Below, piece after piece: positions 1 through 64,000 of a stretch of 64,000 bases of DNA. The notes under the pieces are model-generated. The model ran no database searches. It was given only the letters and a program-made list of their open reading frames with translations, and was not told the DNA's origin. Source of the DNA: Omphiscola glabra (Eukaryota > Mollusca > Gastropoda > Lymnaeidae); contig OZ024811.1 of assembly GCA_964017045.1 (NCBI GenBank), positions 8,643,674-8,707,673 of the forward strand. The letters run 5' to 3'. Made by a program: the position numbers and the translations under genes. Within the stretch, counting starts at the first letter, position 1, and every line of letters starts with the position of its first letter.

Positions 1-1601
1 CATTCAGATTCTTTAATAGAAAAAAAAACGTTAGGGATTTTCTATGGAGTAAGTAAAATTGAAAATACATCCCACCAAATTTTAACTTTTATTTTTAAAA
101 TTTAATTAGTTTAAATATTTTTAATGCCAAAAACTTGCTTTTATCAATTTTATAAATTAATAAAAATTTAAAATTAAATTTAAAAAAAATAAAAATATGC
201 TGTTTATTAAATTAAGGGCAAAGAAAATTCATAGCCAAATATTACTCACTAATTCACTTATTACTCATATTAGAGATGAAAGGAAATTTTAAACTGCATT
301 ACGAATTTTTTACTTCTGGACAAGATAAAACAAAATAATGAGCAGGTCCGTAGATATGATATAATCATAATTAGAAAAAGAAAACAAAGTAAGCTGATAT
401 AAATTTTAAAATCAAATACACAGATTAGGGGGAAGTCTGAAAGATTACTAAACGGATTCATTAGTTTTGTGATCTTTCGGATTTTCGAAATCTCAGTGTG
501 TTAGATTTCATATTACTTCAAACTGAACACCCCACCCAATATGACATAATTTTGTAAAAGGCTATAAATTATTCAGAAAAGCATAATATCGAACACTTAA
601 CTCTTAATGATTTAAGACATAAAAGTGACTAGAGTTGATATGTTAGTAGAATTCATTGAATAAATCTTTTTACTTATTTATATTTGATTTTGTCTTGACC
701 TGCCATCACTTGCCATAGTTGCCATCACTTGCCGTTTTAAGTTATTGAATTGCCATAACTTGCCATCATTGCCATCACTTGTCATCATTGCCTTCATAGC
801 CATCACTTAGCGTCATTGCCATCACTTCCATCATTGCAATCACTTGCCGTTATAGCCAATGAAAATTACCTCTTGGAAAAGGTTGAAGTTCACCAAAAAG
901 CGAATTTATGATATTGATTTTAATTTGTTTAAAATTGAAAGGTCCATATACTTTAAAAATTAGTATTAAATCTGATGCCCATTAGATAATATTGCATGCT
1001 TTAAAATAGTTTTTGTAAAGAATTAAAATATGGCGCTATGTTGAAGTATAAAGATCACGATTGAAGCCATTAGTGTACAATTAAACAACCCCTAAAAACA
1101 ACATTTTTTTTTATAACTCGTGTATAAATTGTAATATCAAGCATGAGGGTGGGGCTCAAAATTTTACAAAACATACACACAAGAAACGCATTTTATAAGA
1201 ATCCCAAAAAGTGCTCCCCCCCCCCCCCCAACAAAATTTTTCACTCCCCTGAATTAAATTAATATTCTAATGATCCGACCGCTTTTACACCACAGATTTA
1301 TTTCACCAACTATTTAAGAAAAACGAAAGAAAATATTACGCACCAAACTCTCTTGCATTGTTTTTTTAAAAAAAGATCTTATTTAACGCAGCTATCGGGA
1401 ATTTTATTTTATGAAATCAGCAAAAAAACTTTTATAATTCAAATTATTCGCCCTAAATTGAGAAAAGGTTGTTTAATTTCTAAGTAAAAGGTAAGCCATT
1501 TAGAAATAATGTGCGTGTGGGGATGGGAAATAATAGTTATTGTCTAGCAATTAGACTTTGTTTGCCTGCTTTCCAGATCGCGTAGCCTACGTTGAGCGGA
1601 C
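1..1601. other. Upstream noncoding region of the LPMO-like gene
   Basis: AT-rich sequence with no convincing coding exon. It contains a degenerate TTGCCATCAC minisatellite (about 697-857) and a C-run near 1216. A pyrimidine-rich acceptor (tgctttccag, ending near 1592) lies just before the LPMO start codon, so an upstream noncoding exon may exist to the left or outside the window. Confidence 0.6.
697..857. repeat. Minisatellite, TTGCCATCAC unit
   Basis: Roughly ten-base units of the form TTGCCATCAC, with variants, repeat across this stretch. It lies about 750 bases upstream of the LPMO start. Confidence 0.8.
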
Positions 1602-1775
1602 ATGCTAGGATCTGACATAGTGGCGCTTGCATCTTTCTGTTGTATCTTTCTTGTGGATGGATCAACGGCTGGTACCCGGATGTTGGAACCCCCGTCACGT
1701 GCAACACTGTGGAGGTTTGGCTACGGGACGCCTTCAAATACATTGGATGACAAAACTGATTGCGGCGGATATGAC
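1602..1775 (+). CDS. LPMO-like gene exon 1
   Basis: Residues 1-58: signal peptide and start of the AA15 core (LEPPSR, LWRFGYGTP, CGGYD). The ATG at 1602 opens a hydrophobic leader. Donor is GAC|GTAGGT, phase 0. The residue at the expected mature start is Gly, not His. Confidence 0.85.
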
Positions 1776-4700
1776 GTAGGTGACACCATTCAGCCCATAA
1801 CTTGATCAACATAACACCACACCCAGTATACATCATACACCAAAATTAAGCCTGCGCAACTCAAAATATAATGCAGCCCGTATTACTTTATGAAAATCTG
1901 TGCGGGCCGAAAGAAAATAAGACCCCGGGGGGGCGGGGGGAAGAGAGATTTTAAGAAAATAATAATGAAAAATAATATTTACTTCGCGGGCCACAAAGTG
2001 GGTGCTGGTAGGCCGCATGCGATCCGCGGGCCGTATGTTGTGCAGGCCTGCACCAAACGAATGCCACACAACTCATACACTAAACATATGTAATATATCT
2101 CATACAGTGTTTCTTTCAGACATTACCCCCCAACCCCGTGGGAGGGCAGTTAAGATTTTCGGGGGGAGGGCAGTGCCAGTGGACAGTGGCCAGAAGCGTA
2201 GCTAAGACAACTTTGAGGCATTTCAAAATTCGAGTAGGAAGCGCCAAAATTAGCTATACTAAAGTCATGCTTTTATGATGAAATATCATTTGAAAATAGA
2301 TTGCACATATTTGATACTTGGCACAAACTATTATTAAAATTGTATAGCTCTATATTCATGTATTTTATTACAATGTTATTTAAGTCTTTAAAAATGAATA
2401 GTTGAAATAAAATTAAGTATATAAAAATAAAAAATACCGATATATGCGAGCAATGATAAAGTAAGACTTTGGCCTATAAACAGGAGAGGCCAGTACGATA
2501 TTAGTAACCGAATTCAGTAAGAATTCTAACAATAAAAACAATAATACGCTAACACGATTATAATAATAATACTCTACGGAACATCAAATATATCGAGCGT
2601 GGCGATATTTCATAGATTCCAATAATTGCAGTCGGCTAAAGGCATTAGTTACTATGCTCTTTAAAACTGTTTAAAAATGATGACCTTTTAAATATTCATT
2701 TTAATACCATACTTATTTTTCATATTGTTGCTACACATTTTTCGGGGGGGGGGGGGGTGGGACTAGAGTTGCTCCAGAGGGCAGTGCCCCCCTCCCCCGA
2801 GAGATGCCTGAAGGAAAAATACCAAACACAAGTCAAACATTTATTCTTCTTCTATATTATTATTATTAAGGGTCCACAATCAATTTATTGATCATTCTGG
2901 CTCCTATGCATGTAGAGGGGATTTGCAATGTTTCTGTACCTGGTGTTGATGAGGATATTTCACTGGTTGTCAGGGCTACTTAGTACTTAGTGAGGGTATC
3001 ATGCACTGAGGGTTGGGAGGCCTGATGCAATAGACGCAAATGAGTCAAGTTGTGTCGCCTCAACTGTTCCTTTTGAAAGTTTGTTCCAGTCCCTGATTGT
3101 CTTTGGCAGGAATGAGTAGTTACTATACTGGCTTCTCGCTGGTATGAGCCGGAACTGCCTGTCATGGCCCCGTCGCTCTCTATGGGGGAGAGGGACGAGT
3201 TTCTGTTTAATGCTGGAGCAGTGGATCAGCCCATTATTTATCTTGTATATCATGGAGAGCCTGGATAGTCGTCGTCGTTCCTTAAATAGTGACCAGCCCG
3301 GTGTTTCCAGCATGCTGCCAACACTAGAAGTATTCCTGCAGCGGGTCAGGACAAAGCGTGCTGCCCGTCGCTGGACCACCTCCAACCTGTCGATGCTCTT
3401 CTGGGTAAATGCATAATCTGAAAGCGGCCGGACAAAGGCTTTATAGGCTCTTTATTTTACACTGGAGTTTCTGATCTTTAGATTACGCATTAAGAACCCC
3501 AGAGTTTTGTTTGCCTGGTTGCACACATTGTTAATATGCTCGTTCCAGCAGACCTCTCTTTGAATGGTAACACCCAGGTACCTTACGGAGGAAGCAGGCT
3601 CAAGTATATGGCCATGCAGTTCGTAATGGTAGTGTAGAGGAGTACAACTTCTAGAGACTGACAGTGTCTGGCACTTGGCAGAGTTGGAGGGATAAAATCC
3701 CATGTCCCAGCTCATCTCTCTCTCAGCTAACCGATTGAGATCCTGTTGTAGCTGGTACTGGTTAGATCTGTTGGCGATCGATCTATACACCGCCGTGTCA
3801 TCTGCGAACAGTCTTGCGTGGGATGTCAGTTTCTCTAGTAGGTCATTGATGTATGCTAAGAACAAACAAGGGCACCTTAGGGAACCCCTAACTTAACATC
3901 GTCAAAGGAGTAGCTTGTACCGTCCACCACTACTGCTTGGCATCGGTTGCTGAGGAAGCTAGAGAGCCATGTTTTAGTAGTGCATTGGATCTCATATCTC
4001 TGTAGTTTGTGTAAAAGCAAACTATGATTGCCACGGTCCATCACCAGCACATCAGTTTGCTTGCTGTTCTCCAGATTGGTCATCAAGTCTTCTACAAATT
4101 CAATAAGTTGGGTCTCACATGATCTATTGACTCGGAAGCCATATTGACAGTCATTGAGTATATTTTGGCTTTCAAGATGCTTCATGACTGCGCTTACGAT
4201 TATGTTCTCCAACTATTTACATTCTATGCTGGTGAGGGATATCGGACGATAGTTGGAAGGGTCGGACTGCTCCCCTTTCTATTAGATTGGAGTGACATGC
4301 GCTGTTCTCCAGTCTGCTGGAGCATTGCCTGTGCACAGCGACGATTGGAAGAGGATTGTTAGTGCAGGAGCGATTTTTTGACAAATTCTTTGAGCACCCG
4401 TGGTTTGATATTGTCAGTACACCATGGTTTTTAGGGGTTAGTGGTTTTTTTGAAACATTACGTAATCTTCATACACTACATACAAAATTTGCCAATATTA
4501 CTTAACAGATACAGTGGAATGCTAAAATGCTCCCACTTTTACGCTACCTGTATGACTTCGGATATATAGCGATGCATGTCCCACTCCCGAAGTTTTGTAT
4601 ATTCCATTAAATAACGTTAAAAAAATTACTTAAAGTAGATTTAAAAAGTATTAAACATGTATAATTTCATGTTGTCCGTTTTTATCAAATTTAAATGTAA

Positions 4701-7700
4701 AACAAATCAAAAATATTTTTAAAAATTAAATAAAATAATGAATCAAGGCTTCTGCGAGACCACTCCGTATGTGACATGGGCGCATGAGAACGCATAAGTG
4801 GCCAGGCTGCATACACAAACCCCGTACTGGTGCGTCTCAGGCTCTCCAATTTAATGCATCTTAGTTATTGAGTTATTGTGGGGTTCGAATGTATTTTAGA
4901 AATAAAAAAGAAGTTGAATTGAATAACTACAAAACACGGTACTCTATCTTATACCTGACTACCATATATCATAGATGTGATCATCATACAATAACAGGTC
5001 CATTACAGACTTAACGGAGGCCGGTGTGGTGTCTGTGGTGACCCAATCAACATGAAAACGCCAAGGAAGCACGAGGCAGGGGGAGAATATTCACCTTTCC
5101 CACGACCCGTAAGAGCTAGCAAGAAAAATGGTTACCTTACCGTTGTCATGGAAACGACAGAAAGTTTATTTGGCAAATTTGAGGTAATTTTTATGCATGT
5201 TTACTTTAACTGGTTTGTCCGAATGCCATTCCGGGCAAAGCCGGATATTTTTGCTAGTGAATATATATATATAAGTATAAGTGTAGTTAACGGTAAGTGA
5301 AAATGTGTTTGTTTGTTTGTTCCTCATACGTTTTTGCATAGATTTAGGAATGTTGACCATTCTTGACATATATATCCATCATTATCCGGAAGGAACTCTT
5401 GGGGTTTATTAACTTTGTAACATTCCATTTAAGCCCAGGGGCCCCAAATTCTTCCACCACCCCCGACGAGACGTTCGATCTTACTATATATTTGAATACG
5501 AGGCGTACGAGCCGTAAGATCGTAATATTCTTGAATATCAATGACTATACATTTGTACTGTGACAGTCCATCCCTTACTTCATTTCATGTCTCAGCGTAA
5601 ACAGTGCACAAATACCAATACACTAACTCTAATCGGTTAGTTATGCAACAATGTTTATTTTTTACAAGTAACAATAGTGTATTTATATATTAATGGATTC
5701 CAGCCTAATGAACTATTCAACATCCTCTTGTCTAACCGCCATCTACATACCACGAACACAACAACTAAACTAAGACGTCACTTCCCCTACCCAAATACGT
5801 CACAACATTCTCATACGATATATAAAGCTAAACATATACTCTCTAACTAACCATGTTTTACGTACCAACTTATCCACATTGATTTCATACCCTTGACACC
5901 CCCTTATGAGCTATATTAATAAAATGACCAAAAAATACTCCTGCATGAAAATGTGGAACTTGATCAAATTTATAACACACACACTTGATTATCCGTATTC
6001 AAATATCGATGGCTACTGAACTCATAATATCCATTCCCCTGGGAGCCCCATTTAATTTTTCTGTATATAAGCTATGTAAATATCAATAGGCTTAGACAAC
6101 GCTATAGGTTCTATGAAAATTGATGGATACAGGCCTAGGGCAGTGGTCAGAAAACTCAGGAGCAGGACGAATAAAAAAATTTTGAGAGCCAAAATTCTTT
6201 TCAAGAACCGGTCAAGAACCATATTTTTCGGAGTAAAACCCGATTTGGCGACCACTGGTTAAATAATAAAAAACAATTTATTTTCATATTTAATGGCGTC
6301 GAGGTACTTACAAGTTATTTTATTTGTGGTGTACACATTTTTATACGAATTTATTAAGAACACTGTACTTTAAAACATCTATCTAAGGAAGGTACTACGC
6401 GTTTGTTCTACATCTTTGAGTTGGTGCGTACATTTATGAGGAAGACATTCTTTTACACACAGAACAATATCATATCAGTCCAAAGTAGATTTCACTTTTT
6501 TAATTAAATTATTTACATGTCGTACATTCAGAATAAGCTTCGTCAATTAGATACACAATAAGTTGTCAAAATATATTTTTCTGACATCAGATATTGACTC
6601 GGTAGTGTTAAAGATGTCCTTTTTATTTTTCTAATGTTCATACAAGTTTCAAATGTTTCGAAATCAAATTTAAATTTTAAAATGTATTTTCCTTATAATA
6701 GCCAAATTTTACATGAAAGCTAATAATGAAATATTTAGTCTTAATTTTATGTTGTAGTCTCGAAATAAAGGCCATATAAAAAGAGGCAATTTGTACAAAT
6801 TATTTAAAGATTTAGGAGAAAAAAAAAGGCTAACCCCACAAACAACTGTTACAATAATCTAATCTTGAATGGATTAGAGTTACCGCTATAGAATTTGCTG
6901 TTCTCTTATTGAGTTGAGGACGCAGCTGACCCAGGGCGCGTAGATGACAGAATCATGCCCTGACTACAGAACTGATATGTGGAATCATACTGAGTTTACT
7001 ATCAATATAGAAACCAAGGTCTCGGACAGTGGAGGACAACGGGATCTCTGATTCACCAACTTTTAATTTTATTGATGTGATAGCAACTTTCCGAAGATTT
7101 GCGTTTGAACCACAAACAATTGCCTCAGTCTTGTCATCATTTAATTTTAGTCTGTTTGATGACATCCACTCCATTCTTTTACAGCAAGACAGCAGTCCTC
7201 GACCGCCCGAACAGCAGCAGCACACTCCAAGGGATTAGGGCGGAAACACTTGTACATTTCCCTCGAATTTCCCCAATATCAGTTAATATATCTTTTTTAA
7301 AGTTTCTTTAAGCTTCTTATCATAGAACGTTCGATTTTTATAAGGGGTTAAGATTATATAAATGTCCTTTTCAAGTTTCATATTTTCTATGAATTGTCCT
7401 CAAATGTTATGAAATCAGATTTAAAGTTATTTTTGAAATTTCTAGACCATTTCAAATGAGAGGAAGAGTTTCTAAAATGTATTTTCCTTAAAATATCCAA
7501 AGTTATACAAGAGGACTTATGTTGCAATGCTAGAATATACGTAAATTGTTGCAGATAGGCCAAAAACACACGTTTCACAATTATTCTTTTTTTTTTTCAA
7601 ACTAATAATATCCACAAAGTTTTGTGCAGAAGGAGCCAATTTTCTTAAAAATAATGCGATTTATCTTTTGCAGTTTTCAACAAATTTTAATAGGACAATT

Positions 7701-8576
7701 TTTAAAATAAATGTATGATCCAACCTAAATTACTTACTGAAGTAAAATATTAAAGATACATTTCTTTTCTCGCCGTGGGTCCCAAAAGTAAAAGTTTAAA
7801 AGGCAACATCTTTGCAAATTCCTTCCAATTTTAATGAGATCGAAGGGATAACTAAAATGGCCTCTTTTGAATGGTGATCATATTTCATTTTAATTGATAA
7901 AAGGCCATATTGCTTTGGCACTGATGTATACTTTTTAAAGATAAGACATCTCCTAAAAGTTAGGTTTGGTATTTAACTCATTATTCTTTTCATAAAATGA
8001 AATAAATTTTTTACCATTTCATTACGTTTTATTCGGATGGTGCACATTATTACAAGTATTACATAGTTCAACGTGAGGCATAAAGTCATAAAGAGCTCTC
8101 TGGCGTATTCGGGGTTTACCGACCTAGTTCTTCTGTTTTTAATGTTGATTTCTACCTTTGAATGATTTATGTTTGGGAAGGGAGAATCACAAGTTTGAGA
8201 TTTATCCCCAAACAGCATTTAGTCAAAATATGAGATGTTACATGTTATGAGGATAGCAATTTCTCAAATGTATCATTTGTTACACACTGAAACATTTCAA
8301 TCCATATTAGATTACACTTTTTTTATAATATACAGTTTAAGAAATTTAAAATTATAGTTACCTGTTTGCCAAATTTTTGTCTGATTGGTCCCTATAGGTC
8401 ATATTTATATGTCCATTAGTTTCCTGTATCATATTTAAGTAGCCTCTACTTGTCTATATGTCTTATAAATAATATATAATAATTTATAAATAATAAATAT
8501 TATAAATAATTATAATAATATGACAATTAGTTGCTTATATGTCGTTTTGTTATGCCCGCTTTATATGTTATATGAC

Positions 8577-8662
<86 letters not shown>

Positions 8663-11272
8663 ACTAGTTGCCTTTATGACATATTTTATTTAATTTGTCT
8701 GCCAGTTCCGTTTGTGTCGAATTCCTGAGCCCATGACAACACCAGACCAATTATGTTTTGACGAACATCTTCTAGCTATCCTAGAGTCCGAGCATGGTAC
8801 GAGCTACCAGATCGGCTCACGTCAGGGCTTGCATGTTCTAAACCTTCACCTTCCTGCTTCTCTAACCTGTCAGCACTGCATTCTACAATGGCGGCATGTG
8901 ACAGGTATGTTTAGGAGGGATACACACGTATGTACAAAACTTGTTTGACAGATGGGCGTCTATAATGTGCATGACAGATGGGTGTATAAAGTGTATGACA
9001 GATGTGTGTATAAAATGTGTATAACATTTGGGAGTATAAAATGTGTATGACAGATGGGTGTATAAAATGTGTGGGGCAGATGTGTGTATAAAATGAGTAC
9101 GACAGATGGGTGTATAAAATGTGTATGAAAGATGGGTGCATAAAATGTGTATGTGCATTAACTGATGTGTATGTGTATGAACTACTATGTGTATAAAATA
9201 TGTATGTGTTTTAACTGATGTGTGTACTAAATGTGTATGTGTATTAACTGATGTGTGTTTAAAACATGTATGACAGGTGTGTGTAAACACTCTTTATGTA
9301 CATGACGTGTGTAGATGTTACAGATGTGTTGACAACAGGTTTATATTTTAATGCCAAGAGTTCGATGGCTACGTTTTGTCTAGGGGTTAATTATATTTAC
9401 GTCACAAAAAATTGATCATTAAAATACAGTATCGTTATTAACACAACTAAATCGTCAACTGCCATAACTTCATCACAACAACTACACAACAATAATACGT
9501 CATTTCCCCTTCCCACAAAATACGTCACAAAATACTAAGCATAATAGATAAAGCAACACATATAATCTCTAAACAACACGCAATCATAATATACATTGAA
9601 GTCCTTAACACTCGTGGGTAACTGAAAGATGTGTAAAAGACGGATGTGTGTTTCAGATGTCTGGGTGTAACAGGTATATGTAAATGACAGGTATGTATAC
9701 AAGGGAATATTGCTGGTCATAACTAACTAGTGTTAAAATGATGTGCTACTACAGGTATGTGAGTGAGTGAGTGTAAACCGGCATGTGTGGAGGATTCCTG
9801 TGTGTGTTTAAGAAAGAAGTGTGTGTATTTAATGACAGTTATTTATAAGTATCACTTGTTTTTGTGTGTCTTAACTAGACAAGACCTAAAGGCCTATCTT
9901 GGATATACATGTAGGCTATTTCTTGTCTGTTTGTTTTCAGGTTTTATGACGAATCAAGACTCATGTTTAACCGGACAGGATGGACAGATTAAATGTCACG
10001 TGTGTCAAGGTTGTGGAGAACAGGTTAATGACAATAGCTTCTTATAATATATTCAATATCCCAAATATCCCAACAATCTTCAAAATACACCAATAGGCTA
10101 AATACTAATAACAAATAAAAAATACCAACAATATCCCAAACATCCCAACCATCTCGTATATCCCTGATTATGTTCTCCAGGTATGGTACACAGGATGCAC
10201 TGATGTCGCCATCCTTGATGACACCCAATCTTCTCCAATCCGTGTGTCCACGCCGCCACCTACCATGACGTCACCGCCTGGACAAAGGAAGGCGTGTCCA
10301 TGTCCTAACGTTGACCCCAACGATAATTTAATAAACTACTCTCCTCCATACAACATGTCTTTGTCAAATCATAGTTTGATGTCCCTCACAAATGACAGGT
10401 TTAATAACACAGTTCGTGTCTATAACAACACAGGGAGCGTCTATAATAACACAAGTCGTGTCTACAACTTCAGTAATGTCGTAGAGCCACGTAATATAAC
10501 TTTGAAACTATTCACAGGTTACCTCAAGCCAATCCCCACCTCAATTGACCTCACCTTGCTTGCCCCCACCTTACCTGCTCCCCTCTTACCTGCCAACATC
10601 ATACCTGTTTCCATCTCATCTGTCGCTAACTTACCTGTCCCCGTCTCATATGCCTCCACCTTGCCAAAACCGATAAATACCACGCCAGAAATACCATCTT
10701 CGCCCCCACCACAAGCTTTAAGAGCCCTTAAACTACATCCAAGATTTAGAACTTTTGCATCAGCTCAAAAATCCATGACACCCAGGACCGCCGAAGTGCT
10801 GAACACCTCGGATGGAAAGTCCCGCCACGCTTCACCGATTACAACTAAGAAGCTTAAGCAAGCATCACAAGATTTTTGTTACATCGCAAATACTGAACGT
10901 CCACAAAGTTTAAGCGTGGATTTCTGGTGCAGCGTAAACTGCCCTGGTCAAGGTGTGAAAACCTGTTTCTTCAGCACTTGCAAACCTGTCTTGTGCGGTG
11001 ATCGCTTTCGGTCAGGACGTCCTCAGGACTTCACTATGACATCAACAAACATGCGCCAGAATGCGGCCAAACTTACGCTTAGTGGTGAACTTGGGTCCGG
11101 CTCACCAAGACCAGAAGTTATAAGATCACATCTGCCTTTTTTAAACACGTATAGCAACTCTATCAATCATGGCCAGTACTTCCAGACTTTTGGTCCACCG
11201 ATGGTCAGAGGTCGAGGTAATTGGTTCAATTTTATGTCCCTTTTCATGGTCAGTGAATTCTTGGATATTTGA
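1602..11272 (+). CDS. AA15-type lytic polysaccharide monooxygenase-like secreted protein, His1 missing
   Basis: Five exons: 1602-1775, 4998-5183, 8706-8904, 9941-10023 and 10181-11272 (stop TGA). They join in phase to 577 codons. AA15 enzymes are secreted copper monooxygenases that oxidatively cut chitin or cellulose. Visible landmarks are a signal peptide ending near STA (residue 23), RMLEPPSRATLWRFGYGTP, CGGYD, NGGRCGVCGD, HEAGG with the second copper-site His (residue 83), FRLC, SLTCQHCILQW, CQGCGEQ and GCTDVAI. A Pro/Thr/Asn-rich linker follows from about 230 to 445. Near residues 447-486 there is a Cys module with FWCSVNC, like the C-terminal module of many molluscan AA15 proteins. The mature N-terminus should begin His-Gly-Arg; here it reads Gly-Thr-Arg, so the histidine brace is incomplete. 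The reading frame is otherwise intact. The exact 3' end is less certain because a possible donor (GTCGAG|GTAATT) lies near 11217. Confidence 0.85.
1845..2050. mobile_element. Degenerate hAT-like MITE
   Basis: Ends resemble each other in inverted form (CCTGCGCAAC at left; GTATGTTGTGCAGGCCTG at right) with GCGGGCC motifs typical of short hAT elements. CACCAAA flanks both sides (1838-1844 and 2051-2057), a likely target duplication. The left tip is decayed. Confidence 0.4.
2866..4440 (-). mobile_element. CR1-like non-LTR retrotransposon, 5'-truncated and broken
   Basis: Minus-strand pieces of a reverse transcriptase read in order from 4440 down: PADWRTAHVTP, LNDCQYGFRVNRSC, then ARLFADDTAVY (the FADD catalytic box), VRYLGVTIQ, and a C-terminal part with VVQRRAARFVL and RDWNKLS. 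Frameshifts and stops separate at least three blocks, so it is dead. The 3' end runs into a TAATAATAATAATA tail near 2866, typical of this kind of LINE. It sits in intron 1 of the LPMO-like gene, on the opposite strand. Confidence 0.85.
4998..5183 (+). CDS. LPMO-like gene exon 2
   Basis: 62 codons, phase 0 at both ends, from acceptor ataacag to donor GAG|GTAATT. Encodes NGGRCGVCGDP and KHEAGGEY, the segment with the second copper-ligand histidine. A nearer acceptor (attacag) would give the wrong phase. Confidence 0.87.
5570..5905. repeat. Dispersed repeat, copy 1
   Basis: Shares blocks with about 9400-9610, including CGTCA(C/T)TTCCCCT, AATACGTCACAA and a run ending in ATA..CTCTAA. Family unknown. 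Confidence 0.4.
6141..6257. mobile_element. Short hAT-like MITE
   Basis: Starts CAGTGGTCAGAAAACTC and ends TTGGCGACCACTG, giving terminal inverted CAGTGGTC. Flanking 8-mers do not match, so the target duplication has decayed. Confidence 0.45.
6828..7230 (-). mobile_element. CR1-like LINE reverse transcriptase fragment
   Basis: The minus strand encodes WMSSNRLKLNDDKTEAIVCG and VRDLGFYIDSKLSM, the conserved region after the RT active site of CR1-type LINEs. Past a frameshift it continues with LRALGQLRPQL and SRLDYCNS. Both ends are missing. Confidence 0.8.
8580..8660. repeat. (AT)n microsatellite
   Basis: About 80 bases of uninterrupted AT, 45 bases before exon 3 of the LPMO-like gene. Confidence 0.97.
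8706..8904 (+). CDS. LPMO-like gene exon 3
   Basis: 199 bases from acceptor tctgccag to donor ACAG|GTATGT. Encodes FRLCRIPEP, the middle of the core, and SLTCQHCILQWRHVTG. A minisatellite starts right at its donor. Confidence 0.88.
8905..9290 (+). repeat. Minisatellite at LPMO exon 3 donor
   Basis: Units of roughly 28 bases of the form ACAGATGGGTGTATAAAATG start directly after the exon 3 donor. GACAGATGTGTGT in each unit resembles the exon end plus donor, GACAG|GTATGT; a few later copies (near 9690 and 9753) read ACAGGTATGT exactly. Confidence 0.8.
9400..9610. repeat. Dispersed repeat, copy 2
   Basis: Partner of 5570-5905 with the same TACGTCA..TTCCCCT and AATACGTCACAA blocks. Lies in intron 3 of the LPMO-like gene. 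Confidence 0.4.
9941..10023 (+). CDS. LPMO-like gene exon 4
   Basis: 83 bases between acceptor tgttttcag and donor CAG|GTTAAT. Encodes a cysteine-rich end of the core (DSCLTGQDG, CHVCQGCGEQ). Confidence 0.85.
10181..11272 (+). CDS. LPMO-like gene exon 5 (linker and Cys module)
   Basis: Begins VWYTGCTDVAIL, the last conserved AA15 block, then a long low-complexity linker with repeated VYNNT sequons and Leu-Pro-Ala runs, then a Cys motif around CYIANTERP and FWCSVNCPGQ. The frame is open to TGA at 11270-11272. Confidence 0.83.
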   Translation, partial: VWYTGCTDVAILDDTQSSPIRVSTPPPTMTSPPGQRKACPCPNVDPNDNLINYSPPYNMSLSNHSLMSLTNDRFNNTVRVYNNTGSVYNNTSRVYNFSNVVEPRNITLKLFTGYLKPIPTSIDLTLLAPTLPAPLLPANIIPVSISSVANLPVPVSYASTLPKPINTTPEIPSSPPPQALRALKLHPRFRTFASAQKSMTPRTAEVLNTSDGKSRHASPITTKKLKQASQDFCYIANTERPQSLSVDFWCSVNCPGQGVKTCFFSTCKPVLCGDRFRSGRPQDFTMTSTNMRQNAAKLTLSGELGSGSPRPEVIRSHLPFLNTYSNSINHGQYFQTFGPPMVRGRGNWFNFMSLFMVSEFLDI

Positions 11273-11620
11273 ATACTGACTGAACATTTGACAAAATCAG
11301 ACATTTGTTGTCATAGGAATCACTTGAGCTGTCATTTATTTCCAGGACATTGTTTGTATACCATGTCTCTTTTTGTGTGCCTTGTTATTGCGGACCCTCA
11401 ATATGTGTGTGCCCTGTAATTTTTATGAGTAAACCGATCACACACACAAAATATTTCAAAACTGTCAAATCCAACAGTATGACGTCACATATGCCACAGA
11501 AAATTACAATTAAATTTCGTAGCACAAAGAGCCCGGGCCACTCCAGGCGGCAAAATATTGTCCTACCCCAGATGACACCGGTGCGTAATACCATAAATTA
11601 AGGGCACCTAAAAGCTAAGA

Positions 11621-11626
11621 AATAAA
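11621..11626 (+). promoter_or_regulatory. Candidate polyadenylation signal, LPMO-like gene
   Basis: AATAAA about 350 bases after the stop codon. Another AATAAA lies near 12689. Confidence 0.35.
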
Positions 11627-12749
11627 AAATGTAGCCAGTTGTCAAATAACCATTGGAAACCACATGACAAGGCTCTCACGCGTATCAGAATTCTGGTTCT
11701 CTACACGGCAGCAGAACGAACAATCACAACAGAGGAAATCTTCTATTCCATATCATTGAATATTTATCAATTTCTTAAATTCCAAAAACACGTTTTAATT
11801 CTAATTAAATATAATGTTACATTTTATCAGGGACCGTTCATTATTTTTTAAGCATGCCAGGACTAAATGAATTAAATGTTTAAAACTGATACTTACTAGA
11901 GTTTTTCATCATTATCAAAAGGGTTATTTTCTGGACATAGTGTATATATTAATATTAAGGCTTATCTCTTATACATATATTACGCCTCTGGTATGACTCG
12001 TGGGCTCCTTCCAAATTTACTGCTTCCATTTCCGGTTCCTTTCTATTCAGCAAATTTGGAATTGAGAGTACACTATAAATAATTCTATATGTTTGAAAGA
12101 AAGTATGGTTCAATGAGTTCAATAGCGCGCAAAATACAATTCCCGTTAACTACGCTAATTGATCTATTTTTTTATACAACGCAACTGCGTTTGGCGCGTA
12201 ATATTTTCTTTCGAAAAATAAAATCGTCTCAGTTTAAGTATGGTGTAAAAGATATTCGGTTTAAAAGTGGTTGGGAAAATATTTAATATAATTCATAGCC
12301 GTGAAATAAAAAGTGTGCAGTGACGTATCATTGGGGGGGTGGGGGGTGGGGGGGTGGGGGAGAGGGGGTGTAGCTTGAGTTCATGTTTTGTCAAGTAACT
12401 TTAGTAGATGGGAGGTTCACGCATTGCTGCCGCCAAAGCTTGGCGGGCTATATCTAGTATATATATATATCGTACTTATAATAATTTATAGGTTGTTGTC
12501 AAGTAATGATCACGCATTACCTGTAAGACCGTGTTTTTTGTTTGTTCTTGTCGTAACATACAGGAAACAATTTGATGAAAGAACTTAAACGCCAGGTTAA
12601 CAGAATCCAACTTGTTTATTTCCACTATGTCTCACAATGTACATTGTACTCTAAGCTTGACTGTACAACGAATGAGGTGTTTTCTCTATGAAATAAATTC
12701 ACATAAAGGATGTCCCTTGATTCACTTATATTTCTATAGCGCTGGTCAC

Positions 12750-12930
12750 GTTCTTTGATGAGCTCTTCATCTTATATCATGTTTTTATATTAATGTTCTT
12801 TTATGAGCTCTTCATCTCATATCATGTTTTTATCTTAATGTTCTTTTATGAGCTCTTCATCTCATATCATGTTTTTATCTTAATGTTCTTTTATGAGCTC
12901 TTCATCTCATATCATGTTTTTATATTAATG
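12750..12930. repeat. 45-bp tandem repeat, 4 copies
   Basis: Four nearly identical 45-base units beginning GTTCTTTTATGAGCTCTTC. Confidence 0.93.
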
Positions 12931-13259
12931 TATTGAAATATGATGTTAAAGTTAAGTCTTGTACTTCTATTTTAATATTTTGTATTTATATGTGTTACAT
13001 TTATAACCGTTGTATTGACATATTGTATTTAAAAATACAAAGTGACATTGCCATGTTCCATATTTCACGACACCTTTGCATCATTTATAATTATATGATC
13101 TCCAGGTGTAATAATAGCTAAAACAAAGATGGAGGATAAAATATAAATATTTATTGAACATGATAGCACGTGAGAAGCAAATTTAATAATAAAATAATGA
13201 AGTTATCAGCTTCAGAATGATGTCTTCCTATAGAATGATGTAATGGGTAAACAAATTAC

Positions 13260-13475
13260 ATAAGGGAAAAGGTAGTGGGGAAATTACATGTGAAAAATAA
13301 TAGTGGGGGACAAATTACATGGGGGAGAAAGACAGTTGGGGAAAATGACATGGGGAAAATGACAGAGGGGGGGGGTCACATTTCAGTAGGGGAAAATGAC
13401 ATAGGGGACAAAATGACATGGGGAATATGATAGTGTGGAACAAAGGGGGGACAAATAACATGGAAACAAATTACA
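13260..13475. repeat. G-rich degenerate repeat
   Basis: Irregular repeats of AAATGACATGGGG type, purine-rich on the plus strand. Confidence 0.6.
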
Positions 13476-13599
13476 GAGGGGGGCACAATTCATATGATAA
13501 AATGACATAAGGAAACTAACGTTCAGGGGCATGACCCGGGGGGGGGGGGGGGGGGGGCTAGACTGCAATACTGATTACCCCCTTGTAATTACTCTGTTA

Positions 13600-13770
13600 G
13601 AGACAGGTTCATTGTACAAGTTCATAGAACAGGTTCATTGTACAGGTTCATAGAACAGGTTCATTGTAAAGGTTCATAGAACAGGTTCATAAAACAGGTT
13701 CATTGTAAAGGTTTATAGAACAGGTTCATTGTAAAGGTTAATAGAACAGATTCATTGTACAGTTTCATCT
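13600..13770. repeat. Minisatellite ACAGGTTCATTGTA
   Basis: Alternating ACAGGTTCATTGTA and AGGTTCATAGA blocks repeat about six times. Confidence 0.85.
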
Positions 13771-13854
13771 TCAGCATATTTAATATAGCTTATATTAACT
13801 TATATTTGTAAAAATTTAAACAATTTTTTTTAAATGTCCTTGTACGATTATTCT

Positions 13855-13990
13855 AACCCAAGACAATTCAAACATAAGACAACTCTAATATAAGACAATT
13901 GTAACAGAAGACAATTCTGATTTAAGACAATTGTAGCATAAGAAAATTTGAACAGAAAATGTCATTGCAAGACAATTCTAACATGACAAT
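13855..13990. repeat. Minisatellite AAGACAATTCTAAC
   Basis: Degenerate units around AAGACAATT(C/G)TAAC repeat about eight times. Confidence 0.75.
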
Positions 13991-14126
13991 TTTTATAGTA
14001 TTTTTGTCTGTGTTGTCAAATCTGTTTTAATTATGCCCATATTGACTTATACTAGTGTCTAACAGACTGGTCAGCACACAGACTGGTCACAGCATTAATA
14101 AAGCCTGACAGAGACTACATATATCT

Positions 14127-15489
14127 AGAGGCGTCACTAGGGGGTGTGGGGCACACAGGGTGACACCCTAACATGGGGTGATACCTAATGGAAAATATCA
14201 AATTTGATAGAGCCCACTCGAGTCAGTTTCATAGCATACCTAATTTAAATACTAGAGAATGGAGACACCAGACAGAGTACCACCAGAGAAGAGTGCCACA
14301 AGAACAGGGTGCCACCCATGTGTCCAGTGGATTATTCCATAAGAAGCCCAAAGTGGATCATGATTTAGGGGCGTCCACTTCTGAAAAATGTCAGCAATAA
14401 ACTCATATGCCCACTCCTTTTATAGTTTATAGCTCGTATTTTGCAGTCATTTTTAAAAGCATTCCTGACCTTTCACACACCTGGCCTGTCACACACCTTG
14501 CCTATCACATATTGGACCTATCCCACACTTGACCTATCACACACTTGACCTATCACACACTTGACCTATCACACACCTGACCTACCACCCACCTGGCCTA
14601 TCAGACTGACCAGATGTCTGGAAAAATCATAAATCCATGTTGGGCAAGTTGAATTGAGTTTCAAGGATTTTTTCCATTTTTTTTAAAGGTGGAAAAGTTG
14701 ATGACCCTAGTTCTGACATTCAAAAAAACTGGAAAGTGATGGACTGGACGACAATGTTGCCACAGTGTCTGGATTCTATATTTAATGAATTTGTGACTCA
14801 TTTACTTAACTTGTGTGGTCATCATAGTGTCTAACATTTGTTGGTAATCTGATGAGAATGCCGGCCTTCTTTTCTGCCTCCACTAATAGATGAGATGTTA
14901 TGAATTGAACACACCGGAATGTCTGTGAAAAGACAATGAACAACAAAAAACCGGACTGCTCATCATGCTGCAGTAAAATCAGTCTAAGAAAACTTTGAGG
15001 AATGTATGGTGATGACTAAAGCTCTAAGTGTCACATGTGAAATTTGGACACATGAGGTCATTTCACATTTCTCTGCTACCTTTACTTTTGGGCTGATATA
15101 CCTGAGGCAGCAATATCGGCAGAATAAAGGCTCAACTCTTGACAAAGTGGTGACCAATTTAGACTTTTTGTGCATGAGGAGAAAAATCAAATAGTGGAGT
15201 GTGCAATTGAAAAAGCACTGCGAAGTCTTCACAATTGTGGACAGACGGAAGCCAGCAAAAAAACATATTTTTTACAAGCTTTTACCTCAAATTCAGTGTT
15301 TTCTTCTTATAGCTTTGTTGCTTTATGACTTAATTTACAAACAATAGTATAAACGATTCTGTATACTTTGGTTAAGAATTACTTGGTTGAGGGCCTAAAG
15401 TGAGGGGGGGGGGGACTGGGGATGAAGTCCAGAGAGGGGTGATGCCATGTGTTTACCGCACCCAATGACATAAACCCTGCAACGCCTCT
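14127..15489. mobile_element. Element with AGAGGCGT terminal inverted repeats
   Basis: Left end AGAGGCGTCACTAGGGGG and right end CCCTGCAACGCCTCT are inverted copies, 1363 bases apart, with G-rich subterminal sequence at both ends. No target duplication is obvious and no transposase is visible. It contains the TCACACACTTGACCTA repeat (14470-14600), so it may be a composite. Superfamily unknown. Confidence 0.45.
14470..14600. repeat. 16-bp minisatellite
   Basis: Units TCACACACTTGACCTA repeat about eight times with small changes. Confidence 0.9.
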
Positions 15490-15596
15490 GGATGGAATAG
15501 AATTGGCCTTTCACATAATATTTGTTTTTTAAAAATGTAATTAGTTACATACCATCCAATTAAACATTAGAATAAAAAAAAAAACTTTAATCTATG

Positions 15597-15602
15597 TTTA
15601 TT
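15597..15602 (-). promoter_or_regulatory. Candidate polyadenylation signal, TBC gene
   Basis: AATAAA on the minus strand about 220 bases after the TBC stop codon. Confidence 0.4.
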
Positions 15603-15823
15603 TCAATTCATTGGATCTTTTCTAAATATAAGCCATGAAGTCTTACATTAAAAAAAATAATTAAGTGAAAGATGTTAATTACCCTTATAGGTTTAAATGC
15701 CTATCAACCTTTAAAACTTACAAATGTTAATTACCCTCATATGTAAAAAAATGTCCAATTAAAAGGTTATGTGAAAAAGATCATTTCTGAAGTGCAACAG
15801 AGCACTCAAAAGTTCAGTCCCAT

Positions 15824-15974
15824 TCACTTAAACATAAAGGAAAAGAATCCTGTCTTGGTATCTTGTTGGGACCTTGTGTCCAGCAGCTGGAAGCTCTCCC
15901 CAACTGTTTTCTTACAATAGATGAAGAACAACCTTTCTGACTTGGTCAACAGGGAGTCAAGGTCAAACTTGAAT
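15824..15974 (-). CDS. TBC gene terminal exon
   Basis: 151 bases: FKFDLDSLLTKSERLFFIYC, ESFQLLDTRSQQ, ending FFSFMFK and TGA. Acceptor TTGTCCAG. Matches the last helices of TBC domains. Confidence 0.87.
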
Positions 15975-18900
15975 CTGGACAAAGTTCAAGGTTAAATCTG
16001 ACTTCAGTATTTCATTTAAATTGTTCTCTGTAGAGTTCAAAGTCTGTGTAAATTAGGGGTCATTGAAGAGGTAATGGTCTTTGATAGTGTATGGTGTATG
16101 ACAGGGGTCATTGAAGAGGTAAGGGTTTTTGTTAGTGTATGGTCTATAATAATGTACTCACACTAGGGACTATGATATTGTAGGATATCTTATAGTAGGG
16201 TAAAATATTATATTAGGTGTCTATGTTAAAGTAGGGGTCTATGCTGTAGTAGGGGTCTATGACATAGTAGGGGCCTAAGTTATAGTAGGCATCTATGTTA
16301 TAGTAGGGGTCTATGTTTTAGTAGGGGTCTATGATATACTAGGGGCCTAAGTTATAGTAGGCGTCTATGTTATAGTAGGGGTCTATATTTTTAGTAGGGG
16401 TCTAAGTTATAGTAGGCGTCTATGTTATTGTACGGTTCTATGTTATAGTAGGTGTCTATTTTATAGTAGGGTCTATTTTATAGTAGGTGTCTATGTTACA
16501 GTTTGGTCTATGTTATAGTAGGTTTCTATGTTATTGTAGGGTTTAATGTTACAGTAGGGCTCTATGTTATAGTAGGGATATATTATAGTAAGGGTCTATT
16601 TATAGTAGAGGTCTATGTCATAGTTGGGTTTTACTTGATAGTAGGGGGTCTATGTTATAGTCGGGTTCTATGTTAGAGTGTGGTCTATATTATTGTATGG
16701 GTCTGTGTTATGGTAGGTGACTATTTTACAGTAAGGATCTATGTTACAATGTGGTCTATGTCATAGTAGGGGGTCATGTTTCAGTGTAGTCTGTTTTATA
16801 GAACAAGGTCTATGTTACAGTGTGGTCTATGTTATAGAATGAGGTCTTTTAACTTATAAAGGAAATAATTTATCTCCATATTTCACAGTTCAACCATTTA
16901 ACCGTTCAACTATTTAACCGTTCAACTATTTAACAGTTCAACTATTTAACAGTTCAACTATTTAACAGTTCACTATTTAACAGTTTAACTATTTAACAAT
17001 TGAATTATTTAACAGTTCAACTATGTTTCTGAACATTGTTTATTTCACAATGAACAATCTCAGTATTGAGCAAATAGAGACATATAAGTTTATGGCATGA
17101 ACATGGCCAAATTCTGTATAAAAATGTCAACCAAAGACTTTTCTATCTTAAAAAATTATACAATTTTGGGCATAAACAAACAAATTATTATATTATTTTG
17201 AGTGCAACAATTGGAAGCCTACTAAATTTTATTACTACCTGCTGGTGTGGTAATTTTCATTGTCTGATATTAAACGCAGATTGAATAGACTAATCAAGAA
17301 AGCTAGTAATATCACACAAACTAAACATCCTTCATTTGACAAACGATTTGAAGAAAAATTCTGTTTAAAAATAAAAAAGTATTGAATGATACATCACACC
17401 CACTTCTTCACTGAGAGCAGCTCAATTAGGGCCAAATATAAAATTTCTTTTGTTCCCCAATCTATCAGAATGTACCAGCGTGCTATCTCGGCTGTTACAA
17501 CATCTAAATAATCACTAACTAAGTAATTATTTTCCCTAAGAGAGTTAAGTTTTATGGTATATGATGGCTAATTTGTAGGTTAAAGAAATACTTTAGATGT
17601 CTTGTGTTTAAATTGTTCTAATTGTAAAATGTAGTCTTGAAAAGAGGATGTATTTATTGATGTCTTGAAAAGAAAATGTATTTATTGGTGTCTTGAAAAG
17701 AAGATGTATTTATTGATGTCTTGAAAAGAAGATGTATTTCTTTATGTGTTGAAAATGAATATGGGCAATGAAATTTTTAAAAAAATATTTCCATTTATTT
17801 GGACCAGTAAAAGAATCTTTTCTTAACTTATTTTACATTCAAACAAATTATAGGAGGGATCTACGATAAAACAATTGTTAAGGACCTTTTCATGTATAAG
17901 GCTGAACAACTTGCTTGTTATTGACTTACTCATTTATTAGGCTAAAAACCTGGCCACAGTCCAAGCAGTTAAAAAACTCTTCCCTGCATTCAGTGAGAAC
18001 AGTCGCACACATGAATACTTCAAAAGTATATTCTTTTTGTGTTGTCAGGGCGGTAGTCCGTACATCACCACCTGCCAATACAACATACATACATCACCAT
18101 CTGTTGTTAAATGAAATGATACATCACCATCTGTCAATACATGATACATACATCACCATATGTTGTAACATATATGCATATCACCATCTTTCAATTTCTT
18201 GATACATACATCACCATCTGTCAATACATGACACATAAATCCCTTTGTCAATTCGTGATACATACCTGTTACAACTGAAAGAACTGATTTTATAATATAA
18301 TAATTGGATAGACAGGGTTATGGGAAATAAGCTTTAAAACCAAAGTTACAAATATAACTTGGATAGAACAATTCTTGTTACAAATATTATATTGATAGAA
18401 CAATTCTAACTGATTAAATACATCACCTGTACTTTCAAATTCTTTCATTTCTTCTTTCATCACAGCTCGGGCAGCTTCTAAGCTGGTCAGCTCAATGTGA
18501 TGGCTGGACAAAATCTCAAAACATCTTAGTGAGTCTTCATAGCTGAACTCTCTTTTAAAACCAAGCAGTAGCCATCTATTGAAAGTACAAACAGTAGCCA
18601 TCTATTGAAAGATTACAAGCAGTAGTCATCTATTGCATGATTACAAGCAGCAGTCATCAATTGAAAAAGTAAAATATGTAGCCATATTTTTACATGTACA
18701 TGAAGACAAAAATGTAGACAGACAAAACATAAAGATACTAATAAAGACACAGATACTAAGACATAGTAAAAGAACATAAAAACCATGCAAACATAGAGCT
18801 ATATGAATATATGAACAGTGAAACATAAAGATATAGTAGGAAGTTAACATGGGAACATAAAGCTATAAAATGAAGTTAACATGGAAACATAAAGATATAA

Positions 18901-21900
18901 AAGGAAGTTAACATGGAAACATAAAGAAATAAAAGGAAGTTAACATGGAAACATAAAGATATAGTAGGAAATTATCATGGAAACATAAATATATAGTAGG
19001 AAGTTATCATGGAAACATAAAGATATAGTAGGAGATTAGCTTGGAAACATAAAGATATAGTGGGAAGTAAACATGGGCAAATAAAGCTATAAAAGGAAGT
19101 TAACATGGAAACATAAAGCTACAAAAGGAAGTTAACTTGGAAAAATAAAGATAAAGTGGCAAGTTAACATGGAAACATAAAGCTATAAAAGGAAGTTAAC
19201 ATGGAAACATTAAGCTATAAAAGGAAGTTAACGTGAACAAATAAAGCTATAAAAGGAAGTTAATATGGATACATTAAGATATAGTAGGAGGTAAACATGG
19301 AAACATAAAGCTACAAAAGGAAGTTAACATGGACAAATAAAGCTATAAAAGGAAGTTAAGATGGATACATAAAGATATAGTAGGAGGTAAACATGGAAAT
19401 TTAAACATGTAGGAAGTTACAAAAATGTAGACAGACAAGACAAAAGGATACTGTGATGAAACATAAAGATATAGTAATATGTTAACATGGAAACATAAAG
19501 ATATAGTATAATGTTTACAAGGAAACATAAAGATATAGTAGGATGTTAACACACCTGTGACAAAAAAATAAATTTCCCAAATCAATCATGTCCAGATGTT
19601 TCAGGAGAGCAGGGTCCATCTCCTGCAGCAACATTCTAACAAGGTCTGGGATAAAAGATAATCACAAAATACAAGACGATTATAGTCATGATACAATTTA
19701 ATCACAAGATCTGAGATATGATATATAATCACAAGATCTGGTGTCCAATACAATTTATAATTGGAAGATCTGGGGCCAAATATAACTACTAGATCCAAGG
19801 CCTGATATAATCACTAGATCTAGGGCATAATATAATTGCAATATTTGGGGTTAAATATAATCACTAGATCTAGGATCAAGTATAATCATTAAATCTAGGG
19901 CCCAATTATATTACAATATCTAGGATTAAATATAATCATTAGATCTAGGGCCCAATATAATCACAATATCTAGAGCCAGATATAACCACTAGATCTAGGG
20001 CCCAATATAATCAAAAATAGGGAAAATCTGAAGAAAAAAGAGATTTACTAAAAAAAAAATGAAGTGGTGACAAAATGTCTTAGCAAAAAAGCTATATTCC
20101 TTTTTTTGTTTTGTCTCTTTATTTTTTCAGGTTTTCCCCACAACCTTAGGGGAACTTATTCTCTTCTACCAAACCTGATTACAGTCCCTCTCCACTTTTT
20201 ATTATGCAAAATATAGTATACTCACAAGTTATGTGTACTGATTTATTTCCTCACCTATTTTGTGTGTCATTCCTTCCTCCATAAAATCATTTCCTATTGT
20301 ATCCATGTAAGTCTCAAAGCACCAGAATGCTTCTACCTGTGAACAACACAAGTTAGGGTTAGGGTTACAATACTAGTGATGTCTTTAATCCACTTTAAGG
20401 TTAGGGTAGTCTTTAACAAATTAACAATTAAAAAATTAGGTAAAGTTTTATGTTTTTAGAACTTTTAGATAAAAGAGATTTCTTTAAATTGAAAAAATGT
20501 AATTTGACCTTACCTCTGACTTCATGATGTACAGAAATCTGGACAAGATGTCATTCATTCCCTGGGCATATCCAAGTTTTTCATTATAGGCAGAAAATGT
20601 TATGAGAATCTCCCTAAGCTCTGACAAACGAGGATTACCTTGACCACTGAGATAATAAATATACAGTTTAACATTGTCGTGACAACTAAGTTATTAAATA
20701 TATAGGATAGCATTGTCTTGAAAACTAAGGTAATAAATAAATAGGATAGCATTGTCTTGACAACTAAGTTATTAAATATATAGGATAGCATTGTCTTGAA
20801 AACTAAGGTAATAAATAAATAAACGGGTGAGGATTGTATTGACAAATAAGAAAATAAATATTCTTAACATAATTGGTGTACTATGGGGAGGACTGCAGTC
20901 AGATTGAAACAATATAAAATATATGTTACCATAATTGGCTACCATGCCTGAATTCCCTCTCTACCTAGTTACAATGGCTATTGTCTCAATGCATATGGCT
21001 ATCATGTATAGTCTCAATGTTTATGGATAAAATGACTATAATCTCACCAGACCTGTTTACTCTTACGATTTTGGCGTACAATTTACGAATTTTGAGATAT
21101 ATACATTATATATACTGTATGTTTATTTTTTCTATTTAGATACTGTATTGAATGATTTTGTGATGATATTGTAAGATTTTAAGAGTTTGAGGGTAAACAG
21201 GTCTGTCTCACTGTATATGGCTACAAAGAATATAGTCTAACTATATATGGCTACAATGACTATAGATTCACTGTATATGGCTATCATTGTCATGACTATA
21301 GCCTCCCTGTATATGGCTGCCAAGACTATAGTCTCAATGTATATGGCTATCATGACTATAATTCATCTGTATATGTCTATTAGGAATATAGTCATACTAT
21401 ATTTGACAGACCCCAAACTCCTAAAATCACACAATATTGTCTCAAAATTGTAAATAACATTAACTTAATAGTACATAAATAAACAAACATTATATATAAT
21501 GTATACACTAACTACTCGCATCGCGTGTTTAGTGGGATCAAAATAAGTTGGTGTCAAAAAAAATTGTAACTTCTAAAAGTAGATGACCAAAGTTTCTATT
21601 GCAATCTTAGGTCACTTTGTTTTGCAGATTTGTATTTGTTATAGATATTAATTTATATTGAGTGAATGTGCAGATCACATTATCACAGTCTGTCACTGGT
21701 AAAAAAAAAGTTACTGGCTAAATTTAATGTGGTTCAAATTCAAAGTCAGATCAGCTTCAAATAAAATGTATTAAAATAAGAATTAATTAACAAATGATGA
21801 CATCTTTTAAAAACCTACCAAGTAACTTGAGTTTTATAATTTAGGAAAAGCTGGTTTAAAAAAAATAAAGAAGAATCAATATCCATTAAACTTATTTTGC

Positions 21901-24900
21901 ACTAATATATTATTGTCTAACAGCAATCACAAGCAGTACCAAACAGCGGTGTTAAAAATTGTACAGCTGTTTTGTGTTCTAAAAATAGATTTCAACAGCC
22001 CTCTCAAATCTTATAAAATATGTCAAAATCTAATGTCGCTGCACGGAACAGTAGAGAATCCATTCTCTGTTTCCGTACTCGTTGCGGTTTGCTGAATGAA
22101 ATAATTATGTCACAAAATTATGTCATAGAGCACTGAAGAAAACAAGAGCTGAAATTGTCTCAAAGGTGGCTACGCTAATATTACTGTTGCCGCGAAAACA
22201 CACAAAGCAACAATATGACCATCACCATTATGAAAATGTGTTAATGTGATAGACTTAAATATTAATACCCCCCCCTCCTCCCGTTCACAAAATCTCCTAA
22301 ATCAACATCCCGTCTTCCCCTCTCAGAGCAAACCAATAGTATTTCTTGAACCATTCACTGTTGGATGAAGAAAGAAGGTCAAAATAAAACCGAAAATGCA
22401 CTTTTTAATTATTTTTTAATCAGAAAAACTAACAAAATGTATATATTTTCTATCCGGTTTCTTAAAACCACAATTGTGACACGTCTTGGCGTACAATTGT
22501 AAAAGACCTTAAAATTGCACATTGTATGGCAGAATCGTAAGAGTAAACCGGTCTTATTACAATATCTACCTGAAAAAGGCTTGGTCTCTGTCAGTTCTGG
22601 GCACATCTTTGTCAATGACTCGTATATTTGATCGAAGTTTTGCCACATCAATCTTTTGGCGATTGACTTGAACCTGTCAAAATAAGAGAAAAACTTTAGA
22701 AGTACTCTCATTTAACACATTTAGCACTCAAAGTGAAACAATGAAGTTTTAAAAGTGAAAAATGAAGTGTTAATAGTGAGACATATACATTTGTTATAAT
22801 AAAAAAAAAAGTAAGTGTTTACCTTGTTGAAAATTAAGTGCTAATCGAAAACCTTTTGACGCACAATTACATGAAGAATTATTCACTGTTGGCTCACCAA
22901 AGAAAAATGTATATTTTATAGGGGCCAACCATTTAGTACATGCACACTGGGGGGGTGGGGGTCAATTTTGGGTACATGTGCATATGGTGGGGAGAGGAGG
23001 GGTCTCTGCATGAAGTATGTACATTTATTACAAATATTCTACAAATACAAAAAATCATGCTAAAATTTTGACAGTTCAAAAAGAGATATTTATATTTTGA
23101 ATGCTGAAAATATTAACACATTTTGAAGGAATTATCGTCATAATGTTGCCATGTGTTTTCACAAATGAACTCACTAGATAACACTCAAATAGTACTCAGT
23201 AGTAGCAGTATTACAGTAATACTTCGTCCACCCTATGTTCAACATGCATGAGACATATTCCCTCACCCTTGGCTGTGCCAATGCTTCCTTAAATTTTTTG
23301 ATTCCCAACACCTTTGTCAAATTTAGGTTTTCACCAGGAGCCCTTTGTTAAATTCTAACAAGTACAGTTGGACATAAACATAAGAAAATAAAGGGTTGGG
23401 TAAAAATCTGGTTACTGCAAACAGTAGTTACTCAAGTCTTTGCACCACAACTGCTAGATGTCATTTTGCATTAAAATTGGAAATAAAATAATGAAAAGTG
23501 TATTATTTCACGGTGCCCTTGTAAGGAAGCAGAAGCAAACCAGGACAGGGTCAAACCGAGGAAATGCGACACCTGGGGCGAAGCCAGATTATGGCACAAC
23601 TTAAGAAAATAATGCCCCACCCCGGGCAGACCAGTAAAAAGACTATTTTTAGTGCCCCTAGTCTTTCTGAAATAAATGGGATTTTATATTTTAATTCACT
23701 GTTATCTTATTCAAAATTGATGTTGGCTTCTGGTGTGAATGCCCATTTTGCCCCATTCTCATGGCACTGCTTGAGGGCAGTGTGGCACCCAGATCAACTC
23801 AGCGTATATAACATGGCATACACTGGGCTGGTCAAACTGGTAACACAAAATATTTTTTCCTGTGATGTCACAATTATCTGAAATTTATTTGATTTCATTT
23901 GTTTTTATGTTTTTTTGTTTGTGGAGGGGCGGCGAAAACTTCTTTTATGTACGCATTAGGGCAGGGGTTCTCAACCTGTGGGTTGCGACACCTTTGGGGG
24001 TCGAATTACCTTTTCCAGGGGTCGTGTAAGACCTTCAGAAAAAAATACACTCTACAGTTATGAAGTAGCAACGAAAATAATTTTGTGGTTGGGGGTCGCC
24101 ACAACATGAGGAACTCTATTAAAGGGTCGCGGCATTGGGAAGGTTGAGAACCCCTGCCTTATTTTGCATACCTACTAAATTGATGGCCCCATCCTGTAAA
24201 CTGTTGGGCCCCATGCAGGGCTTGTATGATATTATATTTTCATAGCTTAACTTTAGAGAAACTATATTCTAATACTGGGTCAGATCATTCAGAACTCAAA
24301 CTAAATTATAAATGACGTGAAAGCTATAATTCCTCTAAGTCCTTCAAGTCCTGTAAGTCATTATGTGTTCTGAGTTTACAGCTATTCAAGGGGTATTGAC
24401 AGCACTGACAGAATGTTGGAAAACTGAAATTTATTTATCTTGAGGTGTTATAAAACTTGTCATTACCAGGTCTTGTAATGGCAGGAGTAAGACAGATGAT
24501 GTCATTTTAATGGGCATGCAATTTCATAAGCCAGAGACATAATGCCGCTTAACCGGGCATGTAATGTCATAATTAAGAGACATGTCATTATTTACCTGAG
24601 CTTGTAGTCTGATGCAGTCAATATTTTGCTGCAAATCAATGGTGCGCTCCATTAGATTGTGATAACCAAGGGCACATATGTCGATCTGATCTAATAATAT
24701 GAAAAAAGTTGGTTTTGTGATATGAGTGACAGTGACAAGTATGTTACTGAAGAACAGGGAGGTAACCCAAAAGGCTTCAAGGGCCACTTTGACAGCAAGT
24801 AAACCTTACGAGTGCAGCATGTCATTTCAACTGATAATAAACGAAACAACTGTTAAAAGCTGTTTAGAATTATAATGATATGCACATAATGAAAGGAATA

Positions 24901-27900
24901 ATAACAAAATAACATTAAATTAAACTAATGTGACATCAGTTTATTTTTCATCTCACTTAACTTTTTAAAATCAATTTCTTTGTAAAATTGAATGAAGAAT
25001 GAATATGTTTGTTTGTGTTAAATCAAGCTTCTGTGGGCCAAAATATTTAACGTGGCAAGCCACATGCAGTCTGCAGACAGCGGGTTTGGCAACCCCTGCT
25101 TCAGAATTTCAGTTTAGATAGAATTGTAACTTAGATCTAAAATCAACATTTGGATTCTCCATTAGCTTTGAAATCACCAGTTGGATTTATAACAGATTAA
25201 AATGACCAGTTGATTTATAACTTAGAGGTATACAACCTAGGCACACACTTGCAGACATATTTTTTGTACTGTAATTCAATTACCTGAGTGTGTCCTAGGT
25301 ACTGTTATTCAATTACCTGAGTGTGTCCTTGGTACTGTAATTCAATTATCTGAGTGTGTCCTAGGTACAGTAATTCAATTACCTGAGTGTGCCCTAGGTA
25401 CTGTAATTCAATTACCTGAGTGTGTCCTTGGTACTGTAATTCAATTACCTGAGTGTGTCCTTGGTACTGTAATTCAATTACCTGAGTGTGTCCTAGATAC
25501 TGTAATTCAATTACCTGAGTGTGTCCTAGGTTATGTAATTCAATTACCTGAGTGTGTCCTAGGTACTGTAAGTCAATTACCTGAGTGTGTCCCAAATACA
25601 TAGTTTTTCACTGTGTTTGTTTTTGATTCCTCTGTGTCAATTTCATCTTGAACTTTGCATTGTTCATCTGAGGTTTGATATCTGGCATATAGACCTTGTT
25701 CAAAAGGTGTGGCTGAGAAAAGATTGAAAATACCAACTTGCAGAACAATAGGCAAAGAGCCATGCAATTAATGAGCTTAAGAAATTTTACAGCACGCAAG
25801 AGTTAAAGTGTAGTTCACGGATCAGCTACTTCATTACTGAAATAAGTCAGTACAAGCAGATAGAAACACTTTCGGTTGGTCAGAGGTTAGCTAATTTATA
25901 ACTAGATTAAGTCAACAAAAGCAAGGAATGACCATTTGTCGTGGCTTCTTTGTAGATAGAATATATCTATCCAAGCAAACTCATTGAGCTAAGGGAAACA
26001 CCTGCATGACAAAATGTTGCATGTTCTAGTTCAATCAAATGTCCAGGCATGCACAGCGGTTAGAAGGCGGGCAGAGATGGCATGATGTATAGCCTTCATT
26101 TGTCCGTCCAAACATGTAGCCAATAGGAAAGCCATGTCAACCAATAATTAAACAGATGGGAAAGGGAGAAATTAGGGTCAAGGGTTAACAACTTCAGGAG
26201 ATATTGACTGGAATATAAGGGGAGAGTTTAGGGACTAAGGGGAAGAAATCAGGAGGACAGTCAAAGAGCTTAGTCGGAGAGCAGGACAGAAACAAAACAT
26301 AGTGCTTATTCATAGAGATGGGTAGTTGAAAGACTGAGCAGTGGACTGACAGGACAATCAGACAAGCAGAGATAGTCATAGCTGAGTTCCTATGTCTTGA
26401 GTGTAAACATAATAGTAGAGAATTAAAGTGAAACTCTAATCATCGATGTGCTGTTACTTGATTGTTGCGTACAAGTGACAAAGTGAATTTGTTGTTACCT
26501 GATTGTTGCAGTACAAGTGACAGAGTGAACATTTTGTTAACAGATTGTTGCAGTACAAGTGACAGAGTGAACGATGTTGTTTACTGATTGTTGCAGTACA
26601 ATTAACAGACTGGGTGATGTCATCATCCAACTAAAGTAGATAGAGCAGAAACAGAACTAGAGTGAAAAGATTCTCTACAATATTTTACCAATAGGACAAG
26701 TGACAAGTCAATATCTTACCATTAGGTCTTGTGTCAAATCAATATCTTATTGTTAGGTCCTGAGTCAAATCAATATCTTATCGTTAGGTCCTGTGTCAAA
26801 CCAATATCTTACTATTGGGTCCTGAGTCAAATCAATATCTTACCATTAGGTGCTGAGTCAAATCAATATCTTACCTTTAGGTGCTGAGTCAAATCAATAT
26901 CTTACTATTGGATCCTGAGTCAAATCAATATCTTACCATTGGGTGCTGAGTCAAATCAATATCTTACCATTAGGTGCAGAGTCAAATCAATATCTTACCA
27001 TTGGGTCCTGAGTCAAATCAATATCTTACCATTGGGTCCTGAGTCAAGCACTAGCAAAGTCTTCCATCTGGACTTCATCTCGTGGTAGTGAACAATTTTA
27101 TCCAACAATATTGCTGCCCTCTCTCTTTCATGAAACAATAAAAGTTGATTTTTTATCAAATTAGGAATAAATATAGATTTCAATATTTTGAAAGTCATCT
27201 ACCAAATTGTTCTTTTGTAATGGTCAATTTCTACTGGTTAGTTTTGTTGTGGACAGTTAGATGTATAAGTTTCTAATGATATTTTTTAAATGACATATTG
27301 ATTAGTAGTGGGATAGCCTAGGTCAGGGGTGGGCAAACTACGGCCCGCGGGCCGCGGCCCGGCATTTGATTTTATGCGGCCCTCTGAGGCTTTTATTAAT
27401 TTTTAAAAAAACTCTTTGTTTTTAAGTCACATTGTTGAATTTTACAGAATTTCATGTACCGTTATAATTGTTTTTACATTTTGTATCAACATTTTTCTAA
27501 TTTTCAATTTTTTAAAAACAGTCCTTGACTTTTGTTTTGTATTTGTAATGCTAAAATGTGATTTTTAATATAGAGAAATGTTTATCTACACGTAAAAATT
27601 GGACATAATATACATGCGGCCCACAATAGGTTTTACATATGTCAATGTGGCCCTCAGCACAACAAGTTTGCCCACCCCTGGCCTAGGTCTATCTGTAATA
27701 TCTTTGTCAAATCATGTAGAGTTGAAAGGATATGATCTATAGTTTACATGTCAGAGGAGTTGCATGGATATAATCTATAATTTACCTGCCAGTGGAGTTG
27801 CAAGGATATAATCTATAATTTACCTGCCAGTGGAGTTGCAAGGATATAATCCAAACAAAAATGACCAAACTTCTTTCCTTATTGCCGGAGACACACCCCC

Positions 27901-29749
27901 TGTGAAGTGAAAGTATAGAATCTAGGGATTATTTCTTAACAATCATTAAATTACATCTTATTTAATTATTTTATAATTATTTCTTATCTAAAAATAAATG
28001 GATTTTTAGTTTTAAAGATTCAGGTAAAAAGAAATATAATACTTTAACTTATTAGCTATTTTGAATATCTTTTACTATGTTTAATATTAATAGCTTTTAT
28101 GCCACGCCCTTCACCCACTAACATATATTTTAAATGTCCTTACTTTCAAAGACAATCTGAAGGTCATTTAATGCCCTAACCTAAAGAAGAAAACTTGATG
28201 TCATTGAATGCCCTGACTTACCATACAAAACATAAAGTCATTGAATGCCCTGACTTACCATACAAAACATAAAGTCATTGAATGCACTGACTTACCATAC
28301 AAAACATAAAGTCATTGAATGCACTGACTTACCATACAAAACATAAAGTCATTGAATGCACTGACTTACCATACAAAACATAAAGTCATTGAATGCACTG
28401 ACTTACCATACAAAACATAAAGTCATTGAATGCACTGACTTACCATACAAAACATAAAGTCATTGAATGCACTGACTTACCATATGAAACATAAAGTCAT
28501 TGAATGCCCTGACTTACCATACAAAACATATAGTCATTGAATGCACTGACTTACCATACAAAACATAAAGTCATTGAATGCACTGACTTACCATACAAAA
28601 CATAAAGTCATTGAATGCACTGACTTACCATACAAAACATAAAGTCATTGAATGCACTGACTTACCATACAAAACATAAAGTCATTGAATGCACTGACTT
28701 ACCATACAAAACATAAAGTCATTGAATGCACTGACTTACCATACAAAACATAAAGTCATTGAATGCACTGACTTACCATATGAAACATAAAGTCATTGAA
28801 TGCCCTGACTTACCATACAAAACATAAAGTCATTGAATGCCCTGACTTACCATACAAAACATAAAGTCATTGAATGCACTGACTTACCATACAAAACATA
28901 AAGTCATTGAATGCACTGACTTACCATACAAAACATAAAGTCATTGAATGCACTGACTTACCATACAAAACATAAAGTCATTGAATGCACTGACTTACCA
29001 TACAAAACATAAAGTCATTGAATGCACTGACTTACCATACAAAACATAAAGTCATTGAATGCACTGACTTACCATATGAAACATAAAGTCATTGAATGCC
29101 CTGACTTACCATACAAAACATATAGTCATTGAATGCACTGACTTACCATACAAAACATAAAGTCATTGAATGCACTGACTTACCATACAAAACATAAAGT
29201 CATTGAATGCACTGACTTACCATACAAAACATAAGTCATTGAATGCACTGACTTACCATACAAAACATAAAGTCATTGAATGCACTGACTTACCATACAA
29301 AACATAAAGTCATTGAATGCACTGACTAACCATACAAAACATAAAGTCATTGAATGCACTGACTTACCATACAAAACATAAAGTCATTGAATGCACTGAC
29401 TTACCATACAAAACATAAAGTCATTGAATGCACTGACTTACCATACAAAACATAAAGTCATTGAATGCACTGACTTACCATACAAAACATAAAGTCATTG
29501 AATGCACTGACTTAAAATACAAAACATAAAGTCATTGACTGCACTGACTTACCATGAAAAACTGCCTTTCTCAATTGATGCTCACTAATCAATCTTCCAT
29601 CTGAGTCAAACATTGCATCAAACTGGCCACTAGTTAGTGGTTCTGTTCGAGAGGTAACCAAAACATCTGTGTCCAGGGCGATACCTGCAGGTGGCAGTTT
29701 TGATGGTATTATGTCCACTTGCTCAAATGTCTCATCATCGCTGCAAGGT
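15824..29749 (-). CDS. TBC-domain Rab GTPase-activating protein (TBC1D15/16/17/25-like), N-terminus not found
   Basis: Twelve exons in 5'-3' order: 29749-29553, 27899-27824, 27124-27030, 25712-25581, 24690-24596, 22673-22570, 20646-20514, 20336-20255, 19645-19555, 18575-18427, 18032-17930 and 15974-15824 (stop TGA). They join in phase to about 469 codons. TBC proteins speed GTP hydrolysis by Rab GTPases in membrane traffic. The domain begins LRKAVFHGGVSP with EVWSFLFGLYP. The arginine finger IDKDVPRTDR and the glutamine finger GYAQGMND are both intact, followed by EAFWCFETYMD, LFFCHRWLLLGFKREF, EYTFEVFMCATVL and a C-terminal FDLDSLLTKSERLFF. Three small exons put an extra 90 or so residues between the first helices and the Arg finger; such insertions occur in GYP7-like members. 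The family is certain; the subfamily is not. The first found exon needs two bases from an upstream exon. Confidence 0.9.
16075..16850. repeat. Minisatellite GGGTCTATGTTATAGTAG, about 40 units
   Basis: Roughly 18-base units of GGTCTATGTTATAGTAGG fill most of the last TBC intron, with many single-base variants. Confidence 0.93.
16885..17030. repeat. 16-bp minisatellite
   Basis: Units TTCAACTATTTAACAG repeat about nine times. Confidence 0.92.
17635..17745. repeat. 28-bp tandem repeat, 4 copies
   Basis: Units TGTCTTGAAAAGAAGATGTA followed by TTTATTGA. Confidence 0.92.
17930..18032 (-). CDS. TBC gene exon
   Basis: 103 bases: EYTFEVFMCATVLTECREEF and CGQVFSLINE. Donor TGA|GTAAGT. Confidence 0.88.
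18050..18265. repeat. 27-bp degenerate minisatellite
   Basis: Units around CATACATCACCATCTGTCAA repeat about seven times, upstream of the acceptor of exon 17930-18032. Confidence 0.85.
18427..18575 (-). CDS. TBC gene exon
   Basis: 149 bases: RWLLLGFKREFSYEDSLRCF then a charged helix EAARAVMKEEMKEFEST. Acceptor TTTCAATAG, donor ACAG|GTGATG. The acceptor is copied several times upstream. Confidence 0.92.
18560..18660 (-). repeat. Acceptor-copying tandem repeat at TBC exon 18427-18575
   Basis: On the minus strand the acceptor and first exon bases, TTTCAATAG|ATGGCTACTG, occur again once nearly unchanged and twice in decayed form just upstream, spaced about 28 bases. Confidence 0.85.
18790..19554. 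repeat. 31-bp minisatellite at TBC exon donor
   Basis: About 24 units of AAAGATATAGTAGGAAGTTA plus ACATGGAAACAT. The array ends four bases from the donor of exon 19555-19645. Confidence 0.93.
19555..19645 (-). CDS. TBC gene exon
   Basis: 91 bases: DLVRMLLQEMDPALLKHLD then LGNLFFCH. Acceptor TATCCCAG, donor CACAG|GTGTGT. Minisatellites touch both borders. Confidence 0.92.
19640..20020. repeat. Minisatellite at TBC exon acceptor
   Basis: About 14 degenerate units of roughly 26 bases (AGATCTAGGGCCCAATATAA). The first unit overlaps the exon border: CAAGGT|CTGGGATAAAAG matches later CAAGATCTGAGATATGATA. Confidence 0.85.
20255..20336 (-). CDS. TBC gene exon
   Basis: 82 bases: VEAFWCFETYMDTIGNDF and MEEGMTHKI. 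Acceptor TTCACAG, donor ATAG|GTGAGG. Confidence 0.93.
20514..20646 (-). CDS. TBC gene exon with glutamine finger
   Basis: 133 bases: GNPRLSELREILITFSAYN, then GYAQGMNDILSRFLYIMKSE. Acceptor TATCTCAG, donor GAG|GTAAGG. Repeat copies of the acceptor lie upstream. Confidence 0.93.
20640..20870. repeat. 39-bp minisatellite at TBC exon acceptor
   Basis: Five or so units, TTGACAACTAAGTTATTAAA then TATATAGGATAGCATTGTC. The first unit includes the acceptor and first bases of exon 20514-20646. Confidence 0.88.
20975..21395. repeat. 30-bp minisatellite interrupted by a MITE
   Basis: Units of ACTATAGTCTCACTGTATAT then GGCTACAATG. A short inverted-repeat element (21049-21206) splits the array. Confidence 0.88.
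21049..21206. mobile_element. MITE with AGACCTGTTTAC inverted ends
   Basis: Left AGACCTGTTTACTCTTACGA and right GAGGGTAAACAGGTCT are inverted copies. It is inserted in a minisatellite. A second decayed copy of the same ends is at 22470-22556. Confidence 0.7.
22470..22556. mobile_element. Fragment of the AGACCTGTTTAC MITE
   Basis: Contains CTTGGCGTACAATTGTAAAA and CGTAAGAGTAAACCGGTCT, matching 21049-21206. It ends about 13 bases from the donor of exon 22570-22673. Confidence 0.55.
22570..22673 (-). CDS. TBC gene exon with arginine finger
   Basis: 104 bases read in phase 0 as VQVNRQKIDVAKLRSNIRV then IDKDVPRTDRDQAFF. The longest open frame over this stretch is a different, wrong frame. Acceptor TTTTGACAG, donor TTCAG|GTAGAT. 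Confidence 0.92.
23962..24156. mobile_element. SPIN-like nonautonomous hAT transposon
   Basis: 195 bases bounded by CAGGGGTTCTCAACCT and its inverse AGGTTGAGAACCCCTG. Internal blocks GGGGGTCGAATTACC, CGTGTAAGACC, GAAGTAGCAACGAAAATAAT, GGTTGGGGGTCGCC and AACATGAGGAACT correspond to the short SPIN hAT elements known from vertebrates and a few invertebrates. No transposase, as expected for the nonautonomous form. The flanking 8-mers share only the central TA, so the target duplication has decayed. Lies in a TBC intron. Confidence 0.85.
24596..24690 (-). CDS. TBC gene exon (linker insertion)
   Basis: 95 bases, QIDICALGYHNLMERTIDLQ and IRLQAQ. Acceptor TATTATTAG, donor CAG|GTAAAT. Confidence 0.82.
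24755..25098. mobile_element. hAT-like nonautonomous element
   Basis: Starts CAGGGAGGTAACCC and ends GGGTTTGGCAACCCCTG. Flanks CTGAAGAA and CTTCAGAA match at 6 of 8 bases. Inserted 64 bases upstream of the acceptor of exon 24596-24690. Confidence 0.65.
25262..25592. repeat. 33-bp minisatellite at TBC exon donor
   Basis: Nine intronic units plus a founding unit that spans the 3' end and donor of exon 25581-25712. On the minus strand each unit contains GGACACACTCAG|GTAATTG. The unit is a multiple of three, so long spurious frames appear in it. Confidence 0.95.
25581..25712 (-). CDS. TBC gene exon (linker insertion)
   Basis: 132 bases encoding an acidic linker (TPFEQGLYARYQTSDEQC, EIDTEESK). 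Acceptor TTTTCTCAG, donor CTCAG|GTAATT. A 33-bp repeat starts at the donor. Confidence 0.82.
26450..26600. repeat. Tandem repeat GATTGTTGCAGTACAAGTGA
   Basis: Three to four units of about 45 bases, each with ACAAGTGACA(G/A)AGTGAA. Confidence 0.85.
26700..27045. repeat. 31-bp minisatellite at TBC exon donor
   Basis: Ten intronic units plus the founding copy at the exon border. On the minus strand units read GACTCAGGACCCAATG|GTAA, the same as the end and donor of exon 27030-27124. Confidence 0.95.
27030..27124 (-). CDS. TBC gene exon
   Basis: 95 bases encoding ERAAILLDKIVHYHEMKSRW and LDSGPN. Donor AATG|GTAAGA founds a 31-bp repeat. Confidence 0.88.
27324..27680. mobile_element. hAT (Charlie-like) element with perfect 8-bp TSD
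   Basis: 357 bases from CAGGGGTGGGCAAACTACGG to AAGTTTGCCCACCCCTG, with GGCCCGCGGGCC and GCGGCCC motifs typical of this hAT group. GCCTAGGT flanks both sides (27316-27323 and 27681-27688). No transposase remains. Confidence 0.9.
27725..27860. repeat. 38-bp repeat at TBC exon donor
   Basis: About two and a half extra units of CTGCCAGTGGAGTTGCAAGG then ATATAATCTATAATTTAC; the unit contains the last 20 or so exon bases and the donor of exon 27824-27899. Confidence 0.92.
27824..27899 (-). CDS. TBC gene exon, start of TBC fold
   Basis: 76 bases encoding GGVSPAIRKEVWSFLFGLYP and CNSTG. Acceptor TTCACAG, donor GGCAG|GTAAAT. The exon end and donor are duplicated downstream. Confidence 0.9.
28170..29555. 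repeat. 37-bp minisatellite, about 37 units, at TBC exon donor
   Basis: Near-identical units GACTTACCATACAAAACATA then AAGTCATTGAATGCACT. Read on the minus strand each has ATGGTAAGTCAGTGC, identical to the exon 29553-29749 donor, where the array ends. The variant CATATGAAAC recurs at 28481, 28777 and 29073, exactly 296 bases (8 units) apart. Confidence 0.97.
29553..29749 (-). CDS. TBC gene, first exon found
   Basis: Encodes PCSDDETFEQVDIIPSKLPP then EPLTSGQFDAMFDSDGRLI and LRKAVFH. Acceptor TTTTGCAG, donor CATG|GTAAGT. The 37-bp minisatellite begins at this donor. Confidence 0.88.
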
Positions 29750-29869
29750 CTGCAAAATACAATCTTTAGTGAACAGTAAATGTTAATCAATGTATGATGT
29801 CACATATGTAACGGTTGTATGTAGTAATATATTTAACACTTGCATGCAGTATTGAGCCACTCATTTTAA

Positions 29870-30240
29870 ATATTTTGAGACAAACATGAAAGGTAATGAT
29901 TAATATTGAGACAACAGTGACAATTATATGTAGTCACAATGATAATTGTACATAGTCACTATGACAATTGTATGTAGTCACAATGACAATTGTATTTAGT
30001 CACTATGAGAATTGTATGTAGTCACTATGACAATTGTATATAGTCACTATGACAATTGTATGTATACACAATGACAATCGTAGGTAGATCCCAGTGACAA
30101 TGGTATTTAATGACAATGCCAATTTATTAAGTGACAATGACAAGTGTATTTAGCAACAATGGAAAGTGTATTTAAAGACAATGACAAGTTTATGAGGTCA
30201 TAATGATAAACTGCATATAGTCACATTTGACAAATACATG
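29870..30240. repeat. 22-bp minisatellite
   Basis: About 15 units of TGTAGTCACTATGACAATTG with variants. Confidence 0.88.
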
Positions 30241-30439
30241 GCTATTGCAATATTTCACATATGACAATTTCATTGTGTTACATGTGATATTGTTTTGAGA
30301 CTTCAATGATTATTTTGTTGAATCAAATAAAAATTATGTCTTACATCTTACTTTCTACAAATGTAATGGGACACATTTAAAAATAGTATTTTTTAATATT
30401 GGGAAATTGCATTGAGCTACTTACAACAAGAGAGATGAG

Positions 30440-30680
30440 GACTTAATATGACAACTGTCAAACCAATATTTGCACAAGCATTTATGTCAAACCAATGATT
30501 GCATTAACATTTAAGGAAAACCAATAATGGCATTGGCATTTATGTCAAACCAATATTTGCACTAGCATTTATGGCAAACCAAAAATTTAACTAGCATTCG
30601 TGTCAAACCATAATTACACTACAATTTATGTTAAATCAATCATTTCACTTATATTTTTGTCAAGCCATAATGGCACTAGT
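30440..30680. repeat. 29-bp degenerate minisatellite
   Basis: Units of TTTATGTCAAACCAATATTT then GCACTAGCA repeat about eight times. Confidence 0.82.
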
Positions 30681-31555
30681 AGGCTTCTCATAAGTAGATA
30701 TGTATTACTGATCTGAATATATAGAAATAGATCAACACAAAAATGACCAGTCTATGTAATGAGCTTCATTTACAAAAGATGCTTGCAAATCATAGTATGC
30801 AAAACAGGAAAGCGTTTAATATCCAGATTGATATGAAATTATGCCTAAATGTCCTGATAAACATAGTCAAATGTCTAAATATCCTGAATGACACTATCAA
30901 ATATCTAAATGTCTTGATTGATATTATTTTAATTTTTCAACATCCAGTTGAAAATTTATATATTTTTTGTTAAAAAATCAACTCCTTGCCCTGTTCCATT
31001 ATAATAATCTCTGCAGCAGACCCAATTTACATCTCAAATGAATCAACAAAGCAACTTCTGACCCCACAACCCACACACTTTTTACACCCTCAAAGTGTGA
31101 AGTATTTTATGAAACGTAAGGTAAGTTTTAGAGTTAATTTATATTGCTTGAAAATAATCTTTGGTTATTTTTTTTTTTTTACAAGAAAATAGTAAAATCA
31201 AATTTTTAAAAACATGTATAAACACCATAAAATAAACATATATTAAGTAAAAGAATACATTTTAATAGTATCGATTATGTTATCCAACAATAAACTATTT
31301 TCTGATAAACATCCTTACTTTAAATGCTAAATTTTCATAGAGAAACCTTTTAAGCATATGATAGCACTAGACTTATTTTTTAAATATACAAGGTATATCT
31401 AATTAATATTTTATAAATAATACTGATGGATTACTCACTTATAAGGACTTAATATTATTTAATGTACTGTACTTTCTCCATTTAACCCAGTACACTCCAA
31501 AAACTGTTTAACTCTTCAGCTACTGTAAGGAGATACTTTTGGCAGTTGTTACTGG

Positions 31556-31775
31556 ACATGGGTCTCTCAACTGAGGAGAATGTATTCATTTTTGTCCACG
31601 TTTTTGCTCATACGTAATTGGATGTCAATTGTGACTGATTTGTAAAAAGGTGGCAGAACTATTCCAAGAGAGATTAACAAAGACTGTACCAAGTGAAACG
31701 TTTATGTTGTCTATTTTGAGTGAAAATAACGGTCAACTAAGAATCCCTTTTCCTCAGTTGAGAGACTCATTTCCA
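31556..31775. repeat. Short inverted-repeat element
   Basis: ATGGGTCTCTCAACTGAGGA at left and TCCTCAGTTGAGAGACTCAT at right are inverted copies with one mismatch, about 170 bases apart. It looks like a MITE of unknown family. Confidence 0.5.
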
Positions 31776-32449
31776 ACTACATCTGCCCCACATATCTTCC
31801 TATTGACAAAAACACATAAGTTCAAAATGTGAGAGTTTCAGTACTGTTACTTTTGGTGCATACAGTACATTTTTTTCCCTCATCTCTACAATTGTTTTAT
31901 ATTTGCAAATTTAAAAAGAAATATTGGTAAGATATTTCCAACTACTTCATATATTTCAATGAAAAGATTTAATAATTGGATCACAAAAAAATGTTGTTTC
32001 AACTTCCTATTTGATTAAGATTACCCATTTTGTCAAATTTAAAACCAGGTCAATTAAAATCATTTTGAGCCATTGGTGTCCAAAAATAAACCAAAAATTG
32101 TTTTTAAATATATAAAAAATTATAGTTACATGGGGTACTGTTCAGTCTGTGTGGTGTTCTTTTTTTAAAAATTAAAAACAAAAATTTATCATGATCTAAA
32201 TTGGATGAAACATATTTTATCAAAGATTTTTATTGATATCAGATCAGGCTTGGTCTTTTGATAAATAAATTTTTTAAATTTTGTAATCTAAATGTACTGG
32301 TTACAACTCATACAACCAGGTGTAATGTTCAAATGATTGTACTTCTTCTTCCTCTGTCTGCTTTTACCCGGGAGGCATCATAGCTGACAGAATGAGTTAT
32401 GAGACCTGCTGGAGCTTCATGCTGTGAATTTTTATGTTGTTTCTAACAC

Positions 32450-32800
32450 TGCCAATCCACTGATGGCGTGGTATTCCTGACCAGAATGGCACAAATCATT
32501 TGTCTATTTCCTGGTTCTGAAAGTGGTCCCTTCTTGTTTTACCAGCTAATCGCAGGTAACTGTATTTTTCTCAAAACTTTTAATAAGAGCTCAGGTTTGA
32601 CATTGGTAGTAAAGGTTGGAATACAAACAGAATTAATAAGCCTGGCTTTGGTCTCTTTCTTTATTCTTGGGTGTCTTAGTAGCTGGGTTATTTGGTAGCT
32701 GGCTGCATTTGCCATCTGCACTCTTGTCTCTAGTTCTCAATTCATTTTTTGGTACTCTGTGAAAATACTTCCAAGATATTTAAAAACCAATACAATACTG
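32450..32800 (-). mobile_element. Reverse-transcriptase fragment of a LINE
   Basis: The minus strand reads FKYLGSIFTEYQKMN, a stop, then ELETRVQMANAASYQITQLL and IKKETKARLINSVCIPT, the segment after the RT active site of RTE/CR1-like LINEs. Both ends are lost. Confidence 0.78.
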
Positions 32801-33296
32801 GTAAATACAGTAGGAATGATCTACTTATATTTGACTCTAAACTATCTAGAGAAACCATGGCCGGACCATGACAAAAACAAATATGACAAAATGAGAAGAA
32901 ATAATGGAGTTATAACATTACAAAACAGATTTTGTTAACAATTTCATGGCATAAAAATGTGAGTTAGGGTTGAGGTTACACCATGAGTGACACCACTGTA
33001 AGCAACACTTTGCCTTACAGTCTTCGCTGACATTATAGTTATAGTGTCTAAGGACTAATTTTACCTTATATTTACAATAATAAGAATATTTCTTTGGTAT
33101 GAGACTGGGAAAAAAGGAAAGAAACCATGGCACCACATCCAGCTTACAACACAAATAAGTAAACAATTTTAAGACTGCAAATAGAATCTCACCAAGCAAG
33201 GTGGGCAAAGTATATTGGACTTAGAGATTTTCTTATATAAGTAAAATTAAAAATCACATTACAAGTAACATTGGCATTTAATATATGATGCTAAAA

Positions 33297-33345
33297 CAGG
33301 GGCGGGCAACCTGTAGCATGTGCGTCACATGCTAAAACGTTTAAT
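33297..33345 (+). mobile_element. Isolated hAT-like left end
   Basis: CAGGGGCGGGCAACCTGTAG resembles hAT ends; TTTAATGTGGCTTGCAA also occurs in inverse near 25060. No right end found. Confidence 0.35.
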
Positions 33346-33564
33346 GTGGCTTGCAAAAACTTCCCATTAATGTTTCCGTAAAATGTTCAGGTTAATGTAC
33401 ATTCAGCACACCACTTTGAGTTTATATGTAGGATTCTTTCCCTTTTGTTTATTCTTAGATTGCTACTAGAGTGAACTTTTCATTCTGTTATTATTAATAA
33501 AAAAATGTAATGTTTTAAATTAATATTTTATTGGGTGGTTCATTATAATATTTAACACAAGGCT

Positions 33565-34170
33565 AAATTTTTCCGGGTATTTTGGAATGGGTATTGATTT
33601 TTCTGACAACTTTTGGATCCTATTTTGGGTGGCACCTGCAATAAAGTGGGTAAAAGTGTATTCAAAGAAACTGTAAGTTTGGTTTTCATTATTCTGAATA
33701 TTTTAAAAATAATTTTAATCTTTTTATTCAAATTTAGGATTTTCTCAGTACAGTACAGTGTGTAACTGTAGCATATGAACACGTTGGCAAGAAGAGTCAA
33801 TGACCTGCGGTCACTCCCTTTCCTCGCGTAATTTCAGCCGGTACATAAATTTCACAGTGAGAGTAGCTACTTTATTGTATCCCCCTAGATATGCGGCAAG
33901 AAGAGTCAATGACCTGCGGTCGCTCCCTTTCCTGACATAATTTCAGCTGGTACATGCTCCATTCCTTCAACTAATACATGTGTGCAGCTACAGTTACACA
34001 CTGTGGTGAGAAAACCATAAACATTAAGAAAATCAATACAAAATAATTTTATTCAGTTTCATAGAATACACTTCATTTCAGTTTTAACAAAAAAGAAAAT
34101 CCAAAAGTTTTCAGAAAATCAATACCATGCAATAAGCCTTATCCAAAATGCCGGGGAAATTAAAATATTA
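33565..34170. mobile_element. Long imperfect palindrome (foldback-type element)
   Basis: The two arms are inverted copies over about 200 bases each: left GGTATTGATTTTTCTGACAA matches inverse of right TTTTCAGAAAATCAATACC, and AAGTGTATTC matches GAATACACTT. Near the centre ACAGTGTGTAACTGTAGC (33754-33771) and its exact inverse face each other. The centre itself holds a direct duplication of GGCAAGAAGAGTCAATGACC about 108 bases apart. Confidence 0.75.
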
Positions 34171-34244
34171 TAATTATCCAATTTAATTTTAATTACTAAC
34201 CAACCAATGAAATTTTAATTAAAAACATTCCATCGTCATATTAA

Positions 34245-34550
34245 CCTTTTTGCTACCGATGACGTCGACGCGATGTCACGATCACCCACTTTCAATTACC
34301 AAGGGCGTCACATCAACAGCATACTTCAATGCTATATATTTCTTTACTTGTTAATCCATAGAGAAGTTAAAAAGCGAATCCATAGAGGAGTTAAAAAACG
34401 AATCCATAGAGGAGTTAAAAAGCGAATTGGATAGAGTATGAAAATACCGTAAATTTCATCTTTTTTTAATTTTTTTTTTTTTATTATATTATAAGTTTTT
34501 ATTGCAGAGTCAGCAAAAATCAATGTCAAAACCCAGCAGTAATGAAAGGG
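34245..34550. mobile_element. piggyBac-type MITE
   Basis: 306 bases with TTAA at both outer borders (34241-34244 and 34551-34554). Ends CCTTTTTGCTACCGATGACG and GCAGTAATGAAAGGG are imperfect inverted repeats (CCCTTT-like), as in piggyBac MITEs. No transposase. Confidence 0.65.
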
Positions 34551-35064
34551 TTAAGGAAAAGTTAACTCTAGTAACAACAAGAAGATCAACAAAGGAGAGA
34601 ATACTAAACAGCCACACGCCATGGCGCAGAGAACATAAGTTGACCGAAAAGTTAACTCTAGTAACACAAAGATAAAGAAAAGGGAGAGAATCCTAAACGT
34701 ACACAGATAAGTCACAAACGTCATGGTGGGGATTGCAAACGTTGACTTGAAATAAATTAGTTACCATTATTAATTATTACAATTGCACTTATTGGTGCCA
34801 TGCCACTGCTGCATTATTATATCACTATCATTATTAGTCATTATTATTTCTACCTAAACTTAAACCTGCGGTAGTTGACACTAAGTGTAAGTTGATTCTT
34901 TTTCAAAATTTTTCTTTTTAATTAAATTAATAAAATACAATTACTATTAGTTTATTAGTACAGCACTAAATAACTATGCTAAAATTAAGATATGCTTTCG
35001 ATGACGTAAATTTGTCAAATATACATTATAGGTAAATTCGGAAAGATCGTACCGCGTTTTTTTA

Positions 35065-35085
35065 CCATCGCCGCCATCTGGGTTG
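35065..35085 (-). promoter_or_regulatory. Candidate CpG-containing promoter or first exon with YY1-like site
   Basis: The minus strand has CAGATGGCGGCGATGG followed by GTAAAA in a locally CpG-richer patch. This resembles a YY1-type start region. It could mark the TBC 5' end, but the phase does not join the first known exon directly. Confidence 0.15.
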
Positions 35086-35087
35086 CC

Positions 35088-35250
35088 TGAACCCTAAATT
35101 TATCCCTAAACCTAATCTGAACCCTAAATCTATCCCTAAACCAAACCTGAACCCAAAATAAAATCTATTCCTAAACCTAACCTGAACCCTAAATCTATCG
35201 CCATCGCTAAACCTAACCTGAACCCTAAATCTATCCCTAAACCTAATGAT
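35088..35250. repeat. CCCTAAA-rich degenerate repeat
   Basis: Units like GAACCCTAAATCTATCCCTA then AACCTAACCT repeat about six times. The heptamer CCCTAAA recurs. Confidence 0.85.
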
Positions 35251-35506
35251 GAGGTACGATCTATCTGAATTAGCCTGCCGGGGTATATATAGTTACCTTT
35301 GGTAAATATGAGTCATATTTTTAAGACTAGAAGTACTTGTTAAAGAACTATTCAGGTTTATTCCCTCCTCCTCCATTGTTGTTGTTTTGATAAGAGAGTT
35401 TTGAGAGTGAACTCCCTTGTCTGTATTATTAAACAGCAGTTATGGTTCTCACGCTTTTTTCCAGGGGCACATCATGGCCATATTAACCATTGAATTTGCA
35501 CCAGGC

Positions 35507-35673
35507 CATTGGCGTAGCGAGGGGGGGGGCAAGGGGGCATCATGCCCCGGGCGCTACTCACAAAGGGGCACCAAATGGTATATTTTACATATAATATTGT
35601 ATGGTTTTCGAATAGGGGGGGGGCGCTAAAAAGGTATTCTCGGTCTCGTATTGTTAAGCTCGCTACGCCACTG
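35507..35673. mobile_element. MITE with GGCGTAGCGAG ends and 8-bp TSD
   Basis: CATTGGCGTAGCGAG and CTCGCTACGCCACTG are inverted with one mismatch; CACCAGGC flanks both sides (35499-35506 and 35674-35681). 167 bases, G-rich inside. The 8-bp duplication suggests hAT. Confidence 0.82.
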
Positions 35674-37241
35674 CACCAGGCCACTAAATTTTAAAAATAG
35701 TAGGCCTATTTATCCCATGATCCGAGTCATTGCGTAATGAACAATTGATTGATTCTAATGTTCGAGTTAGTTGTACGGAGATTTATTTTTAATCAAGGAA
35801 ACAAATAATAAGCCTGTCCACTTTCGGCATTGGCGATTGGCTTATTATTATTATTTATATTTATTTATTCCAAACAGTGGCGTAAGAAAACAACAAGCCA
35901 GCGTTCGCTAGAAGCATTCAAAGAGGATTTGATTCTGTTGTGTTTTGTTTAAAGCAAGGGTCGGTGAACTTTTTTAGCCATTACCAAAAAATATATTTCT
36001 TTACACCGACGATACCCATCGATTCGAAAGAAAGAAAATTGATGACTATTTACATTCAAAATGGTTAATTGACTCTATTTAGTCCACATTTTTAAAGAAA
36101 GGAATGCTTTGGAAAAAAAATCAATTCAAATTTTGTAGAAACGACGTTTCATCTTGAAAAATTACATATAAATTAAGACTTTAAACAAAATGCTAATAAG
36201 TTAATAAGCGGAAAGTGACATGGAATAGGCGTCCGAGGTAAAGAACCTGGTCGGGAGAATGATTTTTTCAGAGGGGGGCAAAACCAAAACTTTGTCGCCA
36301 CGGTTCATAGCAATTTTTAAAAAAAAACTGAAATTTCAGGGTTTGGGGGGGGGGGGGCGGGAATGCCACACCTGCCCAACCCAAATGACGTCCCTGGTAT
36401 CTAGTAGTAGAGTTTATCGTTTATAGTCACACGACGTGAAATTTAAGGGAAACGTTTTTCGAGACGCCGGTAGGATAGTTAGAGATTCGTGGCCAGTCAT
36501 TCTGAAGTGACAGATGCATTGGTACTAGTCGTAGTCAAAGATAAACATATGGATATGCAGTTAGATTTATGAATCTCAGTAAAAATAAATGTGGATAACA
36601 ACGACAGACCTGCACGTAAGCAGTAGCAAACTATAAGTGCCATGTGGGCTGAGAAGTTGGCTAAATTACCAGTGTCTGCTTTAAACTTACGAATTTATAA
36701 CAGTGATCTTGGTAAACCATGCTTGTATTTTTACCGAAAATGCACAAGGAGTGAAGTCCTGGAAGACCTATTGTCTCAGCTTGTTCTTGTCCTACTGAAC
36801 TAATTTCAGAATTTTTGGATACAGTTTTTCAGCCCAACTTATATTGACAGTTTATAACATAAACAAGCAGGCTCTCTGTCCGGTCTCCAAACATTTCAAT
36901 AGCAATAACCATGATGACATTTTAGACATCGCAGTTACTGGTATACTGTACACTAGTAGCACATCGGATAGGATCTATATGGAGAACAAATTAATATAAA
37001 GATTTGGGACGTTAACTCCATACAGGATAAACCAAATCCACAATTTTACGTAACTGCCATATCTTTTTCCTGATTGGGGTTTCACATTTTACTATAAGTC
37101 ACTTCCTTTCCATTCTTCTTTAATTTGTTTCTGTCTGGTTTTCATCTCTCTTTCTTTTTTAGGTAGGATATTTCTCTCTCACTCTCTCTCTCTATATATA
37201 TATGTAAATTTGATTTATACTTATTTATGTGTCTTGTTGTA

Positions 37242-37264
37242 CTGATGAAGGCATGTGCCGAAAC
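37242..37264 (+). ncRNA. Hammerhead ribozyme core, Penelope-like element relic
   Basis: CTGATGA, then stem II GGC-ATGT-GCC, then GAAAC. This is the conserved catalytic core found in the terminal repeats of Penelope-like elements. The sequence after it (TTGTAAAATTATTATTAAAG) is shared with the inverted copy near 47160. I could not establish stems I and III, so activity is unproven. Confidence 0.6.
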
Positions 37265-37619
37265 GTTTACTTATGTGGGTAATTGTAAAATTATTATTAA
37301 AGCTTAATATATATTGTTAAGTAGGTACTTCGCCGAAGCAAGGGACACTCCTAGAAAATTTGTATCGGAAATGGGCGTCGGCGCGCGAAAATCCGTGTTT
37401 TTAATTTGTTGATGTTGCTGCAATTTCATTCATAAAATAATTACTATATCCCACAATTGTGTTCCTTTTCCGGCCTTACGCTTTAGAGGACATCTTGGCC
37501 TACATTTTAATCAATCTCTTTTTTATTTACAATCTGTTAATATTTGAGAAAATCCTTGGTGAATATAAGGCAACTTTCACCATTAATAAAAGTTAAAGTA
37601 AAAAACATGTCATTTTCAT

Positions 37620-37865
37620 ATTTATTATGCATCTCGGGCATACATTGATCTACCAGTATGCCAAATTTCAAAGCAACATGTCCTTCCCGAGAGACGCCAT
37701 GGTTCCCCGCATGAGCAGTATACTATGTAGGTCGCACTACCCAAATTCGCTAGGGTGTGACCACGCCCCCTTTTCAATGGCGGAAGATGCCGATACTCGA
37801 CAAATATTCAATTATTATCACTATTTACATCAAAATATTTGGATAACTTATAGTTTCGAGTGAAC
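37620..37865 (+). other. Unassigned CpG-containing segment
   Basis: Contains a GC-box-like CCACGCCCCC followed by TTTTCAATGGCGGAAG, resembling a start region, and a short frame MAEDADTRQIFNYY. No joined exon was found. It could equally be part of a repeat. Confidence 0.2.
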
Positions 37866-38039
37866 TTAAAAGTCTTTTAAACAAGAATATCCTAATTTGA
37901 GGTTTAAAAACCCGATTATGTCAACAAAATAGGGGGGGGGGGGGTGGAAATGTTTGACAATTATTGACAAGGGGGAGGGGGTAGATTAGTTGACGTCAAG
38001 TTCCAACTTCACAATATACACGAACTATGCGCGCTAAGA

Positions 38040-39610
38040 CCTCACAGAAATTGGGCCTGGTGAAAAAACTAGCTTGAACCGACTGGGGCGCGGACGTAAG
38101 ACTGCTAAGGTCCCTTTACCTCGGCAGCGTGAGAGGGGCAATGGACTACAGCCTACCGACAGAGTCCTTCGCGAGCCGAACGGCTCTTGGGGGACTGGAC
38201 CGCATACAGAGCCGAGCTCTCAGGTTCGTATGTGGGGCGATCCGCACAACTCCGACGGTGGCGGTGGAAATCTTGGCGGATGTCGAACCACTCGACACCA
38301 GGCGGGAAAAGGCAGTCCTAACAACGGTGGCGCGATACCGGCGAATGGACAGACTTGGAACCCTAGACAGACAGGAACCCTGTTTCCAGATACAGGAGAA
38401 CTGGGTCAAAAAAACTAGATTAAAGAGACCTTCCTTTATGGACATGGTCCACGTTCTTGTGGGAGACGTAGTGTTACCCAAAAGCAGAGAAAAAGTGAGG
38501 GCGATCCCGGCACGGGCCCCCCACGAAAACCTTACCCGACCTAAGATACGTCTTACCTTGATAAATATCATAGTCACAAAAGCCAGCCTTCAACCAGAAC
38601 AACTAGAAAGAGTGCTAAGAACGATTAACGCCTACCCAGACAACATGTTCAAAGTCTCCACAGACAGCTAATGCTTAGCTGAGGGAAAACCACAGTGGTT
38701 ACGCAGGGCCGGATTAAGCCATTTTAGTGCCAAAGGCACAAATCCACATGGGTGCCCCCTTCTGCCCGGGGCCCCTGATCTTTCAATGACCGTGACCGCT
38801 GATATGTTCAATATTTGGTGCCCCCAAACGCTTGGTGCCCAAGGCACGTGCCTTATTTGCCTAATGGCTAATCCAGGCCTAGGTTACGTTGCTCTCATAC
38901 AATACCCAACAGAACTAATTTCGATGCAGAAATAGGAGCAATACTGGTCACCTTAAAGAGAGTCCACCAACGTCTAGCGACAAGGAAAAACTTCCCAGAA
39001 ATCGTGGTCTTCACCGACTTACGCTCTGCTCTCGGGCATGTGGGAAGGGGCTCGACGGAGACAACGATGGTAAATGCCATTCTGGAGACATTAGGTAGCA
39101 TCCATGACAAGGCGGCAAATTAATCCTGCAGTTCATCACTGGGCACGTTTGGATGGCGCAGAACGATAGGGCAGACTATCTGGCACGAGAAGGCGCGGCT
39201 CAGCCGCAACCCGATAAACCCATGACCCAGCTGGGGATCCAGGCTTGGTTGAAAGACTGGTCCGTAGGAGATACTGGATGGCAGCTGTACCAGAGGATGC
39301 CACGACCGAGTAAAAGCGATCCGTGGTGGAAACTGAAAAGAGGAGAGCCTCATCCCCCAGATGAGGACAGTCCATTTTGCGTCGCGCAGCTACCTCCATA
39401 GATTCGATGACAGAAGGGATCCCAAATGACGATTTTGTGCCCAGGCTGAGGAAACGGTGTCTCACCTGGTGGTTGACTGCCCCGACAATGGGAGGGGTGG
39501 AGGGTCAGGACGCGGAGACCTGCATTGAAAACATCATTTACGGTGATGTCCACCAGATGAGACAAGCCGCCGAAATATCAGCCAGGGCTATAAGAGAGTA
39601 ATCTCAAACC
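38040..39610 (+). mobile_element. I-like LINE fragment with RNase H domain, broken
   Basis: The plus strand reads LYLGSVRGAMDYSLP, LDRIQSRALRFVCGAIRTTP and EPLDTRREKAVL (post-RT region). After an inserted MITE it continues with an RNase H domain: FDAEIGAILVTLKRV, VVFTDLRSALGHV and NDRADYLAREGA. TVSHLVVDCPDN marks a final zinc-finger-like part. Frameshifts and stops are present. An RNase H after the RT points to the I group of LINEs, known in snails. Confidence 0.8.
38704..38880. mobile_element. hAT-like MITE inside the I-like LINE
   Basis: Starts CAGGGCCGGATTAAGCC and ends GGCTAATCCAGGCCT; flanks TGGTTACG and AGGTTACG match at 7 of 8. Removing it rejoins the LINE coding sequence. Confidence 0.82.
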
Positions 39611-40039
39611 ACTAGAGTAATAATTAGAGGATGTAGTAACAAAAGTGAGACATCTGACTTTGTTTTGCAGAACTAAGTGCTTTAAAATTGATCTCGACTG
39701 ATGTTGTCGCTACATACAAACATTTTTCCAAAGGAACACAAGTAATTTGTGTTCTCACTTGTGATTTGACTTCCTTCATACGGCTAAAAAGCTGTTCATA
39801 CGCGTGCTTCCAAATAGCTAAACCATCGACAGAGCCTGTTTGTAAAACGCAGGATATTTACCCGTGTCCAAATACGTTTTATAGAACTCTTCCAAACCAA
39901 CTTGATGGAATTTCTCATTTAACTGTGTATCACAACACATTTCCAATTTCTTTTAGCTATAATTTAAAAATGTATGATACGAATGTCTCATGATGTAATA
40001 TTCTATTATTGGTGATATGTACAATAAAGTTAACATTTA

Positions 40040-40125
40040 TGTTCATTTGACCTAGCTCCGCAAGCCGCAACATGACTCCTAGGGGGCCGCTTGTGGTCAG
40101 CGTGCCTCGTGTTGGCCACCCCTGT
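40040..40125 (+). mobile_element. Isolated hAT-like right end
   Basis: GGCCGCTTGTGGTCAGCGTG then GTTGGCCACCCCTG resembles the right end of hAT elements. Its left end was not recognised. Confidence 0.4.
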
Positions 40126-40244
40126 AGAAGCTAGCTATATATAGAGCCTAGATTTTGAGATTAATAGCGCGTCAGCAAAATAAAAAAAAAACCATACCAT
40201 GATCTCTTACCTTATTGTGCTACGCCATGACAAAATATAGTATT

Positions 40245-40355
40245 GCTGCAACATTCCCACAACAAGATCTAACATTCCCACAAGATCTAATATTCCCACA
40301 ACAACAACTAACATTCCCACAAAAACATCTAACATTCCCATAACAACATCTAACT
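40245..40355. repeat. ACATTCCCACAACAACATCT minisatellite
   Basis: About five degenerate units of 20-24 bases. Confidence 0.8.
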
Positions 40356-40759
40356 TTGCTGCAGAATAAAATACTTTTATTTTTGTACTTTGTAAACAAA
40401 GTAATACATTCGGATAAAAAATCCTCTTGCCTCATACACCCAAATGTCTACAGACATTGTGCTGGAGTAATCTGGGAAGGGTTTAGGTGTGCCCCTAGTG
40501 AAAAAAGTTTGCGAAGCACTACTCCATAGCTAAATTAATGGTGATGGCCTTTTGGTATAAATTCAAAATATTTAATTTTTTTCTAAGCAAAATTAATTAA
40601 TTGTTTTGTAAAGATCAACCTCATGTAAAGTTGAAGTTTTTATTAAAATAAATTAATTCAAACAAAAAACATTACACAACGTTTTTCCAAGAAATTAATA
40701 AAAAACAATTACAATCTGTGCAAAATTGTGTTTATTTCACAGAAAAACAGTTAAGGCAA

Positions 40760-40760
40760 C

Positions 40761-40789
<29 letters not shown>
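40760..40789. repeat. Poly(A) tract
   Basis: About 30 consecutive A bases. May be a retroposon tail, but no element was recognised upstream. Confidence 0.9.
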
Positions 40790-40791
<2 letters not shown>

Positions 40792-41149
40792 AAATAAATA
40801 TCAATGAAAGTGAAAGTAAATTTAATATGAATAACATCGATAATATCATTCAGTCAACATCTCCTTATGTTTCTTTCTCATTAGCAATGTAATGTCTGGC
40901 TTCTTGAGTTGTGTATGTTTTCACCTGTTTATGAATGTCTCCACTTCATTATCTATGTCTTATTATATTTTTGGATGTTTTCATCTATTTATTAAAGTTT
41001 TCATCTAGTTATGGATGTCTTTATCTTTAGAATAACATGTCCAGGATTGACTACACATCATTAAAAATTTTGTAAGCTCTGAAAATAGCAATCTATCTTA
41101 TGCCAAGATGTATCTCCTAAACAGAATTCTGCACATAGCTCCTCAAATC

Positions 41150-41370
41150 TCAGGTCCTTTGGTAACTGTCCAGAGTGCTTATACTTCCAATTGGGTAACT
41201 GTCCAAAGTGCTTATACTTTCAATTGGGTAACTGTCCAGAGTGCTTATACTTACAATTGGGTAACTGTCCAGAGTGCTTATACTTATATTTCCAATTGGG
41301 TACCTGTCCAGAGTGCTTATACTTCCAATTGGGTAACTGTCCAGAGTGCTTATACTTCCAAGACAGCAAT
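41150..41370. repeat. 33-bp minisatellite
   Basis: Six units of GGTAACTGTCCAGAGTGCTT then ATACTTCCAATTG. Open frames here are repeat artefacts. Confidence 0.94.
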
Positions 41371-41474
41371 AAAATGTTCACATTTAAAATTAGACAGTTA
41401 TAAACTGTTTTACTTACTTGAATTTGAACATCAACCATTATCATGTACTTTCAATCATACTCTGCAGGTAAGGT

Positions 41475-41640
41475 TTGAAGGGAAGTGAATGAATGAGTTA
41501 ATAGGGATTGGGGAAGTGAATGAATGAGTTAATAGGGATTGAGGAAGTAAATTAATGAGTTAACATAGATTGGGGAAGTGAATGAATGATGTAATAGGCA
41601 TTGGGGAAGTCAATGAAAGAGAAAATAGAGATTGATGTAT
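41475..41640. repeat. 31-bp tandem repeat
   Basis: About five units of GGGGAAGTGAATGAATGAGT then TAATAGGGATT. Confidence 0.9.
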
Positions 41641-42373
41641 CTCACCAGACATTTATTATGTGCACATTTATCTAATTAAATATTACCATGTGCACATGTA
41701 TCTCAACAAACACCTTTTAATTCCTTTTCATTTACATTACATATGCACATGGTAAATAATTTAAACTTTGCTAAGTTAACTATCAAGTATTATTTATAAT
41801 AAAACAATTGTTTTTCTGACACACAATTAATTGCTCTCTATGGCCCCCAGTTAAGACCTTGGCAACAAGTGTCTTCTGTTCATCTCCAATGTACATCTGT
41901 AATGTAGGAATGACCTGTAAATCTGTAATGTAGGAATGACCTGTACATCTGTAACATATGTCCTTCTTGGTGGCCTGGCCTTGCCAAGCTTGTGGTTACC
42001 TTTGTTTCTGAAGCCAATGCGCAATGCCAGAAGTTTGGGTCTCTGTTGTTAAACTTGTTGTCTAGCCTGTTGCAGTAGGATTGTACTAGGCAGTGATCAC
42101 ATTTGAGTCACCAAGCTCTGCTGCCCGCATTTTTCCCACTACATATTGGATTAGCTGGGCACAATACCTTGTATTGCTCACAAGGTTAGATCACTGCAAA
42201 TACCCGGTATGTCATGGTGTAAAATATCTTGTGAATAATACAATTAAGTCTGACACTGAAAAATCTGTTTATAAAATGTTCATTACAATCTCAGAGGTTA
42301 AAATCACTTCAACTTCAATGTCAGTTGTATTTGGTAGTAACTAACGGACCAGTCCTCCACATGTCCAATAGTT

Positions 42374-42557
42374 CTAATGGATGTCAATGCCTGTTGTATT
42401 GGGAAGTAATAAACTAGCCAGTCCACCACAAGCCAACAAACCAGCAACTAACAGCATTGGAACAGCACAATATGTGTCGACCAATTCACCAAAAATGATA
42501 TTACCAAGGATGGCCCCCACACGAAGAGATGCTGTTTGAACACCAAATGCAGTCGAA
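42374..42557 (-). CDS. SV2-like gene terminal exon
   Basis: 184 bases: STAFGVQTASLRVGAILGNI, then PMLLVAGLLACGGLASLLLP and NTTGIDIH, stop TAG. Acceptor TTCAACAG. Confidence 0.93.
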
Positions 42558-45500
42558 CTGTTGAAATAACCAAAGTTAATAAATGGTCACTTTCTCATTT
42601 GGAATATTCAAATTAACCAACTTCTGTATGACCTACTTTTGATGTTAACTCTATCATATGCCTTTATTACCCATAACCAACTAAACCCAATTTAAGGAAA
42701 TAAGTATGCGACTGCAAGTACAAGAAATATAGCTACAATGCTACTTAACAGACATTGAAAAATATATATCCATATGGCTACCTACTAGATATGTTTAGGT
42801 AATGAGTGGCTACTGACTAGATGTTTGGGTAATGAGTGGCTACCTACTGGATCTTTAAGAAATATCAGAGAGTTGAGTACTCACCGTACATTGGTAGGGA
42901 AAAGCTCAGTTTGCAATATGTCCAACATGTTGAAACCACAGACAGAGATAGCACCAAACAGACAAGACATGAGGACATTCTGCCAGCGTTTCTTGACAAA
43001 CCACAGAAAGAAAACAGAGATGCCGGACAAAACCATGCTGGAAGCTTTGAGTAAACAAAAATGTTCATTTAGTTTAGTGGGAAATATCTTCAATTAGTTG
43101 AAGAGAAAAAAATAAGTTAGTTGAGAGAACAAATATAGGAGCCAGAATGATCAATTGTTGGCCCTCAAAATATAGAAGAAAATATTTTTATTTAGTTGAG
43201 AGAACAAATTATTCCAAATTTTACTTAGTTTTTCTAGAGAGCCAAGTTAAAATTAACTCACCTGGAAATGATAAGTGGAAGGTAAACCAAAAATGTAACC
43301 CATTGAAGAAATAAATTCAAATAAATTTAATGACAGAAATTTATTTGATTTTAATTAACTAAAAATTGGAAAGTCACTGACTCACCAAACAATAGTTTCT
43401 GTCACCTAAGAATAGTTTATGTCAATTAACAATAGTTTCTATCATCTAACAATAGTTCCTGTCACCTAATAATAGTCTAAATGTCAGCTAACAATAGTTT
43501 CTGTCACCTAAGAATGGTTTATGTCAACTAACAATAGTTTCTGTCACCAAACAATAGTTTCTGTCACTGACTTACCTAGCAAAGGTTTTCTCCCTATTCT
43601 CTCTACTATGAGTATTGTAATGATATTCCCTGGCAGGTTTGATATAGATGTAAGAAAACTTTCAATGTAAACTGTGTTGCCAGGTTGTTCACATGATGTT
43701 TCATTGTTTGTACTGTTGCCAGTCTGTTATAAGGGGAAAATCAGCATTAGGGGGATGAAATTTTCATTGGGAGTGAAAACTGTGTAATATGGGAATTAAA
43801 CTTAAACCTTTTAATAGGACCGAAAAATCATGATTTAAATTTTAAAAAAATATATTATTATTTAATCTATTTATATTTAAAGGCACTTTTTACAAAGAGC
43901 TACAGTTTGTTTTTATGTATTATTAATATTAGCAATGAAAAAGTGAAAGAAAGGATTTGTCAGGCAATTGGGCAGTACGATGACCTCCTGGTGTCTGTAA
44001 AAAAGCACAAACTTGAGTGGTATGGCAACAAGTCAAGAAAACAAGAGCTCGCCAAAGAAATCATACAGGGCACAACTAGAGGAGGGAGAAGAAGAGGAAG
44101 ACAGAGAAAAAGATGGGAAGATAACATCAAAGAGTGGACTGGATTAAAACTAGGCAATGCCATGTGTAGTGCAGAAGACTCAGAGGAATGGAGAAGGATA
44201 GTTTTCATGTCATCTGGGGCGCCCCAACGGTCCAAGGACTAAGGGAAATGATGATGATGATGAATATTAGCAAAATATATTATTTCTTAACATGTAATAA
44301 TGAATGCAAAATTTTATAATTTTTTATTAATATATTTCATTTTTTTTCATTAAACTTTTTAGAAATTAGAAATCGACTTAGGGTTGAGAAAGCTGGAAAA
44401 TTAGTTTTTCTATTCAAATTATTTAATCTGAAGGCTTTAGTGGAATTTAATGACTTTGATCAATGATGATATGAAAGTTTAAAATTGAAAATGAATTGAA
44501 ATTCTAATTTTAAAGATGAGATAGAGACTATAAAGTTAAAACTATGACTATTGCTGATTACAAAATTTCTTTTAGTTAATTATTTGATATTTCATAATTT
44601 TTTTCTAGAATTACTGAGAAATTTCAATTTTTGAGGGGAAAAATGGATTTATTTTAGATTTTACAATAATTTTTGAATATTGTTTTATTTAATTTTAAAT
44701 TATTATGTATAAAAAATATTTAAATCCAAAAAATATTATTTAAATGCAATAAAGTACATTATGTCTAATCATAAGAAAATTAAATACTTCACATTCTAAA
44801 GAAATTATATTTAAAAAAAATAAGAAAAATCAATTAAATTAAACAATTCAGATTTAAACTATCCAATTTAAATCCAAAAAATTGATTTAAATACTATTAA
44901 TTACATTATGTTTAATTTTATAAATATTAATGTACTTTTAAATCTAAAGATATTGTAAACAAAATTAGACCCAAAAAAATTAAGTTAAACTTCAAAAGAA
45001 AATCTGATTAAAATGTTTTTAAAATTAAATTTTGAAATAAAGGTTATCAACTTGGGTTGAGATGATTGTGATAAAAGTTTTTTTTATTGCAGCCTTGGGG
45101 TTAGGGGATTGCATTGAAAATTTTGTAGTGAGATAAACGACAGTATGGGTGCTGGGTGGCCGAGTGGTCTAAATTGAGCAAATCTCAAGCTGATGGTCTG
45201 GAGTTCAATCCCCGCCAAAGCCCAGTTAAGCAAAAACATCTAAGAGAAGGAAACTCTGAATTCAAAACCAGAGACGGAGTCCCGAAAGGCAGATAACATT
45301 GATACAATGAAACATTGCGACGCCACTGGTGCCAAGCAGTATCATCCACATGATGTTCCAGCGGCGTGGAGAGAGGCGATTTGCTGTTGGGAACCAGCTT
45401 ATAATCCTAGAAGAATAATCCCAGGCCTTGTGCATTTTGTCCTGCGAATTCCATACCATCGTCACCTTGGGACAAATGGATGCCAAAAAAAAAAAAAAGC

Positions 45501-48500
45501 CAGTATCTTAAAGACAGCAAAGAGAAATGCTAAGTTGCAACATTTTTTAAAGTAGAAAGCAAAAACGGAATATTTGAAAAATTACAATAAGTTAAAGTGA
45601 TTGGCAGGCTGACACTGGAACTGGATGACATATAATATGACATTGGATGAAATATGATATGTCAATGGAAGACATTTAATATGACAGAGGATGGCCATGT
45701 AATTATTATGATACTGTAAAATTATTTTGATGACAGTATTAACCAACCTTTAAATCACAAAAACTGCCTCCATATTTATCAATTCTACTGAACAATTCAG
45801 GAAACCATAGGAAGAGTCCATAGTACCTGAAATGTATTGGTTAAATATATGGAAATTTGAATTCATAAACTGACATGTAGTGGTTAAATATATGGCCATT
45901 AGATTACAAGAGTCACACTTTTCAAAGATACCTACATCTTAAAACATGAGACTACAGCAATCATGCTTTCCATACCAATTTATACTAAAATAATAATATG
46001 GTTGCAACTTTCATTAAGAGTAAAATTTTAATTTGCTCACTGGAAAAACTTCCCTTCAATGTTTTATTGTTGCTTGTATTTTTATTTTTGTACTTAATAT
46101 AATGAGAACTTCAGGAAGTGCTGAGTTTGCTCATTGTCTCATTAAGATAAGATGTTGCATATCATATTTTTATGAACAGTTTCAATAAAGCCCAGGCTGA
46201 ATACAAAATATCAATCCTGTAGTGTACATTGTTTCTTTTAAAATTGATCCTTTTAGGAATGATGTTGAAATTTTTTTATTATGGCTTTAAAACTTTATTA
46301 TGCAAAACAGCCCCTCCCCCTTTCCCCACATCCCCAAAAAATTAATTCATTGCAGTGAATTCTAAGTCATATAATATGTGGCATACCCACTTGCCTTGTA
46401 TTATAAGCCAATCTTTTTGATTTGTTTCATTTTAAAGTGCAATGAAATATCCACATTTTATGAAATGCATTGCACACACACAGCCTCAGAAAAATGTGAT
46501 GCTATGTCAGAACTTGACATTTTTGCATCAACCAAATTGAAATTAATTAAAAAAACAGACAAAACAGTCTTTACACCCAGAGTTCAGTATGGAAAAGTCA
46601 GATCCAAAAAAACATTAGATCCAAATATCACTATGCATTGGGCATTGACTAACTCATTGGATAACGACCATACTATGTCAAAGGTGCTCTAAGATCACAC
46701 ACAAAGATGTTGTTAATATAAGAAACATATGATAAACATCATTTTTTTCCAAAATGTGTATGGTAGCAACACACTTATAGTCCCAGTAATTCAGTTTTAC
46801 TAGTATAACAAGGAACAGCTACACTAACCCATTTTATGATATAATTACGAAATCAATCTTCTTCCGTCTTTGCACTATACCTTTAGACTGGTCTACAAAA
46901 TTACAGTTATTTTTTGGGTTCCAAATTTGAAAATTGCATCATTAAATCTTGTTATCGTTGTACAGTTGAATATTAATATCTATGATTTATTTCCACAAAA
47001 CAAAAAATTATTATTTTGCTCAGTTCTAATGAATGCAAGACATGTTTTCATTTTATAAAAGTGTTGGACTGCGATAAAGCTTTAAAATAGATTAATCAGA
47101 CATGAACAATCTGTGTCAATATAACAATATATACATAAATAAGCTTTAATAATAATTTTACATTATACATAAGCAGACGTTTCGGCACATGCCTTCATCA
47201 GTACTTTTCTATCTCAGTTTATTAAATATCAGTCATTATGTGAGGATTGTAAGAAAATAGTAACTGTACTTAAGAAAAGGCTGATAAACATTGGCATTTT
47301 CAGCACTCACCCAAATGCAATAGCAAAATTTATAAACAGCAGTATTAGTGTAGTCCGTCTGAGGGATTTCCCAAACAAGAGAATTGTTGAGTCGAACAGC
47401 TGTATGGGAAACAATTGAAATTTTGATTCAAACATATTATTATTATTATTATGGGTAGTTTTCTATAGCGTGGTACCCAAACCTAGGGCTGGGCTCACCA
47501 CGCTGTACATACAATTTAAAATGAACTTAAAAATTGAAAACCAACCATTCCATATCAATTTACATGTGAAGCCATGGACGGCACTCTGCAGCATTGTTTA
47601 ACGATCAGAGGGGGTATCAGTCAGGATAGTAGAGTTTAAAGAGATGTGTTTTGAGTGCAGTTTTGAAGGCTGTGATGGTTGATTTATTTCCTGATGTGTA
47701 GTGGAAGAGAATTCCATTTGTTTGGGGGCACAGTAAGAGAAAGATTTTTCACCGCATGTTTTTGTGCGAGTCTTGGTGACAGAAAGAATACGCCCGTCTG
47801 CGTTAGGAGCAAAGCTGTCGAAGGTAATAGACAGAGAGAAGTTCAGTTAGATAGGAAGGGCAGGAATTTGAGAAAAAGTTGTGGCACAGAACAGAGAGTT
47901 TATGGTCAATCCGTGCTTGTAGAGGGAGCCAATGAAGTAGTGGTGTGACGTGATCACGTTTTTGTGCCTTTAAAACTAGCCTAGCAGCTGAGTTTTGAAC
48001 CTTTTGTAGTTTTTACCAATAAATAAACATTAGTGTCCATTACATAATCATTAATGTTTTAAGTTATAATCAATAATAAGTTTTATAAACACAAGTAGTA
48101 TGGAGCTTCAATTGGACTGTAAGACTAAAAGTAACTGAATTGGCCATATAAATGCACTTACAATAACTTAAGTTCGTTGTATGAATGCACTGACAGTAAA
48201 TAAAATGTCTTTTTTAATCCAATTACAGTAACTAGTGACCTTGAAAAAAAACACTTACAGTAACTAAAAGGGCCTTGAATCTCCAATAAAATTTGTACTT
48301 TTCCTTAGAGCTGACCATTTGAAAACCTTCTGACACATAGGACTTAATGTCTTCTTCTGTCAGTACTAATGACTCTAACTGTGATAGACAAACATGCTAA
48401 AGATTATATATCTGTGTCAAAAGAATGCTCCAAGACAAGGAAACATATAATGCATATACATGGAACATGTGATGAATAGCAGTTCTTTTCCAAAATGTCT

Positions 48501-51500
48501 ATGTTGGCCACACAATTTTATAGATCCAGTCATACAGTTTTACTAGTATACCACCTAAACTAACCCATTCTATGATATGATATGGACCTGTACTTCAAGT
48601 TAAAGAACCAAATGCATGGTGACACAACATATCTCATGTATGGTGGCACATTTCTCATCTCTGGAGACACAATATATCTCATGTATGATGAAACAAATCT
48701 CATGTATGGTGAAACAAATCTCATGTATGGTGAAACAAATCTCATGTATTGTGAAACAAATCTTATGTATTGTGACAAAACATATGTCATGTATGGAGAC
48801 ACAAAAAAATCTCATGTGTCATGTCAACATATATTTCATGTTGTATGTTGACACAGCAAATCTCATGTACCGGGTATGGTGATAAAACATATCTCATGTA
48901 TGGAGACCCATATCTCATATATGGTGACACAACTATCACATCTCTGGAGACACAGCATATCTCATGTATTTCACACAACACTTATCATAAAAACCTCTCA
49001 ATTTTACTTTGGAATGATTCTTGAAAAGTGAATCTCACACCCCCCCTCCCCCCCCCCCCCCCCACATCATTAACAGAACAATCTTTTCATTTCAGTTAAT
49101 TTCTTTTCTCCAGTAAGTTCAAAGTTTTCACTCAATTGAAAGAAATAGGTTCATAAAACAATCATTGTCTTAGATTTTAAATTTGAGAATTAATGATGAG
49201 CTTTTTCTTGTAGCAATCAATGTCCAATGGTTCATAATTTGCAAGCTGATTGAAACAGTAAGAAAATGTAAAAGCTTCAATGACACAAGACAAAAAACAT
49301 TTTGGCTAAAAGCCTTCACCAGCAATCATGCAGCAAATAAATTCAGCAAACACATGCAGCACACACTGCAATAAAAACTAAAGAGAGTAAAATAAGAAAT
49401 TAGCATAGAAAGGCTTGACTGGCAGTCACATCCAACAAAAAATTCATCACTTAGGGTGATATCTAACAGGCTGAGAGAGACAAATATGCATGACTGACCT
49501 CCAGATGTGTTTTAGCCTTGTTGACTGAGTGCACATACTTCAACACAGCAATGGCATCTTGCTCTTTTCCAATCTACAGAAACAATATTTACATATAAAA
49601 TTTTACAATCATAGGCAAATTTAGATGGTAATGAGATTGCACTGGGCTCCTGGGGAAAATTTCCACAAGCAAACACAATTCCATGATTATAAAATGACAA
49701 TTTATTTTTAAAAATCTAAATTGGACTGTTACTGTTAGAAGTTCATCACTATTATAAAATATATGCCATTAAGAGCATTGTTTTTGAATTGGTGTAGAGC
49801 AGCATGTTTTTCCTAAAAACCAGGGCTAGGACTGGGGGTAGACCTTCTGTTGCTTATACCCCAAAGCAAACATTCCATCACTAGCTCAAGTTGAAATCAA
49901 TGGATCGTCACAACCATTATCTATTTGCTTTATTATCATTCTTTTTCAAAACAAATAATCTTTTCATCCATTTACATTATCATCAACCCGCTCTGATTTG
50001 AGTCTTTTTTTTCATTTTTGTCACCTCTATACATTAAAAACTGTTACTAAAACATATAAAAATACAATACATCCATGGGCTTGGCCATTACAGTGACCTT
50101 TCTCAAGTCATGTGGTAAAAAACACATTTTAATATGGACTGTTCATCTAGACCAGTGTTTCCCCAACCTTTTTTGTGCCATGCCCCAACTAAGCCTTTCT
50201 AAAATTCTAATGCCCCACCCCCATTGTGTCATATACATAATTTTTAATATTCAAAAATAGGTTTGTTGACTGAAGAAACTTAAATGTTAGGTTTTAGAAA
50301 GAAATCACTGTGAGGAAATATAGATAAATTTTCAATACATATAATGGAGAACTCAAATTCAGTACAAAATAATTTTTCTATGGAAGATTTTACTATATTA
50401 TTTAAATTTTTAGTAATTATTTATTATTTAAATTTAGTGATGTTTGTGCTTGATGCTTGCTGCAAAGAGATTTCATGTTAGGTTCCAATGTAGTTAGCTT
50501 CAGTCTCAATTCTCCCCGTAGTGTTATATCCAGCCAATTTCACTTTTTTGTTTTGTTTTTGTAGCAAATCATTTATGGCACTAAATCCACATTTAGCAAA
50601 ATGTGAAGATGAAAACGATAACAATAGTTTTCTTGCACATTTGGTTGAATTTGGATATTTGATTTCCGATTCCTCACAATGCCATGTCATCGCTCCTTTT
50701 ATATTAAATAAAGTTTTAACTGACTCATCATTTTGCATGTCTGCGAGTTTTTCTTGATACTGCATATTTGAAATATCAGACAAATCCACTAACATTGGCT
50801 GCATCATCCAAGTTGGAAAATCAATTTGTTTCAAATCAGAAAAACTTTCTTCTAAATCGGCAGATATAATTTTTATATGATCGACAATAACAAGTATAGC
50901 TGAATCAGTGACTTCACATTTTTGGAGCAAATGAAACTTTTCAAAATTTTTGTTGTAAATATTTTTCTGACATAATTCAATAAAGGTAATGAAACCAAAT
51001 AACTTCGTTTCTGCATGGACAAGAGTTTTATTTGTTTTCTGAAGTTGGTTAATTAATATATTTAGTTTTTCAAAGATATCGGCTAAATAGCTCACAAATG
51101 CCTTACCATTGACCGTTAACAGATACTTCTTTTCAGGTTTGTCACTTATGATTTTTCACAGATTTAGCGATGAGTAGGGAAATTTGATAACTAGCCTAAG
51201 AGTATGATTGACAGTTGTAATATGAGCAGTAAATAGAGACTTTAATGTGGCTGACTTAATATTTTCGAATCGCCCCCCCCCCCCCCCCCCCCCGTTAAAC
51301 AATAAAATTGCCCCCCTGTGGGGGCGTGGACCCCATGTTGGGAAACACTGATCTAGACTCTAGAGCAGTGTTTCCCAATCTTTCTTTTGCCATGCCCAAA
51401 CTAAGCTTTTCTTATTTTATTCTTATGTCCCATATGTAATATATACCCGGTACATATTTTTTAATTTTCAAAAAATCAATTGTTCACTGAATGAAAACTA

Positions 51501-54500
51501 AATGATAGGTCTAGGAAGAAAGAAAAAGGCTTTAGGAATTAATAGGTTTAACAAAGAATTTTTTAAGGAAACACAGTCAGTAAGTAAATTTTCAATACAT
51601 ATATAATTATTATAATGGAGAACTGAGATTCAAGTACAAAATGTAATATTTATCTAAAATGAAATATTTTTCTAAAATATTTTAATTATTTATTATTTCA
51701 TTAATTATTCATTATTTAATTATTTTAAAATCCAATGAGAGATCACAGATACAGTGTGAGATGACTAATTTAGTGATACACAGGGGGTATGAATCAAAAT
51801 TTTAAATATTTCTCTGAATAATGAAAATTTTTTTTTTTAACAGCACTAATCTACTCATTTTACTGTGAGGCTGACAGAAAATTACCAAGAAAATAAAAAA
51901 TAGGAAAGAAAATATTAAATTTATTTTTAAAACTGTAATATTTATACACACTTGATTTTGTCACAAGAGCTGCAATCAGAAAAGATAAATCTATCGTCTC
52001 TCGTAGATGGAAAGATGCCATACAAATAGTTGTACAACTTTATTTTCACCAAAAAAACAGATAATGCACTTGTTCTAATTATAATTATTTGCCAAAATCA
52101 ACGGATTTTTACAACACTTTTTTTTAACAAACGCTTACTTTAAACTGAGACTAAGAATTCTCCTTTTGAAATACAAGTTAAATCGTAGTAGACGGTTTTC
52201 AAATTACAGATAGCTAATTTTTGAAATGCCCCCCCCCCCCCCCTGTGGGGCATGGGCCCCACATTGGGAAACACTGCTCAAGAGTAAGGTATTGGTCTGA
52301 TTAGACCAAATATTGGTCTGATTGGGTAGTGGACTTTTAAAACACAAACATATAAAGCAGGAAAACTGGTTCAAAGTTCTACCTGTGTCTTGCTTTCACT
52401 AACTGCCTTAAAAGGTCTAGTTGTGTCTTACTTTCAACAAGAACTTTGGACTTTCAGGCATCAAGACAAGCAGGGCAGCTGAGGTAAGGCTAGGCAAAGT
52501 GCACAAAGCTACAAAGACTCTCCAACTGTGGAAGGTAAAGTCCCCAGAGACAAAGCTCAAGTACTCTAATGGGATGACAATCCATGCAAGACCTGTGTGG
52601 ATGATGGATAAGTATTAAGTGTATATTATTCTTAAGTTTTTCTAATGACTATGAGCCTCCAAAGTGTATTAATCATTTTGATGCTCAGTCATTGTGTTTT
52701 AGAAATGTTGATGTGCATTCATTGTGTATTAGTCATTTTGGTGTGCATTCATTGCTTGACAAACTCTTATTTTAATGTCACTAATTACGTTGTTCAAAGA
52801 CAGTTGAAATGCTTCAATATTATTATTTAAAAAATATATTAACAAAAAAGGTAAGTTTTAAGTTTTAAACTTAATTTGTCAGCATGCTAAACAAAACTAA
52901 ACAATTTCCACAAAGATTCTTGCAAGGTGAAAATTAGCACCTTAAAAACTATCTGCTATAAAATAAAGGGACTTTGAAAACAACCAAGTTATGCTTCAAA
53001 CTAAGGAAATGTGTTCCAATAAAATCTGCAAGACGGAATAGAGTTAAGGACATGACCAATCATAAACTAGCACAGATGGCATGACAAATCAAAGACTAGC
53101 ACAAATGACAAGACAAATCAAAGACTAGCACAAATGACATGACAAATCAAAGACTAGCCCAAATGACATGACAAATCAACAACTAACACAAATGACATGA
53201 CAAATCAAAGACTAGCCCAAATGACATGACAAATCAAAGACTAGCACAAATGATATGACAAATCAAAGACTAGCACAAATGACATGACAAATCAACGACT
53301 AACACAAATGACATGACAAATCATAGACTAGCACATAACCTTTGATACATGACTAAATGGCCAAGAAAATGATGAAGCCAGGACCTATAAAATATTTTCC
53401 CTTTGACCACTGACTCCAGGACAAATATGAGGCCAAGACCTACCTGCAGCTACAATATTCCCTGCCATCCAAAATGTTGCCAGTAAACTGATCATGGATC
53501 CCCTTCTGGTCTTGTGTTGGAACTCAGTGTAGTAGGTAAACACTACTGGCATACTGCCTCCTACTCTAGACAGACAATTGTATAGAATATATCAATAAAT
53601 ATCTGTAATATATATATATATATATATATCGTATATAACAATGTCAAAGAACTCTATATTTATAAAGCAGGAAACTATTTTTGTGTAGTCGTGTATAGTG
53701 CATTCTAATCATCTAAACCAAGTTAAGCATACCACTACAGCCGCTATGACTTAAGGGCGTTAAAAGCCATACAAGTTGGAAACCACCACTAACTTGTTAG
53801 GATTCACAACCAATCATAAGACATTGGCCAACATTTCTTGTATGCAACAACAGTAGCACCATTTTAGCAGTTTTGTTTTTAAATTTTGTACTTGCTATTT
53901 GATAATGATATCTGATGTGCAAGGATTTTGGGAGTTGATATACAGGGATTTAGGTAGTTGATATACAGGGATTTTGAGAGTCGATGTACAGGGATTTTGG
54001 GAGTTGATGTACAAGGATTTTGGGAGTTGATGTACTGGGATTTTGGGAGTTGATGTACAAGGATTTTGGGAGTTGATGAACAGGGATTTTGGGAGTTGAT
54101 GTACAGGGATTTAGGGAGTTGATATACAGGGATTTAGGGAGTTGATGTACAGAGATTTTGGTAGTTTATATACAGAGATTTTGTACACAAAATTATGTTT
54201 GCGTCCAGTAAGGGGAGACAATTTACTGGTAAAACATTAAAGTTCATTTATTTAGTAAACAAAACTTTACAGAATTAAGAGGAATAAATGTTGCATAAAG
54301 GCATCCTCATTTTCCCTACTACCCCTACTACAAGTTGCATTTCTTTTCAAAACACCCATGGATTTGAGAAGGGAAATTCTGGCATCTTAAAATATGATAA
54401 AGGATAAGCAATATGCTTTCAGGTTACACCAGTTTGTACCTATCTATTGATACTGTCATGGAGAAAGAATTATTTATATTATAGTTGATATTATATTATA

Positions 54501-57500
54501 ATATCTAAATCAGCGGTCATATCAGTTAGTTAAGATCATGTTAAATATCCTGAGATATGTGTGAGCATAAACCTGAATGCGCATTAGTCTGGTCAATGCT
54601 AAGATAGTTGTCTAATCTTCCATTTAGTATTACACAGGTAAAACTGGCTGACTGGTATAAAATAGACATCTACCATAAAAATAAATGACCTTTGAAATTA
54701 AGTTCAAATTCTTAAAATATGGATTAGTCCTGATGGATGTTTACCAAGGCTTAAAGTGAAATGCAACCAATATTAATCTAAGCCCCCCCCCCCCCACACC
54801 CTTTGACCAAAACAATTGGTCCTAAAATCAACAAGTAATCTTAGTGACTACTGTGACCCCACAACCCAAAGCTGAGACTAGAACTAAATACTAACCCCAC
54901 ACCACTGATAAATCGACAGATTAAGAACAGCCAAAAGACTTGTGACACACTTGAGCCAAGGTTGCCGACTCCGTTGACCAATAAGGACCAAACTAAGATG
55001 CTACGTCTGCCCCATTTGTCCGCAAGAGCTCCCCAGATATAGCCTCCAACCATCATGCCTAAAAAAATAAACAAAATGAAGTATAAAACTAATGTTAACA
55101 GTGTTCTTGGTAATTCATCATCATGTCCCGTAGTCTTTCGACCGTTGGGGCGCCACATATGACATAAAAACTATTCTTCTCCATTTCTCTCGGTCTCCTG
55201 CCCAATGCATAGCATCGCCTAGTTGTAATCCTGTCCATTCATTGATGTTATCTTCCCATCTTTTTCTCTGTCTTCCTCCTCTAGTTGTGCCCTGCAAGAT
55301 TTCTTTGGCGAGCCCTTGTTTTCTGGTCACGTGGCCATACCATTCAAGTTTGCGCTTTTTTACAGACGTCAGGAGGTCATCGTTCTGCCCAGTTGCTTGA
55401 CGAATCCTTTCTTTTACTTGTTCATTGGTGATATGGTCTCTCTAGCCAAGAATGTCTCTGAAACATCTCATCTCCATCGCCTTTATTTTCTTTTCAAGTT
55501 CTGCTGTTAATGTCCAGGACTCAAAGGCATATAAGAAAATGGAGAGGATTAATGAGCGCATCAGCCTGATTTTGGTGCTGGGAGCTATATTTTTGTTGTT
55601 CCATATTTTCTTGAGCCTCTTTAGTGCTGTTGTGGTCTGCGCAATCCTGGCCATCAATTCGGGGTTGGAGCCTTCTTCCGAGACTATTGCTCCGAGGTAC
55701 TTGAAGCTGCCAACTGTCTCTAATCTTTCCTCACCGACCTTAATTTCAGTGGTGATGCCAGTGGTGCTATTTGGCATAATTTTTGTCTTTTCTGCACTGA
55801 TTTGCATGCCAAAGTACGATGAAGTCTTGTCGAGACGCTTTACTAGGTTGGCTAGCTCTTCTTCGCTTCCAGCCAGTCCATCTATGTCATCCGCAAAGCG
55901 TAGGTTGGTGATTGTTCTGCCACCAATGCTGACTGTCCTTACATGCGTTTCCAGTGCATCTGACATTATTCTCTCTAAGAAGATGTTGAACAGGGTGGGG
56001 GAGAACAAGCAGCCTTGTCGTACTCCAACCGTGGTCATGAACCATTCTCCGATGTTATTGTTGAAGAAGGCTGCGCTGGTGGCCTTATCATAGAGGCTGC
56101 TTATCATTCTGGTTAAGTTTGTGTTGATGTTGTAGTGTCTCATGGTGGCCCATAAAGCAGCATACCAAACCCTGTCAAATGCCTTCTCAAAATCCACAAA
56201 GACGTGTTATAGGTTTTGTTGGTGTTGAGCGTATTTCTCACATAGTATCCGGTGGTTTAGGATCTGCTCAGTAGTGCCACGTCCTTGCCTGATTCTTCAG
56301 CTATGATACTGTCGGATTAGGTCTTAGTCGGTTCAGTATGACCTTCAGCATGACCTTGCTTGGGTGGCTTATTAGGCTAATGGAAATTACAGAACAGAAA
56401 AAGCCATTGGGGTAGGACTAAAAAATAAAATCTGTCATTATTCTTAACAATAGACCTGAAGGTGGCGCTAAAATCATTCAGTGTAATTAAGGGCACAATG
56501 GACAAGACTCACTACACAATGTACAAGCCTCATTACTCAGTCAACAGGCTTCACTAATCAATGTACAGGCCTCATTACTTAAATCTCACTGAAATGGCTG
56601 ATGTTTTAGTTCTGAATTTTCATATATTTATGTCCACACTGCAAGACATTTCAGATTTAGATATTTAAGTCATTTGTGTATGTGCATATTGCAAGACCCT
56701 TTAAACACGTTAATGAAATAATTTAAATACTGAGAAGAATTATCATGTCATTTTTTTTTATTGCTAACTTAACTACTTAACTATACATAATTACTCTCCA
56801 ATCAACTGACCTAAAAAAACGATAGCGTTGAGCCATCCTTTATCAGCTGATGTCAGTGAGAGATCACAAGTAGCAGCAGGTAGTAGGAAACTGACAGAGA
56901 GGACTTCTATAGCATCACTGGACACAGCCCACCCACACAGCAGCAGCAAAAGGAGATGGAACTTGCCAAAACCTACCAGTTAATCAAAGGATAATATGTG
57001 CTCAAGACTTGTAAAGCAAATAATGGACCAAGATATGATTAAGCTTGATGCCTTATTTGGCAGACAATACAATAGAACAAACAATTGATAAATTTTAATT
57101 AAAAAATTGTCATGTAGCTCAACAAATGAACTCATGGACATATACAAACAATAGTATATACCAACAATCGGGGGGGGGGGGGGGTTTGCTAGGCGGCTAT
57201 TGGGATTTTAGGGAAAGGGGTAACTTGCAAATCATATAATTGTTTGAATTTAGGCCCCAAATTTTCCTCTATGTAGTTTTATAACTATTGATGCAGACTA
57301 CACTTGAGATGTCTTATAACTATTGATGCAGACTACACTTGAGATGTTTTATAACTATTGATGCAGGCTACACTTGAGATGTTTTATAACTATTGATGCA
57401 GACTACACTTGAGATGTTTTATAACTATTGATGCAGGCTACACTTAAGATGTCAGAACTATTGATGCAGCCTAAACTTGAGATGTTCGAAATTAATTTTT

Positions 57501-60178
57501 TTTTAATTGAAAAAACAATATCTGTATATGTGAACAACAGAAGGCAAGAACAAGATAAGGGTGCAGCTTATTATTAGGAGTGGTAATTCTTGGAACAATA
57601 TAGTATTTAGTATTTTAAGAAATTGGAATAGCAGGCTGTTAAAAAAAAAATCTGACTACCTTACTGCAGACTTGTTAACCCCTACACTTTTACCGGAGTA
57701 GCTACATTTTTTAGCCTAAGACTACAAAGAGCCTAAGACTATGAAGAGCCTAAGACTATGAAGAACCTAATACTACAAAGAGCCTAAGACTACGAAGAGC
57801 CTAAGACTATGAAGAGCCTAAGACTACGAAGAGCCTAAGACTACAAAGAGCCTAAGACTACAAAGAGCCTAAGAATACGAAGAGCCTAAGACTACGAAGA
57901 GCCTAAGACTACGAAGAGCCTAAAACAAAACTAAGTTTTCTGGATTTTTTTTTGGTTGTTTTTTTTATTATTTTAAAACTATAAAATTGGTTTATTTTCA
58001 GTAAAAAGCTACCACATTTTTTTTATTGTCAACAACATAAGCAATCAAATAAGAATGATAGTGATTTGCCTTTGTGGTCTCGAACTCTATGAGCCAACCA
58101 AAATTTTTAAAAAAATGTTAATACTTAACTTTAACTTTTTAGCCCTACTGCTGCTTATAAATTGGATTTTGCCTAAATGCTTCAATTTTGTTTTAGCTCA
58201 GATATACCTATCAGTCAAGCAAGTCTGTGCAGTCAGTGCCTATCAGTCCAGCAAGTCTGTACAGTCAGTGCCTATCAGTCAAGCAAGTCTGTACAGTCAG
58301 TGCCTTTTGTGCTTACCTAAGACTTTTTCTCATCCTTAATCAAAAAATAGGATGACCACATCTTGTGTATTTTTTTGTGTTAACTTATATAAGCAGCTGA
58401 GTGCATTTCCTGAAACAACTTGTGTTTTGATTGTGAATTCCCCTCCCATCCCCTTTCCCGCAGCTAATTGACCAAACTACTCTTTGGAGCTTAAACTATG
58501 TTTTTGAGAGCTGAAAACTACTCTAACTCAGGGGTAAACATGTTGTTAATGTGGTATAATAATATTCTATTCAAGTGTATAATTGATAAATAATATCCAT
58601 AAATTTCTATAACAGAGTGTGTCTGTGTGTGGGGGTGAGGTGGCATATGGATGAGTTTATGCACCAAAGAGAGTATTTTGAGAACCACTGATCTATACAA
58701 TGACTTTTATAAAATAATTACCCTTATAACAACCAAAACTTATAACATGCCAACAGGACATCTTTTACCCTTATAACAACACTAACTTACCACATGCTAA
58801 CAGCACATCTTCATAAACCATCACTTTTGCACTGTCTCCTGGAAATGAAAGCAGGTTTGTATGTAATACTCATCATTTCATCATATCATACAGAAAAATG
58901 TCATTACCAACCTTCCATCATGTCATATAGTAACATTGTATTAACAATCTTTCATCATGTAAAATAATAAAATGTCATTAACAACCTTCCATTATGTCTT
59001 GAAGTAAATGTCTTATAGTCCAATGCCATTAGAAACTTTGAGACATAGTTTATTATACAAAGATTCTTAAAATTTTCACTTTTTTCTTAAGGTTTAAGGT
59101 CAATAGGTCCTATATACTTTCACTTATGTCTTAAGGTGAAAGGTTATCATTGACATTTATGCATGAATTAAACAAGTGCATTATGCTTTCTATGCTTTTT
59201 TATCTTAAAATACACTGACATTCTTTACTAAGATTCTGTGACCTACTAAATCCAAAGAGAAAAACTATCTGATATTTCCACAGCGAGCAGTGTGACAGCG
59301 AATGATGATTATTATTGATAAGATGTAATATATTAAATGCCCCAATTTACTTTGGTTGTTAAAAGCTTAATAAAACTATTTTGAAAAATAATTTTATTTT
59401 TATTACAATGTTACTCCACAGGTGAAAAACATGCAAATATATATATCTATTACCTTATAAGAAATTATGTTACGCTGTAAGTGGAGTACATGTACAATCT
59501 ATTACAGACATAAATTAAAAACTAATGGTTTGGTGAAATTTATTTATAAAATGTCATACATGATTGTGTTGATTTTTTTTTTAAATGAAAAGAGTTTGTA
59601 ATAAACATTTCTAAATTAACTTACCCCTAGAAACAGTTGAGACATAAATTATAAGACAATGTGCTATTTGTAAAGAATTAAAAGCTTTGACCTACTTGGT
59701 GGAAATGTAAGGTTTTGTTGGAACTTTTGGTGGGAAAGTAAAGTTATGTTTGACCTACTTAGAGGCATTTTAAAGCTATGTTCGACCTACTTGATGGGAA
59801 TGTAAAGCTGTTAGACTTACTTGGTGGGAATGTAAAGTTGTGCTTGACCTGATTGGTGGGAATGTAAAGTTGTGTTTGACCTACTTAGAGGCATTGTAAA
59901 GCTATGTTTGACCTACTTGATGGGAATGTAAAGCTGTTAGACTTACTTGGTGGGAATGTAAAGTTGTGCTTGACCTGATTGGTGGGAAAGTAAAGCTATA
60001 TATGACCTACCTTTTCTTTTCTGTAACTTAGTGGCGTCATCTCTGTTATCCAGCAGCTGGGTTGTTTCATCTTGATTTGTATCCATCATATCATCATGAC
60101 TTGTATCCATCATATCATATTGACTTGTATCCATAAAATCATCTCTTATGTTCCATTCTAACTTAGGGCTTAATGAAT
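42374..60178 (-). CDS. SV2-like major facilitator transporter
   Basis: Thirteen exons in 5'-3' order: 60178-60011, 58838-58791, 56972-56811, 55058-54896, 53565-53444, 52592-52432, 49573-49499, 48378-48259, 47399-47311, 45826-45748, 43723-43576, 43044-42885 and 42557-42374 (stop TAG). All phases agree, giving about 559 codons. SV2 and SVOP proteins are 12-helix membrane proteins of the major facilitator superfamily, found in vesicles in animals; their cargo is poorly known. Family marks: SSDAIEVLSVSFLLP in helix 1, loop motif GALADKWGRRS after helix 2, GVGGSMPVVF, FHSWRVFVALCTLPS, PESPKFLL, SFLTSISNLPGNI, ERIGRKPLL and ELFPTNVRSTAFGV. A long cytosolic loop follows PESPKFLL, and a short lumenal loop carries NST and NET sequons; the long pentapeptide-repeat loop of vertebrate SV2 is absent. 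So this is an SV2-like/SVOP-like protein, not a strict SV2A-C orthologue. The start codon lies in an unfound upstream exon. Confidence 0.93.
42885..43044 (-). CDS. SV2-like gene exon, helices 9-10
   Basis: 160 bases: SSMVLSGISVFFLWFVKKRW, then FGAISVCGFNMLDILQTEL and FPTNV. Donor TACG|GTGAGT. Confidence 0.93.
43380..43590 (-). repeat. About 21-bp minisatellite at SV2-like exon donor
   Basis: Nine or so units, on the minus strand GAAACTATTGTTAGGTGACA. These match the exon end and donor GAAAACCTTTGCTAG|GTAAG of exon 43576-43723. Confidence 0.85.
43576..43723 (-). CDS. SV2-like gene exon, lumenal loop and helix 8
   Basis: 148 bases: TGNSTNNETSCEQPGNTVYI, SFLTSISNLPGNIITILIVE and RIGRKPLL. Donor CTAG|GTAAGT. 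Confidence 0.92.
43915..44265 (+). mobile_element. 3' end of an RTE/CR1-like LINE
   Basis: The plus strand encodes KERICQAIGQYDDLLVSVKK, KLEWYGNKSRK, GRQRKRWEDNIKEWTGLKL and SGAPQRSKD, then a (GAT)n tail. It is the same family as the minus-strand element 55112-56390. 5'-truncated. Confidence 0.87.
45147..45498 (+). mobile_element. tRNA-derived SINE with poly(A) tail
   Basis: The head has an A-box-like GTGGCCGAGTGGTCTAA and a B box GGAGTTCAATCCC, as in leucine/serine tRNAs but not folding as a full tRNA gene. An unrelated body follows, then A14. CAGTAT flanks both sides (45141-45146 and 45501-45506), a likely target duplication. Lies in a SV2-like intron. Confidence 0.82.
45748..45826 (-). 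CDS. SV2-like gene exon
   Basis: 79 bases: YYGLFLWFPELFSRIDKYGG and SFCDLK. Acceptor ATTTCAG, donor AAAG|GTTGGT. Confidence 0.9.
46725..46850. repeat. Dispersed repeat, also at 48430-48575
   Basis: Shares TTCCAAAATGT(G/C)TATG, CAGTTTTACTAGTATA and CTAACCCATT(T/C)TATGATAT with the second copy in a neighbouring intron. Family unknown. Confidence 0.6.
47179..47201 (-). ncRNA. Hammerhead ribozyme core, second copy
   Basis: The minus strand reads CTGATGA-AGGCATGTGCC-GAAAC, identical in core to 37242-37264, with similar flanks. Penelope-like relic. Confidence 0.6.
47311..47399 (-). CDS. SV2-like gene exon, helix 7
   Basis: 89 bases: LFDSTILLFGKSLRRTTLIL and LFINFAIAFG. Donor TTTGG|GTGAGT. Confidence 0.9.
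47440..48015 (-). mobile_element. 3' end of a CR1/L2-like LINE
   Basis: The minus strand reads NSAARLVLKAQKRDHVTPLL, HWLPLQARIDHKLSVLCHNF, and after frameshifts TAFKTALKTHLFKLYYPD. The 3' end carries a TAATAATAATAATA tail. Inserted 40 bases upstream of the acceptor of exon 47311-47399. Confidence 0.85.
48130..48270. repeat. Degenerate donor-like repeats at SV2-like exon
   Basis: CACTTACAATAACTTAAG, CACTGACAGTAAATAAAA and ATTACAGTAACTAGTGACC resemble the exon border CACTTAC|AGTAACTAAAAG of exon 48259-48378. Confidence 0.55.
48259..48378 (-). CDS. SV2-like gene exon
   Basis: 120 bases: LESLVLTEEDIKSYVSEGFQ then KYKFYWRFKALLVT. Acceptor TATCACAG, donor TTACT|GTAAGT. Confidence 0.87.
48600..48980. 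repeat. ATCTCATGTATGGTGAAACA minisatellite
   Basis: About 16 units of roughly 21-24 bases. Long frames on both strands here are repeat artefacts. Confidence 0.93.
49499..49573 (-). CDS. SV2-like gene exon
   Basis: 75 bases, 25 codons: IGKEQDAIAVLKYVHSVNKA and KTHLE, the cytosolic loop after helix 6. Acceptor TTCTGTAG, donor GAG|GTCAGT. Confidence 0.88.
50153..51350. mobile_element. hAT transposon with transposase relic
   Basis: 1198 bases from CAGTGTTTCCCCAACC to GTTGGGAAACACTG, flanked by ATCTAGAC on both sides (50145-50152, 51351-51358). A C-run lies inside the right end. The minus strand keeps the C-terminal half of a transposase. Confidence 0.93.
50478..51095 (-). pseudogene. hAT transposase remnant (ZBED5/SCAND3-like)
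   Basis: 205 codons open on the minus strand: MSYLADIFEKLNILINQLQK, then PNSTKCARKLLLSFSSSHFA and KCGFSAINDLLQK. This resembles the C-terminal half of Buster-type hAT transposases, including the hAT dimerisation region (typically TYLCE.GFS). The N-terminal part with zinc finger and first catalytic residues is missing, so it is not a full enzyme. Confidence 0.8.
51366..52276. mobile_element. Nonautonomous hAT of the same family
   Basis: 911 bases from CAGTGTTTCCCAATC to ATTGGGAAACACTG. Flanks CTCTAGAG and CTCAAGAG match at 7 of 8. Like its neighbour it has a C-run and CTGTGGGG(G) just inside the right end. No coding capacity seen. Confidence 0.9.
52432..52592 (-). CDS. SV2-like gene exon with PESPKFLL
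   Basis: 161 bases: LAWIVIPLEYLSFVSGDF, FHSWRVFVALCTLPSLTS and PESPKFLLK. Acceptor CCACACAG, donor TTGAAA|GTAAGA. Found from the protein motif, since the longest frame here is on the other strand. Confidence 0.92.
53040..53340. repeat. 31-bp minisatellite
   Basis: About nine units of AAATGACATGACAAATCAAA then GACTAGCAC. Confidence 0.94.
53444..53565 (-). CDS. SV2-like gene exon
   Basis: 122 bases: VGGSMPVVFTYYTEFQHKT and ISLLATFWMAGNIVAA. Acceptor GTCTAG, donor GCAG|GTAGGT. Confidence 0.93.
53920..54180. repeat. 23-bp minisatellite
   Basis: About eleven units of GTTGATGTACAGGGATTTTG then GGA. Confidence 0.94.
54896..55058 (-). CDS. SV2-like gene exon, helices 2-4
   Basis: 163 bases: GMMVGGYIWGALADKWGRRS, then LGSSVSQVFWLFLICRFISG. 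Donor GTGG|GTTAGT. A LINE ends only about 54 bases upstream of its acceptor. Confidence 0.94.
55112..56390 (-). mobile_element. RTE/CR1-like LINE, 5'-truncated, RT mostly intact
   Basis: The minus strand has a 251-codon open frame with VDFEKAFDRV, GVRQGCLFSPTLF, LRFADDIDGLA (catalytic FADD) and SFKYLGAIVS. The C-terminal GRQRKRWEDNINEWTGLQL follows after a frame change, and a (TGA)n-type tail ends it. Upstream of the open frame are frameshifted remains (HHRILCEKYAQH-like). It is oriented with the SV2-like gene. Confidence 0.9.
56811..56972 (-). CDS. SV2-like gene exon, helix 1
   Basis: 162 bases: GFGKFHLLLLLCGWAVSSD, AIEVLSVSFLLPAATCDLS and KGWLNAIVFL. Donor TTAG|GTCAGT. Confidence 0.93.
57270..57480. 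repeat. 35-bp tandem repeat, about 6 units
   Basis: Units TTATAACTATTGATGCAGAC then TACACTTGAGATGTT. Confidence 0.94.
57705..57925. repeat. 17-bp minisatellite
   Basis: About 13 units of AGCCTAAGACTACGAAG. Confidence 0.95.
58208..58304. repeat. 33-bp tandem repeat, 3 units
   Basis: Units TATCAGTCAAGCAAGTCTGT then ACAGTCAGTGCC. Confidence 0.92.
58529..58690. mobile_element. Possible short hAT-like relic
   Basis: Begins CAGGGGTAAACATG and ends TTTTGAGAACCACTG. The ends match only weakly and the flanks poorly. Confidence 0.3.
58725..58815 (-). repeat. Duplicated exon end and donor, SV2-like gene
   Basis: On the minus strand GATGTGCTGTTAGCATGTG|G (exon 58791-58838 and donor) is followed about 47 bases later by GATGTCCTGTTGGCATGTTA. 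Confidence 0.75.
58791..58838 (-). CDS. SV2-like gene exon
   Basis: 48 bases: DSAKVMVYEDVLLAC. Acceptor ATTTCCAG, donor TGTG|GTAAGT. An imperfect copy of the exon end and donor lies just downstream. Confidence 0.9.
59690..60012 (-). repeat. Minisatellite at SV2-like exon donor
   Basis: About ten units of TTTGACCTACTTGGTGGGAA then TGTAAAGCTATG. On the minus strand units carry AAGTAGGTCA, matching the donor AAAG|GTAGGTCA of exon 60011-60178. Confidence 0.9.
60011..60178 (-). CDS. SV2-like gene, first exon found (N-terminal cytosolic)
   Basis: 168 bases. Contains a coding tandem repeat of eight residues (MDTSQYDM, MDTSHDDM, MDTNQDET) and then LLDNRDDATKLQKRK. Donor AAAAG|GTAGGT founds a minisatellite. 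Confidence 0.87.
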
Positions 60179-60639
60179 CTAATAGGAGACAAAAATAACC
60201 CATTGGACTAAACACATAACCAATGACCAAATTACACTGTTTACACGAATTGTATATACCTCATTGTGTACATGTGCTATATCAAATTCTATTGTGAACA
60301 TAATTTTTAAAATCAATATAAAGCTATCAATGATAAACTTGAGAGTTATCTTATCTTGTCAGTAAAGTAAATATCTGGGAGGCTAATGTGTTCTAGAGGC
60401 TGCCTGCCAAAAATTATTTTTGAACTCTCTAATGTTTGGGGGAGAATATAAGAAAGATTAAGAGTTATATCACTGAGCTCAAATCAGAGGCCAGGAGAAG
60501 GGAAAAAAAAGTTGGGGGGGGGGGGGGGGTAACTTTTGGTGTTGAAGACCAACCAACAAGGTGAACTAGCATGAGACAACATACAGGTCATGGTCAGGGG
60601 TATAACAAATGCAATATAGATAATGCAAACAATATCCTA

Positions 60640-61265
60640 TAATGATGATTGGGTCATCGGTTCTGGGAGGGACATCTATGTGTGGAAGGGAAATCAATGA
60701 TTGGAGGAAATCAATGTGTGAGAGGGACATGTATGATGGGGCACCAATGATGGGAGGGACATCAATGATTGGAGGGAAATCAATGTGTGGGAGGGAAATC
60801 AATGTGTCGGAGGGAAATCAATGTGTGAGAGGGAAATCAATGTGTGGGAGGGACTTGTTCGATGGGGCGCCAATGATGGGAGGGACATCAATGATTGGAG
60901 GGAAATCAACGTGTGGGAGGGACTTATATGATAGGGCACCAATGATGGGAGGGACATCAATGATTGGAGGGAACTTAATGTGTGGGAGGGACTTGTATGA
61001 TGGGGCACTAATGATGGGAGGGATATCAATGTGTGGGAGGGACTTGAATGATGGGGCACCAATGATGGAAGGGACATCAATGATGTGAGAGACATCATGA
61101 TGGGAGGGACATGTATGTTGGGGCACCAATGATGGGAGGGACATCAATGATGGGAGGGACATCAATGATGGGAGGGACATCCATAATGGGGAGGATATCT
61201 ATGCGTGGAAGTACATTTAAGGGTAGGAGAGACATCTATAGGTAGGAGAGACATCTATAGGTAGG
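60640..61265. repeat. 19-bp minisatellite, about 30 units
   Basis: Units ATGTGTGGGAGGGAAATCA and variants. Open frames of 99-148 codons on both strands here are artefacts of the repeat. Confidence 0.95.
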
Positions 61266-61267
61266 AG

Positions 61268-62040
61268 AGACATAATAATAATAATAAAGTTCATTTGAAA
61301 AATCACGCTTCATCCCCAAAGGCTCGAAGCGCGGTACAAAAAGCTGGGAGATAATAACTAGCTGGAAAAGATGGTAGACAACATCATCCCAGCAGGTGTT
61401 TGCGAAATAGATGAGTCTTTAAATTTGTTTTGAAGGACTCCAGCGTCTGGCTGTTTCTGAGAGCGTCAGGAAGGGTGTTCCAAATGGTTGGGCCAGCAAA
61501 TGCGAACGTGCGCCTTCCGTAAGTCTCAAGGCAAACACGCGGTATCGAGAGTTTGCCACTATCGGATGAGCGGAGTTGTCTAGTTGGTACATAAGGCGTC
61601 ATGAGCGCTTTGAGATAGGACGGCTCAAGGTCATGCAAGCAGCAGTAGCACAGAGTTGCAATTTTGTACTCTATGCGAGCGCGGACCGGCAGCCAATGCA
61701 GTTCTCTCAGTAGAGTTTTAGCATGGTAGAATTTGCGTTTACGAAGAACAGTTCGAGCCGCATTATTCTGTGCTTTTTGAATTTTATCCAGGAGCGTAGC
61801 TGGAAGACCCACCATGAGAGCATTGCAGTAGTCCATGCGTGATAGCACGAATGCAGACATCAGCCTCTTTGATGCATTCAACGTTAAGAAAGGTCTGATA
61901 TGACTAATTCTGCGCAGCTCTGGAAAAATCGTCTTGCAAATCATGTTAATATGATTTTCCATAGTTAGTGTTCTGTCTAAGTAGACACCCAGGTTTCGCA
62001 CTGTTTGAGCAAACTCAATCTGCACGCCCGTGAGAGTAAA
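61268..62040 (-). mobile_element. CR1/L2-like LINE 3' end inserted in a minisatellite
   Basis: The minus strand has a 213-codon open frame: VRNLGVYLDRTLTMENHINM, SRMDYCNALMVGLP, NNAARTVLRKRK, LHWLPVRARIEYK, PTIWNTLPDALRN and FKTNLKTHLFRKHLLG with stop. The 3' end is a (TTA)n tail at about 61270. Repeat units of the array lie on both sides. Confidence 0.9.
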
Positions 62041-63059
62041 GGATGTCTATAGGTACGAGAGATATCAAAATATTCCTAGGGCATCCAATGATGGCATTGA
62101 CATATTAATGGTGGTACATATTGGGAAACGTTTCAGTTGAGTATTTTGGAAATTAATAAACCCCCAAAATTTTGGCTTCTGAATGTAAATGGTATTTTGT
62201 TAGGGGATAAAACAAAATGTAAGTAGCTCAAATCTCCTAGGCCAATTCTAATTTTAATAACAATTGAAATCACTGTAGTTAACATCCTTTGTCTCCAAAG
62301 ACCAGGTAGACTGCAATCACGTGACCTAATTAAATGGTACTGATATGTTCACAGTATCGTCAGCATGACAGATTTACATGATAACACTATCAGCATTCCA
62401 TCATATCACATGGCAAATACCACATCATATTACAGGTGATATTTACATCACATGGCTCTGTGAAATGCTCCATTGACAGGGTCAGATTTACATCACAAGA
62501 CTCGGACGATTCCTCGGTGATATAACATCATTGACATATCATTGGACGACATCAAGGTAGGCCTACATCTAAACACGGTGGTAGGCAGAAAGCACGTCCA
62601 CAAAATGTGTAACAAAGATCATGATCGGATAAAAACCGAAAATAACTAAATATGGGTCCTTACAGCGATGTTCATTATACCTACCAATCCGTTAAACTGA
62701 GTAGATTGAGAAGCACTGCTCTATCACGTTTCATATTAACATAAAAACACATTACATATTTCCAGACATGTAGAATACATATTCACTGGTAAGCACCATA
62801 CATATTGATTTATTTTTATCATGTATATCTTCTTCTATATTTAGATAACGATATACCCTACATATACACGGCATAACCATACATAAAGCGAATATACACC
62901 ATAAATATCGACAATCATCATACATATTCACTGAGATATAAGCCTTCTTATTTTGTTCACGTTTATGTGGTAGGCGTCTCGGAGAGGTAACGCATGGTCG
63001 CAATGTGTGAGGACTGCTGAAGGTTCATGTCAATCATGTTGTGGATTTTTTAATCATAT

Positions 63060-63335
63060 CAGACAGATATATGACTACCAGACATTCACTGACTATACCA
63101 TACCAGACATATTCACTGACTCTACCATATACCAGACATATTTACTAACTATACCATATACCAGACATATTCACTAACTATACCATATACGAGACATATT
63201 CACTGACTCTACCATATACGAGACATATTCACTGACTATACCATACCAGACATATTCACTGACTCTACGAGACATATTCATTGACTCTACAAGACATATT
63301 CACTGACTCTACCAGACATATTCACTGACACATAG
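63060..63335. repeat. AGACATATTCACTGACTCTA minisatellite
   Basis: About eleven units of 20-29 bases, some with extra CCATATACC. Confidence 0.92.
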
Positions 63336-63639
63336 GCCTACATAACATATACATTACCTGCTTCTTAAAGGGTAAAACGAATGTTACACACCTAAGATCT
63401 AATAATATTAAAACTCAAATGTTCACGTGAATAAACTTAAATACATTATACAGATGATTACCTCCATATGTTACACAATGGCTCTTGCCACACACATATG
63501 TGTGACATAATCTTGCCCCGTCTGACACGGTCTCCACGCTTCAGTGTTGACAGCGTTCCATTGTGAATGTGTCGAGTCATGCAAACACGTGACGACACGA
63601 AATACTTACAACCAGAGTTCATAACGAGCAATACGACAT

Positions 63640-64000
63640 GAGAGTGTCAATGGGAATAGGCAGTAGGGAATGTGATTAGGGAATGTGATTAGGATTGTGA
63701 AAAGTGAGTAGGGAATGTGATTAGGATTGTGAATAGGGAATAGAGTACTTGAAAAGGAAATGTGAATAGGGAATATAAATAAGGAATGTGATATGAAAAG
63801 CGAATGTAAATAGGGAATGTGATCTGAATTGGGAATGTGAATAGGGAATGTGAACAGGAAATGTGATCTGAATAAGGAATGTGAATAGGGAATGTGAATA
63901 TGGAATTTGAATAGTAATGTGATCTGAAAAGGGAATATGAATAGGAAATGTGAATAGGGAATGTAAATTTGGAATTTGAATAGTAATGTGATCTGAAAAG
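63640..64000. repeat. GGGAATGTGAATA minisatellite, runs off the window
   Basis: Degenerate units of AATAGGGAATGTGATCTGAA and shorter forms continue to the window end. Confidence 0.92.

Follow-up and report, generated by a model that had tools for sequence, protein, structure and literature searches.

Splice junctions in a 64,000-nt stretch of the Omphiscola glabra genome, all of which we analysed and which we refer to as the window, carry tandem arrays whose repeat unit combines the edge of an exon with the adjoining splice site. Eight such border arrays are recovered by Tandem Repeats Finder (TRF), and seven of them lie in a single TBC/Rab-GAP gene. The arrays are probably minisatellites of the type known from amphioxus as mirages, that is, tolerated duplications of splice junctions generated by an ordinary process in introns rich in minisatellites. 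If the duplications favour junctions at all, they do so no more than modestly, and the tendency is visible in one gene.

The DNA of the window is AT-rich and of animal type. Our models of three genes comprise 29 exons with 54 borders (27 donors and 27 acceptors; Table 1), compared with the 30 exons counted in an earlier, sequence-only reading. The first TRF and alignment analyses used 51 borders, and the final set of 54 was obtained by adding TBC exons 0 and 12 and the exon-11 donor. The TBC product matches RabGAP-TBC in Pfam (PF00566, E 6.5e-36) and shares 96% identity with L. stagnalis P0121. The SV2-like product matches Sugar_tr and MFS_1 and shares 92% identity with L. stagnalis P0001; upstream of this gene we did not find a short initial coding exon. 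For the LPMO-like gene, position 8757 is an arbitrary left edge and the real exon start may lie elsewhere. Its product did not match any family in the Pfam search and aligns across 35% of the query, at 54% identity, with a PF03067 protein of Biomphalaria pfeifferi. The longest contig listed for the L. stagnalis orthologues is 2,672,706 for both the TBC and the SV2-like gene, and the pair appears to be linked in that species too. By eye, open stretches on the minus strand at 2983-4212, 55445-56206 and 61387-62046 resemble parts of non-LTR retrotransposons. Another open stretch (30974-31128, plus strand), with acceptor- and donor-like ends, lies within the first TBC intron and may be due to chance or be a nested exon.

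Table 1 Genes modelled in the window and repeats at their exon borders (positions in nt from the first letter of the window; arrays are named by the border that they adjoin).
Feature	Positions	Strand	Description
Chitin-binding type-4 (LPMO-like) gene, part	8757..11216	+	3 exons modelled
TBC/Rab-GAP gene (TBC1D15/17-like)	15824..35376	-	13 exons, complete 508-aa frame, no internal stops
SV2-like transporter gene (MFS)	42374..60178	-	13 exons modelled, frame clean
Array on TBC donor 29553 (exon 1)	28200..29562	-	37-bp unit, ~37 copies, 8-10 exon bases
Array on TBC donor 27824 (exon 2)	27719..27851	-	38-bp unit, 3.5 copies, 28 exon bases
Array on TBC donor 27030 (exon 3)	26678..27047	-	31-bp unit, ~12 copies, 18 exon bases
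Array on TBC donor 25581 (exon 4)	25266..25592	-	33-bp unit, ~10 copies, 12 exon bases
Array on TBC acceptor 20646 (exon 7)	20639..20861	-	39-bp unit (best-scoring period 78 bp), 8 exon bases
Array on TBC acceptor 18575 (exon 10)	18562..18666	-	28-bp unit, 14 exon bases
Array on TBC acceptor 18071 (exon 11)	18060..18221	-	59-bp unit, 12 exon bases
Duplication on SV2-like donor 58791 (exon 2)	58718..58811	-	Two 47-bp copies, 21 exon bases
Extra copy of SV2-like donor 52432 (exon 6)	52385..52445 (edges approximate)	-	One 38-bp copy; alignment, stacked copies
Weak repeat of SV2-like donor 48259 (exon 8)	48130..48275 (edges approximate)	-	64-bp repeat; alignment, stacked copies
Diverged array beside SV2-like donor 43576 (exon 11)	43382..43590 (upper edge approximate)	-	20-bp array; TRF and alignment

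We defined a border array as a TRF array with a score of at least 50 and a period of at least 10 that overlaps an exon border by at least 5 exon bases. The eight that qualify, again eight under the final 54-border model, each include 8-28 exon bases and sit on five donors and three acceptors, so that 5' and 3' boundaries are both affected. The copies in these arrays, and those at 43576, 52432 and 48259, were also inspected as stacks. As a separate measure, 34-nt junction windows were aligned to the flank of their own intron, with unrelated intron flanks as the null. At 5% BH, 13 of 51 borders have a copy of their junction in their own intron. These 13 are the eight TRF borders together with 43576, 52432 and 48259 and the marginal cases 42557 and 18427, the last two being left out of the supported count. 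Ten borders reach the floor of the test (P ~0.002), and each strong junction copy is not a product of chance. The exon part alone is BH-significant at 6 of 51 borders (18071, 18575, 25581, 27824, 27030 and 58791); that of the 29553 array is not significant by itself. At 43576 the TRF array ends at 43567, and the likeness to the exon comes from the alignment only; at 52432, GC replaces GT in the second copy. In the same alignment test, 19% of 300 intron pseudo-borders also have P <=0.01, a share equal to that of the real borders.

The sequence-only reading had listed 14 borders with arrays, and ten of these are upheld by TRF or alignment. The four not upheld as including exon bases are 8904 (P 0.018, not BH-significant, with the copy 370 nt away and a TRF array that begins 26 nt into the intron), 19645 (P 0.023, not BH-significant), 19555 and 60011, the TRF arrays of the last two ending 3 nt and 0 nt short of the exon, respectively, with alignment P values of at least 0.25. 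The list also lacked the 18071 acceptor array, which both TRF and alignment support. Its statement that the repeats differ from exon to exon is correct: consensus units are distinct among arrays, and a junction aligns more closely with its own flank than with intron flanks unrelated to it. It had further proposed that each array grew from its own splice junction, which raises the question of direction. The exon bases within the units encode residues that are largely common to orthologues (alignments of 11 and 10 sequences, with departures at single positions). In the TBC gene these are YPCNST (27824), LVLDS (27030), RWLLLGFKRE (18575) and GGD(V/T)RT (18071), and in the SV2-like gene (Y/F)ED(V/A)LL (58791), GRKPLL (43576) and PESPK(F/Y)LL (52432). 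Because other snails have these residues too, the exon predates the array at most supported borders. Several arrays are copies of their own junction, and for most of these the exon is the source, a conclusion that does not extend to 25581 and 48259 because the residues there are not widely conserved.

These border arrays lie in introns in which repeats are common. Arrays make up 25% of the intron sequence of the three genes and 12% of the window outside gene spans, and 38 further intronic arrays in the three genes do not overlap any border by TRF. In 10 of 26 introns at least one end has an array no more than 10 nt away, and the TBC intron 18576-19554 holds two different ones, at 18562-18666 on the acceptor and at 18820-19551, ending 3 nt from the donor. 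The eight junction arrays are more homogeneous (83-97%) than the 38 others (72-95%; P 0.019) and may be younger or have formed by another route; the difference may also be a detection effect, because recognition of an exon copy favours young arrays. Inspection by eye of the founder ends did not reveal microhomology. A 24-bp coding minisatellite (MDTSQYDMMDTSHDDMMDTNQ) occupies 60067-60144 in SV2-like exon 1 and is shorter in the L. stagnalis protein, so that coding sequence, too, seems to undergo changes in its tandem copies.

Whether borders are hit more often than expected depends on the null, the excess ranging from none to ~4-fold. When the presence of a border within a repeat is compared with that of intron positions, under five settings, 6 to 10 of 51 borders are covered vs. 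22-24% of intron positions (P 0.83-0.98; with a 24-nt window and at least 18 matches, 9 of 51 borders vs. 24.4% of positions), and the 51 borders are thus not covered more than introns are. Collapsing each array to one unit, a founder, gives a different picture for the 46 arrays and 54 borders: eight borders are hit vs. 1.94 expected for a one-unit tract (P 0.0004), 3.25 for a 1.5-unit tract (P 0.013) and 4.51 for a two-unit tract (P 0.074). By gene, the founder null yields 7 vs. 1.05 expected for TBC (P 4e-5) and 1 vs. 0.71 for the SV2-like gene (P 0.51); the two genes differ in their share of border arrays (7/24 vs. 1/25, Fisher P 0.023). We also scored intron pseudo-borders in the TBC and SV2-like genes with the full TBC model, weighting by copy number, requiring that copies span the junction and searching in both directions. 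Here 7 of 49 borders reach a score of at least 36 vs. 2.5 expected, 11 vs. 4.9 reach at least 28, and 13 vs. 8.2 reach at least 24, an overall excess of ~1.6- to 2.8-fold; border 17930 scores 28 in the pseudo-border test. At a score of at least 36 the TBC gene has 6 of 24 borders vs. 1.58 expected (P 0.004), or vs. 1.04 with a one-direction search (P 0.0004), and the SV2-like gene 1 of 25 vs. 0.92 (P 0.61). A first form of this test, covering all three genes, gave 7 of 51 borders vs. 36 of 480 pseudo-borders (P 0.10), with overall P values of 0.10-0.60, P 0.005 for the TBC gene at a score of at least 36, and a match at 0 of 5 borders of the LPMO-like gene. All of these P values are optimistic, because the window was chosen for its unusual look.

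Taken at face value, the founder and pseudo-border nulls indicate that duplications probably began at borders more often than elsewhere in one gene, and the signal of both stems from that gene, TBC. The arrays had been described as occurring across all three genes and as the rule, and neither description is supported: seven of the eight arrays are in the TBC gene (7 of 24 borders, vs. 1 of 25 in the SV2-like and 0 of 5 in the LPMO-like gene), the coverage null is without excess, and the window gives no support to junction arrays as a general rule.

The statement that such arrays leave decoy splice sites does hold for donors. Scored with a matrix built from the other real sites, the number of decoys that equal or exceed the real donor is 34 at 29553, 8 at 25581, 6 at 27030 and 1 at 27824. 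There is one such decoy each at 52432 and 48259, where both real donors are weak by the matrix, and none at 58791, 43576, 60011 or 19555. Among the acceptor arrays, 0 of 15 AG candidates reach the score of the real site and two come within 2 bits; the contrast with donors, drawn from four arrays, would fit a purging of decoy acceptors upstream of the real one. Reading through from exon to intron meets a stop in all six donor arrays examined. The TBC protein obtained with the exon-proximal sites is 508 aa long, the same length as its L. stagnalis orthologue, and aligns to it with 0 gaps across 432 residues, which on the sequence argues for use of these sites. At 52309-52445, L. stagnalis P0001 continues through the second junction copy, with a 13-residue gap against the Omphiscola protein, and it lacks the conserved SV2-like exon 7. 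This could mean that a gene predictor took the duplicated junction for a 39-nt intron or that L. stagnalis has no duplication here.

Arrangements of this kind have been described in amphioxus, contrary to the earlier statement that no described process was known, although the authors of the globin study also call the mechanism unclear. There, tandem repeats over exon-intron boundaries are named mirages, in the globins BflGb6 and BflGb9 and, as cited, in Adh3 (PMC3087553). Their copy number differs between two haplotypes, RT-PCR suggests that splicing is undisturbed, and the authors propose that mirages are possibly general in cephalochordates and that new introns may come from them (PMC3087553). 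Splice-site repeats are also reported for amphioxus PGBD5, in a paper that cites mirages in Adh and troponin C, which according to its authors do not yield aberrant mRNAs (PMC3902484). As far as the available parts of these sources describe them, the snail arrays resemble the globin and Adh3 mirages in being minisatellite-like duplications of both 5' and 3' boundaries with locus-specific units and decoy signals, but their units are 28-59 bp rather than 150-160 bp (globins) or 10-72 bp (Adh3), and seven boundaries are affected in the TBC gene, unlike the one boundary per globin gene in amphioxus, a cephalochordate (PMC3087553). Likewise, the 5' and 3' splice sites of PGBD5 are overlain by imperfect tandem repeats of 60 and 108 bp, but with fewer copies per site than the snail arrays, the 108-bp repeat being a triplication (PMC3902484). 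In their sequence features the arrays agree with mirages: the unit is exon edge plus splice site, both boundaries are affected and each unit is specific to its junction. Our literature search did not return a report of mirages in molluscs among the matches listed, most subscription papers lying outside its coverage. The kind is thus already described, and what is new, within the literature searched, is its dense occurrence in a mollusc.

The explanation that we favour begins with a short segment (28-59 bp in the eight clear cases) that by chance spans an exon end and its splice site. Such a segment would be duplicated in tandem, presumably by ordinary slippage or unequal exchange, in an intron where minisatellites already abounded, and its copies would then increase in number and be homogenised there. 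The exon-proximal copy would remain the working splice site, with the rest as decoys. The duplication would be tolerated because one intact junction always persists beside the exon, unlike duplications inside exons, which would usually not be tolerated. What counts against this explanation is the founder excess (8 vs. 1.94, and 7 vs. 1.05 in the TBC gene), since chance placement does not readily produce enough border arrays. The greater homogeneity of the junction arrays and the poorly shared exon residues at 25581 and 48259 also tell against it. The founder excess, together with the excess of the TBC gene over its pseudo-borders in both search modes, favours a reading that we nevertheless regard as unlikely, in which splice junctions, or those of the TBC gene, are true hotspots where tandem duplications are born, with breaks linked to transcription or gap repair at exon edges as possible causes. 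It is difficult to reconcile with the SV2-like gene (1 of 25 vs. 0.71 expected) and the LPMO-like gene (0 of 5), with the plain coverage, with the overall P of 0.07 for two-unit founders and with the first-form pseudo-border test (overall P 0.10-0.60), and the window was selected for its striking look. That the splice junctions of some genes in lymnaeids are preferred birth sites of minisatellites, several-fold over the intron background, is likewise doubtful.

The decoys themselves could be maintained for a function, as spare donors, to slow splicing or as noise that lowers expression, and the four TBC arrays with donor decoys that match or exceed the real one (34, 1, 6 and 8 decoys) could be taken in this sense. 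The weakness of the acceptor decoys and the stops met on read-through speak against it, as do the unit lengths, which are a multiple of 3 in only two of eight arrays and so without preference. In one of two arrays tested, moreover, exon-derived columns are more variable than intron-derived ones (0.894 vs. 0.977), and in the other the two are about equal (0.968 vs. 0.959). We consider a function of this kind very improbable. Least probable of all, and hardly credible here, is that the arrays are left over from the birth of introns through tandem duplication of an AG-GT segment. The intron-gain model of Rogers (cited in PMC3087553) does involve splice signals copied in tandem within a gene, and in several donor arrays, 25581 and 27824 among them, the units carry AG|GT. 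However, each of the snail arrays sits at a single end of a pre-existing intron, one and the same TRF array at both ends is found in 0 of 26 modelled introns, and the intron 18576-19554, with an array at each end, has different ones.

If junctions were nonetheless hotspots, exon borders would be a mutational hotspot outside the chordates. The seven cases in one gene offer a test of how the spliceosome chooses among many equal sites, one intron alone presenting 34 donor decoys that are equal by our matrix, and borders of this kind may lead gene predictors astray. The dense set in this mollusc suggests that mirages may be present in any genome with abundant minisatellites in its introns.
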